64,000 nucleotides of DNA from Thiomicrorhabdus arctica DSM 13458. Its GTDB lineage: Bacteria; Pseudomonadota; Gammaproteobacteria; Thiomicrospirales; Thiomicrospiraceae. The DNA lies in contig NZ_KB905899.1 of NCBI RefSeq assembly GCF_000381085.1, forward strand, positions 682,001 through 746,000, given 5' to 3'. The position numbers and the translations under genes are program-made. Positions 1 through 64,000 of the stretch are shown piece after piece. Below the pieces are notes generated by a model. The model ran no database searches. It was not told the origin of the DNA and saw nothing but the letters and a program-made list of their open reading frames with translations. The stretch's first letter is position 1; each line of letters opens with the position of its first letter.

Positions 1-3000
1 GACCTGCAGAAATATTCAAAGCACCTGTACCGCCTGTTACGCTGATTTCTGCAACACTGGCAATATTGGTTCGACGGCCTTGTGCACCGTTTTGTGTATT
101 GGTCGTGCTGGCAAGGTTTATATCTCGACCCGCTACCGCCTGTAAACTATTCTGTGCGGTGATCCGTCCGCCTAGATTGTTAAGATCGGTTTGAGCTTGT
201 AAATTGACATCTTGCCCGCGAATACGTCCGCCCAAATTGCGAAGATTATCGGCACTGATCCACGTATTGGCACTGGCTTGAATGGTCCCGCTATTGATTA
301 AATCATTGGCCAGGTTTAGGTTCATGCTGTCAGCTGAAATAAGTCCACCCGATGCAGCGAGTTCCGTATTTTGCACGCGTACATATAATTGAGGAACCAG
401 TGCTTTTTCTACGGAACCATCTGGCTGAGCAATCTCTTTTTCAACCATCCAGACCATGTCATTAGTCAGTTTTGCCATTTGATCTGCGCTTAATGCAACG
501 CCTGGTGTCACTGCAAATTGTTGTGCATAATCAATTGCGTTATTCATAAGCGACTGATACTGTGCTTCGTCCGTTGCATAACCGGTTAAAAAACGGCGCC
601 CTGTGAGTTGGGCTACCTGCTCTCTAATGAGCTTTTGTTCGTAGAAACCATCACCCAACCGTTTTTGAGTAATAGTAGGGTCAAAAGCAAGTTGGTCTAG
701 AATGTAATCTGAACTCAACCAGGCTTGATTATTGGTAAAAGCCGAGTCTGTTTCAATAAAATAATGGGCACTTGGGTTGGGATTTGTTTTATACAAACGG
801 TTATTTGGAAGCTCAACATTGCCGCCGACGGTACGAATAATGGTGGTGTTGCCCGGCAGAACGACGCTCATTCCATTGTTGGCAGTAGCCGTCTTAGTTT
901 GGACGCCTGTGGTCAAGCCTGCCACTTGAGTACCTGTTCCATTTGGAGCGGTATTTTGTTTATAGAGCGCGGTACTAAGTGTGATGGCTTCGACTTTAGC
1001 GGCAGGGTTATATGCAGCCGTACTAGATCGAGTAGTATCTCTTCCATCGCGTTTCTTGCGCCATGATGTTGTCACAGTGCCTACATCACGGGTTACCCGT
1101 CGGCCTTGTGTTTGTTGGTTGTTTATCGATCCAACATGGGCTGATAAGTTACCGCCTGCGATGACCTGGCTGTCAGCATTTAATAAGCTGTCGGCTGTAA
1201 TGGTCATATTGCCACCTGATAAAATTTTACCTGGATCTGACGTCAGAATCGTTGTTTGCGTCGGGGTGCGTTGATAATTATACTGCAGCCATGTTAAATA
1301 CTCCCCTTCGGGTGTCATCAAACGTACGGACTCATGCAAACGAAGCCAAACGCCAGGTGTTCCTACCAGATAACGTTTACTTGCGCCACTTCCTTGGTAT
1401 TCCTTAACGGTTTCGGTAGGAAGCACTAACTCAGTCGTTGTGATATGTTTATTGCGATTATTGATTGATTGAGAAGCGAGGTTAAGATGACCCAAGGCTT
1501 CAATAGTTGCACTATTATTATTTACGGTGGTCGCTTGTCCTGTGGCGTTTTTATTAGTATCTAGGGCTCCTCCAATTGAAAGATCCCCTGCACTAAAGAT
1601 AAGTCCATGTTCGGTATTTGTCAGATTTTTTGTGCCGATATCCAACTGGTTGCGAGCGGCGATGACAGGGGCTCCGGCTCCTTCAGCTAAATTATTGATC
1701 GTGGTGGCTTCAATCGCGATATGGTCGCCATATATTCGTCCTGTACCAAGGTTATTGAGAGTGATGGTATCGATGAATGTCTCTTGCCCATTAATGAGCC
1801 CCCTGTTAATCAGGGTATTCGCTGCGGTCGCTTCTAATGTTATCTTATTGGCGCTCACTTGCCCATTTACCTGATTGTCAATCGTTGCCGCTTTGAGATA
1901 CACCTCTGCAATGGACTGAATATTTGACTGGTTTGTTAAAGTAGCAGCCGTTTCAATACGGACTTGACCATTCGTTTTAATTAACCCGGTGTGTAAATAG
2001 TCATCTGTCACTTTGACAGAGATATCCCCCTGACTTAATAGTTCACCATCGCCCGTTAATTTCGCACTAGTGATATCAATTTTTTGGTTGGCTATGACCG
2101 TTCCACCCGTATTTATGATTTGCAGTGCTTGATCCGTTGAATGAGCATTATGTAAAGTCGCTGTCGTCGCAGATGAGATTAAACCATTGGTGTTATTAAG
2201 CCTATTAGAGCTATCAATGTCGAGCGCCTTTTCAGCCAGCAATTCTCCTTGCGTATTATCCAGTTGAGCAGCAGAGAGGGTTAGTGCCTGGCCTGAGCGA
2301 ATAAGACCATTGGTATTATTTAAGGTTTCATCCAGTTTAATATCAGTATGAGTTTGCGACTGAACCAAGCCTCCTGAGTTATTTAAGGCGACCCCATCAA
2401 TCGTCAAACCATTAGAACTTTCCATTACGCCATTTTGTGTATTATCAATATGAAGGCCACTCATATTCAAATCTGCTTCACTGCCAATGTAGCCCGACTG
2501 GTTTACAAGTTGACCAGTTGCTAGCGTTACCGTTGATTGGCCGACTATTCCCGCATTACGACCAGAGTCAGTATTACTTAAAAGGTTACCATTGGTGTTG
2601 ATATTGAGTGCGGCTGTAGCTCCAATAAGACCAGCGTGATTGTCAAAGGCGCCACTTTGTACATCAAGGGTTCCAGTGCCATTCTCACCTGTCGCAATGA
2701 GCGCTCCTTCACGATTGCCCAACGCTTGCAACTGAGTGTCAATGTCTAGTTGACTGGCAATGATTCTTCCTTGTAAGTTACTGACCCCTTGTGCCACAAT
2801 ACTAACCACTTGTGAAGCTTCAATATTGCCTGAATCATTTTGTAAGGCACCAGCTGACGCCTGTAAATTGACCTCTTTATACACGGAACTAATTGTTCCC
2901 TGAGTGTTTATAATCTTTGATGCGCTAGCATCTAATGATTGATTTGAAAGGAGTAGGCCCTTCTGATTACTTAACGGTCCTGATGCTGAAATAGACAACG

Positions 3001-4321
3001 AATCAACTGCGAGCACTTCACCAAGATCATTGTCTAAACGGCCTGCTGTCGTGAGTTTGGTACTTTGTCCTGAGGTAATAAAGCCTTGGTTTGTTATATC
3101 GCCTTTAGCCGTAAAATCAATGTTATTCTGAGCCTCTATCGAACCACTATTTGCAATATCGTTGGTCGAATTCATTTTGACACTGGAATTACTAGAAATA
3201 TTACCGAGATTCTCCACACGACCCTCGGCTATAAAATCAACGTTTTTTTGTGCCTCCATCGAACCGCTATTTGCAATATCATTGGTCGAATTTATTCTTA
3301 TATTGGACTGACTAGAGACATTACCAAGGTTTTCTATGCGACCATCTGCAGTAACAATGATGTCCCCTGCACTCGCTGCAATATTACCAATACTCCGAAC
3401 ACCAACCCCGTCCTCAGTGCCAACCAGTGTAATTTTACCTGCATACATACCGCCTAGCTGAGAGACATCAATTGCATAGGAAGGTTTCGCGGAGTTTGTT
3501 TTTATCACAGTGGTTTGAGTGTTATCGACATTGACTTGGTTAGTCCCCGTAGTGACCTTAAGTTGATTTGCCCAAATTCCAGCATTCACTTTTACAGATT
3601 GTGCAATTAAATCGGTGTAGTCGGTTTGCGTTGCATCCATTCCGGAACCCGTAATAAGGATTTCGCCACCTTGTACTCTATAAGCGTCAAGGCTTCCTGA
3701 ATTCAATACGGCGGCACCTGTCGTTAACGTTGCTCGATTAGCGTTAATAAAGCCACAGCCATTACATGTTATTCCTGAGGGGTTTGCCACAACGACTTGT
3801 GCGCGCGTACCGGCAACCTCAATGTAACCATGCAGTTGACTTGGATTGCTAGAATTGACCTCATTTAAAATAACACGAGCTGAACCTCCCGCTAACCAGG
3901 GATTTCCCTGTACCCAGCCGCCAATTTGAGTTTGCACACTGTTTCTTGAATTATTGAGAATAGCTCCTCGTCGTTCTACATCAAATTGACTGTAGGTATT
4001 TCTTGAAACTCCAGCGGCACTGGGCGTTTGAATATTAACTTGAGGTATCCCATTGGCCGTATTTAATACCGTTGCTTGTTGATGGTTCGGTGCATTTTTA
4101 TCTGCCACAATTTGAGCTTGTGCTGCATTTGAAAACGCAACCATACCAAGCGCTGTCCATACCCAAAACGTTAAAGGTCGCAATCCGAAGTTCGCCATTT
4201 GTGGAGCACCACTACCACGGCTATTTTTAACGCCTTTGGTTCGACTAACCGCAATTTCTGACACGACCATAAGCTGTCCACGAGCTTTATTAAAAACAAT
4301 ACGGTAACAATTCTTATTCAT
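1..4321 (-). CDS. CdiA/FhaB-type TpsA exoprotein, N-terminal 1440 codons (3' end outside window)
   Basis: A giant secreted filamentous adhesin or contact-dependent-inhibition effector. The frame is open from ATG at 4321 to the left edge, so the C-terminal part, where CdiA proteins carry their toxin, and any immunity gene are not visible. Residues 1-24 match the extended signal peptide region of autosecreted giants (NKNCYRIVFNKARGQLMVV), followed by a hydrophobic stretch and a likely cleavage after AQA at 69. The TPS haemagglutination domain follows, with the hallmark NPSGITCNGCGFIN at 180-193. Residues about 300-1150 are FHA-type beta-helix repeats rich in N/G. Near 1183-1310 is a conserved non-repetitive block (YFIETDSAFTNNQAWLSSDY, then KRLGDGFYEQ, LTGRRFL), after which repeats resume up to GRRTNIASVAEISVTGG at the edge. 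It lies 284 bp downstream of the transporter gene on the same strand. CdiA is preferred to plain FhaB because of the late block, but without the C-terminus this is not proven. Confidence 0.88.
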   Translation of the reverse strand, partial: MNKNCYRIVFNKARGQLMVVSEIAVSRTKGVKNSRGSGAPQMANFGLRPLTFWVWTALGMVAFSNAAQAQIVADKNAPNHQQATVLNTANGIPQVNIQTPSAAGVSRNTYSQFDVERRGAILNNSRNSVQTQIGGWVQGNPWLAGGSARVILNEVNSSNPSQLHGYIEVAGTRAQVVVANPSGITCNGCGFINANRATLTTGAAVLNSGSLDAYRVQGGEILITGSGMDATQTDYTDLIAQSVKVNAGIWANQLKVTTGTNQVNVDNTQTTVIKTNSAKPSYAIDVSQLGGMYAGKITLVGTEDGVGVRSIGNIAASAGDIIVTADGRIENLGNVSSQSNIRINSTNDIANSGSMEAQKNVDFIAEGRVENLGNISSNSSVKMNSTNDIANSGSIEAQNNIDFTAKGDITNQGFITSGQSTKLTTAGRLDNDLGEVLAVDSLSISASGPLSNQKGLLLSNQSLDASASKIINTQGTISSVYKEVNLQASAGALQNDSGNIEASQVVSIVAQGVSNLQGRIIASQLDIDTQLQALGNREGALIATGENGTGTLDVQSGAFDNHAGLIGATAALNINTNGNLLSNTDSGRNAGIVGQSTVTLATGQLVNQSGYIGSEADLNMSGLHIDNTQNGVMESSNGLTIDGVALNNSGGLVQSQTHTDIKLDETLNNTNGLIRSGQALTLSAAQLDNTQGELLAEKALDIDSSNRLNNTNGLISSATTATLHNAHSTDQALQIINTGGTVIANQKIDITSAKLTGDGELLSQGDISVKVTDDYLHTGLIKTNGQVRIETAATLTNQSNIQSIAEVYLKAATIDNQVNGQVSANKITLEATAANTLINRGLINGQETFIDTITLNNLGTGRIYGDHIAIEATTINNLAEGAGAPVIAARNQLDIGTKNLTNTEHGLIFSAGDLSIGGALDTNKNATGQATTVNNNSATIEALGHLNLASQSINNRNKHITTTELVLPTETVKEYQGSGASKRYLVGTPGVWLRLHESVRLMTPEGEYLTWLQYNYQRTPTQTTILTSDPGKILSGGNMTITADSLLNADSQVIAGGNLSAHVGSINNQQTQGRRVTRDVGTVTTSWRKKRDGRDTTRSSTAAYNPAAKVEAITLSTALYKQNTAPNGTGTQVAGLTTGVQTKTATANNGMSVVLPGNTTIIRTVGGNVELPNNRLYKTNPNPSAHYFIETDSAFTNNQAWLSSDYILDQLAFDPTITQKRLGDGFYEQKLIREQVAQLTGRRFLTGYATDEAQYQSLMNNAIDYAQQFAVTPGVALSADQMAKLTNDMVWMVEKEIAQPDGSVEKALVPQLYVRVQNTELAASGGLISADSMNLNLANDLINSGTIQASANTWISADNLRNLGGRIRGQDVNLQAQTDLNNLGGRITAQNSLQAVAGRDINLASTTNTQNGAQGRRTNIASVAEISVTGGTGALNISAG
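3111..3350 (-). repeat. Two tandem 120-bp repeats inside the exoprotein gene
   Basis: Units 3111-3230 and 3231-3350 are recognisably similar base by base (for example taaaatcaa at each start, then tcgaacc.ctatttgcaatatc and ggtcgaatt in register). Each encodes a 40-residue beta-helix segment of the form FxAxGRVENLGNISS...NSTNDIANSG. This is a recent in-frame duplication in the FHA-1 region. Confidence 0.75.
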
Positions 4322-4605
4322 AATTTAATTCCAATGGAATACGTTAATATAATTTTGCATATCATTTATCTAAAATCCTGTTTCACTGGCATCTCTATTT
4401 GCAGCTCTTTTTTAGCAAGTCAAAATCAACATACCCACTTAAAATAGGTTGTTTACGTATCACCGGTTAAAAATATCATGTCACGTGGGGAGCTCTTCAA
4501 CTGAGCTTGTCTCTTTCTGTTTGCAGCGACCTAATGTTTACCTAAAAATAGAAGCGAATCACACCTAAGGATTCCGTCATCATTAAAACGCCAGAACAAG
4601 CAAGA

Positions 4606-6402
4606 CTAAAACGAGGCATTAACACTGAAACCTATCACACTGTCTGAAACGATGAATTTGCTTGGTTTAGAAATAGGCTTACCAAAAAACAAATCATAGA
4701 TGAAAGCTTTGTAGCCCCCTCTTAAACCAATGACTCCGCCACTTAAGGTTGTTCCAACGAGTTTGGTACTTGTCGGTCCTGACACCTCTCCTGAATCAAC
4801 CCCTAGATACAGCGCTTGTCCAGTGTGACTTAATGCTAAACTCAATTCATTCCGAAATAGCCAACCTCGTTCTGCGGATAGTTGCTGGTTACCGTCAAAA
4901 CCTCTGACGGTATAACGACTGCCAATGCTAAACCTATCCAGAGGAACTAACGGGGTATAATTTAATTGCCCTTTGAGGATTCCATGATAGTTTAGGGTAT
5001 GATTTTCTACTTGAAACGGTATGGATAGTTGAACTTGAGAAGTTAGAATTTCAGGTTGAGATGTCCCCTCTTCGAAGGCTTCCTCTGGTGCAGGTAAGGA
5101 ACCATAACCTTTCACACCACGACGGTAATTAACTTCAATACTAAGTGAACCCTTAGCAATAAATTGTTGGTGTGATATACCAAAATCCCAGCCAGCCATG
5201 CGCCGTCTCTGAACAATCACTTCCGTATCATCTATATAGTTTTGAGAAGAGCGCAACCATCCTCGAATTGACAAAGACGTTTTTCGGTATGCATCACGAT
5301 AAATCATGCGTGAAAGCTTAATTTCCTGATTAGCACTGTCCCCACTATAGATATAGTTTTGTGTGAAACCAGCAACCGTTTGATGGTACTGATTATTACT
5401 CCCCGTAGCAGCCAGCAACCAATATCCGAAGGGTATCGAATAATGAATGGTATATCCTTTGGTTCCCCGTCTCCCAATATCCCCACCGCCCAAATCATGA
5501 TTAAAACTCACATAAAATAGATCATTTAAGGTCCACCAATGATCATACGATAAGGTAAGATTGCCTTGATATTTGCCCGTTGCAGGCGATCCTGAGTCGT
5601 CCAGAGATAAATTTAGTCTAAAAGGAAAACCCTGCTTCCAATCAAAGACTAAATCACTGTCTCCCGGTTGTGAATTTTCTGTAGAGGATGGTTGGATTTT
5701 AATATCGGCTTCGGCCGTAGGAAGCCGTTTGAAGTTTTCAAGGGCCTGCTCTATATCTCGCAAATTGAGGAGATCCCCGACCTTAGCGGGAACAGCGTTC
5801 CAGTAAGTCGCTCGTATATTATCCGCATCTAGAAAAGATATTTTATGAATGCGCCCTGGTACTAGGGTGAGTTTTAATGTACCCGTTGTTAAATCCTGAG
5901 GTGTAACCACAATACGAGTGGTAATGAAGCCTTTATTAACAATCGCATTTTGCACTCGTTTCACCAATATATTGATACCAGACGAGCCTAGACAACGTCC
6001 GAGTGCAATATCGGGAGTACCATCTGCTAATTCATTGGAGGCATCCAGTGCCCATTGGAATTTGTCGGCACTAGAATGGGAGGGGTTAACCCCTGAGATG
6101 TCTTCCAACACTATTTTATCAATGCTAAAACAGGGGGATTCATGTTCTGGTAAAAGGCCTTGATCAAGTTGTCCGGAGAGCCTTAAACGAACATCAGGCT
6201 TTACTTCCAATTTTTGACGTAATCGCTGCTCTTGCTCTTGAGTACGAATTTGCTCGATTGAATCTAATTCAGTTAAAGTAGCAGCTTGGCATTGGAGTGG
6301 AATGGAGAGAAAGAATACTGAAAGGTATCCCCAAATAAAAACGACGTTAACAAATAGTAAAGGCTTTTTTTTCAAAAAAAAATTATATATTTTGGCTAAC
6401 AT
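4606..6402 (-). CDS. Outer-membrane TpsB transporter of two-partner secretion (CdiB/ShlB/FhaC family)
   Basis: Omp85-superfamily pore that exports the adjacent TpsA exoprotein across the outer membrane. The 598 residues begin with a basic, hydrophobic signal peptide ending near LQCQA (about residue 40), then a periplasmic coiled segment rich in E/Q/R (about 45-75). The POTRA region has the paired cysteines typical of the family (CFSIDKIVLE near 90 and GRCLGSSGIN near 136) and GFITTRIVVTPQDL. The rest is a 16-strand barrel with the L6 loop motif VRGFDGNQQLS near 505 and a terminal aromatic residue (NASF). Length is normal for the family (about 550-600). Immediately downstream, with 284 bp between, is its substrate gene, giving the B-A order of CDI loci. 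A hairpin with a T-tract sits just before the ATG and may attenuate the operon. Confidence 0.92.
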   Translation of the reverse strand: MLAKIYNFFLKKKPLLFVNVVFIWGYLSVFFLSIPLQCQAATLTELDSIEQIRTQEQEQRLRQKLEVKPDVRLRLSGQLDQGLLPEHESPCFSIDKIVLEDISGVNPSHSSADKFQWALDASNELADGTPDIALGRCLGSSGINILVKRVQNAIVNKGFITTRIVVTPQDLTTGTLKLTLVPGRIHKISFLDADNIRATYWNAVPAKVGDLLNLRDIEQALENFKRLPTAEADIKIQPSSTENSQPGDSDLVFDWKQGFPFRLNLSLDDSGSPATGKYQGNLTLSYDHWWTLNDLFYVSFNHDLGGGDIGRRGTKGYTIHYSIPFGYWLLAATGSNNQYHQTVAGFTQNYIYSGDSANQEIKLSRMIYRDAYRKTSLSIRGWLRSSQNYIDDTEVIVQRRRMAGWDFGISHQQFIAKGSLSIEVNYRRGVKGYGSLPAPEEAFEEGTSQPEILTSQVQLSIPFQVENHTLNYHGILKGQLNYTPLVPLDRFSIGSRYTVRGFDGNQQLSAERGWLFRNELSLALSHTGQALYLGVDSGEVSGPTSTKLVGTTLSGGVIGLRGGYKAFIYDLFFGKPISKPSKFIVSDSVIGFSVNASF

Positions 6403-6423
6403 TCAATACTTTTCGTTTTATTT

Positions 6424-6446
6424 AAAAAACCACACAAATAGTGGTT
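6424..6446 (-). terminator. Possible attenuator hairpin directly upstream of the cdiB-like gene
   Basis: On the minus strand AACCAC, a 7-nt loop and GTGGTT are followed by six T, ending about 20 nt before the ATG at 6402. The stem is only 6 bp, so it is a weak intrinsic terminator, but it lies between the best promoter candidate and the start codon. Confidence 0.4.
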
Positions 6447-6466
6447 GAAATAAATATTACTGCATA

Positions 6467-6496
6467 TTTATACTTTAGTCCAGCGTATAAATACAA
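6467..6496 (-). promoter_or_regulatory. Candidate sigma70 promoter of the two-partner secretion operon
   Basis: Minus-strand TTGTAT (6496-6491) and TATAAA (6472-6467) are separated by 18 nt, predicting a start near 6460, about 58 nt before the transporter ATG. The rest of 6403-6685 is very AT-rich and shows no gene. Confidence 0.4.
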
Positions 6497-6685
6497 GTAT
6501 CATTAAATATTCCTGTGGAATGTTTATGAAATTGTTGTTTTGCATAAATTTGACGATATTTAATAAGTCAATCGAGAGTGATCTTCTGCATTGAAAGAAT
6601 TTATGAAGTAAGCAACGATTAATTTATCTTTGAAACATTCGGATCAAAATAAAACTAAATCTGCTTATTTAGCCGAATTTAACTC

Positions 6686-6723
6686 AAAAAAAACCCACTT
6701 AACAAAACGATTAAGTGGGTTTT
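6686..6723 (-). terminator. Strong intrinsic terminator after the DUF502 gene
   Basis: Stem AAACCCACTTAA / TTAAGTGGGTTT with an 8-nt loop, followed on the minus strand by a run of eight T. The other side is A/T flanked, so it could also act on plus-strand transcripts. Confidence 0.85.
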
Positions 6724-6725
6724 AC

Positions 6726-6761
6726 CTATTTAAAATGACCAGGCCTGTTCGTTTTAAATAG
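6726..6761. repeat. Imperfect 36-bp palindrome with a degenerate copy of the ACCAGGCCTGGT motif
   Basis: CTATTTAAAA and TTTTAAATAG flank a core reading GACCAGGCCTGTTC. The two halves are complementary apart from two mispaired positions. It sits 25 bp after the DUF502 stop codon, next to the terminator, and resembles the perfect intergenic copy at 39183-39212. Confidence 0.7.
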
Positions 6762-6786
6762 ATTTGTAGAGCTTATAGAGTTTTCA

Positions 6787-7389
6787 TTACTTATTATGTT
6801 TAGTACCCGCTCCGGTCATTCCCGCTGTTAAGCTAAAGCGCATCGCTTCTTCCATGCTCATATCAACAACTGTAACGGAGTCTTTGGGCACCAGTACAGC
6901 ATAACCACCGATCATATAGCTCAACGGCAAATACACCAAGACATTGTCATCATCATTAAAACCTTGCGGTAACTTATGCATTTCATGCTCGGTGATAAAG
7001 CCGATAACTTTCATATTACCATTGATCTGTACCGACACCACCTGTTCAAAATCCTGGTCTTTTTTGGGTTTGAAGTAATCGAAGAAATCTCGAAACGCAT
7101 TATAGATTGGCTTGATAATGGGCATATGAGAAATTAAATTTTCTAATTTTTCAAACAATACGCGTACCACATAGGCATGCATCAAGACACCGATTAAAAA
7201 CAGCACCAATAAACCTGCAACCACTCCCATGCCAGGCAAGTACAATGCATTCGGCAAAACATAGGCAAACAAGCCAACAAGCACAGATTCTGCGGTGATT
7301 GCCATCCAATACAACAGGTATAAGGTTAAAAATACTGGCAGAATGGTAATTAGGCCGGTCAACATATTTCTCGAGATAAAACCAAACAT
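6787..7389 (-). CDS. DUF502 family inner-membrane protein
   Basis: A 200-residue membrane protein of the DUF502 family, whose biochemical role is not established. Two strongly hydrophobic segments are visible (about 8-30 and 45-75), followed by a conserved soluble part containing MPIIKPIYNAFRDFFDYF (about 88-105), the family signature, then a glycine- and valine-rich domain with a final hydrophilic tail. Length is normal. A terminator and a palindrome follow the stop codon, so it appears to end its own transcript. The upstream gap to corA is 164 bp, so co-transcription is possible but not evident. Confidence 0.85.
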   Translation of the reverse strand: MFGFISRNMLTGLITILPVFLTLYLLYWMAITAESVLVGLFAYVLPNALYLPGMGVVAGLLVLFLIGVLMHAYVVRVLFEKLENLISHMPIIKPIYNAFRDFFDYFKPKKDQDFEQVVSVQINGNMKVIGFITEHEMHKLPQGFNDDDNVLVYLPLSYMIGGYAVLVPKDSVTVVDMSMEEAMRFSLTAGMTGAGTKHNK

Positions 7390-7553
7390 TAAAACTTCCT
7401 TTTTATAAAGTGGAAAACCTGTTATCCAGGCTCTGAATCTGTTTTAAAAATAATAGCCAATATTTAATTCAAGCTAAATAAGAGCTTATTCTTCACGGGT
7501 AAACATTTAGTAATTAACTCAAACATGACCTTAGTGGTCGTACTGGTTAACGT

Positions 7554-8633
7554 TCATAGCCATTTTTTTCTTCTAAAATAGATCAATAAAACAACAGGAA
7601 TCGTTATAAATACGACCCAAATGGCTGGATAAGCCCATTTTAAGGCAAGCTCAGGCATGTATTGAAAGTTCATTCCATAGATACCCGCAAGGAACGTCAG
7701 TGGAATAAAAATTGAGGCAAATACGGTGAGTACTTTCATGACTTCATTCATTTTATTACTGATACTGGAGATGTAAATATCCAGTAAACCAGACAGTATG
7801 TCTCTGTAGGTTTCAATGGACTCTAATACACGTATTGCGTGATCAGAGACATCTCTGAAATAAAGATGTGTACTCTGGTTAATAAGAGTGGATTCAGAGC
7901 GAAGTAATCCCGACATTAGCTCTCTAACCGGAGAGATACTTTTTCGAATATGAATGATATCCCGTTTTAGGTGCTGAATCTTATTGAGAATTTCTTTAGT
8001 GGGGTCAGAGGTAAGAAGCGCATCTTCAATGTATGTGACCACATCATCGAGGGCATCAATCAGAATAAAATTTTGATCGACAATGGCATCCAATATTGCA
8101 TAGGTGAGATAATCCGTTCCAAGGCTTCTAATACGCCCTTTACTTGCTTTAATTCGCTTTAATACGGGGTTAAAAAGCTCATCTTTTTTCTCTTTAAAGG
8201 TAAACACAAAATTACTAAACACAAGAATACTGACTTGTTCATAGATGACCAAAAATTGCTCATTTTCAGAGGTTGATTCAGGTAGCAACCCATCTAGAAC
8301 AATATATAGATAATCATCATACTCTTCAAATTTTGGCCTTTGATGTGTGTTTAAAATATCTTCTAAAACAAGAGGATGGACATCAAACTCCCGTCCAATC
8401 GTCTCAACCACATCCACCGTTGCTAACCCCTCAACAATGACCCATGTCGTGGTTGAATTATTTTTATACTTTAAGATCTCTTCAATGGAATCAATCTGCA
8501 GCTCTTCAACGACCTCTTTACTGTAATCAATTAATGATATTTGAGTGTCAGCTTCATGCACTTCACCCACATGAACGAGTGTACCTGGTGGCAGTCCTAT
8601 TTTCTCAGAGGGATAGTTTAAAGATGTCCTCAT
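7554..8633 (-). CDS. corA: CorA-type magnesium/cobalt channel
   Basis: Inner-membrane pentameric Mg2+ channel of the CorA/MIT superfamily. The 359 residues comprise a long acidic cytoplasmic alpha/beta domain (1-290), with HPLVLEDILNTHQRPKFEEYDDYLYIVL near 92-119, a long stalk helix, and two C-terminal membrane helices (about 300-318 and 330-350). The selectivity motif GMN is at 320-322 within AGIYGMNFQYMPE. The C-terminus FRRKKWL is the usual basic tail. The start at 8633 fits family length. No Mg2+-sensing leader was seen upstream: the 187 bp to the next gene is AT-rich without obvious structure. Confidence 0.95.
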   Translation of the reverse strand: MRTSLNYPSEKIGLPPGTLVHVGEVHEADTQISLIDYSKEVVEELQIDSIEEILKYKNNSTTTWVIVEGLATVDVVETIGREFDVHPLVLEDILNTHQRPKFEEYDDYLYIVLDGLLPESTSENEQFLVIYEQVSILVFSNFVFTFKEKKDELFNPVLKRIKASKGRIRSLGTDYLTYAILDAIVDQNFILIDALDDVVTYIEDALLTSDPTKEILNKIQHLKRDIIHIRKSISPVRELMSGLLRSESTLINQSTHLYFRDVSDHAIRVLESIETYRDILSGLLDIYISSISNKMNEVMKVLTVFASIFIPLTFLAGIYGMNFQYMPELALKWAYPAIWVVFITIPVVLLIYFRRKKWL

Positions 8634-8820
8634 ACCATTTGTCCTTAGCAGAAATGTTCAACACGGTTTAATAAGAAGCTTTGATTCAATTGAATCAAAT
8701 TATGTCTCAAAGCCAAAAACTGAAAGCCTTTTATCATGGATTCGTTTAAAAAGGACCCATCTATGACTCTATGAATAAATTTATTTGGTTCAAGATAACA
8801 TTTCAATCGTCATTAACCGA

Positions 8821-9453
8821 TTAGGCTAATATAGGAAAAATGCCTTTCAGTCCATTTGCAATGAACTCAATCGCAATCGCGGCCAAGATTAAACCCATGA
8901 TTCTAGTAAAAACATTAATGCCGGTGATACCAAGACGTTTTGAAATCCAAGGCGATAGATGAAGCAGGATCCAAACAATTAGGCTTAGTAAGAGAATGCC
9001 CGCAGCAATCGTAAAATAGTGGCTCACAGCATGTGACTTATTGGCCGCCAATATCACCGCGCTGATGGCGCCTGGTCCCGCTAATAAAGGGATGGCAAGT
9101 GGCACAATGGCGACCGACTCTTTTTGCGCGGACTCGTTTGCTTCGGCATTCGTCTGTTTTAATAAACTTGTTTTAGCATGTAGCATCGAAATCGCCATTA
9201 ATAAAATCAATATGCCACCTCCCACTCTAAATGAATCAATCGTGATGCCAAAAAACCGTAATAATAATTCACCGAAAAATAGCGTGACGAGCAGGATGAT
9301 GGCAACGCTAATAGCGACAAGGTTAATCGTCTGTTTGTGCTGCTTCTCATTTTGATCAGCCGTTATGCTTATAAATAACGGTATGGCGCCAAACGGATTC
9401 ACAATGGCTAACAAACCGATGAAAATTTTAATGTAATCAGCGTAATCAAGCAT
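8821..9453 (-). CDS. MarC family integral membrane protein (UPF0056)
   Basis: A 210-residue polytopic inner-membrane protein of the MarC/UPF0056 family. Six hydrophobic segments are visible, with the family pattern NPFGAIPLFISIT at 19-31 and PLAIPLLAGPGAIS near 117-130. The family has been linked by name to multiple antibiotic resistance but no transport activity is firmly assigned, and no function is claimed here. It is a single gene with about 180 bp of AT-rich spacer on either side, followed by the peptide importer operon on the same strand. Confidence 0.9.
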   Translation of the reverse strand: MLDYADYIKIFIGLLAIVNPFGAIPLFISITADQNEKQHKQTINLVAISVAIILLVTLFFGELLLRFFGITIDSFRVGGGILILLMAISMLHAKTSLLKQTNAEANESAQKESVAIVPLAIPLLAGPGAISAVILAANKSHAVSHYFTIAAGILLLSLIVWILLHLSPWISKRLGITGINVFTRIMGLILAAIAIEFIANGLKGIFPILA

Positions 9454-9630
9454 TTTTATTCATTCTCATAGGTCGTCAACGGCGACAGCAAGATAGTCAT
9501 AAGGTTGGATCAGATAATATATACCGCCCATTCAACATAACGCATTAAAATAAGTTATGGTCTACCATGATACCTGGTCTGTTTACCTTTAAATAAAACA
9601 CCAAAGCGGTTCGCCATTCAAAAAAAGACG

Positions 9631-11283
9631 TTAAGGCATCGTTTGCCTTAATAACTTCGGAGCTGAATTCAATAGGGCTTGGGTATATTCATGTTTTGGA
9701 AATCGCATCACTTGTTCAACACTGCCTTGCTCGACAATACGTCCTTCTTTCATGACAGCAACCTCATGTGCAATCGCAGGAATAATCGATAAGTCATGCG
9801 TAATAAAGAGGAAAGAGAGTTGATATTTTTGCTGCAACTCTTCAAGTAGATTCAATACCTGTGCACGCACCGTCACATCCAACGCACTGGTGGGTTCATC
9901 ACAGATAATCAATTCTGGCTCAACCGCCAATGCCCGTGCAATACCGATTCTTTGGCGCTGGCCACCCGAAAACTCATGAGGGAAGCGATACTTATGCTCT
10001 GCTAATAAACCAACTTGCTCTAATAACTCTTCAATACGTGCATCTTGGTCTTTTTTATTAGGCGAACCGACTTGCAGGCTATTCATACCTTCGCGAATGA
10101 TTTCACTGATGGTCATACGCGGATTCAACGCTGAAAAAGGGTCTTGGAAAATAACCTGCACCTTCTTTCTAAACGGTTTCATCTGCTTTTCGGTTAAAGC
10201 GGTAAAGTCGACAATACTTTCGATGTTTGACCCACCCTCACCCGGACTGCTGAAATTTACAGAGCCAGAAGTGCTATTAACCAGTTTTAAGATGGCCTGA
10301 CCAATTGTACTTTTGCCACTACCGGACTCACCTACGAGCGCCAAAGTTTGACCTTTTTTGATGGTTAAGGTGACACCGTTTACGGCTTTGACGTAACCAA
10401 CCGTACGTTGAAAAAGTCCTTTCTTAACAGGGAAATGTACTTTTAAATCATTTATTTGCAGTAATGATTTAGTGTCAATAATCGGTTTAAAGGATTGCTT
10501 AGGTATGGCATCTGCCAATAACTGTTGAGTATAGGGATGCTGGGGGTGACTGAAGAAGTGTTCTTTATCCGCCTGCTCGACAATCTCACCTTGTTTCATG
10601 ACGGCAACCCGATCGGCCATTTCATTGACGACGCCCATATCATGGGTAATAAATAAAATAGACAGACCACGTCTATCACGAATCGTTTTTAGCAACTCTA
10701 AGACTTGTGCTTGGATGGTGACATCTAAAGCAGTGGTCGGTTCATCCGCAATCAACAGATCCGGCTCGCAAGCCAAAGCCATGGCAATCATCACCCGCTG
10801 CATCTGACCGCCGGAGAGTTGATGTGGAAACCAGTCATAACGGTCATTGGCTTGGGGGAGACCCACCTCTTCAAATAGAGAGACCACTTTTTGACGCGCG
10901 AGTTTACCGCGAATTTTCAGATGCACACGTAAAACTTCTGCAACCTGTTCACCGACTTTCATGACGGGGTTTAAGGAGGTCATAGGCTCCTGAAAAATCA
11001 TCGCAACCTGCTTGCCGCGAATTTTCTGCATTTGATATTCAGGTAAGGTAAACAGATCTGTTTGATTAAGTGAAATTTGTCCAGCCGTAACCTGCAAAGC
11101 TTCAGGCAGTAATCGCATAATGGCAAGCGAGGTTAGCGACTTACCACTGCCCGACTCTCCGACCAATGCAAAGATTTCGCCCGACTCAATCGAGAAGCTA
11201 ACATCCTTTATTAAAGGCGAGTCATTCACTGAAATACTCAGGTTTTTGATGTTTAATACCGTTGAAAGTGCTTGCGCCATCAT
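9631..11283 (-). CDS. yejF: Peptide ABC importer, fused double ATPase (YejF-like)
   Basis: Cytoplasmic ATPase of a peptide importer. Two complete ABC domains lie in one 550-residue chain, the YejF arrangement that fuses what are OppD and OppF elsewhere. Domain 1 has Walker A GESGSGKS (about 41-48), signature LSGGQMQR and Walker B LLIADEPTTALD. Domain 2 begins near 277 with Walker A GESGSGKST near 323, signature FSGGQRQR and ELIICDEPTSALD. Each domain ends with the peptide-importer tail (HPYTQQLL and HEYTQALL). It is the last gene of a four-gene minus-strand operon, 83 bp after the permease gene. No insertion or missing catalytic residue is evident. Confidence 0.93.
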   Translation of the reverse strand: MMAQALSTVLNIKNLSISVNDSPLIKDVSFSIESGEIFALVGESGSGKSLTSLAIMRLLPEALQVTAGQISLNQTDLFTLPEYQMQKIRGKQVAMIFQEPMTSLNPVMKVGEQVAEVLRVHLKIRGKLARQKVVSLFEEVGLPQANDRYDWFPHQLSGGQMQRVMIAMALACEPDLLIADEPTTALDVTIQAQVLELLKTIRDRRGLSILFITHDMGVVNEMADRVAVMKQGEIVEQADKEHFFSHPQHPYTQQLLADAIPKQSFKPIIDTKSLLQINDLKVHFPVKKGLFQRTVGYVKAVNGVTLTIKKGQTLALVGESGSGKSTIGQAILKLVNSTSGSVNFSSPGEGGSNIESIVDFTALTEKQMKPFRKKVQVIFQDPFSALNPRMTISEIIREGMNSLQVGSPNKKDQDARIEELLEQVGLLAEHKYRFPHEFSGGQRQRIGIARALAVEPELIICDEPTSALDVTVRAQVLNLLEELQQKYQLSFLFITHDLSIIPAIAHEVAVMKEGRIVEQGSVEQVMRFPKHEYTQALLNSAPKLLRQTMP

Positions 11284-11366
11284 TTTATTTCATCTTTATC
11301 AATTTGTGGAAATTGTCATTTTTTGCTTAAAGTTATCTTTATGTTTACGTTTATTAAATTCTCAAA

Positions 11367-12740
11367 TTAATGAACCCGTCTCGGGTCTAATACGGTCTGT
11401 ACTCTGTCTGAGAATAAATTCGCAGACAGAACCAAGGTAAACATAAAAACAAATGCCGAGAACAAAGACCACCAAACCATCGGTTCTCGGGCCATTTCTA
11501 AACGTGCTTGATTAATCATATTACCCCAACTGGCCGTGGTTGGGTCCACCCCAACGCCCACATAAGAGAGCACTGCTTCTGCCAGTACCAACCCACTGAA
11601 GTCTAACACTAAGGCAATTAAGACCAAATGCATTAAATTGGGCAAAATATGATTTTTAATAATTTTAAAAGGCCCTAAACCAAAAGCTTTGGCAGCAGAA
11701 ACATATTCTACTTGGCTTATTTTAAGAGTTTCAGCACGTAATAAACGGCACAATCCCGTCCAACTGGTTAACCCTAAAATAAAGATTAAAAAGAGTAGCC
11801 GCAGATCTGCACGCTCTTCTGTGCTGCCAAACCAGTCGCTGTTATTGGTGATAATCACTTGCATGACCAGCACGGCGGCGGCAATCAACAATACCCCAGG
11901 AATCGAATTTAAGGTGGTGTATATATACTGAATCACATCATCTACCCAGCCTTTAAAGTAACCCGCGCTAATGCCTAATATCAGTGCCAAAGGCAACATG
12001 ACTAAGGTGGTTAACAGTCCAATCAATACACCAGTACGGATACTTTTGATCGATTGTAATAAGACATCCTGCCCGACTTTATCGGTTCCTAAAACATGAT
12101 AAAAGTGGCTTAGGTGATAAAACCAAATAAAGAGAAATAATAAGCTAAATACGCTGATATAAGCTGTTTTCCACGGCAATGTCTTGGCTTTGTTATTAAT
12201 GTCTCGAAGAGCGGCCGTTCGAAATCTGAAAAGACCGTGAAGCAAGAGTAACAGTGCCATAATTCCAAACGTGAGCAGTAACGGCAAGCCTGTTTTCTTC
12301 AAAACATCCAACCAAATGGAAGCACCTTTTGTTAAGTGCTGCCCCCCATATTTCAGGGCTAAATAACTCTGTGAGACTTGGCCGTTTTCATCAAAATTTA
12401 AGGATGTACTGTATTCATGCGTGGCAAATGGCGCAGAATAAGTGCGTTCTGTTTGTTCGATTAAATGCATCAAAGAAAGATCTAATACACTATAGACCCC
12501 ATGTCTTTTGTCTAAGCTGCTATCACCACTAGAGGCTAGCTGAATATGTACAGAACCCAATAATGCAAACACAAAATAAAACGTTAAGATCACCGCTGAA
12601 GCCATGGCAATTGGCGACTCAAAAATACTACGCCACTGCTTTCTAGCTTGCTCGGAGTGTTTAATCGAACGAATCCCTGCCAAAATAACAAACAGCAAGC
12701 TCCAAACCATTAAATCCGTCCACAACCATACAAAACTCAT
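11367..12740 (-). CDS. yejE: Peptide ABC importer permease (YejE/OppC-like)
   Basis: Inner-membrane permease subunit of the peptide importer. At 457 residues it is longer than typical YejE or OppC proteins. The extra part is N-terminal: a first hydrophobic segment (5-22), a second near 45-65, then a periplasmic loop with two more helices. The conserved core is C-terminal, with HVLGTDKVGQDVL near 218-230 and the permease signature EYVSAAKAFGLGPFKIIKNHILPN near 340-363 that contacts the ATPase. Its start codon overlaps the end of yejB by 4 bp, indicating translational coupling. YejE is chosen over OppC because of the fused ATPase next door. Confidence 0.9.
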   Translation of the reverse strand: MSFVWLWTDLMVWSLLFVILAGIRSIKHSEQARKQWRSIFESPIAMASAVILTFYFVFALLGSVHIQLASSGDSSLDKRHGVYSVLDLSLMHLIEQTERTYSAPFATHEYSTSLNFDENGQVSQSYLALKYGGQHLTKGASIWLDVLKKTGLPLLLTFGIMALLLLLHGLFRFRTAALRDINNKAKTLPWKTAYISVFSLLFLFIWFYHLSHFYHVLGTDKVGQDVLLQSIKSIRTGVLIGLLTTLVMLPLALILGISAGYFKGWVDDVIQYIYTTLNSIPGVLLIAAAVLVMQVIITNNSDWFGSTEERADLRLLFLIFILGLTSWTGLCRLLRAETLKISQVEYVSAAKAFGLGPFKIIKNHILPNLMHLVLIALVLDFSGLVLAEAVLSYVGVGVDPTTASWGNMINQARLEMAREPMVWWSLFSAFVFMFTLVLSANLFSDRVQTVLDPRRVH

Positions 12741-13714
12741 GCTAACTTTACCCGAGGATCAAACAGCGTATAAGAGATGTCCGTGAGAATCAGGCCGATA
12801 ATATATAAAACCGAGCCTAAAAACACCATGGCTTTCACGATGCCAAAATCTTGGGCATTAATCGCATCCAGCGTATAACTGCCCAGGCCTGGTATACCAA
12901 AGAAGGATTCCATAATCAGACTGCCCATAAAGAGCGTCGGAATAACGACCACTACACCCGTTAGAATCGGTAGCATACCATTTTGGAGCACATGACCAAA
13001 TAGGACTTTGAGATCAGATAAGCCTTTGGCACGGGCCGTACGAATATAGTCCTTATTCATCTCTTCTAAAAAAATACTTCGATACCAACGCATGCCTGCA
13101 CCAATACCAGAAAACACCCCGATAAAAATCGGTAAGATCAAAAACTTAAACCCCTCCCAGCCTTCTGTATATCCCGAAATGGGTACCCAATGCCAAACCT
13201 TACTGAACAAGACTTGTCCGGCAATGATATAAAACAGGCCTGAGATAGACATAATCGCGACCGCCACCATCATGGTGGCAGTATCTAAGGCCGAACCTCT
13301 GAATAAAACAATCAGCAACGCCAAAGCGATATTAGTGACTAAACCAATGACAAACGTCGGTAAGGCAATGGCTAGGCTTGGCCACATACGTTCATAAACA
13401 TCCGCCGTAATTTGTCTACCTGAATCAGACTGACCAAAATCAAAGACAAACAACTTCATGGATTCTTGCACAAACAGGGTATCTTGCACTTTGGCCAGCC
13501 CTGGTGCATCTGCATTAAAAAATAGTGGCTTATCGTAGCCGTGATCTACTTTCCACGACTGTATCATTTCGGGCGTGGTTTGCTTAGCCCCTAATTGGGC
13601 ACGTGCCATGTCTTCTGGCGTATTCACCATGAAAAACAGTGCAAACGTGATAAAGTTAACTCCAATCAAAATCGGCAGTGCGAACAGCACTCTTCTCATA
13701 ATGTAAGCAAACAT
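12737..13714 (-). CDS. yejB: Peptide ABC importer permease (YejB/OppB-like)
   Basis: Inner-membrane permease subunit pairing with the YejE-like protein. The 325 residues contain six hydrophobic segments and begin with MFAYIMRRVLFALPILIGVN, the standard N-terminus of OppB-type permeases. The ATPase-contacting motif is near 224-246 (DYIRTARAKGLSDLKVLFGHVLQN), and the late ESFFGIPGLGSYTLDAI motif is near 270-286. The gene abuts the stop codon of the binding-protein gene with no spacing and overlaps the next permease by 4 bp. The IPGLGS codons include one copy of the CCAGGCCTGG palindrome. Confidence 0.93.
   Translation of the reverse strand: MFAYIMRRVLFALPILIGVNFITFALFFMVNTPEDMARAQLGAKQTTPEMIQSWKVDHGYDKPLFFNADAPGLAKVQDTLFVQESMKLFVFDFGQSDSGRQITADVYERMWPSLAIALPTFVIGLVTNIALALLIVLFRGSALDTATMMVAVAIMSISGLFYIIAGQVLFSKVWHWVPISGYTEGWEGFKFLILPIFIGVFSGIGAGMRWYRSIFLEEMNKDYIRTARAKGLSDLKVLFGHVLQNGMLPILTGVVVVIPTLFMGSLIMESFFGIPGLGSYTLDAINAQDFGIVKAMVFLGSVLYIIGLILTDISYTLFDPRVKLA
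12883..12892. repeat. CCAGGCCTGG palindrome copy, in yejB
   Basis: Exact inner 10-mer, with C instead of A at the left outer position. It is read on the minus strand as the codons for PGL in IPGLGS. Confidence 0.85.
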
Positions 13715-16030
13715 CTAGGTGTTCTCACTTTGCGTGTTTTTTGCGCTTATCTTAATAATGGCGGCCTGGCGGCGACGATAAGCCAAATGTAAAGGATAGA
13801 TACTGCCAATGATAATCGTAAACACGATTATCATTGGCCAAATAACAGGTTGATTCCATGCGGTTTGTTTTAAGATACGCTCTTTCGCGTCAATACGTCT
13901 ATATTTAACAGTATTATTTGCTAAAGGGTTGGGCCAAACATTGTGCAACCAATGGTGATACAGCGCCAACGATTTTGGATGATACCCCCATATCCAAGGG
14001 GCATCTTTTTGCAATAACAGAGTCATTTCCTCAATAATCGCTAGCCGTTTGGGCCCATTTTTCATAGTCTTCATTTTTAAGAAAAGCTTGTTGAATTTTG
14101 GATTATCGTAATTGGCGCTATTAATTCCGGAACCATTGGTATTGATAATTGCATTGCCTCCATAGAGTAAAAACAGAAAATTCTCAGGGTCGGGATAATC
14201 GGCATTCCAGCCCCAAGAAAACATCTGTACTTTAGCACCCCGTACTTTGTCTTGAAAGCGATTGTAGTCCGTTGCGCGAATCACCAGTTCGATACCAAGC
14301 TTAGCAAACTGTTTACGATACCAGTTCAACATCGATTGACTGTCTGGCCCTGTGGCGGCCGTATCATAATGTAAGGTTAAAGGTGATCCATCTGGCATAC
14401 GTCCATTGGGATATCCCGCTTCAGTTAGCAGTTGTTTAGCGACCTCTATAGACTTACGTTGTAAGCGATCATCTCTCCAATCGAACACAACACTATTGCG
14501 GCCAGCTTGACCTGATTGATAACCAAAAATACCAGGTGGTATCGGACTTTGTGCTGTGACACCTCGACCATTGAGAAAGATCGATATATACTCTTCAAAA
14601 TTAACCGCAATGCTCAATGCCTGACGCAACTTACGCTGTTTCTTAGAGTAACCACCTACCACAGGGTCTACCATATTAAAGCCAAAATAGAGAATACTGG
14701 GCTGAATCATATTTAAAAACTGAATGCCTTTTTTCTGCATTTCTGGCGTGAGGCGCATAGAGCCCGAATTGGAAACTGAGACGGCTTGATCGAAACTATC
14801 AGAACTGACACCTGAAGCATCGTAATAACCCTGCAAAAACTTATTCCATAAAGGTACGCTTTCTTTTTCAAGCGAATAAACCACTTCTTTAATAAAAGGT
14901 AACCGCTTGCCTGCATCATTCAATAGAGCAGAATCTGCACCTTCTGCTAAGCCATCGACCGGATAGGTTTCTAGATGATAGTTCGGGTTAGCGAGTAAAC
15001 GCATGCGTTTATTGGGATTATTCTCAACCAGTTGATAAGGTCCCGTACCAACGGGTGAGGTATCCAGAGTTAAGTTTTTTTCGACCAGGCCTGGTTGTTT
15101 ATAAAAAGCTTCGGCCTCCCATGGAATCGGCGCAAAGAAGTTCATACTTAACCAATATAAGAACTGCGGATACACTCCTTTTATTTTTATTTTATAATGA
15201 TATTTATCAATAACTTGAACACCACTAATATCAAACTTATTTAAGTTGAAGAAATGGGTTTTGGTGGTTTTATCATTAACGGAAAGTTCTATTTGATAAG
15301 CGTTAGAAACCGTCTCAGAAAAGAGTGTAAGGCCTTCAATATAGCGCGCCATAGAATCAAATATTGGTGAGTGATTTTGCCTTAAAGCCATGCGTTTCAG
15401 TGCATAAACATAATCTGCTGCGATGAGTTCTCGAGTGTCTTTTTGTTTAAAGTCACGCAATGTTTCAATCTTGGATAACGCCTCTGAATCCAGATGATGA
15501 TATTTAAACTGTCCAAGCTGATCTTTAACAAATGCCGGGTGGGGTTGAAATTGTATGCCAGGCTTAAGCGTAAAGAGATACTCAGTAAAAGCAATTTTTG
15601 GATACGCTTCTGCTACGATTTTCCCTTTGGCATCAAAATACGTGGTTTCAGGCATCTTAGCGAGGGTTAAAGGCTCTAAAGTATAAGGGCGTTTCAAATA
15701 ATGGTACTGGAGAGGTGGTTCGTACACTTGGCTTAAAATCGCCCACTCGTTAGAGTTATAAGACACCACTGGATCTAAATGTTTAGGCGACTCGCTAAAG
15801 GAGCTAAACAGCGTTTGAGAACGCGTTTGATCAGCACTATAAGGGGTATTCCAGGCCGATGCAGAGCAACTTGAGGCATAAACAACCATGGCCAAAATTC
15901 TGTACCAAGGACGACAGAGGTCAGTGACCTGATTTAGGAATGGTTTCTTAAATAACAAAGGTAGATTCACTATACGTTTACACACGCTAAAAGAAGATAA
16001 AAGTATTGGTAGACAAAGATACACTCTCAT
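13715..16030 (-). CDS. Extracellular solute-binding protein of the peptide importer, with C-terminal membrane anchor
   Basis: Peptide-binding receptor (SBP_bac_5 family) feeding the YejB/E/F transporter. At 771 residues it is longer than typical OppA or YejA (about 540-610). Family features are LDPVVSYNSNEWAILSQVYE near 82-101, TSPVGTGPYQLVENNPNKRM near 324-343 and NYDNPKFNKLFLKM in the last third. Unusually, residues about 725-748 (VIWPMIIVFTIIIGSIYPLH) form a hydrophobic helix followed by a basic RRRQ segment, which would tether the protein to the inner membrane instead of leaving it free. The annotated ATG lacks a clear ribosome site and gives an N-terminus with two hydrophobic stretches. 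The true start may be internal, since the segment ending in SCSASA (about 58) looks like the real signal peptide. Confidence 0.88.
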   Translation of the reverse strand: MRVYLCLPILLSSFSVCKRIVNLPLLFKKPFLNQVTDLCRPWYRILAMVVYASSCSASAWNTPYSADQTRSQTLFSSFSESPKHLDPVVSYNSNEWAILSQVYEPPLQYHYLKRPYTLEPLTLAKMPETTYFDAKGKIVAEAYPKIAFTEYLFTLKPGIQFQPHPAFVKDQLGQFKYHHLDSEALSKIETLRDFKQKDTRELIAADYVYALKRMALRQNHSPIFDSMARYIEGLTLFSETVSNAYQIELSVNDKTTKTHFFNLNKFDISGVQVIDKYHYKIKIKGVYPQFLYWLSMNFFAPIPWEAEAFYKQPGLVEKNLTLDTSPVGTGPYQLVENNPNKRMRLLANPNYHLETYPVDGLAEGADSALLNDAGKRLPFIKEVVYSLEKESVPLWNKFLQGYYDASGVSSDSFDQAVSVSNSGSMRLTPEMQKKGIQFLNMIQPSILYFGFNMVDPVVGGYSKKQRKLRQALSIAVNFEEYISIFLNGRGVTAQSPIPPGIFGYQSGQAGRNSVVFDWRDDRLQRKSIEVAKQLLTEAGYPNGRMPDGSPLTLHYDTAATGPDSQSMLNWYRKQFAKLGIELVIRATDYNRFQDKVRGAKVQMFSWGWNADYPDPENFLFLLYGGNAIINTNGSGINSANYDNPKFNKLFLKMKTMKNGPKRLAIIEEMTLLLQKDAPWIWGYHPKSLALYHHWLHNVWPNPLANNTVKYRRIDAKERILKQTAWNQPVIWPMIIVFTIIIGSIYPLHLAYRRRQAAIIKISAKNTQSENT
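15084..15095. repeat. ACCAGGCCTGGT palindrome copy, in the binding-protein gene
   Basis: Exact 12-mer, read on the minus strand as the PGLV of QPGLVEKN. Confidence 0.9.
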
Positions 16031-16175
16031 CTAAATAATCTAAACGGATTTTATCAATTACAGCCATTATAACTGCCTGTTTAGCGTTATAATGCTCATA
16101 AAATTTAATACTCATCATACGTGATTTTAAACTAAATTGACGTAATTATAAGACTCAATAAGATTGGAGAACAAC

Positions 16176-16955
16176 ATGGGATTCCTAACCGGAAAGAAAG
16201 TTTTAGTCATCGGTGTCGCAAATAACAAATCTATTGCTTACGGAATTGCAAAGCAAATGCATGCACAAGGTGCTGAAATCGCCCTAACCTATCAAAATGA
16301 AAAACTGAAAGGTCGTGTTGAAAAGATTGCCGAAGAACTTGGCTCTTCAATTGTTTTACCTTTGGACGTGGCGAATGATGATGAAATCAACAGTGTGATG
16401 ACGGAACTCGCACAGACTTGGACAGAGGGTTTGGATACATTAGTACACTCCGTGGCTTTTGCACCTCGCGCTGAACTAGAAGGCCGAATGATTGATGCCT
16501 CTACCCGAGAAGGCTTCAGCATTGCACACGACATCAGTGCCTATAGTTTAACAGCTTGTACTAAAGCCGCTTATGAAATGCTTAAGGCCAAGAATGGCTC
16601 TGTCATTACGGTTTCTTATCTTGGGGCTGAACGCGCTGTACCGAACTATAACGTGATGGGCATTGCCAAAGCCTCTTTGGAAGCAACCGTTCGCTATTTA
16701 GCGGCTGATTTAGGTCAAGACGGTATTCGTGTCAATGCCGTATCAGCCGGCCCTATTCGTACCTTAGCAGCCGCTGGCATTAAAGACTTCAGAAGTATGC
16801 TTGATAAAGCAGCTGCTTCTACCCCGTTGCGCCGTAATGTGACCATTGAAGAAGTCGGCAATACCGCTGCTTTTTTATGTTCAGATTTAGCCTCTGGAAT
16901 TACCGGTGAGATCACTTATGTAGACGGTGGGTACAACATCACTGCTTCAACTTAA
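16176..16955 (+). CDS. fabI: Enoyl-[acyl-carrier-protein] reductase, FabI type
   Basis: NAD(P)H-dependent reductase of the last step of each fatty-acid elongation cycle, cytoplasmic. The 259 residues form a short-chain dehydrogenase fold with nucleotide motif [15 protein letters not shown] (11-25) and the FabI catalytic set Y148, Y158 and K165 in [19 protein letters not shown], followed by [14 protein letters not shown]. The ATG at 16176 is preferred to a TTG four codons earlier because GGAG stands at the normal distance before it and FabI proteins begin MGFL-G-K. Length is typical (about 260). The gene diverges from the peptide importer operon. A TATAAT at about 16087 could serve it, but no good -35 box accompanies it. 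Confidence 0.97.
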
Positions 16956-16970
16956 ACGCCATCACTCTTC

Positions 16971-16995
16971 ACTCAAGCCCTAATTGGGCCTGAGT
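16971..16995 (+). terminator. Hairpin after fabI, possible weak terminator
   Basis: ACTCA-GCCC, loop taatt, GGGC-TGAGT: nine or ten base pairs with one mismatch, 16 bp after the stop codon. There is no T-tract, so it may be an RNA 3' end stabiliser instead of a true terminator. Confidence 0.4.
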
Positions 16996-17177
16996 TCCAC
17001 CACCTCTTCTATACTCGGATTTCTTATCCTTCCCCAAAAAAAACCTCATTACCTTTACACGCCTTTTTTGTTATATTCAAAACTCTACTATAAAAAACAA
17101 CTACCGTAAGTTTATTACTGTGTCCAGTTGAGACGCATAAGCACCACACTCTGGGTGGCGAAAAACAAAGGTGAATC

Positions 17178-19631
17178 ATGACTAAAAACAAAGATTTCTC
17201 AGGATTTATTTCAAATCTAAGCATGTTCAATAAGCTATTAATAGCCCCCTTAATCATGTTCACATTTATGATTGTCACAGCAGCCGTGACTCTGACCGAC
17301 GCGCACCTTATCGAAAAAGAGGTCAATAGCGTTAAGGATTCCTCCATTCCAACGGCTAATCTCGCCAGCAATATTCTGGAAAACAGTCAATCTGCACAAT
17401 TAGCTGTCCTTAAATTTTTACTGCAACATTCAGACTCTACCATCAAAGAATTAACCGTTCTTGAAAAAACAAACAGTGCGACCATCAAAAAAATGTACGA
17501 CTTTCCACTCACTGACCTTCAACAAGAGCAAGTCGGCAAACTGAACGATGCCCATCAACACTATTACGAAACCGTCTTACAGAACCTCATTCCTAAGAGT
17601 CAAGAAAGTGTACGCCTCCTGCATGATATTAGTGACAAACAAGTCGAGAGCATTATCCATGACCTACACCAATTAAAGATAAGCTCAGGTTCAGAAACGG
17701 CACTACTTGCTGCTACCGCGATCGAACATGTCCAAACAGCCGAAGTGAAGCTTTTGCTTTATGTCGAAGAACTGCGTGAAGCAGACTATCAACTTGTCCA
17801 AAGAGAGTTGAAAGCCTTAAAAGACAGCCTATCAGTCATTATTGAATACGACCTATCGCCTGGTGTCTTGGCGTTAGTGCCTGAAATACAAGCTTCGGTT
17901 GGTCGTTTTGACGATGACATCAAACAACTTAAAGTAGACCTACTTTCAATCCGAAGTCTCATTGACGAAGATTTATCACAAACCACTCATCATTTAGAGC
18001 AGTTAAGTCATAAACTGCAAAATGAAAGCTGGGGAATTGCTAATCAGAATATTGATATGGCCTATTCAAAAGCAGAAGCATTGATTACCGCGGTTGAAAT
18101 CAATACGCTACTCGCGCTCGTGCTTTCAGTACTGATCGTAGTATTCCTTGCCCGTAAAATTTCAGCGCCTATCAAACATCTAACCCAATGCATTAATCAA
18201 GTTAATAGCAAAGGGGATTTTAGCCTCCATTCTGGCATTCAATCTAAAGATGAAATCGGCCAAATTGCCCACTCTTTTGATAAAATGTTAAACACTCAAT
18301 CGCACGCCTTTATGGATATAAAACGCATAATGTCGCAGGTATCTGAAGGCCAATTTACCGGACGGATAGACAGCGTATTAGTGGGAGAATTTTTAGCCTT
18401 AAAAACATGCATCAACGACTCTGCCCACCAACTTGAATCCACCTTTAATGAACTAAATAGAGTCAACTATTGCATTTCTCAGGGGAATTTTGACGAACAT
18501 ATTACGGCTGAGCTTAAAGGAGAATTTAAGCAAGCAGCCGATTCAACCAATCACACGGTTGAAAGCCTTAAAGCATTTATCACTGAAACCAACTCTGTTA
18601 TGGAGCAAATCAGCCAAGGCCATCTACATTCTAGGATTCAAACGGAATTGCCCGGGGAAATTAATACGCTTAAACAGCATATTAATGCAACGGTAAGCAC
18701 AGTTGAAGCGGCCATAACCGAAGTGAAAACAGTGGTTCAAGCGCAAGCATCAGGTGATTTGTCCAAAACCATCTCTGGCGATTACCAGGGGGACTTTGAT
18801 GACCTTAAAACCGCCATCAATACGTCAGCCAAAGAGGTAAACCGAATAGTAACTCTGATACAGTTATCCGCTCAAAGCGTCCAACAGGCCGTACAGGAAG
18901 TCGGCACAGCCAGTATCGACCTCTCTTCTCGTACCCAAGCGCAAGCAGCCAGTATAGAAGAAACCGCAGCAGCGTTAGAACAGATTACAGCAACCGTCAG
19001 TGAGCATACCGACTCGACTGTCCATGCTGATGTGCTAACACACAAAACAAGAGAACAATCACAAACAGGCATGGAGATTGTTGAAAAAGCACGTCAATCA
19101 ATGAACAAGATCACGACTTCCAGTGAACAAATCTCGGAGATCACCTCTTTAATCGACAGCATTGCATTTCAAACGAATTTGCTCGCATTGAATGCGGCCG
19201 TTGAGGCCGCAAGGGCTGGAGAACATGGGCGTGGATTTGCAGTAGTCGCCAGTGAAGTCAGAAACTTAGCACAGAAATCAGCTGAGGCTGCGAGCAACAT
19301 TAAAAAGATCATCGAAGCCAGTGTCAGCCAAGTTAAAACGGGGGAGCAGCAAGTGCGCCAATCTGGCGAGATGCTCTTCTCTATTAACGCTTCAATTATT
19401 GAAATTACAGACATCGTTGATCAAATTACGACGAGTAGTCGGGAGGAAAAAATAGGCATCAGCCAAATTAACATTGCGATTTCCCAAATTGATGGTATCA
19501 CCCAACAAAATGCAGCTTTATCTGAACAGGCCTCTGCCGCAGCAAACCAAATGCAAAGCGATACTGACAGCATGATGGATGCCCTTGGGTTCTTTAAGGC
19601 CTCTCCTCATAAAGCACTTGCACTCGCTTAA
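17178..19631 (+). CDS. Methyl-accepting chemotaxis protein with an array of HAMP-like units
   Basis: Membrane chemoreceptor controlling CheA. The 817 residues show a membrane helix near 14-36, a helical periplasmic sensor (about 40-305), a second membrane helix near 308-328 and a canonical HAMP domain ([18 protein letters not shown]). Four further HAMP-like units of about 45 residues follow, each with the pattern SxG-x-hydrophobic...GEF/GDF..LK..IN ([36 protein letters not shown]). The signalling domain carries the hairpin-tip consensus [20 protein letters not shown] and [21 protein letters not shown]. No C-terminal NWETF-like pentapeptide is present, so adaptation enzymes must bind elsewhere. 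AAAGGTG precedes the ATG. No che genes adjoin it. The ligand is unknown. Confidence 0.95.
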
Positions 19632-19851
19632 TCATACATAGACAGGGTGGCGTCAATCGCATACGACCCATCCACCCTCACCTATAAAACACCTATAAAC
19701 CCACTTAATAAGCTCTCTAAACAAAAGAGTTGAATATATAGCTACCTTCAGTAAGAGGTTTAGGTAACCGCATTTTAATATTCTGCTGGCTTAAATTACG
19801 ACAAGGATGGCGTCTTGAAAAGACGCCCACAAGGACAGATTCAAGAAATGA
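19632..19851. other. Spacer between the chemoreceptor and tRNA genes
   Basis: No gene is supported here. It holds a perfect 8-bp hairpin at 19809-19827 (GGCGTCTT-gaa-AAGACGCC) without a T-tract, and AGGGTGG...CCACCCT at about 19645-19677, which may end the chemoreceptor transcript. Confidence 0.4.
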
Positions 19852-19889
19852 AAAAGGCGACATACAGAATTAACTCTATGTCGCCTTTG
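19852..19889 (-). terminator. Intrinsic terminator of the tRNA operon
   Basis: AAAGGCGACATA and TATGTCGCCTTT form a 12-bp stem, followed by further T on the minus strand, 5 bp after the CCA end of tRNA-Asp. Confidence 0.85.
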
Positions 19890-19893
19890 AATA

Positions 19894-19970
19894 TGGCGGT
19901 CCTGAAGAGACTTGAACTCTCGGCCTCCCACGTGACAGGCGGGCGCTCTAACCAACTGAGCTACAGGACC
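19894..19970 (-). tRNA. tRNA-Asp (GTC)
   Basis: Minus-strand acceptor GGTCCTG pairs with CAGGACC, discriminator G and encoded CCA. The D arm is AGCTCAGTTGGTTAGAGC, the anticodon loop CTGTCAC with anticodon GTC on a CCCGC/GTGGG stem, and the T loop GTTCAAGTC. It is 77 nt including CCA and lies 4 bp after tRNA-Val, sharing its promoter and terminator. Confidence 0.96.
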
Positions 19971-19974
19971 AAAT

Positions 19975-20050
19975 TGGTGGGTGATACTGGGCTCGAACCA
20001 GTGACCCTCGCCTTGTAAGGGCGATGCTCTCCCAGCTGAGCTAATCACCC
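19975..20050 (-). tRNA. tRNA-Val (TAC)
   Basis: Minus-strand acceptor GGGTGAT pairs with ATCACCC, discriminator A and encoded CCA. The D arm is AGCTCAGCTGGGAGAGC, the anticodon loop TTACAAG with anticodon TAC on a CGCCC/GGCGA-type stem, and the T loop GTTCGAGCC. It is 76 nt including CCA and is the first gene of a two-tRNA unit. Confidence 0.96.
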
Positions 20051-20116
20051 TAATTAAGTTTAAAACCCTTGGTAAGAAAACTTACTCAAAATCTTTGTAC
20101 TCAATTGATGTGGCGT

Positions 20117-20144
20117 ATTATAGAGTGCTACGGCAACATGTCAA
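20117..20144 (-). promoter_or_regulatory. Consensus sigma70 promoter of the tRNA-Val/tRNA-Asp operon
   Basis: Minus-strand TTGACA (20144-20139) and TATAAT (20122-20117) are both perfect, with a 16-nt spacer. The predicted start is about 60 nt before the mature tRNA-Val 5' end. Confidence 0.85.
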
Positions 20145-20272
20145 TCAAGTTTTTGATGTTTTTAGCATATTTTTAAAGGCGCTTCGTTAACCGCTTGTTT
20201 TATTGCAGTATATCTAAACTTTGCAAACTAATCCGAGGGGTAATGGTCTGCTTATCAGGGCCTTAAAAACAC

Positions 20273-20297
20273 AAAACCCTTAATAAATAAGGGCTTT
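20273..20297 (-). terminator. Terminator after hupB
   Basis: Minus-strand AAAGCCCTTA, loop TTTAT, TAAGGGTTTT: a 7-bp stem followed by a short T run, about 33 bp after the hupB stop codon. Confidence 0.7.
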
Positions 20298-20329
20298 GAT
20301 ACGATCTTTGTAATGTTAAAGCGGAAGAA

Positions 20330-20605
20330 TTATCCGTTCACACTATCCTTTAGCGCTTTACCTGCTGTGAACTTAGGTACTCTAGCAGCCGGGATTTGCA
20401 TCTCTGCACCCGTTTGTGGGTTACGGCCAGTACGGGCTGCACGATCACCTACTTTAAAAGTACCAAAACCGATGATTGCAACAGAATCGCCTTTGCTCAT
20501 TGCACCAGTTATTGCAGCAACAGTTGCATCTAATGCTTTTGCTGCATCAGCTTTCGTTAAACCAGCTTTTTCTGCAATTGAACTTACTAATTCAGATTTA
20601 TTCAT
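20330..20605 (-). CDS. hupB: DNA-binding protein HU
   Basis: Small nucleoid protein that bends DNA as a dimer. At 91 residues it is a typical length. [21 protein letters not shown] forms the helical dimer part, [21 protein letters not shown] the beta arm base and tip (with the RNPQTG signature near 61-66), and [17 protein letters not shown] the C-terminus. ATG 20605 is used, not an upstream in-frame ATG four codons earlier, because GGAG lies at correct spacing before it and HU proteins start MNK. It stands directly downstream of lon, the common lon-hupB order, but has its own promoter and terminator. Confidence 0.97.
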
Positions 20606-20662
20606 TATTTTCTCCATGACTATTTTAAAGTTTTATATGTATCCACCGCTTTGGGTACAGCA

Positions 20663-20692
20663 TTTATAGCAATCAACCCCAAAGGGTGTCAA
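20663..20692 (-). promoter_or_regulatory. Sigma70 promoter of hupB
   Basis: Minus-strand TTGACA (20692-20687), an 18-nt spacer and TATAAA (20668-20663). It starts inside the 110-bp lon-hupB gap. Confidence 0.75.
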
Positions 20693-20715
20693 GCAAAAAT
20701 GCGATTTTTTCGTAA

Positions 20716-23133
20716 TTAATGGTGATTTGTGCTGTTTTCGGTGGCTTTTTCACTTTCAGGCTCCTTAAATACGCCACTCTTAGCGTCTGCATCTAAAGGT
20801 TTAGGTTTTGCTGTTAAAGCCAAGTCTAAAACTTCATCAACCCATTGAACCGGACGAATATCCAGTTGGCTTTTAACTTCTTCCGGCACATCCGCTAAAT
20901 CTCGAACATTGTCATGCGGAATAAGCACCATCTTGATTCCACCCCGTAAGGCGGCCAATAACTTCTCTTTAAGACCACCAATGGGCAAGACCTCACCTCT
21001 GAGTGTAATTTCACCTGTCATGGCAACATCCGCCCTTACAGGGATACCTGTAAACACTGAAGTGATTGCAGTACAAATGGCAATCCCAGCACTAGGACCA
21101 TCTTTTTTAATAGCGCCTTCAGGGAAATGCAAGTGAAGGTCAAATTTTTCATAAAAATTGGGCTCTAACCCTAACGCATTTGACCGGCTTCTAATAACAC
21201 TCATAGCCGTCTGTACCGACTCTTGCATCACACTGCCTAATTGCCCTGTACTGTCCAACTTGCCTTTACCAGGCATCGCTGTGGCTTCAATTCTTAGTAA
21301 ATCCCCTCCTACTCTTGTCCAAGCCAAGCCTGCAACTTGACCAACACGATTCATCTCATCCACTAAACCAATACGATAACGAGCAACTCCCAAATACTCT
21401 TCTAAATCGTCTGGTGTCACCGTGATTTTACCTGAGACCTCATGAGTCACTAATTTCTTAACCGCTTTACGGCAAATCTTAGCCAACTCACGCGCTAAAA
21501 GGCGCACCCCTGCCTCACGGGTATAACATTGGATAATCGCCTTAATGGAAGACTCTTGGACGTCGAGTTCACCTTTTTTCAGGCCGTGATCCTTTTCCGC
21601 TTTGGGCAACAAGTGCTGCATCGCAATATTAAGTTTTTCAGGCTCGGTATAGCCTGAAAGGTTAATCACTTCCATACGATCTAAGAGCGCCTCAGGAATA
21701 TCCATCGAATTTGAGGTTGCGACAAACATAACATCAGACAGATCGTAATCGACCTCCAAATAATTATCATTAAAAGAGGCGTTTTGCTCAGGATCAAGTA
21801 CCTCTAAAAGTGCAGAAGCAGGATCACCACGCATATCACTCGATATTTTATCGATTTCATCTAATAAAAAGAGTGGGTTTTTGGTGCCTGCTGTTTGCAT
21901 TTTTTGAATAATTTTACCGGGTAAAGCACCAATATAAGTTTTTCGATGTCCACGAATCTCGGCCTCATCACGCACACCCCCTAAAGACATACGGACGTAT
22001 TTACGATTAGTCGCCTCTGCAATAGAACGCGCCAGCGTGGTTTTACCGACACCAGGAGGCCCTACAAGGCACAATATAGGCCCTTTCATCTTACGGACAC
22101 GCTGTTGGACCGCTAGATACTCGATAATGCGCTCTTTGACCTTATCAAGACCATAATGTTCAGCATCCAAGAAAGCTTGACTTTTATTTAAGTCTTTAGA
22201 AACACGACTGCGTTTCTTCCAAGGAATATCCAGCAACCAGTCCAAGTAATTTCTGACCACGGTGGCTTCAGAGGATTGTGCAGGCATCATTTTCAGTTTT
22301 TTTAGCTCTATTTTTGCCTTAGCTTTCGCTTCTTCCGACAAACCAGCCTTTTCTATGCGTAAAACAAACTGATCATGTTCATTAACGACCGTTTCATCAC
22401 CTTCGGCAAGTTCACTGTGAATCGCTTTAATTTTTTCATTTAAGTAGTATTCACGTTGCGTTTTATCCATTTGGCTTTTTACACGCGTCGTGATACGTTT
22501 TTCAGACTCTAAAAGCTCCAACTCGGTCTCGACCATCGATAACATACGTTCCAAACGTGCATTAATCGAAGTAATTTCCAGCAGTGACTGCTTATCACTG
22601 ACATTCAAATTAACATTAGCGGAAATAAGGTCCACCATACGTTCAGAATCCTCTTCTTTCTGAACGGAAGCTTTTACCTCTGCAGGCACTTTTTTCTTTA
22701 AGTCAGCGAATCTTGAGAACTGGCTTCTTAAGGTTCTCATTAAAGCCTGAGTATCTGCATTAGCGGGTTCACTAGCAACAATTTCACTAATATCTCCAAG
22801 CAAAACAGCACCTTCATTATGCAAGCTCGTTAATTCAAAGCGCTGAATCCCCTCAACCAAAACTTTAACCGTACCATCAGGTAATTTTAACAACTGTAAA
22901 ATAGTTGCCATTGTACCCACTGAGTAAAGGTCTTCTAATTTAGGAACATCCTGCTCAGCACTTTTCTGTGCCACCAAAAAAATCTGTTTATCGCCATTCA
23001 TGGCTTCATTGAGAGCATGGATGGACTTTTCTCTGCCAACAAACAAGGGCATGACATTACCAGGAAAGACGACAACATCTCTTAAAGGCAGCACCAATAC
23101 ATTCATTTTCATACTTATTTGATCAATATCCAT
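20716..23133 (-). CDS. lon: ATP-dependent Lon protease
   Basis: Cytoplasmic AAA+ serine protease degrading misfolded and short-lived regulatory proteins. The 805 residues comprise the N-terminal substrate domain ([21 protein letters not shown] near 14-34), a coiled-coil linker, an AAA+ module with Walker A GPPGVGKT at 358-365 and Walker [12 protein letters not shown], and a protease domain with the Ser-Lys dyad: S681 in KDGPSAGIA and the lysine of [10 protein letters not shown] about 43 residues later. AGAGGAT precedes the ATG at good spacing. It lies between clpX and hupB on the same strand. A terminator separates it from clpX. No clear heat-shock (sigma32) promoter was recognised in the 115-bp gap, though one is expected from the family. 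Confidence 0.98.
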
Positions 23134-23177
23134 TTTTATCCTCTCATGCGAAATTGAACCACACCAAATTTCACCTT

Positions 23178-23206
23178 AAAAAAAACCCAGACAAGCTGGG
23201 TTTTAA
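23178..23206 (-). terminator. Intrinsic terminator after clpX
   Basis: Minus-strand AACCCAG, loop CTTGT, CTGGGTT followed by a T run, about 45 bp after the clpX stop codon. Confidence 0.85.
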
Positions 23207-23248
23207 AACAATACCGCACTTATTTCTCGTGCTTCGTTTAAACCAGAG

Positions 23249-24508
23249 CTATTCACTTGATGCCTTTTTCGGCACCTCATCTTGATAGACCAACATCGGG
23301 GGTTTTTTCCCTTGGATGACTGCTTTATTAATAACGACTTTAGCGACATTTTTCAAGCTTGGTAAATCATACATTGTATCTAGCAATAATAACTCCAAGA
23401 TTGAACGCAGACCACGCGCACCCGTTTTACGAGCGATTGCTAACTTCGCAATTTCAGTCAAAGCATCTTTTCTAAACTGTAATTCAGCGCCTTCCAACTC
23501 AAACATTTTTTGAAACTGTTTGACGAGAGCATTTTTAGGTTCCGTTAAAATTTTAACCAATGCCTCTTCATCCAACTCTTCTAAAGAGGTAATCACCGGC
23601 AAGCGCCCGACAAACTCAGGAATCAAACCAAACTTAATTAAATCTTCCGGCTCTATTTTTTGAAATTTTTGAGAAACCGTTAATTTATTTTCAGCGGTTT
23701 TTACTTTTGCTGAAAAACCAATACCGATATTGGTTTCAGTACGTTGGTCAATGATCTTATCCAAACCATCAAACGCCCCACCCACGATAAATAGGATTTT
23801 AGACGTATCAACTTGAATCATATCCTGATTAGGGTGCTTACGCCCACCTTGTGGAGGAACGGAGGCAACCGTGCCCTCTATCAATTTCAGTAATGCTTGC
23901 TGAACACCTTCACCAGAGACATCTCGAGTGATCGATGGATTTTCAGATTTTCGAGTAATCTTATCAATCTCATCAATGTAAATAATTCCACGTTCTGCTT
24001 TCTCTGGGTCATTATCACAATGCTGCAATAACTTGAGAACAATGCTCTCAACGTCTTCACCTACATAACCCGCTTCCGTTAAAGTGGTTGCATCCGCAAT
24101 GGCAAAAGGCACATCTAATAGGCGTGCTAGGGTCTGTGCTAACAGCGTCTTACCTGAACCCGTAGGTCCTATCAGTAAAATATTACTTTTTGTCAGCTCA
24201 ACATCATCTTTAGCATGCGCATTTTGTAAACGCTTGTAATGGTTATAAACGGCAACTGACAGTACTTTTTTCGGCTGCTTCTGACCAATGACATAATCAT
24301 CCAAAATAGCACTAATTTCATGCGGGGTTGGTAAATTATCCAACTCAAATTGGCTCATCTCTTCTTCGCCAAATTCTTCGCGTAAAATATCATTACACAA
24401 CTCTACACACTCATCACAAATATAAACCGATGGGCCTGCGATTAATTTTCTAACTTCATCCTGGGTTTTACCACAAAACGAACAATCTAAAGTTTTGTCT
24501 TCGCTCAT
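23249..24508 (-). CDS. clpX: ClpX, ATPase and specificity subunit of the ClpXP protease
   Basis: AAA+ unfoldase that feeds substrates into ClpP. The 419 residues carry an N-terminal zinc-binding domain with four cysteines (CSFCG...CDECVELC, about 9-36), Walker [10 protein letters not shown] near 115, Walker [12 protein letters not shown] and sensor motifs. The ATG at 24508 is used: a TTG three codons upstream is possible, but ClpX proteins begin MSEDK. It starts 11 bp after clpP, so the two form one operon, with a terminator behind clpX. Confidence 0.98.
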
Positions 24509-24519
24509 TCTTTTCAACC

Positions 24520-25119
24520 CTATCGGTTCGTTAATACTTTATCAATCAAACCATACTCACACGCTTGTTGCGCACTCATAAAGTTATCACGGTCCGTGTC
24601 TTTTTCTATTGTTTCCATTGGTTGCCCAGTATGCTCAGCTAACGCCCTATTCAACTTCTCTTTAATTTGCATAATTTCTTGTGCATGAATCTGAATATCG
24701 CTTGCCTGGCCTTGAAAACCACCTAAAGGTTGGTGAATCATGACTCGAGAATTTGGCAAAGCAAAACGTTTACCTTTCTCGCCTGCTGACAATAAAAAGG
24801 AACCCATACTGGCGGCTTGACCAATACACATCGTGCTCACATTTGGCTTAATAAAGCGCATGGTGTCATAGATTGCCATACCGGCCGTGACGCTGCCACC
24901 GGGTGAATTGATGTACAAATGAATATCTTTCTCTGGATTTTCGGATTCCAAAAACAGCATCTGAGCAACAATCAAGTTTGCCATATGATCTTCAACTGGG
25001 CCTACTAAAAAGATAACACGCTCTTTTAAAAGTCTAGAGTAGATATCATACGAGCGTTCGCCACGGCTAGTCTGCTCGACGACCATTGGTACTAATGCAT
25101 TGTTAATCATATTATCCAT
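24520..25119 (-). CDS. clpP: ClpP, proteolytic subunit of Clp proteases
   Basis: Serine peptidase forming the tetradecameric chamber of ClpXP. The 199 residues contain the catalytic triad: S104 in GQAASMGS, H129 in [10 protein letters not shown] and D178 in [25 protein letters not shown] (about 70-87) is the oxyanion and substrate-groove region. The N-terminal stretch [23 protein letters not shown] is the usual processing and axial-loop segment. It is first of the clpP-clpX pair. The 320 bp upstream to tig contains the tig terminator and an AT-rich segment presumed to hold the promoter. Confidence 0.98.
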
Positions 25120-25346
25120 ATTCTGTATTTCATCCTATTTGAAGACTTCTGGAAAATTTTGCATAACCTTAGTGAACACGTAAAAGGGTTAAAATCATTC
25201 TTATTTTCGACGAAAATCTGAAAAGATCGCTCTATTTCTTTTTTTGTCTCAATGAGCAATTTAGCCCCATGTTTTCTTCATTCCTAAGGTAGTCAAAACT
25301 CTCGTTTGATTATTTAAGGTGTATCTTAGCTGTTTCTTAGGCAAAA

Positions 25347-25397
25347 AAAAACTTAACCCCACCGACAAATCGAAGATTTATCACCAGGATTAAGTTT
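25347..25397 (-). terminator. Long terminator hairpin after tig
   Basis: Minus-strand AACTTAA...TTAAGTT outer stem and GATAAATC-ttc-GATTTGTC inner stem, followed by a run of T. It lies 43 bp after the tig stop codon and is the main feature of the 25120-25439 gap, which otherwise shows no gene. Confidence 0.8.
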
Positions 25398-25439
25398 TCG
25401 AGTGAATCTTAGCGAACTAAGATCAAACTAAAGCCCAAA

Positions 25440-26753
25440 TTAAGCAGCTGGAGTTATTACTTCATCAAAACTTTTAGTGACTTCAGTCACTTTTGCTTCC
25501 GCTAAGATATTGGCTGCAACTTTACTTTCAACTAAGATGGCACGAATTTCACTCTTAGCACCTGGATTTTCTGAATACCAGTTAATCACTTCAGCAGGAT
25601 CTTCATAAGAAGACGCTTGTTCAGCAATATAAGCATTCACTTCGTCATCCGTTGCTTCAAGGTTATTCTCCTTGATGATATCCCCCAGAATCAAACCTAA
25701 CTTAACACGCTTCTTAGCTTCCTCATGGAAATGCTCAGCTTCAACATTAACATCCGCAGGATTCATCCCTTGCTGTTGAATATTTTGTACCGCGCGATCC
25801 ATCAAACTCTTAACTTCTTGCTCCATAAGTGACTTAGGAACATTAACGTCCACGACTTCTTGTAAAGAGTCTAATACCGCAGTACGATTCTTACTCTCAA
25901 CAGCGCGTTGTAATTCTTTCGCCATACTGTCTTTAATTTCGACCTTAAGAGCCTCTTCAGTACCTGCTTCAACACCAAAAGATTGTACAAATTCTTCATC
26001 GATATCAGGCAAGACTTTTGTCATAACAGAATGAACGGTGATATCAAATGTAGCCGTTTTACCTTTTAATGCGTCTGAATGGTACTCTTCAGGAAAAGTG
26101 ACTTCAATCACTTTCTCTTCGCCTTTTTTCATACCAATAATTTGGTCTTCAAAACCTGGGATCATTCGACCAGAGCCTAACTCAAGCGGCGCATCTTCTG
26201 CAGCGCCACCGTCAAATTCTACACCGTCAATTTTACCAACGAAATCGATAATAACCTGCTCGCCTTTTTTAGCTTTTTTAGCGGCACTTTTCGACGGCTT
26301 CCATGCCATACGTTGCTCGCGTAAACGAGTAATCATATTATCAACGTCAGTATCTGTTACTTCAGCATTCACGGTTTCAACGGTAATGCCGCTGAATTTT
26401 GGCAAGGTAATCTCTGGATAAACTTCAAAACGTGCCGTGAATTTAACCTGCCCATCGACATCATTCAAATCATCAAACATTGGGTGGCCAGCAACATTTA
26501 GCGATTCTTGGTCCACTGCATCATAAAATGCCTTTTGTAAGGCTTCACCCATCATTTCTTGGTTTACTTGCGCCCCATGACGCTTCTTAACAACGTTTAA
26601 TGGCACTTTACCTGCGCGAAAACCATCCATTTTGATAGTACGACGAATCTCGTTTAAACGCTTTTCTACGCTTGCATTTAGGTCTGACGATGGAAATGTG
26701 ACCGTCATCTTATGCTCAAGACCTTGTTCTGGTTTTTCTACAGTTACTTGCAT
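25440..26753 (-). CDS. tig: Trigger factor, ribosome-associated chaperone
   Basis: First chaperone to meet nascent chains, bound at the ribosome exit. The 437 residues comprise the ribosome-binding N-domain with the signature GFRAGKVP at 44-51, a PPIase (FKBP-like) domain about 150-245 (GEQVIIDFVGKIDGVEFDGG), and a long helical C-terminal domain. ATG 26753 (MQVTVEK) is used: a TTG four codons earlier is in frame but has no better ribosome site. tig, clpP, clpX and lon follow in the usual order on one strand, a complete cytosolic protein quality-control block. Confidence 0.97.
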   Translation of the reverse strand: MQVTVEKPEQGLEHKMTVTFPSSDLNASVEKRLNEIRRTIKMDGFRAGKVPLNVVKKRHGAQVNQEMMGEALQKAFYDAVDQESLNVAGHPMFDDLNDVDGQVKFTARFEVYPEITLPKFSGITVETVNAEVTDTDVDNMITRLREQRMAWKPSKSAAKKAKKGEQVIIDFVGKIDGVEFDGGAAEDAPLELGSGRMIPGFEDQIIGMKKGEEKVIEVTFPEEYHSDALKGKTATFDITVHSVMTKVLPDIDEEFVQSFGVEAGTEEALKVEIKDSMAKELQRAVESKNRTAVLDSLQEVVDVNVPKSLMEQEVKSLMDRAVQNIQQQGMNPADVNVEAEHFHEEAKKRVKLGLILGDIIKENNLEATDDEVNAYIAEQASSYEDPAEVINWYSENPGAKSEIRAILVESKVAANILAEAKVTEVTKSFDEVITPAA

Positions 26754-27026
26754 ATTAAATCTCAAAGTTGATGTTTAAAATTGGTAAATCAGTTAATTCT
26801 CATTAACTAAAAATCAGGATCAAAATTATACTTACTTCACCATTAAAGTGGAAGTAAAACCGTTAAAATTGACCAAATATCGAATAAAAACAAGGTTGGG
26901 AGAGGTTACCATCTTGTATAAACGTTAAAAAATGCTAGAATTCCTATCAAATTATCTTATAGGGTGTAAAGTTTTCTGCCTACGACTTCACTCATCAAGA
27001 ATACCTAATGAACAAAGGATTTAGAA

Positions 27027-27230
27027 ATGAATATCGAACGTATTGTATTGTTAGTGGCTGGTTTTATGGTTCTAGCAAGTGCTATCTTAAGTGTTTGGCA
27101 TACCCCAGAATGGATTTACCTTACTGGTTTCGTGGGCGCGAACCTTATGTTCTCAGCGATGACGGGCTTCTGCCCAATGGTTTTAATTCTCCGCAAACTG
27201 GGTTTTAAGCACGGTCACTCGTTTAAATAA
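27027..27230 (+). CDS. DUF2892 (YgaP-type transmembrane) small membrane protein
   Basis: A 67-residue protein made almost entirely of the DUF2892 domain: two hydrophobic helices (about 5-23 and 28-50) with the conserved HTPEWIYLTGFVGANLMFSAMTGFCPM and a short basic tail. In YgaP this domain anchors a rhodanese that handles sulfane sulfur. Here there is no fused rhodanese. The cysteine of GFCPM is conserved in the family. AAAGGA stands before the ATG at 27027. An overlapping frame at 27008-27208 is rejected. A strong terminator follows within 30 bp, so the gene is monocistronic. A link to sulfur metabolism is inferred from the family only. Confidence 0.88.
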   Translation: MNIERIVLLVAGFMVLASAILSVWHTPEWIYLTGFVGANLMFSAMTGFCPMVLILRKLGFKHGHSFK

Positions 27231-27255
27231 GACTTTACACTCCGAGTTGTGTTGC

Positions 27256-27294
27256 AAAAAAGGCCTGTCATTTAATATGACAGGCCTTTTTTTT
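27256..27294 (+). terminator. Strong terminator between the DUF2892 and ABC-F genes
   Basis: A 15-bp stem (AAAAAAGGCCTGTCA / TGACAGGCCTTTTTT) with a 7-nt loop and a long T-tract. A-tract and T-tract flank it symmetrically, so it can serve both converging genes. Confidence 0.92.
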
Positions 27295-27313
27295 GAATAG
27301 GCATTGAAAATGC

Positions 27314-29236
27314 CTACTTTGTGAGCTCAGCCTCTACGATTTCTTTTTCAACTTCTAACCGTTCCTGCAGTTCTAACCACTCCATCTCACACTCTTCGAT
27401 TGCGCCTTCACACTCTGCCTGAGATTGAATGCACTCCGCTAATTTAGTTTTATTTTCAGCTTCATATAAGCGACTATCTTCCATTAACGTATGATATTCA
27501 GACTGTTTGGCCTGCAACGACTCTAACTGACGTTCTATTTTCTTAACGGCTTGAGTAATTGGTTTAAGGCGCGCATCCACCTTTTTTCTCTGTGTTGCAT
27601 TGATTTGACGCGCCTGTTTTTTCGTTTGACCAGGCCTGGTCTCTTTAGATTCAAGATCAACTTGCTTCAACTGTTTAAGGCGCGCTTGAAGATAGGTGTC
27701 TAAATCCCCTACAAAACGTGAAACCTCACCATTATGTACCCACCAAAACTGATCTGCAATGCTGGTCAATAAATGCTTATCATGTGTGACAACAATTAAG
27801 GCTCCCGTAAAATCTTGTAGCGCCATATCTAATGCATCACGAGTTTCCATATCCAAATGGTTAGTCGGCTCATCCAAAATAATCAAATTGGGTTTTTGAA
27901 AAACAATCATCGCCAGTGCTAAACGCGCTTTTTCGCCACCTGAAAAATGATTAATGGAGTCCAAGCATTGTGTATTTGAAAACCCAAAACCTCCTAAGAA
28001 ATTACGCGCCTCTTGGTCCGTAGGGGCCTCTGGTAACATTAATAAATGTTGCAATGGACTCTTATCCAAAATGAGCGATTCAAGTTGGTGTTGAGCAAAA
28101 TAGCCAAACTTAACCCCCTTGTTGATTTGAACTTTACCACTGCTGGGTTTTAAATCACCGACAAGCAATTTAATCAAGGTTGATTTACCCGAGCCATTAA
28201 CCCCCACCAATCCAATACGATCCCCCGCACGTAATACCAACTTAACAGAGTCTAAAATCGGTTTTTGTGGGTATGAAAAACTGGCCGAATCCAATGACAA
28301 CATGGGATCAGGCTGATGCAAAGGTGGAATGAATTCAAAATGAAAAGGGTTGGTTGCCTGCACCGCCGCAATAGACTCCATTCTCTCCAATGCTTTTACA
28401 CGGCTCTGCGCCTGCTTGGCTTTGGATGCCTTAGCTTTGAATCGTTCAATAAAGCTTTTCAGATGTTGCATCTGTTGTTTTTGTTTATCATGTAGAGATT
28501 GCTGTTGCATCAACTGTTCATTTCGCTGGCGCTCGAAGGAGGCAAAGTTACCAGAATAGAACGTGATTTTTTGATCATGGATATGAGCGATACCTTGCAC
28601 CGCTTGATCCAGAAAATCACGGTCATGGGAAATAATTAAAATCGCGCCTTGGTAGGATTTAAGCCACTGTTCTAACCAAGCAACCGCTTCAATATCCAAG
28701 TGATTGGTCGGCTCATCCAGTAACAATAAATCGGAACGCTGCATTAATGCTCGGCCTAATTTAAGGCGAACTTGCCAACCACCTGAAAACTGGGCCATGG
28801 GTTTCGTAAAATCGCTCTCTACAAACCCTAAACCATACAATAACTGCTTGGCTTTGCTCGGTATTGCAAACCCATCCATTTTATCCAAAGCATCATAAGC
28901 CTTCACCAATAAATCATGATCATTCGAGGCTTCCGCTTTCTCAATCAACTCTTGCGCTTCAGCGTATTTGGTATCGCCAAAGGTGACATAACGCAGTGCT
29001 TGAGCATCCGGACGACGTACTTCCTGCTCAACATAACCAATCAGCCAATTAGCCGGAATACCAATGTTTCCCGCCTCGATTGAGACTTCACCTAACAGAC
29101 ATTTAAACAACGTCGTTTTACCCACCCCATTTTGACCGACCAAACCAATTTTTTGTCCAGGATGAATATTAAGATTTGCGCCATCGAAAAGAGGCTTAAC
29201 ACCTGCACGAATCGATAAATTTTGTAGACATAACAT
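27314..29236 (-). CDS. yheS: ABC-F family ATPase (YheS-like)
   Basis: Soluble ribosome-associated ATPase of the ABC-F class, with no membrane domain. The 640 residues hold two ABC domains: Walker A GQNGVGKT near 33-40 and GVNGSGKS near 347, signatures FSGGWQVRL and FSGGEKARL, and Walker B LLLLDEPTNHLD and LIILDEPTNHLD. The interdomain linker (about 235-300) is highly charged and rich in K/Q. A C-terminal coiled-coil (about 540-635) follows a basic segment containing TRPGQTKKQARQ. YheS is chosen over Uup or EttA by length and C-terminal extension. The actual translation substrate is unknown. One palindrome copy lies in the TRPGQT codons. Confidence 0.92.
   Translation of the reverse strand: MLCLQNLSIRAGVKPLFDGANLNIHPGQKIGLVGQNGVGKTTLFKCLLGEVSIEAGNIGIPANWLIGYVEQEVRRPDAQALRYVTFGDTKYAEAQELIEKAEASNDHDLLVKAYDALDKMDGFAIPSKAKQLLYGLGFVESDFTKPMAQFSGGWQVRLKLGRALMQRSDLLLLDEPTNHLDIEAVAWLEQWLKSYQGAILIISHDRDFLDQAVQGIAHIHDQKITFYSGNFASFERQRNEQLMQQQSLHDKQKQQMQHLKSFIERFKAKASKAKQAQSRVKALERMESIAAVQATNPFHFEFIPPLHQPDPMLSLDSASFSYPQKPILDSVKLVLRAGDRIGLVGVNGSGKSTLIKLLVGDLKPSSGKVQINKGVKFGYFAQHQLESLILDKSPLQHLLMLPEAPTDQEARNFLGGFGFSNTQCLDSINHFSGGEKARLALAMIVFQKPNLIILDEPTNHLDMETRDALDMALQDFTGALIVVTHDKHLLTSIADQFWWVHNGEVSRFVGDLDTYLQARLKQLKQVDLESKETRPGQTKKQARQINATQRKKVDARLKPITQAVKKIERQLESLQAKQSEYHTLMEDSRLYEAENKTKLAECIQSQAECEGAIEECEMEWLELQERLEVEKEIVEAELTK
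27629..27640. repeat. ACCAGGCCTGGT palindrome copy, in yheS
   Basis: Exact 12-mer, extended to 14 as GACCAGGCCTGGTC. It is read on the minus strand in a different frame from most copies, encoding T-R-P-G. Confidence 0.9.
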
Positions 29237-29445
29237 GTATGGGGTTTCCTTAACCGTGTGTCATTTAACTGAACCTTTGCACAAGATAGGGACAAGATAA
29301 CAATGAGATAAATTTAGACCAATGGCAATAAAACAGTGTGAGTTATAACGAACGACTGTCTCATGTTTAACAAAAAACAGTCAAATATTAGCTTTGATAG
29401 CTGTTGATTAGTGCTTGTAAAGTCCTCAAGTGTCGACGATAAACT

Positions 29446-30123
29446 CTATTCGACGAGCTGGCCATCAAGCAAAGTCAGTTGTCGATCCATTTTTGCAGCA
29501 AGTTCAAGATCATGGGTGACAATTAAGATGGCTGTCTGCAACTCTTGATTCAACTCTAACAAAAGGTTAAAGACTTGATTGGCGGCACTATGATCCAAAT
29601 TACCAGTTGGCTCATCAGCGAGAATGCATTTGGGTTCTGTAATAAGTGCCCGTGCTATTGCAACTCTTTGACGCTCGCCACCAGAAAGTTCGCTGGGTTT
29701 ATGCTCCATACGTGCTGCCAAGCCCACACGTTTTAATAACGTTTGAGCTTTAATACATGCAATAGCGCTATCAGTACGACGAATACGTAATGGCATCATG
29801 ACGTTTTCCAATGCCGTTAATTCGGGCAACAAATGGTGAAACTGATATACAAAACCCATATGCTGATTTCTCAATCGCCCTCGTTTAGCTTCGCCTTCAG
29901 TTGAAAAAGGCGCGGAATTTAAACGAACTACACCGGAATCTGGGGTATCCAAACCCGCAAGCACATGCAATAAAGTACTTTTCCCTGAACCTGACGCGCC
30001 GATAATAGCAATTTTCTCGCCGGCATACAGACTGAAATCAATGTCTGAAAATACCGATGTCTGGATAATGCCTTCATGGTAAGTTTTCGATAGCTGAGTC
30101 GCTTCTAATACTAAATTACTCAT
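29446..30123 (-). CDS. lolD: LolD, ATPase of the lipoprotein-releasing complex
   Basis: Cytoplasmic ATPase of LolCDE, which extracts lipoproteins from the inner membrane and hands them to LolA. The 225 residues contain Walker A GASGSGKST near 38-46, Q-loop FVYQFHHLLPELTALENVMMP (the LolD/MacB type), signature LSGGERQRVA, Walker B LADEPTGNLD and a switch histidine in ILIVTHD. It overlaps the end of the LolC/E gene by 8 bp, indicating co-translation. Only one permease gene is adjacent, where E. coli has two. Confidence 0.95.
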   Translation of the reverse strand: MSNLVLEATQLSKTYHEGIIQTSVFSDIDFSLYAGEKIAIIGASGSGKSTLLHVLAGLDTPDSGVVRLNSAPFSTEGEAKRGRLRNQHMGFVYQFHHLLPELTALENVMMPLRIRRTDSAIACIKAQTLLKRVGLAARMEHKPSELSGGERQRVAIARALITEPKCILADEPTGNLDHSAANQVFNLLLELNQELQTAILIVTHDLELAAKMDRQLTLLDGQLVE

Positions 30124-31366
30124 AACGTAATGCCTCTGCTGGTTGCACTTTTGAGGCTTTTCTAGCCGGATACAAGGTGGCTAACAAAGTCAAACCAAAG
30201 GCGATACTGGTAACGTACCCCACATCCGTCCACTCCACTTTTGAAGGCACCTTGCTAATGTAGTAGACATCCGCAGGAAAAAATTGAATACCTAATAAAG
30301 ACTCAATAACAGGCACAATAACATCAATATTCAAAGCCAAACTCAATCCACCCACCAACCCTAAAAATACGCCTAATATACCGATCACTAAACCTTGGAT
30401 AATAAAGATCACCTGAATGCTTCCCGGGGATGCTCCGAGGGTACGGAGCACAGCAATATCCCCCTGTTTGTCCGTGACAACCATCACCATGGTTGAGACG
30501 ACATTAAAGGTAGCTACCATGATAATCAGCGCCAAGACAATAAACATCATCTTTTTTTCCATCTCAATGGCCCTGAAGAAATTAGCATGTTGTTGGGTCC
30601 AGTCTCGAATATACAAGGTTTTTTGGGCAATATGAGCAAGGTCTTTCTTCACTTGACCCACCAAAAACATATCATCCAATTTAATTTGTAAGGCCCCGAC
30701 CGCATTGCCATATTTAAAGAGCTTTTTAGCATCCTCAATATGCATAATCGCCAGACCACTATCATACTCATGCATGCCTGCCTCAAACAAGCCAACCACA
30801 GTAAAACGCTTAATACGAGGTACAATCCCGACGGGTGAAATACTGCCTTGAGGGGCAATCAGCGTGACTTTGTCTCCTACTGAAACACCTAGATCCAGAG
30901 CCAACTCACTCCCTAAAATAATACGATATTTTTGAGGTTTTAAATCGGATAAGTGACCCTGCAACATCTTGCTATCAATATCTGCCACCTGACCTTCAAA
31001 CTCGGGCAAAACACCTCTAATCGCGGCACCCTTTACCAGACTTCCGTTTGTCAGCATCCCTTGTTCCATGATATTAGGTGCAGCCCCCTCAACATGTGGT
31101 TGATTAATCAGTTCATTATAAAGAGTATCCCAATTTTCGAGGCGATTATGCTCTTCGCTGATGGTCATGTGGGCTGTCATCCCCAAAATACGTTCTCGTA
31201 ACTCTTCTTGGAAGCCATTCATAATTGATAAAATAGTAATCAAAGCCGTCACACCTAATGCGATGCCCATCATGGATGACAGTGAAATAAAAGAGATGAA
31301 GCCATTACGTCTTTTAGCGCGAGTATAACGAAGTCCTAGTAGCAATTCATACGGGAGTTTAAACAT
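30116..31366 (-). CDS. lolC: LolC/LolE-type permease of the lipoprotein-releasing complex
   Basis: Inner-membrane subunit that takes outer-membrane lipoproteins out of the membrane. The 416 residues show the MacB-like topology: a helix near 25-47 after LLLGLRYTRAKRRNGFISFISL, a large periplasmic domain (50-265) and three C-terminal helices (about 270-295, 315-345, 375-398) with the FtsX/LolCE signature VMVVTDKQGDIAVLRTLGAS. It ends in PARKASKVQPAEALRYE, the canonical LolC/E tail. With only one permease gene here it may form a LolF-like homodimer, or a second gene may lie elsewhere. It follows the TRIC-type gene by 2 bp and overlaps lolD. Confidence 0.93.
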   Translation of the reverse strand: MFKLPYELLLGLRYTRAKRRNGFISFISLSSMMGIALGVTALITILSIMNGFQEELRERILGMTAHMTISEEHNRLENWDTLYNELINQPHVEGAAPNIMEQGMLTNGSLVKGAAIRGVLPEFEGQVADIDSKMLQGHLSDLKPQKYRIILGSELALDLGVSVGDKVTLIAPQGSISPVGIVPRIKRFTVVGLFEAGMHEYDSGLAIMHIEDAKKLFKYGNAVGALQIKLDDMFLVGQVKKDLAHIAQKTLYIRDWTQQHANFFRAIEMEKKMMFIVLALIIMVATFNVVSTMVMVVTDKQGDIAVLRTLGASPGSIQVIFIIQGLVIGILGVFLGLVGGLSLALNIDVIVPVIESLLGIQFFPADVYYISKVPSKVEWTDVGYVTSIAFGLTLLATLYPARKASKVQPAEALRYE

Positions 31367-31368
31367 AG

Positions 31369-32073
31369 TTAACCTAACTTATCATTCTTGAGTTTACTGT
31401 CCACCTTATCGGGCGAAGAATTCGAACGGGTGATTTGACTTACGTTTTGAACGCGATCCTTGTAAGAGATAAAGACGGGCAGCTCAATCTTAAAAACGAT
31501 GGCCCAAACTCGGATTGAAAGCGTAATGATAATGGAGATAATGACTGAATATTCGACCGACAATCCAAGCTCTTCCAAGGTTAAGAAGATGCTGGCTCCA
31601 ATAAAAGAAGCCGTCGCGTAGATCTCTTTTCGAAAGACCAAGGGAACCTCTCCCACCAATACATCACGCATAATCCCGCCGACAACCCCTGTCATGATAC
31701 CTGTCATAATTGCAATGGGGTCTGAAAATCCCAATGCCATTGCTTTTTGTGTGCCGACCACAGTAAATACAGCCAATCCTAACGCATCTAAAAACAATAA
31801 GAGTTTGACCGGTAAGCGCTTGTAACGTGCCAGAAAAAAAAGTAGCAATGCAGAAACCACCACCACATAGATATAGATATTCTGCTGAGTCCAGAATACA
31901 GGAACATCAATGATCAAGTCTCGTAAAGTTCCCCCACCAATCGCAGTCACCATAGCAATGACAATGGCACCAAACAGATCAAGTTCCTTACGACGCGCAG
32001 CCAAAAGTCCAGTCACTGCAAAGACAATGGTTCCGAGGAGGTCTAAAGAATAAAGGGTCTGTGTAAGTGTCAT
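31369..32073 (-). CDS. TRIC channel family / UPF0126 membrane protein (YicG-like)
   Basis: A seven-helix membrane protein with two UPF0126 repeats, each with a glycine-rich signature (AIGGGTLRDL near 49-58 and GVVGGIMRDVLVG near 130-142). The family includes prokaryotic TRIC cation channels. Substrate in this organism is unknown. ATG 32073 (MTLTQTLYSLDLLG) is used. A TTG eight codons upstream also fits but would place the start inside a TATAAT box. With ATG 32073 the message would be nearly leaderless. It is first of a three-gene unit with the LolC/E and LolD genes, only 2 bp from the next. Confidence 0.85.
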   Translation of the reverse strand: MTLTQTLYSLDLLGTIVFAVTGLLAARRKELDLFGAIVIAMVTAIGGGTLRDLIIDVPVFWTQQNIYIYVVVVSALLLFFLARYKRLPVKLLLFLDALGLAVFTVVGTQKAMALGFSDPIAIMTGIMTGVVGGIMRDVLVGEVPLVFRKEIYATASFIGASIFLTLEELGLSVEYSVIISIIITLSIRVWAIVFKIELPVFISYKDRVQNVSQITRSNSSPDKVDSKLKNDKLG

Positions 32074-32082
32074 AGCGACAAC

Positions 32083-32088
32083 ATTATA
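32083..32088 (-). promoter_or_regulatory. TATAAT box 9 nt before the TRIC-type start codon
   Basis: A perfect -10 sequence on the minus strand right after the preceding terminator. A start at the usual distance would fall 1-3 nt before the ATG at 32073. No convincing -35 box is present. Confidence 0.5.
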
Positions 32089-32100
32089 AACGAGCAAATA

Positions 32101-32130
32101 AAAAAAACCCTCATTAAGAGGGCTTTTTTT
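32101..32130 (-). terminator. Terminator after the sulfide:quinone oxidoreductase gene
   Basis: GCCCTC, loop TTAAT, GAGGGT-type stem flanked by A-tract and T-tract on both sides, 20 bp after the stop codon. Confidence 0.85.
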
Positions 32131-32150
32131 AATCTAAACACAATTATTCT

Positions 32151-33467
32151 TTATTTATCCGATTTAAGACGTGTAATGCCTAACATTTTGAGGATGTATT
32201 TTTGATAAATAGGCTCTGAGTTACCCGCTTTCATATTACGAATAAAGTACTTTTCAAACGCAATTTTTGCCAAATGGACCCATTTCCCTTTTTTTGCCCA
32301 CGTTAAATTACGAGGTGGTATCTGTGGTAAAGCAACAAATGCCGCGCCAGTATCGCCCATGTCCGCTAAACAAACTGTATTCCATGTCGGTTCTGCCGTG
32401 GGCTCTTTACCTTCGATATTGTCTGCTATATTTTGACAAATCGCGGTGACCATCGATTCAATCATTAAGCCCGTTTTGGGTGTCCCGCAAGGGACTGGAC
32501 AAGTTGTATCGACAGGGGGAATCGCGATCCCTACTCCAAGAGCATAAATATTGTGATACGTCGGGTTTCGGCTGAACTGGTCAACCTTAACAAAACCACG
32601 CGGATTTACTAAAGCTCCCCCCATTTTGGTTGAATCTGCATCCACCATCTCTTGTAAAAATTTAGAGCCTTTAAAGGCAGGCAGCATCATTGAGTATTTG
32701 AATGGCAATTCATGTTGATCAATCACATCTCCACGATTATTGTATTCATCAACATAGAGCGTGTCGACGGTGATCTTTGTGACTTTTGCATTACAGATCC
32801 AATTGATATGACGATTACGCATTTCAGATTCCATCAAACCTTTAGAATCACCCACGCCTCCTAAACCTAAATGGCCAATATAAGGTTCCGCTGTGACAAA
32901 GGTCATCGGCACTTGGTGACGAATTTTACGCTTACGTAAATCCGTATCCATAATCATTCCAAATTCATACGCAGGACCAAAACATGATGCACCTTGAACG
33001 GCTCCAACAATAATGGGGCCAGGTGCTTTACAGAAGGTCTCCCACTCATCATAAGCTTCAACCGAGTGAGCTGTTGAACAAACTGAAACCGTATTGCCTC
33101 CTTGTCTTTTAGGACCAAAACCTTCAATTTCATCAAAGGCTAAAGCTGGTCCTGTTGCCAGAACAAGATAGTCGTAGCTCATTTCTGAACCATCAGACAA
33201 CTTAATTGTGCTTGTTTCTGGATCCAAGCCAACACACGTAAGATGATAGAATTCAATCCCTTTACGCGTTAGATGTGGTTCAAGCTTGAAAGAGATATCT
33301 TCTGCTTTACGCCAGCCGACAGCCACCCAAGGATTCGATGGAATGAAGTTAAATTCATCTGTATTACTGACCACTTTAATTGTATGGCCTTTATCTAAAT
33401 GCTTACGTATATCGTAAGCCATTGGTAAACCACCTGTACTTGCACCCACTATTACAACAGTTGTCAT
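32151..33467 (-). CDS. Sulfide:quinone oxidoreductase family flavoprotein
   Basis: Membrane-associated FAD enzyme that oxidises sulfide to polysulfide/sulfane sulfur and passes electrons to quinone. The 438 residues start with the FAD Rossmann motif VVIVGASTGGLPMAYDI. YDYLVLATGPALAFDEIEGFG (99-118) is the second FAD contact. Cysteines C130 and C162 stand at the same 32-residue spacing as the catalytic pair of well-studied SQRs, with C323/C327 in TTCPVPCGTPKTG as candidates for the third. The C-terminal part (WVHLAKIAFEKYFIRNMK) is an amphipathic membrane-binding region. The PCGTPKTG type resembles SqrE/SqrF-like classes more than SqrA; the type call is uncertain. AAAAGGA precedes the ATG. Single gene, with a terminator behind it. 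Confidence 0.88.
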   Translation of the reverse strand: MTTVVIVGASTGGLPMAYDIRKHLDKGHTIKVVSNTDEFNFIPSNPWVAVGWRKAEDISFKLEPHLTRKGIEFYHLTCVGLDPETSTIKLSDGSEMSYDYLVLATGPALAFDEIEGFGPKRQGGNTVSVCSTAHSVEAYDEWETFCKAPGPIIVGAVQGASCFGPAYEFGMIMDTDLRKRKIRHQVPMTFVTAEPYIGHLGLGGVGDSKGLMESEMRNRHINWICNAKVTKITVDTLYVDEYNNRGDVIDQHELPFKYSMMLPAFKGSKFLQEMVDADSTKMGGALVNPRGFVKVDQFSRNPTYHNIYALGVGIAIPPVDTTCPVPCGTPKTGLMIESMVTAICQNIADNIEGKEPTAEPTWNTVCLADMGDTGAAFVALPQIPPRNLTWAKKGKWVHLAKIAFEKYFIRNMKAGNSEPIYQKYILKMLGITRLKSDK

Positions 33468-34201
33468 GTTTATTCCTTTTAATCTTCAATCAGCGAAAGA
33501 AATGCTTCATTCGGTTGTAAAAGCATGAAATAACGCTTAATTGTCCTGATGGGAAAAAATAATGCCTACTGTGATAATGGACCCTACATCTGTTAATTAA
33601 CAATTAAATGTTTCAATACTTTATTAGTATTTTTAATAACAACCCAAGTATACTTTAAGCATTGGTCCTCTCTATTTTGGATAGATAGGAATATGGCGGA
33701 CACGCCTAGTAAGATAAAAAGGTCCAGATGAATAATAACGTGAGGACAATTGGTATCACATTGGTTGTTAAAACTTCTGCGACCGCCTCAGACTGAAATA
33801 GACCACGAGCCGGCTCTCTCTATAATGTGCTCAGAATATGAACTCAATTACATATAAAGACTCAATGCCAATTACACTTATCTAAACTTAAAGAAACCTA
33901 TCAACGACGTCACTGTCAAACTCACCAAGCCAAACGCATGATGAACCCATTTAAGTCAGACAACCAAAGATTAAATCAGTCAAAACCAACCCAGAGAGTG
34001 CGAGCAAGCTTGATAGTGCCCGGCCAAAGAATAAAATTGACTTATTGTGCGCCATAATTTAAATCTCGCTATACGCCCAGTTTGCATTCATGCTTAATTC
34101 TAGTGAGACACAAATCACTTCTCTGCTAATAATTAATCATTTTAGGATGCCAGTAGTTTAAAATATTGCGCATTCAATATGACAAAGCATCCCCAGGTAT
34201 T
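33468..34201. other. 734-bp gap between sqr and mfd
   Basis: No intact gene. The part next to sqr (33468-33660) is very AT-rich with several short palindromic T/A tracts and must hold the sqr promoter. The middle (33706-34055) shows remnants of hydrophobic reading frames on the minus strand, listed separately. The right end holds the presumed mfd promoter. No tRNA or terminator hairpin with a T-tract was seen. Confidence 0.5.
33706..34055 (-). pseudogene. Possible decayed small membrane-protein gene(s)
   Basis: From ATG 34055 the minus strand encodes MAHNKSILFFGRALSSLLAL and a further 14 hydrophobic residues before a stop at 33951. A second frame continues with KWVHHAFGLVSLTVTSLIGF until a stop near 33879, as if one frameshift had split a roughly 58-residue two-helix protein. 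Farther on, an open stretch without a start codon (33819-33706) encodes VIPIVLTLLFIWTFLSY. These could also be chance hydrophobic translations of AT-rich DNA. No family was recognised. Confidence 0.3.
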
Positions 34202-37200
34202 ATGAAAAAACTGCAGCCGCCTTTAGCCACTCATGACATTTCTCTTAAAGGGAATCGTTCCTACTGGGGGCCATTAAATACCTCAGAAAGTGCATTAGTC
34301 ATTGCGAACACCTACCAGAGTTCACCAGGCCTGGTGGTTGTCTTAACGCAGGACAGCCAGTCTGCAAATCAATTGCAAGAATCTTTACAGTTTTTCTTAA
34401 ATCACCCTGATTCGAATCAAGATGATATTCATGCCTTTCCTGAATGGGAGACATTGCCCTACGATCAGTTTTCACCGCATCAAGATATTGTTTCGGAACG
34501 TTTAAAAACGCTCTATCGCTTGCCACAACTTCAGCAAGGGATTCTGATATTACCCATCTCGACCCTTATTCAAAAGATCGTGCCACACGAATACATTAGT
34601 CAATTTACCTTTTTATTGGCCTGCGGTGATACGCTAGAAATAGAACCCTTTACGCTTAAATTAGAAGCCAGTAGTTATCAACGCGTTAGTCAAGTGATGG
34701 AACATGGTGAATTTGCCATACGCGGTTCAATCATTGACCTATTTCCCATGGGCAGTAAGACCCCTTTTCGCATTGATCTATTTGATGATGAAGTTGAAAC
34801 CATCCGTAGCTTTGATCCAGAGAACCAACGCTCGATTGAACAAGTCGATAAGATTCAGCTACTACCTGCTAAAGAGTTTAACTTTACTCAGCAAGGAATT
34901 GATTTATTTAGACTAAAGTTCCGTGAACGATTTGGCGACAGTGCAAGAAATTCCCAAATATATAAAGACGTTTCAGATGGCCAAGCGGTGGGAGGATTAG
35001 AATATTACCTCCCTCTTTTCCATGAAACCTTAACCAATTTATTCGATTATCTACCGGATGACACGCGATTTTTCGAGTTTGGAAACTTAGAAACAGGTAT
35101 CGATAAAATTCATAATGAATACGAGGAACGTTACCAAGTTGGCCAACATAATCCGGATTTTCCTCTGCTTAAGCCCCAAGAAATCATCCTAGATAAAACC
35201 GATTTTTTAACCTTATTAAAACGCTATCATCGTATTAGTTTACAGTCAGACATATCGACCAAAAATACCACTCAATTTGCCACTAAAACCCTACCTGAAT
35301 TGGATGTGCAATCCCAAAGCGAATACCCACTTGCCAAACTGAATGCCTTTTTAGACCATTATCAAGGTAAAGTGATATTCAGTGCTGAGAGTACTGGGCG
35401 CAGAGAAACCCTGATCACGCTACTGGCTAAGCATAAACAATTCCCGTTGATTGTTGATCAATGGTCGGATGCATTAACCACCCAAAAATCACAATGCATT
35501 TTAGTGAGTCCGCTCGAAGAATCGATTTATACCGAACACTACTGCATTATTTCCGAAACACAGATTTTTGGACAAACGGTAGTGCAAAAACGCCGTCGCA
35601 AAAAGAAACATGATGACTTCAATAGCGCAATCAGTAATCTTATTGAACTCGACATCGGTAGCCCAATTGTGCATATCGACCATGGCGTTGGGCGTTATCG
35701 CGGTTTAGAAATTCTCGAAATTCATGATGAAGCCAAAGAGTTTCTAATGATTGAGTACGCCGGAGAAGCCAAACTCTATGTACCGGTCACCTCTTTGCAC
35801 CTCATCAGTCGCTATACGGGTGCAACCCCGGAAACCGCGCCTCTGCATCGACTGGGCAGTGATCGCTGGGAAAAAGCCAAGCGTAAAGCCGCTGAAAAAG
35901 TCCATGATGTGGCTGCAGAACTGCTGGATATCTATGCACAAAGAGCGGCCAAGCCCGGTTACGCCTTTAAAACTCCTGTTGAAGCCTATCAACGTTTTGC
36001 CTCAAGCTTTCCTTTTGAAGAAACCCCTGATCAACAGCAAGCCATTGAAGCCGTCATCGCCGACATGCACTCGGACAAACCGATGGATCGCCTGATCTGT
36101 GGTGATGTGGGCTTTGGTAAAACCGAAGTGGCGATGCGGGCGGCCTTTATCGCCGCCTATGATGGCAAGCAAGTGGCTATTTTAGTGCCGACCACTCTAC
36201 TCGCCCAACAACACCTTGAAAACTTTCGAAACCGATTCTCAGATTGGCCTGTCAAAATCGAAGTGTTATCGCGCTTTCAAACCGCTAAAGAGCAAAAAAT
36301 CGTTTTAGAAGATTTGAAAGCCGGTAAGGTCGATATTATTATTGGCACCCATAAATTAATCCAAAAAGATGTCGCTTATCAAGAACTTGGTCTGATTATT
36401 ATTGATGAAGAGCACCGTTTTGGTGTTAGACAAAAAGAACAACTTAAAAAAATGCGGGCCGAAGTCGATGTCATGACCATGACCGCGACCCCTATTCCGC
36501 GTACTTTAAATATGGCGATGAATGACTTACGTGATTTATCCATTATTGCCACACCACCGGCCAAGCGTTTAGCCGTGCAGACCTTTGTACAGGAGTGGAA
36601 CGAGGATGTCGTGCGCGAAGCTTCTTTACGTGAAATCCGTCGTGGTGGACAGGTTTATATCCTCTATAACCAAGTTGATAAAATTGAGCAGATGGTCGAG
36701 ACCATTCAAGAACTCATCCCAGAAGCGAAAGTTACTTTTGCACACGGCCAAATGAATGAACGTGATCTTGAATCGGTGATGGAGGACTTCTATCACCGCC
36801 GCTACAATATTTTAGTCTGTACCACCATTATTGAAACAGGCATTGATATCCCGACTGCGAATACTATTCTGATTAATCGAGCCGATAAGTTTGGCTTGGC
36901 GCAATTGCATCAATTACGCGGTCGTGTCGGCCGCTCACATCACCGTGCTTACGCTTATCTATTTACCGGTGGTAAATCGACTATCTCTAAAGATGCCGAG
37001 AAACGCCTGGCCGCGATTGCCAAACACAATACCTTAGGGGCCGGGTTTATCCTTGCCAGCCACGATTTAGAAATCCGTGGCGCTGGCGAATTATTGGGTG
37101 ACGGCCAATCAGGTCAAATACAAGAGATTGGTTTTGGTCTGTACAGTGAACTACTGGAACGTGCTGTTAAAGCCTTGAAATCCGGCAAACACCCAGAACT

Positions 37201-37657
37201 CAATACAACCTTGCATACCGGCAGTGAAGTCGATTTGAGTGTTCCAGCACTGATTCCCGAAGACTACCTACCAGATGTCCATACGCGATTGGTTTTCTAT
37301 AAACGCATTGCCAGTGCGGATGATAAAACCAGTTTAAGAGAGCTTGAGGTAGAGATGATCGATCGCTTCGGTTTACTGCCCGACCAGGTTAAAAACCTAC
37401 TGGTGGTCACGCAGATTAAATTATTGATTGAGCCAATGGGCATCATTAAACTCGATGCCTCGGATTCGATGGTTCGCTTACAGTTTAATCAACAGCCAGA
37501 CATTGATCCCATGAAACTTATTAAGCTCATTCAAGGTCAACCTAAGCAATATCAATTAAAAGGCCAAACGGAATTGAAATTTTTCGATACAATGCCTGAA
37601 TTATCTCAAAGAATCGCCGCGATTGAACTGATGGTGAGAAGTATTAAAATAGGTTAG
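34202..37657 (+). CDS. mfd: Mfd, transcription-repair coupling factor
   Basis: DNA translocase that dislodges stalled RNA polymerase and recruits UvrA to lesions. The chain is 1151 residues from ATG 34202, close to the normal length. The N-terminal UvrB-like region (about 1-330), the RNA polymerase-interaction domain with SPIVHIDHGVGRYRGLEIL near 487-505, the translocase module with Walker A CGDVGFGKTE near 635 and IIDEEHRFGV, RecG-like TATPIPRTLNM, and the C-terminal UvrA-masking domain are all in order. An upstream in-frame TTG (34166) is less likely because AGG precedes the ATG and Mfd proteins start near this point. csiV follows on the same strand. One palindrome copy lies near the 5' end, within SPGLVV. 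Confidence 0.97.
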   Translation: MKKLQPPLATHDISLKGNRSYWGPLNTSESALVIANTYQSSPGLVVVLTQDSQSANQLQESLQFFLNHPDSNQDDIHAFPEWETLPYDQFSPHQDIVSERLKTLYRLPQLQQGILILPISTLIQKIVPHEYISQFTFLLACGDTLEIEPFTLKLEASSYQRVSQVMEHGEFAIRGSIIDLFPMGSKTPFRIDLFDDEVETIRSFDPENQRSIEQVDKIQLLPAKEFNFTQQGIDLFRLKFRERFGDSARNSQIYKDVSDGQAVGGLEYYLPLFHETLTNLFDYLPDDTRFFEFGNLETGIDKIHNEYEERYQVGQHNPDFPLLKPQEIILDKTDFLTLLKRYHRISLQSDISTKNTTQFATKTLPELDVQSQSEYPLAKLNAFLDHYQGKVIFSAESTGRRETLITLLAKHKQFPLIVDQWSDALTTQKSQCILVSPLEESIYTEHYCIISETQIFGQTVVQKRRRKKKHDDFNSAISNLIELDIGSPIVHIDHGVGRYRGLEILEIHDEAKEFLMIEYAGEAKLYVPVTSLHLISRYTGATPETAPLHRLGSDRWEKAKRKAAEKVHDVAAELLDIYAQRAAKPGYAFKTPVEAYQRFASSFPFEETPDQQQAIEAVIADMHSDKPMDRLICGDVGFGKTEVAMRAAFIAAYDGKQVAILVPTTLLAQQHLENFRNRFSDWPVKIEVLSRFQTAKEQKIVLEDLKAGKVDIIIGTHKLIQKDVAYQELGLIIIDEEHRFGVRQKEQLKKMRAEVDVMTMTATPIPRTLNMAMNDLRDLSIIATPPAKRLAVQTFVQEWNEDVVREASLREIRRGGQVYILYNQVDKIEQMVETIQELIPEAKVTFAHGQMNERDLESVMEDFYHRRYNILVCTTIIETGIDIPTANTILINRADKFGLAQLHQLRGRVGRSHHRAYAYLFTGGKSTISKDAEKRLAAIAKHNTLGAGFILASHDLEIRGAGELLGDGQSGQIQEIGFGLYSELLERAVKALKSGKHPELNTTLHTGSEVDLSVPALIPEDYLPDVHTRLVFYKRIASADDKTSLRELEVEMIDRFGLLPDQVKNLLVVTQIKLLIEPMGIIKLDASDSMVRLQFNQQPDIDPMKLIKLIQGQPKQYQLKGQTELKFFDTMPELSQRIAAIELMVRSIKIG
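34324..34335. repeat. ACCAGGCCTGGT palindrome copy, in mfd
   Basis: Exact 12-mer, extended to 14 as CACCAGGCCTGGTG, encoding PGLV of SSPGLVVVL on the plus strand. Confidence 0.9.
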
Positions 37658-37713
37658 ATTATGTTTATGATCTCAACTGATTTAAATGAACAATTGTCGT
37701 AATAGAAAAGGTT

Positions 37714-38424
37714 ATGAAGCACGTTATGAAACACGTTATTAATTTTACACTGACCGCAATCTTCGTCTATGCGAACGATGCCTTAAAAAGCACACGCAAG
37801 ATCTTCTTAACCAATACCTTAAAAGGCCTACTGTTAAGCGCAGGTCTTGTCGGGTTTAGTGGCACACTACATGCCGAAGAAGTGCCACGCTATACGGTGG
37901 AAGTGATTGTCTTTGAAAACTATGCATTACGCGGTTGGACAGAAGAGCACTGGCCTGATGAAATTGAGTTACCAATAACCAAAGACAGTACTTCAATATT
38001 CACAACTGGAAAGCGTCCATTATTTATTGAACATGCCAAAACGTCGCTGGATACGGTGGCTAAAAAAATCAGCAAAAATTACAGGGTTTTATTCCATAGA
38101 GCTTGGATACAAAATGCGATTGATACCAAGAATGCGCCCACTACACTGATTGAAAATACCCAAGAAGGCGGCACCCAAATAGTTGGGACGATCAAACTGT
38201 ACAAAACACGTTTTGCCCACGTTGAAGTCGATTTGGAATTTGAAAAAGCTATTCCAGCCAAAATTCGTGAAGCGTTTGCCGAAAATCAACAACTGGCCTT
38301 AGAGGACTTACCGAGCCATTGGCGTTTTAATTTAAAAGAGGCCCGTAAGATCAAAGAAGGTGAACTACACTACATTGATCACCCTTTATTTGGGGTGTTA
38401 GTCAAAGTGCATAAAAACGATTAA
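37714..38424 (+). CDS. csiV: CsiV family periplasmic protein
   Basis: A 236-residue exported protein of the CsiV family, described in Acinetobacter as a peptidoglycan-binding partner needed for daughter-cell separation. Family marks are VPRYTVEVIVFENYALRGWTEEHWPDE after the signal peptide, the long central helix-rich part with YRVLFHRAWIQ, and the terminal LHYIDHPLFGVLVKV. The signal peptide is the stretch KGLLLSAGLVGFSGTLHA (about 37-54). This makes the annotated start seem about 30 residues early, and an internal start is possible. It stands 56 bp after mfd on the same strand, the position it has in other gammaproteobacteria. Confidence 0.85.
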   Translation: MKHVMKHVINFTLTAIFVYANDALKSTRKIFLTNTLKGLLLSAGLVGFSGTLHAEEVPRYTVEVIVFENYALRGWTEEHWPDEIELPITKDSTSIFTTGKRPLFIEHAKTSLDTVAKKISKNYRVLFHRAWIQNAIDTKNAPTTLIENTQEGGTQIVGTIKLYKTRFAHVEVDLEFEKAIPAKIREAFAENQQLALEDLPSHWRFNLKEARKIKEGELHYIDHPLFGVLVKVHKND

Positions 38425-38528
38425 AATCAGAAAGGCTTACGCGCGCTTAGCTTATGTTCTGCGCCTATGACTCTTATTACTCCCCGATGGATCAAGCCCA
38501 TTTTAATATGACCTTCTTGACTCTTCTT

Positions 38529-39023
38529 TTAAAAAGCAAGTCGATCTTCTAGCTTTTCTAGTGCCATTAATGCACAGGCCTCATCTTTTTCACCCCCAGG
38601 TGCTCCGCTGACACCAATGGCACCAATTCGACGACCACCACTGATAATAGGGACGCCGCCCACCAGCATTAAAATGCCCTTAACATGATTCAATTCAGGA
38701 CGAATATCACTGCGTTGAGATCTAAAGTCCCCCGACTTTAAGCCTGACATAATGGTGGCATTGGCTTTTTCTTCAGCTATTTGCAATGTAAATTTTGAGG
38801 CAAAATCATCGCGTAAAGCGACTCTTTGGTTGCCATGTTTATCAACCACTACCGCGCTGACAGAATACCCTTTGTCACGACACGCTAAAATAGCCTCTGT
38901 AGCCAAATCTCTGGCGAGTGTCATACCGATGTTCTTTTCATCCAAAACATCCTCTGCATGGCTGTTTGAGATAGGCAGCAAAAATACAAGGCTGCACAAA
39001 CCTAAGCCGATTTTTTGTAACAT
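38529..39023 (-). CDS. GlcG/HbpS-like heme-binding-domain protein, exported
   Basis: A 164-residue protein of the GlcG/HbpS (DUF336) fold. A clear signal peptide (residues 1-23, ending SNSHA) sends it to the periplasm. Conserved elements are ATEAILACRDKGYSVSAVVVDKHGN near 42-66, the GVPIISGGRRIGAIGVSGAPGGEKDE segment near 123-148 and the final acidic helix. Some relatives bind heme or cobalamin, others have no known ligand, so binding is not claimed here. hemJ, a heme-synthesis gene, lies upstream on the same strand, but the pair is separated by 240 bp and a terminator-like palindrome. Confidence 0.85.
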   Translation of the reverse strand: MLQKIGLGLCSLVFLLPISNSHAEDVLDEKNIGMTLARDLATEAILACRDKGYSVSAVVVDKHGNQRVALRDDFASKFTLQIAEEKANATIMSGLKSGDFRSQRSDIRPELNHVKGILMLVGGVPIISGGRRIGAIGVSGAPGGEKDEACALMALEKLEDRLAF

Positions 39024-39182
39024 GAAATCTCTCCTATAAATAGAATGAATACGCCCTAATTTTAAGACGAATCGGCTGATAACACCAAACTTTTAACGGT
39101 TGGATATTTGCACCAGACACAATAGCACCTTAATCGTGATAATGAGCCGTTTAAAAGGGGGGAACTTTAAAAAGAGGAAACA

Positions 39183-39212
39183 TTTAAAACGACCAGGCCT
39201 GGTCGTTTTAAA
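39183..39212. repeat. Perfect 30-bp palindrome carrying ACCAGGCCTGGT between hemJ and the GlcG-like gene
   Basis: TTTAAAACG, ACCAGGCCTGGT and CGTTTTAAA read identically on both strands. It is the only perfect intergenic copy. In RNA it would fold into a GC-rich stem flanked by A and T tracts, so it may double as a bidirectional terminator about 50 bp after the hemJ stop codon. Confidence 0.92.
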
Positions 39213-39264
39213 AAAGGTAAAGTTAGCGTAATTTAGCCTAATTTTACGATTATTATGGTCAAAC

Positions 39265-39681
39265 TTAGAAAGGTTTTACAACTACTAAAATCAAGATAAT
39301 AATCGTTAATAGTAATGGAATTTCATTCGCCCAACGGTAGTAAATTCCGCTGTGGTTTAAATATCCTTCTTGCATCTCTTTCATACGACGTTTAGTCCAT
39401 AGATGGTACACCAGCATTAAGACGACAAAAAACACTTTAGCATGTATCCAACCGGTTGCTGTTGGGAAGTAAGCCAGCCATAGCCAGATGCCTGACCCAA
39501 TTGCGAGCATCATCATAATGGTCATAAACTTATACAATTTCTTTGCCATCACGGCTAAACGTGTGACATCTTGACCTGCTTCTTTGCCTTCTACAAAATG
39601 TACAAAGATGCGTGGCAGATAAAAAATACCCGCCATCCATGACATCATAAATAAGATATGAAATGTTTTTAACCAAAGCAT
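39265..39681 (-). CDS. hemJ: HemJ, protoporphyrinogen IX oxidase (UPF0093 family)
   Basis: Membrane enzyme oxidising protoporphyrinogen IX to protoporphyrin IX in heme synthesis. The 138 residues have four hydrophobic segments. The conserved first-helix pattern WLKTFHILFMMSWMAGIFYLPRIFVHF (3-29) contains the essential histidine and arginine. KLYKFMTIMMMLAIGSGIWLW and WIHAKVFFVVLMLVYHLWTKRRM give the remaining signature, including the basic motif. It is transcribed divergently from slyD. No other hem gene lies close by. Confidence 0.93.
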   Translation of the reverse strand: MLWLKTFHILFMMSWMAGIFYLPRIFVHFVEGKEAGQDVTRLAVMAKKLYKFMTIMMMLAIGSGIWLWLAYFPTATGWIHAKVFFVVLMLVYHLWTKRRMKEMQEGYLNHSGIYYRWANEIPLLLTIIILILVVVKPF

Positions 39682-39785
39682 GCTGTTTTCTCCAAATGAA
39701 ATGACTGCAAAAGGTGCAGAAACCTGCGTGACTCTGTATCATATCTATTTTGAAAATAATTAAAACTCTAAACTAGGAATTCAAC

Positions 39786-40268
39786 ATGAAAATTGAAAAT
39801 AACAAAGTTGCGTTAATTGAATATACCTTAACGGATAACGAAGGTGAGCAGATTGATGCTTCTAATGGTAACCCATTAGCCTATTTACACGGGCACGGCA
39901 ACTTAATCCCTGGATTAGAAAAACAACTTGAAGGTAAAACGGTTGGTGATAAGTTCACCGCAAAGATTGCAGCCGCAGATGCTTATGGTGAGCGTGCTGA
40001 TGCATTAGTACAGACCGTTGGTAAAGAGATGTTTCAAGGCGTTGAAGAGCTTGAAGTAGGCATGCGTTTTGAAGCACAATCTGAGCAAGGTATGCACTCA
40101 GTAGAAGTCACCGCGGTCGAAGGTGACCAAGTAACGGTTGATGGTAACCACCCTCTTGCGGGTCTTGAGTTAACATTTGACGTTGAAGTAACGGGTGTGC
40201 GTGAATCAACGGCAGAAGAAGCTGAACATGGCCATGCTCATGGTGCGGGTGGTCATCACCACGACTAA
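39786..40268 (+). CDS. slyD: SlyD, FKBP-type peptidyl-prolyl isomerase and metallochaperone
   Basis: Cytoplasmic prolyl isomerase and chaperone. The 160 residues start KIENNKVALIEYTLTDNEGEQIDAS. LAYLHGHGNLIPGLEKQLEGKTVGDKF (27-53) is the FKBP core, the insert-in-flap chaperone domain spans about 65-130, and DGNHPLAGLELTFDVEV closes the fold. The tail is short but histidine-rich (HGHAHGAGGHHHD), as in metal-binding SlyD proteins that serve nickel insertion. The ATG follows an AGGAATTC segment. A paralogue without this tail is encoded at 56502-56927. Confidence 0.95.
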   Translation: MKIENNKVALIEYTLTDNEGEQIDASNGNPLAYLHGHGNLIPGLEKQLEGKTVGDKFTAKIAAADAYGERADALVQTVGKEMFQGVEELEVGMRFEAQSEQGMHSVEVTAVEGDQVTVDGNHPLAGLELTFDVEVTGVRESTAEEAEHGHAHGAGGHHHD

Positions 40269-40382
40269 GTCTTAAATAAGGCTTAATTTCTAGTGGCTCT
40301 AATTTTAAAATTGGAGCCATATAAGTTACATAAACCATACCAGCTCCACTTTTATCTCCCCTCATTTAGTGTGCCCTCCAAA

Positions 40383-41147
40383 CTAACTATTCTTCCAGGT
40401 ATTTTCATCAGAAAATTGTCCACGTAAAGGCATAATCCACATTTGATATAAGGATGTGAACAACATCACCGTGGCTGCTAGACTGTAACCAAATCCACCG
40501 ATAATAACCAGATAGGCGAAGCCCGGATTGATTTTAGTTAACCACCAAGACGCGATATCTAGGATTAAAAAAGCAAAAGGTACGATAATCAATAAAGCTT
40601 TAACCCATTTCTTAAAACCAACGGCCATTGAAAAAATCAAACCGATAAAGAAAAAGATAAAAGCAATTCCAAATAGATGAATATGTGAAACACGCGTCAA
40701 CGAGCTAATCTCAGCGCCTTCATCAATATGAGCAACTTCTTGCATCGTTGTATAATTTGTTAAGTTTGGTAGGCTCGACATGTGTCTATCCGTATGACAC
40801 ACAGCACATTTGGCCATTACAATCGGTTTAATTTTCGGTTCCCACTGTTCTTTTGGCGCACCCTCTCTAGCCCACTTAATCATCGTTAAATTTTCTTCTG
40901 GCGTAGCCTTCCCTTTCATGGAACCGTTCAGCTTACTTTCTAACTTAGAACCCTCTCTATTGCCATAATAACTGTAAACAATGTCATCAACCGATAAACC
41001 AAGTTTGCCATCAGCCATACCATGAGTCAGCATAATTTGTGCGCCAGCCATCAATAAACCTAGACCAGTCACTAAAATATAGCCTGTAAAAAGAGCCTTA
41101 ACCGATAGAGAAAGACTGGGCAGGTTTAACCAAGATGATTCCTTCAT
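40383..41147 (-). CDS. Polytopic membrane protein with a monoheme cytochrome c motif
   Basis: A 254-residue protein not recognised as a named enzyme. A membrane helix lies at about 17-39. The loop that follows is presumably periplasmic and carries a single heme-attachment motif CAVCH at 114-118. Four more helices lie at about 155-175, 182-200, 208-232 and a short last one. RVSHIHLFGIAFIFFF (152-167) places two histidines at the membrane edge, possible ligands for another heme or metal. ATG 41147 is chosen because AAAGGAG precedes it at ideal distance; the longer frame beginning at a TTG is unlikely. It probably carries electrons in the respiratory chain, but the partner is unknown. Convergent with slyD. 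Confidence 0.8.
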   Translation of the reverse strand: MKESSWLNLPSLSLSVKALFTGYILVTGLGLLMAGAQIMLTHGMADGKLGLSVDDIVYSYYGNREGSKLESKLNGSMKGKATPEENLTMIKWAREGAPKEQWEPKIKPIVMAKCAVCHTDRHMSSLPNLTNYTTMQEVAHIDEGAEISSLTRVSHIHLFGIAFIFFFIGLIFSMAVGFKKWVKALLIIVPFAFLILDIASWWLTKINPGFAYLVIIGGFGYSLAATVMLFTSLYQMWIMPLRGQFSDENTWKNS

Positions 41148-41402
41148 AACAACTCCTTTCAGTGAAAGACTGATAACGACAATAGACAATCTTTTTTATA
41201 AATCCTAATAACATAATGAGTATTAAGCCTTAACGATAGTTTGCGTAAATATCAGTAACCAACGCCATTGAGAGTTAACCACTTGAATAAACGAGTATTT
41301 AGGAGCCATCAACGACAAATTGATGAAACCACTTATCAGTGAAGTGCTTATGGAACATCGTGGCTTAGCAGCCATTAATAGCCACTAGATTGAGAAAAAA
41401 AG

Positions 41403-41852
41403 CTAAGGTTTAGAGATTAAAAAGTCCTCATAGTCCAAGTTGCCTGTATCCACTACCACTGGAATCGCCAGCAGTCCAATACCAGCGGCCTTGACACTTT
41501 GCGGCTTGCCTGAAATTAAAGGGTGCCAATTCGGTAAACTTTGCCCACGGTACAAGACTCGGTAAGCACAGGTGTCCGGTAGCCAATCAAATTCAGCGAC
41601 CCGTTCTTTAGTGAGTTGCACACAGGTCGGTACATTGGTGGATCGATTCGCATAATCACTGCACTGGCCGGTTGCCAAGTCTGAATAAGCACAGACCACA
41701 CCTGTATAGACGATCTCGTCGGTTTCATCATCTTGTAACTTAGTTAAGCAGCACAAACCACAGCCATCGCAGACGGATTCCCACTCTTTTTGGGTCATTT
41801 CATCTAGACTTTTGGTCTCCCAAAAAGGGAGTGAAGGGTCGGACAGGTTCAT
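41403..41852 (-). CDS. ycgN: YcgN family cysteine-cluster protein (UPF0260)
   Basis: A 149-residue protein of the UPF0260/CXXC-cluster family with no firmly known function. Eight conserved cysteines are visible: CDGCGLCC (28-35), then VCAYSD, GQCSDY, VPTC and DTCAY, a pattern suited to binding iron-sulfur or zinc. The sequence starts with PFWETKSLDEMTQKEWESVCDGCG, exactly the family opening. It is separated by 80 bp from the pseudouridine synthase gene on the same strand and may share its transcript. Confidence 0.9.
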   Translation of the reverse strand: MNLSDPSLPFWETKSLDEMTQKEWESVCDGCGLCCLTKLQDDETDEIVYTGVVCAYSDLATGQCSDYANRSTNVPTCVQLTKERVAEFDWLPDTCAYRVLYRGQSLPNWHPLISGKPQSVKAAGIGLLAIPVVVDTGNLDYEDFLISKP

Positions 41853-41931
41853 TATTTAAATACTCGTGTCATTAAGGTTAAAAAATAAGGGAATGATAAG
41901 CTATTTTTAGCGCCCTCTTATCTGTGGATGA

Positions 41932-42621
41932 TTAAAAGTGATCCCAAGGACTTTCCCAACGGGTTATCAATTGCTTACTCGCGGGCTTGAGAAAAACCTC
42001 GCCAGCTTGCGGTGCCTGTAAAAATTGATAGACCTGATCATAAAGCGTGAATTGTATCGCAAAAGCATGTAAGTATCCCCTATCCGCCAACTTAGCCTCA
42101 TGGGCGTCACTGTAACGAACATCTCCGAGGATAGGTGCACTAATACTTTTTAGGGCGACTCTTATTTGATGGGTTTTACCCGTCATTGGTTTCACCAAAT
42201 AAAGTCGTAAACCCGGTTCTATCGACTGACTGATAAACTGGGTTTTGGCTGGGCTCACTTTAGAGTTACTCAGCTTCCAGTTACCTCGGCGTGCCGGTAA
42301 CATGTCGCCGATCACCCAGCCTTGTTTCTTTTTCGGTTTTTTGTCAGAGACGGCTAAATAAAACTTCTGAACAAGATGTTGTTCAAACATCACCTGAAAA
42401 GCTTGCGCCGTTTTTTTATTCAAGGCAAAAATAACTAAACCGGAGGTCATTTTATCCAAACGATGCACGGGATATAACTCCTCGACGTCTAAATCCTGCT
42501 TAACCAAAACAACCAGGCCTGGTGAGTCTTCGGAATGGAAATTTAAACCTGCCGGTTTACTCACCACCACAAAATCTGTATTTTGAAAGACCACTTCACT
42601 GTTTAATGAACTCTCTTTCAC
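41932..42621 (-). CDS. RluA family pseudouridine synthase
   Basis: RNA-modifying enzyme converting uridine to pseudouridine, cytoplasmic. The 229 residues contain VVVSKPAGLNFHSED near 18-32, the catalytic motif HRLDKMTSGL at 53-62 with nucleophile D56, and the late PMTGKTHQIRVALKSISAPILGD. No S4 domain is present, so it is of the short RluA/TruC-like type. The exact RNA target cannot be told from sequence. Its ATG overlaps the stop of the AlkC-like gene by 4 bp, so the two are co-translated. A palindrome copy encodes PGLV at residues 34-37. Confidence 0.88.
   Translation of the reverse strand: MKESSLNSEVVFQNTDFVVVSKPAGLNFHSEDSPGLVVLVKQDLDVEELYPVHRLDKMTSGLVIFALNKKTAQAFQVMFEQHLVQKFYLAVSDKKPKKKQGWVIGDMLPARRGNWKLSNSKVSPAKTQFISQSIEPGLRLYLVKPMTGKTHQIRVALKSISAPILGDVRYSDAHEAKLADRGYLHAFAIQFTLYDQVYQFLQAPQAGEVFLKPASKQLITRWESPWDHF
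42512..42523. repeat. ACCAGGCCTGGT palindrome copy, in the pseudouridine synthase gene
   Basis: Exact 12-mer, read on the minus strand as the PGLV of DSPGLVVLV. Confidence 0.9.
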
Positions 42622-43706
42622 AAACGTTTCTCACACAATATAAAGTCACTCTCTGTCATAACCACCCCATTCACTAAAAGTTCTAACTTATGTTTACCAG
42701 TACAATACGTTCTGGTAGAAATTGCTTTAAAATCATGTCGTTTATAAACATTCTTAATAGCTGTTATTGCAATAAATTCACTTATTTTAAACACCTTTCG
42801 ATAAGGGGAGCTTTGTTTTCTCACAAAACTAATGGCGTATTCAAGACGTACTTTTTGACCAATCAATTTTTCTAAATTAAGAGTGGCTTCAAACCCTATC
42901 TTTTGCCCCATCATCACTTCAGAATCAACCGCCCAACTCTCTATCTTGACCCCATTCGGTTTTTGATACCCTATTAGACTTAGTGCTCTTGCATCACCCT
43001 GTTTTAATAAAGTGCGCAAACCATGTTTAATAACCCAATCCGTCTCGACACTTTGTCCATACCATTGGGTACACCAATCCAAAACCCATCCTGGATGGTC
43101 TTTAGAGATATCATTTAAATTATTAGCCACACTTTTGCGGACATACAGACTTTCATCACTGCGTAAGGCATCTAATATTGGACGTAAAGGGTCTGGATGA
43201 ACTTTCAGTGCCACTAAAGCACGCCCCCAAGGTAATCTCGGTCGACTGCCTTCACAGGCAAGGCGACGAACATGCGCATTTGAATGCTGTGTCCACTGCA
43301 ACATCAAACCCAATACAGAGGATTGATTATTTTCAATAAAGGGACGAATGGCAAACTCAGAGCTACTGCCTTGCGTTAAACGCATTAGGGCAGCCAATGA
43401 CTCTTCTGGTGCATCCAAACCATACCGTTCAATAAAGTCAGGAAACACCAAATGGGGTAATCCAGAAAAGGTTTTGGCGATCGCTTCTAAAAGAGGTAAT
43501 GCATCGTTGTACTCTACCGGGAGTACCTCTGATAAGCAGAGTGTAATATGACGAATACGTTGCTTTAGAACCAGTTCATCCCAAATTTCAGACATGATTT
43601 TTTCTCGGAAGTCATCCGCATCAAAATCAATCCTCTGTTCTTGCAAAGCAAGAATAAGTTTTTCCAACCACACCCTGTCAAAAACCAATCTTAATGCGAT
43701 CGCCAC
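42618..43706 (-). CDS. DNA alkylation repair protein, AlkC-like (HEAT-like repeats)
   Basis: Candidate DNA glycosylase of the AlkC/AlkD superfamily, which removes alkylated bases using a HEAT-repeat scaffold. The 362 residues comprise paired helices through about 240, with WDELVLKQRIRHITLCL near 43-59 and the family motif HVRRLACEGSRPRLPWG near 146-162, then YVRKSVANNLNDISKDHP. Residues about 260-362 look like a beta-rich, immunoglobulin-type C-terminal domain (VRLEYAISFVRKQSSPYRKVFK), as described for AlkC proteins. GTG 43706 is used: AAGGGA lies at proper distance, and a TTG eight codons upstream does not fit. Its stop overlaps the next start. Lesion specificity is unknown. Confidence 0.82.
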   Translation of the reverse strand: MAIALRLVFDRVWLEKLILALQEQRIDFDADDFREKIMSEIWDELVLKQRIRHITLCLSEVLPVEYNDALPLLEAIAKTFSGLPHLVFPDFIERYGLDAPEESLAALMRLTQGSSSEFAIRPFIENNQSSVLGLMLQWTQHSNAHVRRLACEGSRPRLPWGRALVALKVHPDPLRPILDALRSDESLYVRKSVANNLNDISKDHPGWVLDWCTQWYGQSVETDWVIKHGLRTLLKQGDARALSLIGYQKPNGVKIESWAVDSEVMMGQKIGFEATLNLEKLIGQKVRLEYAISFVRKQSSPYRKVFKISEFIAITAIKNVYKRHDFKAISTRTYCTGKHKLELLVNGVVMTESDFILCEKRL

Positions 43707-43851
43707 AATAAAAATTCCCTTACTATACAATTAGTTATAAAATAAAACAAAAACTGGCATTAAAGTTGATATAACCTTCATGACTTTATTAAAAACAGCC
43801 TTAAAGCGTCAAAAATTTGTCACTTTAAAGATTACGACCCAGGAGACAACC

Positions 43852-44298
43852 ATGACTCAGATGAATACTACTCAGAAAGTTCAAACTTGTTTAGAGTTTA
43901 TTGATAATCGCTTAGAAACCACTTCTGAGCAAACCATACACATTGCAGAAATGATCATAAACGACATCAAAAACCTAACGGTAGGATATCAAGAGGCCTT
44001 ACAAGCTGGCAGTATGCAATCACACTCAGAGCTGGTGCGTGATACGCAAATGAACTGGGTTAACCAATTACACGATATTATACTCGAACAAACTAACCGA
44101 GATTTAAATGGTCAAGTCATTCAAGCCTTACAAAAATTTGCGAGCAAACTGAATGAACAGCAGGTGAAATATGCTGACTTTGAATTACCAAGCATCGTTG
44201 CACGTGAAAATGCGGATGAACATGAATATTTAAGTCAGGCTGAAATTGACATATTAATGGGCCAGCAATGTTTGTTTAATGACAATATGCGTCATTAA
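43852..44298 (+). CDS. Short CheZ-like protein (candidate CheY-phosphate phosphatase)
   Basis: A 148-residue, almost wholly helical protein. Residues 80-92 (QTNRDLNGQVIQA) match the active site of CheZ (FQDLTGQVIKR in E. coli, from memory): the catalytic Asp and Gln would be D84 and Q88. A first helix about 10-55 and a second about 60-108 would form the CheZ hairpin. The tail YLSQAEIDILM at 126-136 resembles the N-terminal CheY-binding peptide of FliM and occupies the place of the CheZ C-terminal CheY-binding helix. E. coli CheZ is 214 residues, so this is a short form. The ATG at 43852 has AGGAG at correct spacing; an ATG 24 codons earlier is rejected. Neighbours are not chemotaxis genes, and no cheY is near. 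Confidence 0.65.
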   Translation: MTQMNTTQKVQTCLEFIDNRLETTSEQTIHIAEMIINDIKNLTVGYQEALQAGSMQSHSELVRDTQMNWVNQLHDIILEQTNRDLNGQVIQALQKFASKLNEQQVKYADFELPSIVARENADEHEYLSQAEIDILMGQQCLFNDNMRH

Positions 44299-44660
44299 AC
44301 AAAATTAAGAATATATATAAATATAGACCGTTTTACCATAGCCTCTAACCCTCTTTTGAGGGTTTTTCATCCCCCCTAGCTTAGGCGTTCACTCCGATTT
44401 AAAACTCATCTGAACATAATCCATGTAAAACCCCGTAATTTTTTAGACCTTCTCTCATCCAATCTTAGTCATATACAATCAATCACCGATGTACAATATT
44501 ACAAAGCGTATTAATCCGCCCTTAAGCATGCATTTTCGTTACGATAGACGCCTAACATTTTGTATTCAAGTAGACATATTGACCCAAGCTTTAATGCCCT
44601 TTGAAACTGTTATATTTAAACAGATATGACTTTTTAAACTGATTCAACCAATGAGAAACC
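44299..44660. other. Gap between the CheZ-like and acyltransferase-like genes
   Basis: Holds the terminator at 44347-44367. The rest is AT-rich with no supported gene. No clear consensus promoter for the downstream gene was recognised; TTGACC at about 44578 is the best -35 candidate, without a good -10 partner. Confidence 0.4.
44347..44367 (+). terminator. Terminator after the CheZ-like gene
   Basis: AACCCTC, loop TTTT, GAGGGTT followed by T, about 50 bp after the stop codon. Confidence 0.8.
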
Positions 44661-45836
44661 ATGCAAAAACACACCTTGGACATTAAGGTTCACAGTCAAA
44701 TATCTGAAATTTCTGCAACAGATTGGAATGCTTTATTAAAGGATGACAACCCTTTTATACGCCATGAATTTCTTCACGCTTTAGAACAACATCAATGCGT
44801 CTCTGCCAAGTTTGGCTGGATTCCAAAGCATCTCGGGATGTATGAAAATGGCTCCTTGATTGCTGCCATGCCACTGTATGAAAAACACAACAATTATGGT
44901 GAATTTGTATTTGACCAGGCCTGGTCAAATGCTTGGCAACAAGTGGGGTTGGAGTATTATCCAAAGTTAGTATCAGCCGCCCCCTACACCCCCGCTTTAG
45001 GAGATCGTTTATTGATCTCTAGCGACTTGGATAAACCTAGACAAGCCTTGATTCAAGGCCAACTTATCGAAGCCGTACAAGAGCTGTGTTTCGAACAGGC
45101 GTTTAGTGGCGCCCATATTTTATTTCCCAATAAAGCCCAACAGACCTGGTTAGTAGAACAACCTGAGTGGCTGCATCGGCATGACTGCCAGTTCCATTGG
45201 TTTAATCAAAACTACCAAAACTTCGATGATTTCTTAGCCACTCTAAGTGCCAAAAAGCGTAAAAATATCAAACAAGAACGTAAATCCGTTTTAAACGCGG
45301 GCATTACTTTTAGAGTACTTAATGGTCACACTGCAACCGAACAGGATTGGCAACAGCTTGCAATCTTCTATCAAAAAACCTTTATTGAAAAGTGGAGTAC
45401 ACCCACCTTAAATATCGATTTCTTTAAGGCTGTTGCCCAAGCATTGCCTACCCAAATTGTTTTAGTCTTAGCAGACCTAAACCACCAGTGTATTGCAGGT
45501 TCTTTAATGTTCCGTTCAGAAACCCATCTGTATGGTCGTCACTGGGGTTGTCTTCAAGAGGTTAAGAACTTGCATTTTGAAGCCTGCTTCTATCAAGGCA
45601 TTGAGTATGCGATTGAAAATGGTTTGCAGGTATTTGAACCGGGTGCGGGAGGCGAACATAAGATTGCCCGAGGATTTGTGCCGGTCAACATGCAATCGTC
45701 GCACTGGCTAAGAGTCAATCCATTTCCAGAAGGCATTGAACGTTTTATCTTGGAAGAAAAGCAGGCGGTTGAAGAGTATGCGGCAGACTGTTTAAAACAC
45801 GCCCCCTACAAAGAGATAGACTGCTTTTATGAGTAG
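44661..45836 (+). CDS. GNAT/FemAB-like acyltransferase family protein (DUF482)
   Basis: A 391-residue cytoplasmic protein of the DUF482/COG3146 family, related in fold to N-acyltransferases and FemAB peptidyl transferases; no substrate is established. Family marks are NPFIRHEFLHALEQ near 30-43, PKLVSAAPYTPALGDRLL near 105-122, the basic helix SAKKRKNIKQERKSV near 195-209 and the late HWGCLQEVKNLHFEACFYQG followed by FEPGAGGEHKIARGF near 332-346. It seems a single gene. A palindrome copy lies in the codons for FDQAWSN. Confidence 0.87.
   Translation: MQKHTLDIKVHSQISEISATDWNALLKDDNPFIRHEFLHALEQHQCVSAKFGWIPKHLGMYENGSLIAAMPLYEKHNNYGEFVFDQAWSNAWQQVGLEYYPKLVSAAPYTPALGDRLLISSDLDKPRQALIQGQLIEAVQELCFEQAFSGAHILFPNKAQQTWLVEQPEWLHRHDCQFHWFNQNYQNFDDFLATLSAKKRKNIKQERKSVLNAGITFRVLNGHTATEQDWQQLAIFYQKTFIEKWSTPTLNIDFFKAVAQALPTQIVLVLADLNHQCIAGSLMFRSETHLYGRHWGCLQEVKNLHFEACFYQGIEYAIENGLQVFEPGAGGEHKIARGFVPVNMQSSHWLRVNPFPEGIERFILEEKQAVEEYAADCLKHAPYKEIDCFYE
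44909..44930. repeat. 22-bp perfect palindrome containing ACCAGGCCTGGT, in the DUF482 gene
   Basis: ATTTG, ACCAGGCCTGGT, CAAAT read the same on both strands. It is in coding sequence (D-Q-A-W-S frame) and has the longest perfect arms of any coding copy. Confidence 0.9.
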
Positions 45837-45974
45837 TCATCCCTCCGAAGAGCAATTGATCGTCTAAAACGTCTCTTCGCGTATCAGGTTTTATAAATGT
45901 AAGAGCAACAAAGTCCAGCTGTTAAAAACCCCCTCCTCACATTAAGTACCAATTTATGAATCATCCCCCTCAAT

Positions 45975-46784
45975 TTATGTAGATTGATGCCAAAAAGGAG
46001 AATCAATGGTCGGGGTACTTGGACTGGCAGCTGTCCGTTCTGCCATAGGCCCGGCTAAGTAGGCGGAGCGCCCAGCCTCAATCGCTTTAGAGAAAGCTAA
46101 CCCCATTAACAGAGGGTCTTTCGCTTTCGCGACTGCGGTATTCAACAATACGGCATCCATGCCCATCTCTAAAGATTGGCTAGCATGTGATGGTAAGCCA
46201 ATCCCTGAATCGACAATCATGGTCACATCCGGAAAGCGATCACGTAAGGCTTGCAAGGCATACGGGTTCAAAATGCCTTTGCCGGTGCCGATCGGTGAAC
46301 CCCAGGGCATTAATACCTCACACCCTAGCTCAACCAGGTGACGGGCAATCACGAGATCATCGGTACAGTAAGGCAATACTTTAAAACCTTCACTTAAAAG
46401 AATCTCCGCGGCTTTAACCAAAGCAATCGGATCTGGTTGCAGATTGTAGTCATCGCCGACTAACTCTAATTTAATCCAATCCGTTTGAAACAATTCCCGA
46501 CTCATGCGCGCCATATTGACAGCATCGTTCACGGAATGGCAACCTGCGGTATTGGGTAATAAAAGCAGTCCTAATGATTGAATCGACTCCCAGAAAGCTT
46601 GCCCACCTGATGCCTGTGGATTTTGGCGACTCAATGAAAGCGTAACCACCTCTGCTCCTGAGGTTCGAATCGCCTGCTGCATGACATAGGGCGAAGGGTA
46701 CATTGAACTGCCTATCAATAAACGGCTATTGAGTTTTGTGCCATAAATATTTAATCTGTTTTTACTGCTGTGTTCATTACTCAT
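45975..46784 (-). CDS. thiG: ThiG, thiazole synthase
   Basis: Forms the thiazole phosphate part of thiamine from deoxyxylulose phosphate, dehydroglycine and ThiS-thiocarboxylate. The 269 residues build a TIM barrel with [18 protein letters not shown] (22-39), the catalytic lysine region [17 protein letters not shown] near 99-115, [16 protein letters not shown] and [30 protein letters not shown], all characteristic. It is the last gene of the riboswitch-controlled thi operon, 42 bp after thiS. Confidence 0.96.
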
Positions 46785-46826
46785 AGGTTCTTCTTCTGTT
46801 GCCTAGTGTTTGTTGCTACCATGAAG

Positions 46827-47024
46827 TCACCCCCCTTGAATAGCAGAGATGACTTCCACTCGATCATCTTGCGTCAAAACAAAATGATTATGTTGTGACA
46901 ATGGCAAGAAAGTATCATTCACCAAAATAGCGTACGGAGGCTTAGCGCCAAACATCTTCGCGGCCTCATGAATCGTGCTGCTTTCAGCAACTTCGTGCGT
47001 TTCATTGTTAATAAAAATAATCAC
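46827..47024 (-). CDS. thiS: ThiS, sulfur carrier protein
   Basis: A 65-residue ubiquitin-like carrier that delivers sulfur as a C-terminal thiocarboxylate to ThiG. The required C-terminal Gly-Gly is present (SAIQGG). Other marks are FINNETHEVAESSTIHEA and PPYAILVNDTFLP. The start is GTG at 47024, preceded by a perfect ten-base Shine-Dalgarno sequence AAGGAGGTGA (47037-47028) lying in the last codons of thiO, three bases before the GTG. The strong site probably offsets the weak start codon so that carrier is made in excess. Confidence 0.95.
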   Translation of the reverse strand: MIIFINNETHEVAESSTIHEAAKMFGAKPPYAILVNDTFLPLSQHNHFVLTQDDRVEVISAIQGG

Positions 47025-47027
47025 CCA

Positions 47028-48278
47028 TCACCTCCTTGGCTTAACGCTATGATTTTCAACCAGCTTAGGCATTATCTGAGTGAAACTTTCCTCATCGGTA
47101 CTACCTTTTAGGATCGTTAGACATTGTTGCAACATAACAGGCGCTAATAAATAACCATGCCTGAATAAGCCATTGATCGAAACAAGCCTCTCTTTAATGA
47201 TAATCTTAGGTTCGTTATCCAAATAAGCCGGACGGAGTCCAGATTCAATACCCAGAATTTCCGCTTCGGCAAAACCGCTGTGAACGCTAAAGCAAGCTGA
47301 CAATAGCTCAAGTGTTGAACGCACCGTAGGATTGCGGGTATCTTCTGATTCAATTTGAGTGGCGCCCACCACAAATAAGCCATCGGTTTTAGGCGCAATA
47401 TAAATAGGATATCGGGGATGCATCAAACGAACAGGTCTGGTTAAATGCACACCGGGCGCTCTTATTCTCACGACCTCTCCTCTCACGCCCCTTAACATTT
47501 TTGTGCTAGAGGCAATATTGGAAGCCATATCGCAAGCGTCAGCCTTTAAAGCTTCATCTGCTTGTGCGCCCAAACCACGACAATCCAATACCCAGTCAAA
47601 CTGGTTATGGGAATTGGAACGGCTATTGCAATGAATAGACTCATTCAAAAAGCTTTCCAGTGGCTCGCCAGCAACTTGAAAACCGCTCGAAGTAGATTCG
47701 ATAGCCATATGGTCAAACCAGAAAACATCGCTGTTATTCAAGGTTGAGGCCATGGCATTGAGCAGCTGTCGATTATCCAATTGGCCTTCATTCGGTAGGT
47801 ATAAACCTGATTTTAAATGTGGGTTCAATCCAGGTTCCATCTGCTCCATTTCGGCGTCGGAAACGACTTTATAATCAGAGCTTTTTAAGCGGGATTTAAA
47901 CTGTTTTAAATCACTCTTATCCTGCTCAAAAGCCACGATTAAACTGCCTTTTTGTTGGAAGAAAACCGGCGTATCAAGTCTCTTTAAAAAGCCAGGCCAT
48001 AACGCCAAGGCCATTTCACCCAATTGCATTATTTCTCGAGAACAATCGGCAGATTCTGCTAAAGGTGCCAACATAGCGGCGGCCAAATAAGCTGCACTCT
48101 GCTGACCCTCTTTAGAGTCTTTATCAAACAAAAAAACCTGATAATCTTCCATTAAAGAGATGGCCAGCATTCTGCCCATCAGCCCTGCGCCCAAGATGGC
48201 TATCGGAGGTTTGTTTTGGCCCTGCTTTGCCTCTTGAGTTGGACGCTCTGCAAAACTGGGCTTGCCTGATTCAAGCAT
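47028..48278 (-). CDS. thiO: ThiO, glycine oxidase of thiamine synthesis
   Basis: FAD enzyme converting glycine to dehydroglycine for thiazole formation. The 416 residues have the dinucleotide motif AILGAGLMGRMLAI near 28-41, then the DAO-family features SAAYLAAAMLAPLAE and RPVRLMHPRYPIYIAPKTDGLFVVGATQIE, and the C-terminal GLRPAYLDNEPKI plus GLFRHGYLLAPV. ATG 48278, 7 bp after the thiC stop, is used; an upstream ATG at 48344 would overlap thiC and give a non-homologous lead. The short N-terminal extension before the FAD motif (about 25 residues) is unusual for ThiO and may be partly untranslated. Confidence 0.9.
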   Translation of the reverse strand: MLESGKPSFAERPTQEAKQGQNKPPIAILGAGLMGRMLAISLMEDYQVFLFDKDSKEGQQSAAYLAAAMLAPLAESADCSREIMQLGEMALALWPGFLKRLDTPVFFQQKGSLIVAFEQDKSDLKQFKSRLKSSDYKVVSDAEMEQMEPGLNPHLKSGLYLPNEGQLDNRQLLNAMASTLNNSDVFWFDHMAIESTSSGFQVAGEPLESFLNESIHCNSRSNSHNQFDWVLDCRGLGAQADEALKADACDMASNIASSTKMLRGVRGEVVRIRAPGVHLTRPVRLMHPRYPIYIAPKTDGLFVVGATQIESEDTRNPTVRSTLELLSACFSVHSGFAEAEILGIESGLRPAYLDNEPKIIIKERLVSINGLFRHGYLLAPVMLQQCLTILKGSTDEESFTQIMPKLVENHSVKPRR

Positions 48279-48285
48279 CGCCAAT

Positions 48286-50629
<2,344 letters not shown>

Positions 50630-50705
50630 GTTCCCTCCGCTGGTACTAACCAGTTCAGGTTCTACGGATCCCGCTTTCGCGATCTCAGCCTAAAGGCACT
50701 CCGAC
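50630..50705 (-). promoter_or_regulatory. TPP (THI-element) riboswitch aptamer
   Basis: On the minus strand the conserved pieces occur in order: GGAGTGCC near the 5' side, GGCTGAGATC (the CUGAGA core), a variable hairpin GCGAAAGC, AGAACCTGAACTGG (the ACCTGA core), TTAGTACCAGCG and GGAGGGAAC. This is the full THI-box, upstream of thiC, so TPP is expected to shut the operon off. Confidence 0.95.
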
Positions 50706-50719
50706 AAAATTTGAATTCA

Positions 50720-50747
50720 AGTATACCCCAAAAATTTGCAAATACAA
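50720..50747 (-). promoter_or_regulatory. Candidate promoter of the thi operon
   Basis: Minus-strand TTGTAT (50747-50742), a 16-nt spacer and TATACT (50725-50720). Transcription would begin near 50712, just before the aptamer. Confidence 0.6.
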
Positions 50748-50925
50748 GCGCAATAGCCTCTCGCCATAACTCACAATACCCTAGCAAACTGGTACAATGA
50801 CCCGTTCATTAAATGGCTACTTCTGTCCGATAGATAGACCGGCCAGACGGTACCCGTCAGAATGGGTAACGAATTTAATGATGAACTCCAACCCAAATCA
50901 CCCAAGAAAATCGCAGAGAAAATTC

Positions 50926-51447
50926 ATGTTTAAAATAGAGACCATTGATCCTAAAGTTTATAGAAAAAAAACCCGTAACGCCACGCTGATTATCATGTTC
51001 ATGTTTATAATCATCGGCTTTGGAACGGCCCATTTGGCCGTAACGACCTTAGGCGAATATTCAAACAACAAACTGATATTGAACCTATTGGGGGCGTTTG
51101 TTGGATTAATGATTACCGGTTTAATCGTCAAAACCTGGTTTGCGGATAAGGATTGGATGAAAGAATCGATGTATTCATGGCGCTTAAAAAGAAACTTGAT
51201 GCACGTTACGAATGTCCTGCAAAAAGTCAAAGATCAAGTTGATGAAAATGATGCTCACTCCCTAAAAATTCTACGCTTTTATCATTTGGGGCTGGAACAG
51301 ATGCATCAACTTGAAGACAATAACCATGCTCTGATTGATTTGGGGGCTGAAAAACGTGCATTAGAAGTCAAAATGACGGAGCTAGGACAAGACCTAAATC
51401 AAACTGAGTTTGATCCGCAGTGGATCCAAAGATACAAAGCGGATTAA
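50926..51447 (+). CDS. DUF3087 family membrane protein
   Basis: A 173-residue protein of the DUF3087 family, function unknown. It opens MFKIETIDPKVYRKKTRNA, then two hydrophobic segments (about 20-40 and 48-68), followed by a soluble, helix-rich C-terminal domain with YSWRLKRNLMHVTNVLQKV near 86-104 and the closing ALEVKMTELGQDLNQTEFDP. ATG 50926 is used because family members begin MFK; longer starts at 50797 or 50881 would add an unconserved lead that overlaps the thi promoter region. It converges with hrpA. Confidence 0.82.
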   Translation: MFKIETIDPKVYRKKTRNATLIIMFMFIIIGFGTAHLAVTTLGEYSNNKLILNLLGAFVGLMITGLIVKTWFADKDWMKESMYSWRLKRNLMHVTNVLQKVKDQVDENDAHSLKILRFYHLGLEQMHQLEDNNHALIDLGAEKRALEVKMTELGQDLNQTEFDPQWIQRYKAD

Positions 51448-51487
51448 GCTCAACAAAACAGACTGGTTGAGATGCCTTAAAGTGCGA

Positions 51488-54400
51488 CTACAGTGCTTTA
51501 ATCCTCTTTTCGATACGGGGTACCGAAATCGGCATTAGGGTTTTCATCGGCTGTGCAAACAGTGACAACCTTAACTCCTCAATCAACCACCGGATTTCGA
51601 CCAGGCCTGGTAGGTCTTGATAAGCGGATTCTTGTGCCAAAGCTTGATAAGCCTTTAATACCGGTTGAATCTGCCGAATCGACAATTGATCTTTACTCGG
51701 GTCTTGCTCTATCTTCTCCAAACGCACCTCCAAGCCTTTCAAGTAACGGCTGATTTGCTTGAACCACTCTTCTGGCGTATTCCGGACAAAATCTTTGGAG
51801 ATTAGAGCATCTAACTGTTGTTGAATATCCGTTATAGAAGCCAACCAACGTGGATTAACACGCCCTCTTACCCGCTTGGCAATGACCTGATGTTGGATAA
51901 AAATCGCATTGACCTGCACGGCAACCGCTTGCGCAGACTCAATCCAATGCAGACGTACGTTTTCCAATGTGGCTTTATAATCCGCTTGACGACGTACTGT
52001 TTCAGGATATGGCACTAACTGCTGTAACGCACGATCAATCACCTGTTGGGTTAAGTCCTGACAAGTTCCGTAAGGTGCATAACATAAGCAAGCCTTTTGC
52101 AAAGGTAGCTTCTTTTGCAGATACCTGAGTTTATCGGCCAATTCCGTGCGAATCAAAAACAACACGGCTTCAGCATGCGCTTCTAAGGCCTCCACTTCAT
52201 CCCCCATTAACTCCAAGCTAAGCTTCTCGTCCTGATACTGTAAAGCGGGATAAGCCACCATTTCGACGCCATGGCTTTTAATGGTTTGTGAAGACTCCAA
52301 ATCGCCAAAATTCCATTCGGTAACAAGCGTACTGCTCTGTTTTTTGCGAGATTGATGTTGCTGGATTTTGGCATCGACCAAATGTTGATACTGAGATTTT
52401 AAGTGGCTAAGACTGGCATCTTCTGCAATCACCTTGCCTTTGTCATCTTCTAAAACAAAAAATGGTAACAGGTGATCTGGTAACGCAATTGCTTCAAAAT
52501 CTGAATCAGACACTTTGAGATTACCACGGCGATTGAGTGCCCAAATCAATTGATTGAGATAAGACTCTTTACGGCCACTTTTAACGGTTTTTTCAGGCGA
52601 CATTTCAGACAAAACTAACGCTGCATAATGCGGAGCAGGTATAAACTGCTTTCTAAGTTGTTTCGGTAATGCTTTGATATAAAAAGAAGTCTTTTCTTTT
52701 AAAAGACCTGGAGTTAGCCATTCAAAATCACTTTCTTGGAGTAAATTCAGACTCGACAAAGGAACATGATAAATCAAACCATCACGCTTTTTACCCGGTT
52801 CAAAATGGTAATCCACCGCAAAATTCAATTGATTAGAAAGCTGTATTTGATCCGGATACTCTTTAAGGAAATCGGCATTAGTTTCCTGTTTCATCAAGTC
52901 ATTTTCAGTTAAGAAAAGTGCCTCTAATTTCTCAGGAGCCTCTCGCAAAGATTTCTTAACCCACTTGTCTAACGCCGGCTGGCTGAAGATATGTTTAGGA
53001 ATACGCTCATCATAGAATTGATAAAGCACCTCATCATCTACCAGAAAATCCGGACGACGCAATTTGTGCTCAAGCTTCTCTATTTTCTCAATCAAGGCTT
53101 GGTTATGCTTAAAAAAGGCCGCACGCGTTAATAACTCGCCCTCCACCAAACCATGACGAATGAAAAGCTTATGGGATTCAACCGGATTAATAGGGCCGTA
53201 ATTACAGTGACGTCGATTGACGATCGGTAAACCGTACAGCGTAATGGATTCATAGGCACCCACTTGGCCGTTTTTCTTTTGCCAATGCGGATCAGTGTAG
53301 TTATGTTTTATTAAATGCTTGGCAAGGCTTTCTATCCATTGGATATCGATGGCGGCATTGTTGCGCGCGTAGAGTTTTGTAGTTTCGACCAACTCGCCTG
53401 CCAACAACCACTTTGGTTTACGCTTATAAAGACTGGAACTAGGATGGATAAACAGTTTGGTATTACGTGCACCGATATAAGACTTATCATCGTCACGCAA
53501 TGCCACATTACCCAGTAGACCGGCCAATAAGGATTTATGTACAGCTACACTGTGCAAATCGCTAAGGCGTTCTCTGACGACATTGCCTTCTGTGACCTCT
53601 TCAAACAGGTGTAATTGGCCTACGCGCAACCCGATACGCTTAAGACTCTGCTCAATCTGCATCGTTAGCTCATGCCACTCTTTCATCCGCATATAAGAGA
53701 GAAAGTTGGTTTTGCATAATTTGCGTAATTTATTTTCTGAAAGGTGGCGGCGTTGATGTTCATAAAACTGCCATAGATTTAAAAAGAATAAGAAATCAGA
53801 ACGCTCATCTTCAAAGGGTTTATGGGCAACTCTTGCGGCCTGCATGGTAGTTTGATTGATATCACGTGGATCTTGAATACTTAATGCTGAAGCGATGACG
53901 ATCAACTCCGCCAATACACCATTTTTATCTGCTTCAACCACCATTTTGGCGACACTAGGATCGACTGGTAGTTTGGCGATCTGGCGGCCTTCTGCCGTTA
54001 AGCGGCGTTGATCATCCAAAGCCCCTAACTCATGTAACTGACGATAACCATCATTCACCGATTTATCCGATGGTGCCTCAATAAAGGGAAACTGCTTCAC
54101 ATCACCTAAAGACAATTGCGCCATCGTTAGAATGACGGATGATAACGAGGTACGATGAATTTCAGGGTCGGTAAACTCGGGACGTGAGTTAAAACTGGCT
54201 TCATCGTATAGGCGAATACAAATCCCGGCACTGACACGTCCACAACGACCTTTACGTTGATTAGCAGAGGCTTGCGATATTTTCTCAATTGGCAAACGTT
54301 GTACCTTGTTACGCACACTGTAGCGACTGATTCTCACCAGGCCTGGGTCAACCACATATTTAATACCCGGCACGGTTAACGACGTTTCGGCCACATTCGT

Positions 54401-55468
54401 ACTGAGAATAATGCGTCGTTTTTGTGAGGTTTTAAAGATCTTTTGTTGTTCGGTCATCGACAAACGTGCATACAGAGGTATTACTTCGGTATTTTTTAGA
54501 TTACGTTTACGCAGTACCTCGGCGGTTTCTTTAATATCACGCTCACCCACTTGAAACACCAATACGTCACCAAATGGATCTTCTAGCGCCAACTCGTCAA
54601 TTGCATCTGCAATACCGGTGGTCATGTCCTGCTCAATCTCATTGCCTGCATCGTCTTCATAAGATGACAGTGGGCGATAACGTAATTCAACGGGATAGGT
54701 ACGTCCTGAGACTTCAACCACGGGTGGACGCTTACCATTCAACGTAAAGTGGTCGGCAAATCGCTGGGTGTCAATGGTTGCCGAGGTGATAATGACCTTG
54801 AAATCAGGGCGTTTCAATAATAGCTGTTTAAGAATACCCAATAAGAAATCAATATTGATGCTGCGCTCATGCGCTTCATCGATAATAATGGTGTCATATT
54901 GCAAAAGCATTTGATCATTCTGAATTTCAGCCAGTAGAATCCCATCGGTCATGACTTTAATCAAACTGTGCGTTTTGACTAAATCTAAAAAACGCACCTG
55001 ATAACCGACGATATCCCCAAGTTGCCCCCCTAACTCTTCGGCAATACGTTCGGAAACGCTACGCGCTGCCAATCGTCTTGGCTGCGTACAACCGATCCTG
55101 CCACGTACACCTAATCCAGCTTCTAAACAAATTTTAGGAATCTGTGTGGTTTTACCTGATCCAGTCTCTCCCGCGATTACCACCACCTGGTGGTCGCGAA
55201 TAAGTTTGACCAGTTCCTCTTTTTTAGCGGCCACCGGTAAAGAATCATCGTATTCAATCTTAGGCACACTATTACGGCGTTTCTCGACCTGTTGGATAGA
55301 AGATTGAACTTGGTTCGCCCAGTTTAACCAGGCCTGGTCAGTTTCCTTGAGCGTCTTCAGGTCCAACCTGTTTAATGCATTTTGCAGGCGCGAGCGATCT
55401 TTAATCAGGCAGCTATCCAACAGGTTGGATAACTCATTTTTTTGAACAGTAAAGGAAACTTCAGACAT
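51488..55468 (-). CDS. hrpA: HrpA, ATP-dependent DEAH-box RNA helicase
   Basis: Large DEAH helicase linked to RNA processing and ribosome rescue. At 1326 residues it is close to E. coli HrpA. Walker A GETGSGKT is at 100-107 and DEAH at 197-200 in TIIIDEAHERSIN. SATID, the helicase C-terminal motif QRKGRCGRVSAGICIRLY, the HA2/OB domains, and the long HrpA-specific C-terminal part (DUF3418) follow. Its region near residue 375 reads VDPGLVRISRYS. Three palindrome copies (51600, 54337, 55327) lie within this gene, the most in any gene here. It is a single gene convergent with DUF3087. Confidence 0.96.
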   Translation of the reverse strand: MSEVSFTVQKNELSNLLDSCLIKDRSRLQNALNRLDLKTLKETDQAWLNWANQVQSSIQQVEKRRNSVPKIEYDDSLPVAAKKEELVKLIRDHQVVVIAGETGSGKTTQIPKICLEAGLGVRGRIGCTQPRRLAARSVSERIAEELGGQLGDIVGYQVRFLDLVKTHSLIKVMTDGILLAEIQNDQMLLQYDTIIIDEAHERSINIDFLLGILKQLLLKRPDFKVIITSATIDTQRFADHFTLNGKRPPVVEVSGRTYPVELRYRPLSSYEDDAGNEIEQDMTTGIADAIDELALEDPFGDVLVFQVGERDIKETAEVLRKRNLKNTEVIPLYARLSMTEQQKIFKTSQKRRIILSTNVAETSLTVPGIKYVVDPGLVRISRYSVRNKVQRLPIEKISQASANQRKGRCGRVSAGICIRLYDEASFNSRPEFTDPEIHRTSLSSVILTMAQLSLGDVKQFPFIEAPSDKSVNDGYRQLHELGALDDQRRLTAEGRQIAKLPVDPSVAKMVVEADKNGVLAELIVIASALSIQDPRDINQTTMQAARVAHKPFEDERSDFLFFLNLWQFYEHQRRHLSENKLRKLCKTNFLSYMRMKEWHELTMQIEQSLKRIGLRVGQLHLFEEVTEGNVVRERLSDLHSVAVHKSLLAGLLGNVALRDDDKSYIGARNTKLFIHPSSSLYKRKPKWLLAGELVETTKLYARNNAAIDIQWIESLAKHLIKHNYTDPHWQKKNGQVGAYESITLYGLPIVNRRHCNYGPINPVESHKLFIRHGLVEGELLTRAAFFKHNQALIEKIEKLEHKLRRPDFLVDDEVLYQFYDERIPKHIFSQPALDKWVKKSLREAPEKLEALFLTENDLMKQETNADFLKEYPDQIQLSNQLNFAVDYHFEPGKKRDGLIYHVPLSSLNLLQESDFEWLTPGLLKEKTSFYIKALPKQLRKQFIPAPHYAALVLSEMSPEKTVKSGRKESYLNQLIWALNRRGNLKVSDSDFEAIALPDHLLPFFVLEDDKGKVIAEDASLSHLKSQYQHLVDAKIQQHQSRKKQSSTLVTEWNFGDLESSQTIKSHGVEMVAYPALQYQDEKLSLELMGDEVEALEAHAEAVLFLIRTELADKLRYLQKKLPLQKACLCYAPYGTCQDLTQQVIDRALQQLVPYPETVRRQADYKATLENVRLHWIESAQAVAVQVNAIFIQHQVIAKRVRGRVNPRWLASITDIQQQLDALISKDFVRNTPEEWFKQISRYLKGLEVRLEKIEQDPSKDQLSIRQIQPVLKAYQALAQESAYQDLPGLVEIRWLIEELRLSLFAQPMKTLMPISVPRIEKRIKAL
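51600..51611. repeat. ACCAGGCCTGGT palindrome copy, 3' part of hrpA
   Basis: Exact 12-mer, read as PGLV in DLPGLVEIR on the minus strand. Confidence 0.9.
54337..54346. repeat. CCAGGCCTGG palindrome copy, in hrpA
   Basis: Exact 10-mer with A at the left and G instead of T at the right outer position. It is read as P-G-L in VDPGLVRIS. Confidence 0.85.
55327..55338. repeat. ACCAGGCCTGGT palindrome copy, 5' part of hrpA
   Basis: Exact 12-mer, read in the D-Q-A-W-L frame on the minus strand. Confidence 0.9.
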
Positions 55469-55613
55469 AGTTGACGGGGATACTTTTTACCAGGATAATG
55501 ATGAGTTAAGGATTTGCTTATATCGCATGCTTAATGCATACGCATATTGCTCAAAATACTTCATGAAATACAATTGAAACGTATTATAGCAAACAAACCA
55601 CAAGGCCCTTAAT

Positions 55614-56306
55614 ATGAAAATCCGTCAACTGTTTGATTATGACACCTGGACTTACACCTATTTAGTTTGGGATGAAGCCACGATGGAGGCCGCCGTCATT
55701 GACTCCGTTTTAGAACGGGTTGAGCGTGACATGCAACATATCAAAGAGTTGGGCTTAAAGGTTAAATACCTTTTAGAAACCCATATTCATGCTGACCACA
55801 TAACCGGTTCAGGCCCTATGCGTAAACAAACCAAGGGACAAATTGTCGTTCATAAAAATTCTGGCTCTGAATGTGCGGATATTCTAGCGGTTGAAGGCGA
55901 CACTTTCAAACTGGGTCATCAAGAAATTAACGTTCTGCACACGCCAGGCCATACCAATAATGACATAACCTATCTAATTGAAGGCGCGGCATTTACCGGT
56001 GATACCTTAATGGTTCGAGATTGTGGACGTACGGATTTTCAACTCGGCAGTAACGAAAACCTGTTCCATTCGCTGACAGAGAAGCTTTTCACTCTCCCAG
56101 AAGAGACGATGGTCTTTCCGGCTCATGACTACAAAGGTTTTAGCCAATCGACTATTGGTGAGGAAAAGCAGTTCAATAGCCGAGTAGGTTCAGGTAAATC
56201 GTTCCAAGACTTCTCTACCGCCATGGACAATTTAAACCTACCCAACCCAAAACGTATCGACGTCGCCGTACCCGGTAATTTGCAGTGTGGAAACTTGGAC
56301 GACTAA
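55614..56306 (+). CDS. Persulfide dioxygenase (ETHE1-like metallo-beta-lactamase fold)
   Basis: Non-heme iron enzyme that oxidises glutathione persulfide to sulfite, cytoplasmic. The 230 residues carry the fold motif THIHADH at 56-62 and the expected iron ligands H57, H113 (in HTPGHTNND) and D130 (in FTGDTL). DCGRTDFQLGS near 136-146 is the ETHE1/SDO signature. PAHDYKGFSQSTIGEEKQFN gives the last active-site part and separates it from glyoxalase II. With the sulfide:quinone oxidoreductase at 32151-33467 it forms a natural sulfide oxidation route, though the genes are 22 kb apart. AAGG precedes the ATG. A strong terminator follows. Confidence 0.92.
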   Translation: MKIRQLFDYDTWTYTYLVWDEATMEAAVIDSVLERVERDMQHIKELGLKVKYLLETHIHADHITGSGPMRKQTKGQIVVHKNSGSECADILAVEGDTFKLGHQEINVLHTPGHTNNDITYLIEGAAFTGDTLMVRDCGRTDFQLGSNENLFHSLTEKLFTLPEETMVFPAHDYKGFSQSTIGEEKQFNSRVGSGKSFQDFSTAMDNLNLPNPKRIDVAVPGNLQCGNLDD

Positions 56307-56330
56307 TGGTCATCTAAGGCTTTAAAAGCC

Positions 56331-56371
56331 AGACACAAAAAAGCCTCATAAATTGAGGCTTTTTTGTGTCT
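56331..56371 (+). terminator. Strong terminator after the persulfide dioxygenase gene
   Basis: An 18-bp perfect stem (AGACACAAAAAAGCCTCA and its complement) around a 5-nt loop, with the A and T tracts inside the stem arms. It can act in both directions. Confidence 0.92.
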
Positions 56372-56396
56372 GAAATCTAGATTTAACCTTTAAATA

Positions 56397-56494
56397 GGTT
56401 TGGGCTGAGTGCAGTCAATTCAAGGAAAAACAAGGGGGCGTACAAGTGTACGTGACCGTTTTTAACAAAGAAGTGGCGGTTCTCAGCACGAACC
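56397..56494. repeat. 98-bp imperfect inverted-repeat element (REP/MITE-like?)
   Basis: GGTTTGGGCTGAGTGC at 56397-56412 and GTTCTCAGCACGAACC at 56479-56494 pair at about 14 of 16 positions. Inside are a second pair (GAAAAAC / GTTTTT) and an inner CGTACAAGTGTACG hairpin, so the whole element folds into one long stem-loop. It fills the gap between two convergent genes, after one complete terminator. No second copy was found in the window. Confidence 0.5.
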
Positions 56495-56501
56495 GAAAAA
56501 G

Positions 56502-56927
56502 TTAATGTACTTCTAGGACTTCTACTTTATAGTCCAATGTCTGGTCTGCTAAGGGATGATTACCATCAAGATAGACTTTATCTTCACTGATTTCAATAAT
56601 ACGGAAAATAATCGTTTCGCCATCAGGATCTTCTGTCTCAACGGTTGAACCAACCTCTAATGCAACATCATCTTCAAAATTTTCGGGGCCCGCGAAAACA
56701 ACGAGGTCATCATTGGTCACACCATAAGCTTTTTCTGCTGGAATAGTGACTTTTGCCGAAAATCCTGGCTCTTCACCTTCTAAAAACGCCTCAAGCCCTT
56801 CAATGATTTCACCTTCGCCTTGAATATAGATAACCGGTTCGCCATTGTAGGTAGAATCAACGACTTCCCCGCTTTCATCACGTAGCTCATAGTGGAATGT
56901 AACGCGACTGCCTTTTTTAATTCTCAT
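56502..56927 (-). CDS. FKBP-type peptidyl-prolyl isomerase, SlyD/SlpA-like without His tail
   Basis: A 141-residue cytoplasmic prolyl isomerase. It opens RIKKGSRVTFHYELRDESGEVVDST, then IYIQGEGEIIEGLEAFLEGEEPGF (FKBP core, about 33-56), an insert domain with EKAYGVTNDDLVVF, and DGNHPLADQTLDYKVEVLEV at the end. It lacks the metal-binding tail of the slyD product at 39786-40268, and is more acidic. It may be the FkpB/SlpA equivalent. It is divergent from dnaQ and converges on the inverted-repeat element. Confidence 0.9.
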   Translation of the reverse strand: MRIKKGSRVTFHYELRDESGEVVDSTYNGEPVIYIQGEGEIIEGLEAFLEGEEPGFSAKVTIPAEKAYGVTNDDLVVFAGPENFEDDVALEVGSTVETEDPDGETIIFRIIEISEDKVYLDGNHPLADQTLDYKVEVLEVH

Positions 56928-56995
56928 AACTCGTACCCTTTGGTCATTTTTTGCATTAAAATAATGAGCGATATTTTACCGTAAAGAGAACTCAA

Positions 56996-57700
56996 ATGCG
57001 TCAGATTCTACTCGATACCGAAACCACTGGTTTTGACCCTCATACAGGCGACAGAATTGTCGAAATTGGCGCGGTAGAACTCATAAAACGTAAGTTGACG
57101 CACAACAATTACCATCAATATGTCTTTCCTGAACGTTCAGTGCCTCAAGATGCGATTGATGTTCACGGAATTACGGATGCCTTCCTTAAGGATAAGCCAC
57201 TTTTTTCAGCCATAGTGGAAGACTTTATGGAGTATGTCAGCGGTGCTGAACTCATCATTCACAATGCGCCGTTCGATGTCGGCTTTATCAATAAAGAGCT
57301 CTCTTTATTAAAGAAGAATAGATGGGGCAAGATTGAAGATCATTGCATGATCACTGACTCGCTTAAAATGGCGAGAAAGACTTATCCTGGACAACGTAAC
57401 TCTTTAGATGCTTTATGCAAGCGACTGGGGATTGATAACACCAACCGGACTTTACATGGAGCCTTACTCGATTCAGAGATTCTGGCCGATGTCTACTTAA
57501 CCATGACGGGGGGGCAAACGGCATTGTCTCTCAATAGTGATTCTGCAGAAAATGACGATCACAATACAACGATTTCTTTAGCAAACTTGCAAAATAGGAA
57601 ACCTTTGCGCGTCATGCTGGCCACCCAGGATGAGCTCGCGAGGCATCAGAAGAAACTGTCTGAGATCTCAGAAAAATCTCATCTAGAGATAAATTGGTAG
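56996..57700 (+). CDS. dnaQ: DnaQ, proofreading epsilon subunit of DNA polymerase III
   Basis: 3'-5' exonuclease of the replicative polymerase. The 234 residues include Exo I DTETTGFDP at 7-15, Exo II HNAPFDVGFINKEL near 91-104 and Exo III with the general-base histidine in LHGALLDSEILADVYL. The C-terminal tail after about 185 is the segment that binds the alpha subunit. It stands beside yafS-like, gloB and mltD, as in E. coli, though rnhA is missing here between yafS and dnaQ. Confidence 0.95.
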   Translation: MRQILLDTETTGFDPHTGDRIVEIGAVELIKRKLTHNNYHQYVFPERSVPQDAIDVHGITDAFLKDKPLFSAIVEDFMEYVSGAELIIHNAPFDVGFINKELSLLKKNRWGKIEDHCMITDSLKMARKTYPGQRNSLDALCKRLGIDNTNRTLHGALLDSEILADVYLTMTGGQTALSLNSDSAENDDHNTTISLANLQNRKPLRVMLATQDELARHQKKLSEISEKSHLEINW

Positions 57701-57806
57701 TAGGTGACGATTCCACAATTATAATACGTTGATATTTTCCGACCGCTTAGAAAACAGCTGCAAGCTTTAAACAGACTCCATCATTTCAGAGTAAGTCATG
57801 GAATGA

Positions 57807-58607
57807 CTAACGCTTTGAATTATTTCTGAGGAGCTTAGAATGGGCTCTTGTTGCTGACGTCACGCCTCGACTGGGAATCGCCATCCAACGGGGCATATGC
57901 CACCTTGAACCGACCAAGGTAGGTGAATCAATCCTTTTTTTGGCCACTAAACAGTAAACATTCCCAAACTGTAATCCTAAGCCCGACAATCCTCTTTCAA
58001 ACCACTCAACGAGACTGATGAATCCCCCTTCTGATGGCCGCTGAACAAAACAAGTGACAGAACTGTAGCTTTGTATTTGTATATCATAACCGAGCACCTG
58101 CAACCACTCTTTGATGCGTTGTGATGTCTCTAATTTTGCTTGCTCAAACACTCTGTCTCTTTTAAACCAACGATGGCGCATAATAAAACAGCCATAAGGA
58201 TTAAAGCCAGTAATGATCACATGACCTTCTGGCACAAGCATGCTGTCCACCTGTCTTAGCAAATAATAAGGATCTGCAGCAACCTCTAAAGTGTGAGGCA
58301 GTAAGACCACATCCGCTTTTTCTTTACCAATGGGTAAATAGTCCAAATCGGCACGAATTAAGTGACAATGCGGATCTTTGAGCGCTTCAGTCGACTCATA
58401 TTCAAGCAATGGATCGATTAAGAGCTTGTACTTTATGCGACTGCTTGCCATTAAATATTCAGAAGATGACACGCCAAGCTGCACGAAAAAGTAGCCAAAT
58501 AAATTTTGGACGGCTGACTCAACCAATCCCTTTTCCTGTGCTGAAACGGCACGGCCTGAGCCCGTGGAATACCATTGATGCAAAGAGTGTTGAAAACCCT
58601 GTTTCAT
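57807..58607 (-). CDS. YafS-like SAM-dependent methyltransferase
   Basis: A 266-residue class I methyltransferase of unknown target. GFQHSLHQWYSTGSGRAVSAQE opens the protein. LPIGKEKADVVLLPHTLEVAADPYYLLRQVDSMLVPEGHVIITGFNPYG (about 93-141) is the post-I to motif III region typical of the YafS group. A usual glycine-rich motif I (GxGxG) is not evident near the expected site; LFGYFFVQLGVSS stands in its place, so SAM binding is not certain. ATG 58607 is used because AAGGAG precedes it; a GTG 16 codons earlier is unlikely. It diverges from gloB with 116 bp between. Confidence 0.85.
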   Translation of the reverse strand: MKQGFQHSLHQWYSTGSGRAVSAQEKGLVESAVQNLFGYFFVQLGVSSSEYLMASSRIKYKLLIDPLLEYESTEALKDPHCHLIRADLDYLPIGKEKADVVLLPHTLEVAADPYYLLRQVDSMLVPEGHVIITGFNPYGCFIMRHRWFKRDRVFEQAKLETSQRIKEWLQVLGYDIQIQSYSSVTCFVQRPSEGGFISLVEWFERGLSGLGLQFGNVYCLVAKKRIDSPTLVGSRWHMPRWMAIPSRGVTSATRAHSKLLRNNSKR

Positions 58608-58723
58608 TCCATTCTCCTTCCGCGCAATTTCATCGTTAACCTTTTCGTTCTTCACCGTACAAAACCAAGCGATAATTTGCTAAAATATGTTTAATTATAG
58701 CAACTAAATCGGTTCAAAAAATT

Positions 58724-59500
58724 ATGAATATCGTTGGCCTTCCCTCACTCATAGACACCTATGAAAATTACATTTGGATTCTCTATGAAGGAGATAAAGC
58801 ATGGGTGGTTGATCCGGGTGAATCGACGCAGGTGATTGATTTTCTAAATCAGAACAAACTTAATCTACAAGCCATTCTAATTACTCACACTCACTTTGAC
58901 CATATTGATGGGATTCCAGGCCTTAAAGAAGCCTTTCCTGAAACGGTCATTTATGGACCTGCAAAAAATCAGCATCACATTATTCAAACAGGTTTGTTTG
59001 AGGGAGATGTTATTCCCTTAACCATGAACTTTAGCTTGACCGTTCTTGACACACCTGGCCACACTGCCAATCACATCAGCTTTTATAATGATCAAGCGTT
59101 ATTCTGTGGTGACACTTTATTTACCGCTGGTTGTGGTCGTCTTTTAGGCGGAACAGTTGAGGAATTCACGCAATCCATCATCAAACTTCGTGATCTACCT
59201 GACAGCGTCTCTTTTTACTGTGCACATGAATATACTGAAGACAATCTTAAGTTTGCACTACTGGTTGAGCCTGATAATGAAGCATTACAACAACGTGTCA
59301 AGCAACCGTTGTTTAAATATCCTCAGATTCATAAAGGTCCGCTTTCAACGTTACTCGAAGAAAAAAACACGAATCCATTTATGCGGTTTGATGACCTGAC
59401 CCTCAAAGGCAAGTTAATGGAACATGGTGCCTCGGACTCGCCAACAAGTCTATTTAAGACTTTACGTGAGTGGAAAGATCAATTTGATCAACAAGCTTAA
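58724..59500 (+). CDS. gloB: GloB, hydroxyacylglutathione hydrolase (glyoxalase II)
   Basis: Hydrolyses S-lactoylglutathione in methylglyoxal detoxification, cytoplasmic. The 258 residues contain the binuclear metal site motif THTHFDH at 54-60, the later ligands in DTPGHTANH and FCGDTLFTAGCGRL, and the HEYTEDNLKFA of the glutathione-binding helical domain. The usual motif is THHHxDH, so the third position here is T in place of H, as in many GloB proteins. Length fits the family. mltD follows after 47 bp. Confidence 0.94.
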   Translation: MNIVGLPSLIDTYENYIWILYEGDKAWVVDPGESTQVIDFLNQNKLNLQAILITHTHFDHIDGIPGLKEAFPETVIYGPAKNQHHIIQTGLFEGDVIPLTMNFSLTVLDTPGHTANHISFYNDQALFCGDTLFTAGCGRLLGGTVEEFTQSIIKLRDLPDSVSFYCAHEYTEDNLKFALLVEPDNEALQQRVKQPLFKYPQIHKGPLSTLLEEKNTNPFMRFDDLTLKGKLMEHGASDSPTSLFKTLREWKDQFDQQA

Positions 59501-59547
59501 TTTTAATAATTTTCACCATCCGGTCATCGCTAGGGTAATATTGAAAT

Positions 59548-61335
59548 ATGACGATTTCTTCTGAACACACAACTTCTAATAGACAGGGAAAGTCATTGAC
59601 GGACTCTTCAAGAAAAATGGTACTCTTAATAAAAACCACTCAAACCTCCTTATCAATCTCTGTCCTGCTATTTCTCTCGAGCTGCGTGACTTTACCAACC
59701 GACTTTGTTTCCACTGGAACATCGGGACAACTGAATCAATCAACGGGTATAAAGCTTTCACCCCAACAAAACCTAGCGAATTCTAAGAATGATGATTCTC
59801 AACAGTTAGAAATTAATCAAACCTTTCACCCTATCATTTGGGATGAAATGCATGACCAATTTCATTTAGCTTCAGCTAACCTTGGCCATTATGACTCTCA
59901 ACTGACTTACTTCGAAAAAAATCCAGGCTACTTAAATCGAGTTTCGAAACGTTCAAAACCTTACTTGCATTTCATCCTCAGTGAAGTTCAAAAACGTGAT
60001 ATGCCTTATGAGATGGCTCTCCTCCCAATTGTAGAGAGTAGCTTTCAGCCGACCGCTTACTCTGAACAAAGCGCTGTTGGTCTATGGCAGTTCATTCCCA
60101 GCACAGCGCACCTGTGCGGTTTAGATAAAAACTGGTGGTATGATGGCCGTCAGGATACGATTCAGAGCACGCAAGCCGCTTTAGATTACCTGCAAAAGCT
60201 TTATGCTTTAAATAACAATGATTGGTTACTTGCGCTGGCATCCTACAATGCCGGGATTGGCAACGTTTACAAAGCCATAAAGCAATACAAGAAAAAACAT
60301 ACCTCAGAGGATGTACAGCCTACGTTTTGGGAGATCAAGCCTTATCTTCCAAAAGAGACTCAGAACTATGTTCCACAATTACTCGCTGTATCGTACATAA
60401 TCAATCAAGCAGATGATTGGGGCATAGAGTTAGAACCTATCGAAAACAGCCCTTTTTTTACTGAAGTTGAATTAGATCAACAGATTACTTTGAGTGAAGC
60501 TGCAAAACTGTCTGGCATTTCTAAAGAACTGTTTGGTATTCTTAACCCAGGGTACCTCAGACCAACCACACCTCCTAAAGGTCCGTTTAATATTTTATTA
60601 CCAGTGGAGCATGTAGCAGATTTCAAACATCTCCTTGCCACAGAAACGAACCTGTTTGATATTCAATGGATGCGTCATAAAATCAAGCCAGGCGACAGCC
60701 TTGGACTTATTGCTGAAAAATATCACACGTCCCGTAAAGCAATTCAAAACCTAAATGGCTTAAAAGACAATCGTATTCGTGCTGGCAAAACGTTACTTAT
60801 TCCGGTACCCACTCAATATGCAGATAAAGTTGAACGTTTTACAAATAAAAGCCAATATAAAGGGGTAAAAAAAATTCACACCGTCGCTTCTGGAGACTCT
60901 CTATGGCGCATAAGTCGTTATTACAATGTGGATACAAGAACTCTTTGTAGATGGAACAATATTGGGATTCAAACCCCTCTGCGTAAAGGTCAGAAACTCG
61001 AAATCCGTAGTGCACGTTATGACAATAAGTTCACCTATACTCTTAAAAAAGGTGAAAGCCTATGGACTGTGGCTAAAAAATACAATGTGAGCACTGATTC
61101 GCTGATACGCTGGAACAATATTAAACAATCAGAAATAATTCAGCCAGGCACGCAAGTTACAGTTTGGCAACCTAAAGCACCACACAAAAATTATCACGTC
61201 AAAAATGGGGATAACCTTTGGAACATAGCCAAAGCAAACCAACTTTCGGCAAAGCAGCTAGCAAACTATAACCAGCTCTCTGTTAAGACCTATTTAAAAC
61301 CAGGTCAAATCTTAAAAATACCACTGGAGAGCTAA
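59548..61335 (+). CDS. mltD: MltD, membrane-bound lytic murein transglycosylase with four LysM domains
   Basis: Peptidoglycan-cleaving lipoprotein. A lipobox LFLSSC with the acylated cysteine at residue 46 (or 23 if translation begins at the internal ATG 59617, which gives a more normal signal peptide) places it in the membrane. The GH23 domain has the catalytic glutamate E163 in PIVESSFQPTAYSEQSAVGLWQFIP and ALASYNAGIGNVYKAI. Four LysM repeats follow (HKIKPGDSLGLIAEKYHTS, HTVASGDSLWRISRYYNVD, YTLKKGESLWTVAKKYNVS, YHVKNGDNLWNIAKANQLS); many MltD proteins have two or three. The gene is 9 bp from slt, so the two enzymes are co-transcribed. Confidence 0.94.
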   Translation: MTISSEHTTSNRQGKSLTDSSRKMVLLIKTTQTSLSISVLLFLSSCVTLPTDFVSTGTSGQLNQSTGIKLSPQQNLANSKNDDSQQLEINQTFHPIIWDEMHDQFHLASANLGHYDSQLTYFEKNPGYLNRVSKRSKPYLHFILSEVQKRDMPYEMALLPIVESSFQPTAYSEQSAVGLWQFIPSTAHLCGLDKNWWYDGRQDTIQSTQAALDYLQKLYALNNNDWLLALASYNAGIGNVYKAIKQYKKKHTSEDVQPTFWEIKPYLPKETQNYVPQLLAVSYIINQADDWGIELEPIENSPFFTEVELDQQITLSEAAKLSGISKELFGILNPGYLRPTTPPKGPFNILLPVEHVADFKHLLATETNLFDIQWMRHKIKPGDSLGLIAEKYHTSRKAIQNLNGLKDNRIRAGKTLLIPVPTQYADKVERFTNKSQYKGVKKIHTVASGDSLWRISRYYNVDTRTLCRWNNIGIQTPLRKGQKLEIRSARYDNKFTYTLKKGESLWTVAKKYNVSTDSLIRWNNIKQSEIIQPGTQVTVWQPKAPHKNYHVKNGDNLWNIAKANQLSAKQLANYNQLSVKTYLKPGQILKIPLES

Positions 61336-61344
61336 AAAATTCTA

Positions 61345-63390
61345 ATGCATTTTTTGAAAGGTTTAAACATATTAGACGAGTGCCCATACCTTAATTCAAA
61401 TTCGGGTATTGACGTTGTGTTCAGAAATCAGTTCACTCGTTTAGGCTTTACGTGTCTATTTTTAATTAGCTTAATCAGCTATCAATCTAACGCTTTTGCT
61501 GCAAACAAGACACTTAGTAGCCAGCAACAGGCCTTTTTAGACGCTTACCAGTCCATCAAACTCAATGACCGTAAAGCCATTGCCCAATATAAAGTTCAGC
61601 TTAAGGGTTATCCACTCTACCCTTATGTCCTTTATCATGATTATCGTTTGCACCTAAAAAACACGCCAGAGAGCCTCATTAAAAACTTCATAAAAACTTA
61701 CAAGAAAAGCTATCTAAGCGACTCACTTTATGGGAAATGGTTAACTCACTTAGCCAAGAATAAGCAGTGGAAAAAATTTTCAAGAACATATACGCCACAA
61801 AAAAACCAGGATTCACAGTGTTATAACATCCAAGCACTCTCCCATACAAAACAGCTCAATACCGCATTAGAATTGGCCATCCCTATTTGGGAAAATTCCA
61901 CGAGCCTGAGTACAGCTTGTCGCCCGATTGATGATTTGATCAGAAAACATAAAAGACTCACAGGTAGCATGATTTGGAAAAGAATTAAGTTGGCTATGGA
62001 AAAACATAAACTCTCACTGGCTAAAACACTGAGCCAAGACCTCTCTCGAAAAGACCAAAGCATGCTTAATGAATGGATAAAGGTTTATAAAAACCCCAGA
62101 TTAATCTCAAAGCCTTTGCCAATAAACGTAACACCGCTTGTTAAGAAAGCAATATTCACACAGGGTGTTCGTAAATTAGCGGCTAAAGACCCTGCACTGG
62201 CCCAAAAATCGCTCGATTTGTATTCTAAGCAATACGGTTTAAACCGTAATCAACACAATGTATTAGCACGTAAAATTGCTTTGCATACTGCATACCGCTC
62301 TGATCCTCAAGCTAAGACGCTGTTACATCAGGTAAACAGGAATGGTTCTAAAAATGCAGATAGTTTGCGTTGGCAAGCTCAGATAGCCATTAAACAATCT
62401 GATTGGCCAGGCCTACTAGAGACCATTGAATTAATGGAAACCGTTTCACAGCAATCTAAACAATGGCTATACTGGAAAGCTCGTGCGCTCGAAGCGACTC
62501 AGCAATTTAAAGAGTCAAATGATTTGTACCGAATGCTCGCTAGACAGCGCAATTACTATGCTTTCATGGCCGCTGACCGATTAAATTTGGATTATCAGTT
62601 TAATCCTAAGCCGATTAAAAAACTAAAGACTGATGAGTTGCTTAAAAAATATCCGGGGTTATTACGAATCCAAGAATTACTGGCAATTGATTGGCCTTTA
62701 AGCACCCGACGTGAGTGGTATCATCTGCTCAAAAAAGCCGATAAAAATGAGCTGCAAGCCGTAGCCGTATTGGCAAGTCAATGGAAGCAACACGCGCAAG
62801 CGATTCGCTCTTTAGCGAAAGCAAAGTCATGGGATGCCTTAAATTTAAGATTTCCAACTCCCTACAAACAACCCGTCATGCAGAATGCTAAGCGTAATGG
62901 TATTGATGCCGCCTGGATATACGGCATTATGCGGCGTGAAAGTGCATTTTCGAAAGATATTAGGTCTCCAGTAGGTGCAACCGGTTTAATGCAACTCATG
63001 CCCAAGACGGCTAAATACATGAGCCAAAAAATCAGTTCGAAAAACATCTCTTACCAAAAACTCACTGAAGCGAAAAACAATATTGAATTAGGCAGCGCTT
63101 ACTTGAGTTATCTGAGCCAAAAATACAGTGCGAATAAGGTTTTAGCAACGGCTGCTTACAATGCTGGCCCTAACAGAGTTGACAGGTGGATTCCTTCTAA
63201 AGGAACCTTAGCGGCGGATCAGTGGATTGACTCAATCCCTTATACTGAAACTCGAGCTTATGTTAAAGCTGTATTAGAATACACCACTATTTTCAATTCG
63301 CTTTTGAATCAAAGATACACTCGACTAAAAGATGTTATGCCTGATATCGGTGACCAACCAATATTGCAATCCGATCCTAAACACCCTTAA
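61345..63390 (+). CDS. slt: Slt-type soluble lytic murein transglycosylase
   Basis: Periplasmic exo-transglycosylase. The 681 residues start with an extended N-terminus before the hydrophobic signal segment (TCLFLISLISYQSNAFA, residues about 35-52). A long superhelical U/L-domain (about 60-500) follows, rich in paired helices. The catalytic GH23 domain has E532 in MRRESAFSKDIRSPVGATGLMQLMP and ATAAYNAGPNRVDRW. Length is in the normal range for Slt70. It follows mltD by 9 bp. The N-terminal 34 residues before the signal segment may be untranslated. Confidence 0.93.
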   Translation: MHFLKGLNILDECPYLNSNSGIDVVFRNQFTRLGFTCLFLISLISYQSNAFAANKTLSSQQQAFLDAYQSIKLNDRKAIAQYKVQLKGYPLYPYVLYHDYRLHLKNTPESLIKNFIKTYKKSYLSDSLYGKWLTHLAKNKQWKKFSRTYTPQKNQDSQCYNIQALSHTKQLNTALELAIPIWENSTSLSTACRPIDDLIRKHKRLTGSMIWKRIKLAMEKHKLSLAKTLSQDLSRKDQSMLNEWIKVYKNPRLISKPLPINVTPLVKKAIFTQGVRKLAAKDPALAQKSLDLYSKQYGLNRNQHNVLARKIALHTAYRSDPQAKTLLHQVNRNGSKNADSLRWQAQIAIKQSDWPGLLETIELMETVSQQSKQWLYWKARALEATQQFKESNDLYRMLARQRNYYAFMAADRLNLDYQFNPKPIKKLKTDELLKKYPGLLRIQELLAIDWPLSTRREWYHLLKKADKNELQAVAVLASQWKQHAQAIRSLAKAKSWDALNLRFPTPYKQPVMQNAKRNGIDAAWIYGIMRRESAFSKDIRSPVGATGLMQLMPKTAKYMSQKISSKNISYQKLTEAKNNIELGSAYLSYLSQKYSANKVLATAAYNAGPNRVDRWIPSKGTLAADQWIDSIPYTETRAYVKAVLEYTTIFNSLLNQRYTRLKDVMPDIGDQPILQSDPKHP

Positions 63391-63446
63391 ACCCAAACCT
63401 AACTTGCCCTTTCTAAAGACTCAATATCATTTGATTTCTAACAGAC

Positions 63447-63478
63447 AAAAAAAAACCTTCGCTGGACAAGCGAAGGTT
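63447..63478 (-). terminator. Strong terminator ending the candidate small RNA
   Basis: Minus-strand AACCTTCGCT, 5-nt loop, AGCGAAGGTT, then nine T in all (63455-63447). A plus-strand T-tract is absent, so direction is clear. It could also be the end of a long cysS 3' untranslated region. Confidence 0.88.
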
Positions 63479-63537
63479 CAAATAAATTATCTCAATTGAA
63501 ATAATCAGAGGAGGATACTCATGAAGAAACATGAATG
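63447..63537 (-). ncRNA. Candidate small RNA with an anti-Shine-Dalgarno tract
   Basis: A compact minus-strand unit. A perfect -35 TTGACA and near-perfect -10 TACAAT with a 17-nt spacer predict a start near 63536-63538. The transcript would then fold into UCAUG/CAUGA (loop UUUCUU), a single-stranded UAUCCUCCUCUG, an 8-bp hairpin AUUAUUUC-AAUU-GAGAUAAU, and a 10-bp terminator stem with nine T. The unpaired CCUCCUC (63514-63508) is complementary to ribosome-binding sites. The unit lies between the slt stop and the cysS stop and has no open frame with a ribosome site on its own strand. It is about 90 nt long, in the size range of small regulators. All of this is inferred from sequence. Confidence 0.7.
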
Positions 63538-63542
63538 TAACA

Positions 63543-63571
63543 ATTGTATTAGCGGTTACTTATTTTGTCAA
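63543..63571 (-). promoter_or_regulatory. Sigma70 promoter of the candidate small RNA
   Basis: Minus-strand TTGACA (63571-63566), a 17-nt spacer and TACAAT (63548-63543). It is one of the best promoters in the window, equal in quality to the tRNA promoter at 20117-20144. Confidence 0.75.
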
Positions 63572-63578
63572 TCATAAA

Positions 63579-63734
63579 GACATTAATAAATCATTATATT
63601 TTCTTATAGCCGCATATAACGCACTGTTTTTAAAAGACTTATAAATAGCATGGAAATACATAAGGTAATGAGAGCAACCTAAAGCCATCCAAATCGACTC
63701 ATCATTTTATAACAATGTCTCGACTTGATTAAGG
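63579..63734. other. AT-rich spacer between the small RNA and cysS
   Basis: No gene is supported. No stem with a T-tract lies right after the cysS stop, so cysS transcription may run on into the small RNA terminator. Confidence 0.4.
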
Positions 63735-64000
63735 CTACACTCTACGCCAACTGGTTCCTTGTGGTGAGTCCAATAGTTCAACGCCCAAAGCACCTAACTC
63801 ATCTCTAATTTCATCTGAGCGTGCAAAGTTTTTATCCGCCCGTGCTTGTTTACGATCTTCTATAAGCTGCACGATCATCTCTTCCGTCAACTCCGAATCA
63901 CTTGGCTGAAACTTAAAAAATGTTTCAGGTGATTGCTCTAATAACCCTATTTGATTGCCAAGTTTGATCAACAATCCAGCCAAACCAGTGTCTTTGGTTT
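63735..64000 (-). CDS. cysS: Cysteinyl-tRNA synthetase, C-terminal part (5' end outside window)
   Basis: The last 87 codons of the cysS gene; the frame stays open to the right edge, so the start is not in the window. LAGLLIKLGNQIGLLEQSPETFF is the helical end of the CysS anticodon-binding region, and VQLIEDRKQARADKNFARSDEIRDELGALGVELLDSPQGTSWR is the classic C-terminal signature. Catalytic HIGH and KMSKS motifs lie outside. An apparent start at 63983 (TTG) is only an internal codon. The gene converges with slt. Confidence 0.93.
   Translation of the reverse strand, partial: TKDTGLAGLLIKLGNQIGLLEQSPETFFKFQPSDSELTEEMIVQLIEDRKQARADKNFARSDEIRDELGALGVELLDSPQGTSWRRV

Follow-up and report, generated by a model that had tools for sequence, protein, structure and literature searches.

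A highly iterated palindrome of Thiomicrorhabdus and its relatives as a candidate DNA uptake signal with lineage-specific dialects

The window, by which we mean the whole stretch of 64,000 nucleotides that was analysed, contains eight exact copies of the palindromic 12-mer ACCAGGCCTGGT, all at the positions claimed for them in the earlier note (sites are given without strand). Most of these copies are found inside open reading frames: 15084..15095 (ORF 13715-16030, read as P-G-L), 27629..27640 (ORF 27314-29236, R-P-G), 34324..34335 (ORF 34166-37657, P-G-L; the translation looks by eye like that of mfd), 42512..42523 (ORF 41932-42621, P-G-L) and 44914..44925 (ORF 44661-45836, Q-A-W). Two more, at 51600..51611 and 55327..55338 (the latter read as Q-A-W), fall in ORF 51488-55468, whose translation resembles hrpA, again by eye. 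The remaining copy, at 39192..39203, is intergenic and forms a two-sided element (atttaaaacg ACCAGGCCTGGT cgttttaaaa). The two additional inner motifs that had been reported are also present, as one-mismatch copies containing CCAGGCCTGG: CCCAGGCCTGGT at 12882..12893 (ORF 12737-13714, P-G-L) and ACCAGGCCTGGG at 54336..54347 (putative hrpA, codons CCA GGC CTG). The copy described as degenerate, ACCAGGCCTGTT at 6738..6749, differs from ACCAGGCCTGGT by one mismatch; it is intergenic, with A- and T-rich tracts in its flanks (atttaaaatg and cgttttaaat). The earlier list had missed AACAGGCCTGAG at 13233..13244 in ORF 12737-13714, where only the core CAGGCCTG is intact. Its count of nine coding copies holds, as do their reading frames (six P-G-L, two Q-A-W and one R-P-G), but these copies lie in seven proteins rather than eight, three of them in hrpA. 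Allowing up to two mismatches to ACCAGGCCTGGT, the window presents 15 matches, against a mean of 1.31 and a maximum of 4 in 100 dinucleotide shuffles.

The host Thiomicrorhabdus genome (G000) contains 333 copies of ACCAGGCCTGGT in 2.55 Mb and none of the reversed pattern. A 464-kb sample of this genome, composed of 20 sampled stretches and the window, contains 57 exact copies where 0.03 are expected under a second-order Markov model. Counts near the Markov expectation had been named in the earlier note as evidence against the motif; the observed counts are far above it and, as in the USS and DUS uptake sequences, amount to hundreds of dispersed copies. The note had also described a cluster at 34-55 kb and an empty interval at 15.1-27.6 kb. 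Both look ordinary: the dispersion index of core copies per 20 kb is 0.66 in G000 and 1.12 in a second genome, G001, and the short gaps between core sites in the samples of both genomes are near the Poisson expectation.

The core is near-invariant, and the two-sided palindromic dialect can be written AAA-TYRA-CCAGGCCTGG-TYRA-TTT. In most of the genomes sampled, A-tracts flank the core 10-12 bp out, at a distance of roughly one helical turn from the centre; they were found in G000, G001 (weaker), G003, G006, G061, G002, G038, G039 and G044. In G037 and G056 the tracts are weak or missing, as is the excess of intergenic copies that we observed in the host genome. Coding sites also present the A-tracts and the pyrimidine-purine step, more weakly and least of all in G001. 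No one-sidedness of the A-tracts was seen in full palindromes, where the two tracts occur independently. When the 10- to 12-mer of each genome's own dialect is counted, nine of the ten sampled genomes have more perfect than single-mismatch copies: 57/29 in G000, 110/41 in G001, 16/3 in G037, 14/3 in G056, 89/15 in G006, 16/8 in G002, 14/1 in G038, 13/6 in G044 and 10/3 in G039; the words for G002, G006, G038, G039 and G044 had been derived from the very samples in which they were counted, a bias towards perfect copies. The two classes are equal in G061 (8/8), and the bare 8-mer core of the chilensis group gives 49/48. Redfield et al. (2006, PMC1626085) describe an excess of perfect over singly mismatched copies as a puzzling feature that sets uptake sequences apart from regulator sites; they also report dialects of subclades and AT-rich segments spaced by about one helical turn.

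Conservation at orthologous positions was assessed on one aligned gene, hrpA. Among 30 aligned hrpA genes, the window's own counted, the core is found at the same place in 10 for the site at 51600, in 8 for that at 54336 and in 12 for that at 55327. At 54336, genomes that do not carry the core encode P-G-L or P-G-Q by other codons. The disappearance of copies from orthologous positions, which had been put forward as a second argument against the motif, is therefore not what this gene indicates, since its sites persist among relatives.

We searched 62 genomes of the Thiomicrospira-Hydrogenovibrio-Thiomicrorhabdus family of sulfur-oxidising marine bacteria (an order-level search yields the same 62). 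In 32 of them the core CAGGCCTG has 236 copies or more, and in the other 30 it has at most 74. The 12-mer ACCAGGCCTGGT never exceeds five copies in any of the 365 gammaproteobacteria searched outside the family. Across six sampled genomes with CAGGCCTG, the density of the core ranges from 192 to 450 per Mb; for the 12-mer, five of these genomes have 100-350 per Mb and the G003 sample has none.

The dialects of the motif are clade-specific. A second palindromic spelling, ACCGGCCGGT, reaches 1025 copies in G006, and one-sided, non-palindromic spellings are found in relatives: AAAATCTGCCAGGYTGGG, AAAACTCAACAGGCCGGGT in G002, AAAATCTGCCAGGCTGGG in G038, and AAAATCTGCCAGGTTGGG in both G039 and G044. 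Some sites of these one-sided dialects form close inverted pairs. Of the 14 sites in the chilensis group that keep a single GGT arm intact, 11 have the A-tract opposite this arm, one has it on the arm's own side and two are ties; the prevailing orientation is that of G002. The same comparison is flat in G000 (8 versus 7), gives a p of 0.06 in G001 (27 versus 14) and stands at 2 versus 1 in two further loci. No comparable dialect was found in the samples of G009, G010, G030, G031, G004, G020, G023 and G048; the higher motif scores of the G031 and G023 samples stem from local repeats. We also considered whether the core-poor genomes of the genus represent losses. For G002 and G006 at least, which use another spelling, this is wrong, and it is further undercut by G038, G039 and G044, each of which carries another spelling as well.

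These sequence patterns, together with the intergenic excess, the avoidance of divergent gaps in the host genome and the ComEC matches of carriers described below, suggest that the motif is probably an uptake signal of the USS/DUS type in this family, with ACCAGGCCTGGT as its two-sided palindromic dialect. The DNA-uptake pilus would carry a surface receptor that prefers DNA bearing the element, and the A-tracts might help to bend or melt the DNA for entry. Repeated uptake and recombination of DNA from relatives would raise the copy number and keep the consensus strict, and changes of the receptor would give rise to dialects. Several observations count against this reading. USS and DUS as described lack palindromic symmetry, whereas the window's dialect is a palindrome (the one-sided dialects of its relatives are not); the A-tracts and the intergenic excess of G037 and G056 are weak or absent; and the densities of core and 12-mer are below the roughly one per kb given for USS and DUS in PMC1626085. 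Also against it are the failure to find a pilin receptor in the stretches examined, the ComEC matches in genomes without palindromic cores, the poor fit of the full extended Haemophilus and Actinobacillus USS, the independence of the two A-tracts in full palindromes, the one-arm comparison outside the chilensis group and the absence of a report on these genera among the literature matches listed. Because non-palindromy characterises the known examples but is not required by the mechanism, we claim that the motif works like USS and DUS rather than proven membership among them.

The earlier note had listed four possible roles, of which the uptake sequence is the one we favour. Among the others, an intracellular site for a dimeric chromosome-shaping or partitioning protein of the MatP, Noc or SlmA kind, with dialects following changes in the protein, would suit the dyad symmetry, the A-tract flanks and the conserved positions. 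The consensus is, however, stricter than that of usual regulator sites, an argument taken from PMC1626085. In addition, no regional clustering was seen in the 20 stretches sampled from contig 1 of G000 or in the 20 from G001, and the one-sided, non-palindromic forms of sister lineages are not expected to be readable by a symmetric dimer. For these last two reasons, we found no positive evidence for a role of this type and consider it unlikely. A by-product like cyanobacterial HIP1, for which Elhai proposed methylation and biased repair (PMC4390886), would require a methylase acting on the core (GGCC, AGGCCT or CCWGG) together with biased mismatch repair. A highly iterated GC-rich palindrome and an alternate palindrome in one relative are in line with this idea. 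We searched for two methylase families, PF00145 (m5C) and PF01555 (N4/N6). PF00145 is unmatched in 7 of 15 core-rich genomes of the genus (32 searched), PF01555 in 19 of 32 core-rich genomes of the family (62 searched), and both are absent from six core-rich genomes of the genus, including the window's, and from G006. Since some carriers have neither of these two families, A-tracts lie 10-12 bp out, beyond a methylase site, and non-palindromic dialects exist, the methylation or HIP1-like role fails the tests made and appears improbable.

That the copies are mainly transcription terminators is still harder to sustain. In the host genome, core sites are in excess in convergent gaps (15 versus 6.6 expected), 17 of 23 co-oriented sites lie near upstream stops and 21 of 41 intergenic sites have a TTTT run nearby, all of which would fit terminators; divergent (promoter) gaps are avoided (3 versus 9.9 expected). 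However, many exact copies are inside genes rather than downstream of them, 26 of the 57 in G000 and 67 of the 110 in G001, and terminators do not need a fixed sequence. The coding copies contradict termination as a full explanation and make it very improbable, but a secondary use may be conceivable: paired USS serve secondarily as terminators in H. influenzae, according to PMC5217627.

An uptake signal remains our preferred reading, and it can be compared to the known systems. The motif shares with the Pasteurellaceae USS (Hin AAGTGCGGT, Apl ACAAGCGGT) a short strict core, more perfect than singly mismatched copies, AT-rich segments at a distance of about one helical turn, dialects that differ between subclades, and inverted pairs; it differs in its core, in the palindromic host dialect with tracts on both sides and in its lower density. 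Like the DUS of Neisseriaceae, it is dispersed in hundreds of copies or more with dialects that follow phylogeny (PMC3630211). Unlike it, DUS have no flanking motifs, as stated in PMC1626085, and are not palindromic, and no ComP-type receptor was identified in our analysis. Cyanobacterial HIP1 (GCGATCGC) and the alternate HIPs are likewise highly iterated palindromes, with alternate palindromes in some relatives (PMC4390886), but the carriers of the family share neither PF00145 nor PF01555 and present AT-rich flanks and one-sided dialects. Among the literature matches listed, none reports an uptake sequence or natural competence for the genera of the family, none contains the 12-mer ACCAGGCCTGGT, and none of those on overrepresented motifs concerns this family. 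Neisseria and the Pasteurellaceae are mostly animal-associated. In 2013, the need for short uptake sequences was called unique to these two groups (PMC3630211), and the main text of PMC5217627 contains no mention of Thiomicro- or CAGGCC. If our reading is true, uptake signals exist in a third, free-living family, in at least six spellings that range from palindromic to one-sided. These spellings would offer a natural series for finding receptors by coevolution, an approach already taken for the Pasteurellaceae (PMC12616744), and a way to ask how, after a change of receptor, hundreds of sites across a genome come to be respelled. The motif could also help to mark recent foreign DNA in genomes of the family.

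We noticed after the fact that the extended Hin USS, given as AAAGTGCGGTCAATTTT in PMC12616744, has the run GGTCAATTT in common with the right half of the consensus of G000 and G001. This run is equalled by 4 and 8 of 4000 shuffles and by 8 and 11 of 4000 block shuffles for G000 and G001, respectively. No notable shared run was found for the Apl form or for the consensus of G003 and G006, and the full extended USS of Haemophilus and Actinobacillus (17-mers) fit the matrices no better than shuffles. It is conceivable, though rather doubtful, that a single gammaproteobacterial system, with an A-tract, a four-base spacer and a CC-rich core, gave rise to both the family element and the Pasteurellaceae USS, and that in some lineages the site became a palindrome readable by the receptor from either side. 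Uptake recognition would then be older and more plastic than has been assumed.

ComEC, the component searched for as a marker of the uptake machinery, has a match over the cut-off in each of the 27 high-quality genomes that carry CAGGCCTG or ACCGGCCGGT (counted by hand) and in 16 of 23 high-quality genomes without palindromic cores. Among the one-sided dialects, it is found in G038, G039 and G044, and its match is split in G002. We rejected ComEC as a discriminator of carriers, since most other genomes have it too. Pilins were searched through PF07963 matches in 14 genomes (eight with CAGGCCTG, G006 and five others), from which 20 stretches were chosen and clustered. No pilin receptor tracking the motif was found among them, the same pilin families occurring whether or not a genome has the core. 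A four-gene pilin cluster is present in 9 of these 14 genomes, both with and without the core.

The eight exact copies of the palindromic 12-mer and the near copies that an earlier note had reported in the window were recovered at the same positions, together with an additional copy of the core (the inner 8-mer CAGGCCTG) at 13233. The copies described as coding do lie in coding sequence, but in seven proteins rather than eight. With up to two mismatches, the window holds 15 matches to the 12-mer against 1.31 in shuffled sequences, and these copies are not given by chance. Over-representation extends beyond the window: the window and 20 further 20-kb stretches sampled from the genome together hold 57 exact 12-mers, where 0.03 are expected, and the whole genome contains 333 copies of the 12-mer and none of the reversed pattern. 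The clustering of copies that had been suggested was not borne out, as the spacing of sites is near Poisson.

The motif is part of a longer element. Both halves share the consensus GG-A-C-C-A-purine-pyrimidine-T-A-A-A from the centre outward, which gives the complete element AAATTGACCAGGCCTGGTCAATTT in the genome of the window (G000) and in a second family genome (G001). Single mismatches fall mostly at the two outer bases of the 12-mer (21 of 29 in G000 and 36 of 41 in G001). The A-tract signal is strongest at intergenic sites and weaker at coding sites, where the frequency of A 10-12 bp out is 0.42-0.51 in G000, 0.32-0.40 in G001 and 0.47-0.58 in G006. The latter genome presents the dialect ACCGGCCGGT with A-tracts at an unchanged distance from the centre. 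In G037 and G056, the A-tract signal is weak or missing.

At least one 12-mer is present in 23 of 32 Thiomicrorhabdus genomes (range 0-718 copies) and in 41 of the 62 genomes of the family. The core CAGGCCTG divides these 62 genomes cleanly into 32 with 236-1173 copies and 30 with 0-74. Core-rich genomes make up 15/32 in Thiomicrorhabdus and 7/11, 9/9 and 1/1 in three other genera. Outside the family, our search within the class found at most five copies of the 12-mer in each of 365 genomes (369 were sampled, four of them family members). These results indicate that the repeat is a real, family-wide signal.

We then compared fixed positions in hrpA, which holds three of the window's sites. The search matched 31 of the 32 genus genomes and gave 30 loci, G011 and G016 being absent from them; organism names of relatives were taken from named loci, with identical hrpA rows linking G003 to T. 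chilensis, G002 to T. cannonii and G014 to Thiomicrorhabdus sp. NP51, a near sister to the genome of the window. When the 30 genes were aligned by codon, 12, 8 and 10 genomes, the window's own among them, had the three respective sites in matching columns, so that the sites do persist at orthologous positions in relatives. Seven genomes with the palindromic dialect present all three. Codon usage was counted in these seven, leaving out G014 (hrpA in pieces, without the third region) and G015 (one of three sites). A single codon is used throughout in 8/8 motif columns that share an amino acid versus 77/781 elsewhere, a comparison biased in favour of the motif because the columns are defined by the sites of the window itself and the genomes are those retaining them. 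On the hrpA tree, the core-rich and core-poor states require four changes.

Genomic placement was determined with genes defined by a simple script as open frames 70 or more codons long. Of the exact 12-mers in G000, whose DNA is 87.8% coding, 26 lie within genes, 30 between genes and 1 at a gene boundary; the corresponding numbers in G001 are 67, 41 and 2. No intergenic excess was seen in G037 and G056. Core sites were scarce in divergent gaps (3 in G000 and 2 in G001, with 9.9 and 10.0 expected) and frequent in convergent gaps (15 and 16, with 6.6 and 7.3 expected). The bias has the same direction in G006 and G003, where the divergent-gap deficit is not significant.

Some core-poor genomes carry other spellings, which we detected in sampled DNA as k-mers spread over many 1.5-kb bins: CAGGCCGGG in G002 (22 sites in 80 kb; consensus AAAACTCAACAGGCCGGGTA), CCAGGCTGGG in G038 (14 sites in 69.5 kb; consensus AAAATCTGCCAGGCTGGG) and CCAGGTTGGG in G044 and G039 (13 sites in 80 kb and 10 in 69.5 kb, respectively; consensus AAAATCTGCCAGGTTGGG). 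These dialects are one-sided: four bases separate an upstream A-tract from (A/C)CAGG, a spacing shared with the palindrome. Inverted pairs lying close together numbered two in G002, three in the T. cannonii locus L112, one in G038 and four in G039 and G044 together. For the chilensis group, represented by G003 stretches, L110 and L117 (L115 comes from the G003 genome and was dropped), only one intact GGT arm is present at 14 sites, and the A-tract lies opposite this arm in 11, on the same side in one and tied in two. The chilensis dialect is therefore likewise one-sided, with a palindromic core at its centre. Elsewhere the same comparison gave 27 versus 14 in G001 (p 0.06), 8 versus 7 in G000 and 2 versus 1 at two other loci. 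No comparable motif was found in 40-100 kb samples of G009, G010, G031, G030, G048, G004, G020 and G023; a rare motif would escape samples of this size, and a 40-kb control sample of G000 itself gave no clear signal. Runs of at least seven G (AGGGGGGG) are scattered in L254, L255, L105, L113 and L120, loci of a clade of the genus without any dialect in its samples. The G031 and G039 samples also contain 10-base words in about 97 and 34 copies limited to a few 2-kb bins, clustered repeats that are possibly CRISPR or tandem arrays.

Among the roles proposed in the earlier note, a methylation-driven origin of the repeat is disfavoured, and we infer that the repeat most probably serves as an uptake signal, in a third family to have such a system and with dialects of both palindromic and one-sided form. 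Redfield et al. (2006; PMC1626085) give as marks of uptake sequences an excess of perfect over single-mismatch copies, AT-rich segments about one helical turn apart and subclade dialects. All three are found in this family's element, with exceptions that include the A-tracts of G037 and G056 and the equal numbers of perfect and single-mismatch copies in G061. The half-site of G000 and G001 also resembles the Haemophilus extended USS as presented in PMC12616744, with the run GGTCAATTT in common. Such a run was equalled by 4 (G000) and 8 (G001) of 4000 shuffles; block shuffling equalled it in 8 and 11 of 4000 cases. Nothing notable came from the Actinobacillus USS form, from the consensus of G003 or G006, or from the whole 17-mers. 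This likeness may serve as a lead. Our full-text literature search, with bioRxiv preprints and most subscription papers outside its range, returned no description of the motif or of uptake sequences or competence in these genera among the matches listed.

Among the high-quality genomes, ComEC exceeded the cut-off in 27/27 that carry CAGGCCTG or ACCGGCCGGT and, unsplit, in 16/23 others by hand count (Fisher p 0.002; p 0.04 when the divergent proteins of another genus, g2, are taken as intact; kinship ignored). These 23 include the dialect carriers G002, with a split ComEC, and G038, G039 and G044, with an intact one. Since ComEC occurs in all of these 27 core genomes and most of the 23 others, the machinery is present but not discriminating. 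In G002, the matches form two segments of the same strand separated by about 37 kb (contig C1, 50689-51309 and 88072-89325), as if comEC were interrupted despite the dialect in that genome. In G030, a 99% complete genus genome, no match exceeded the ComEC cut-off. Among the pilins examined, no sorting by motif was seen, and no receptor was identified.

Two loci presented additional features. Five near-identical leader and start sequences lie within about 7.5 kb of L254 (3022-10451; G023), apparently a repeated gene. In L230, a protein with a HATPase_c domain (7061-8161) is encoded with minor pilin-like genes on one side and a conserved pilin-like gene on the other, and 10 of 14 genomes have relatives in the stretches retrieved from them.
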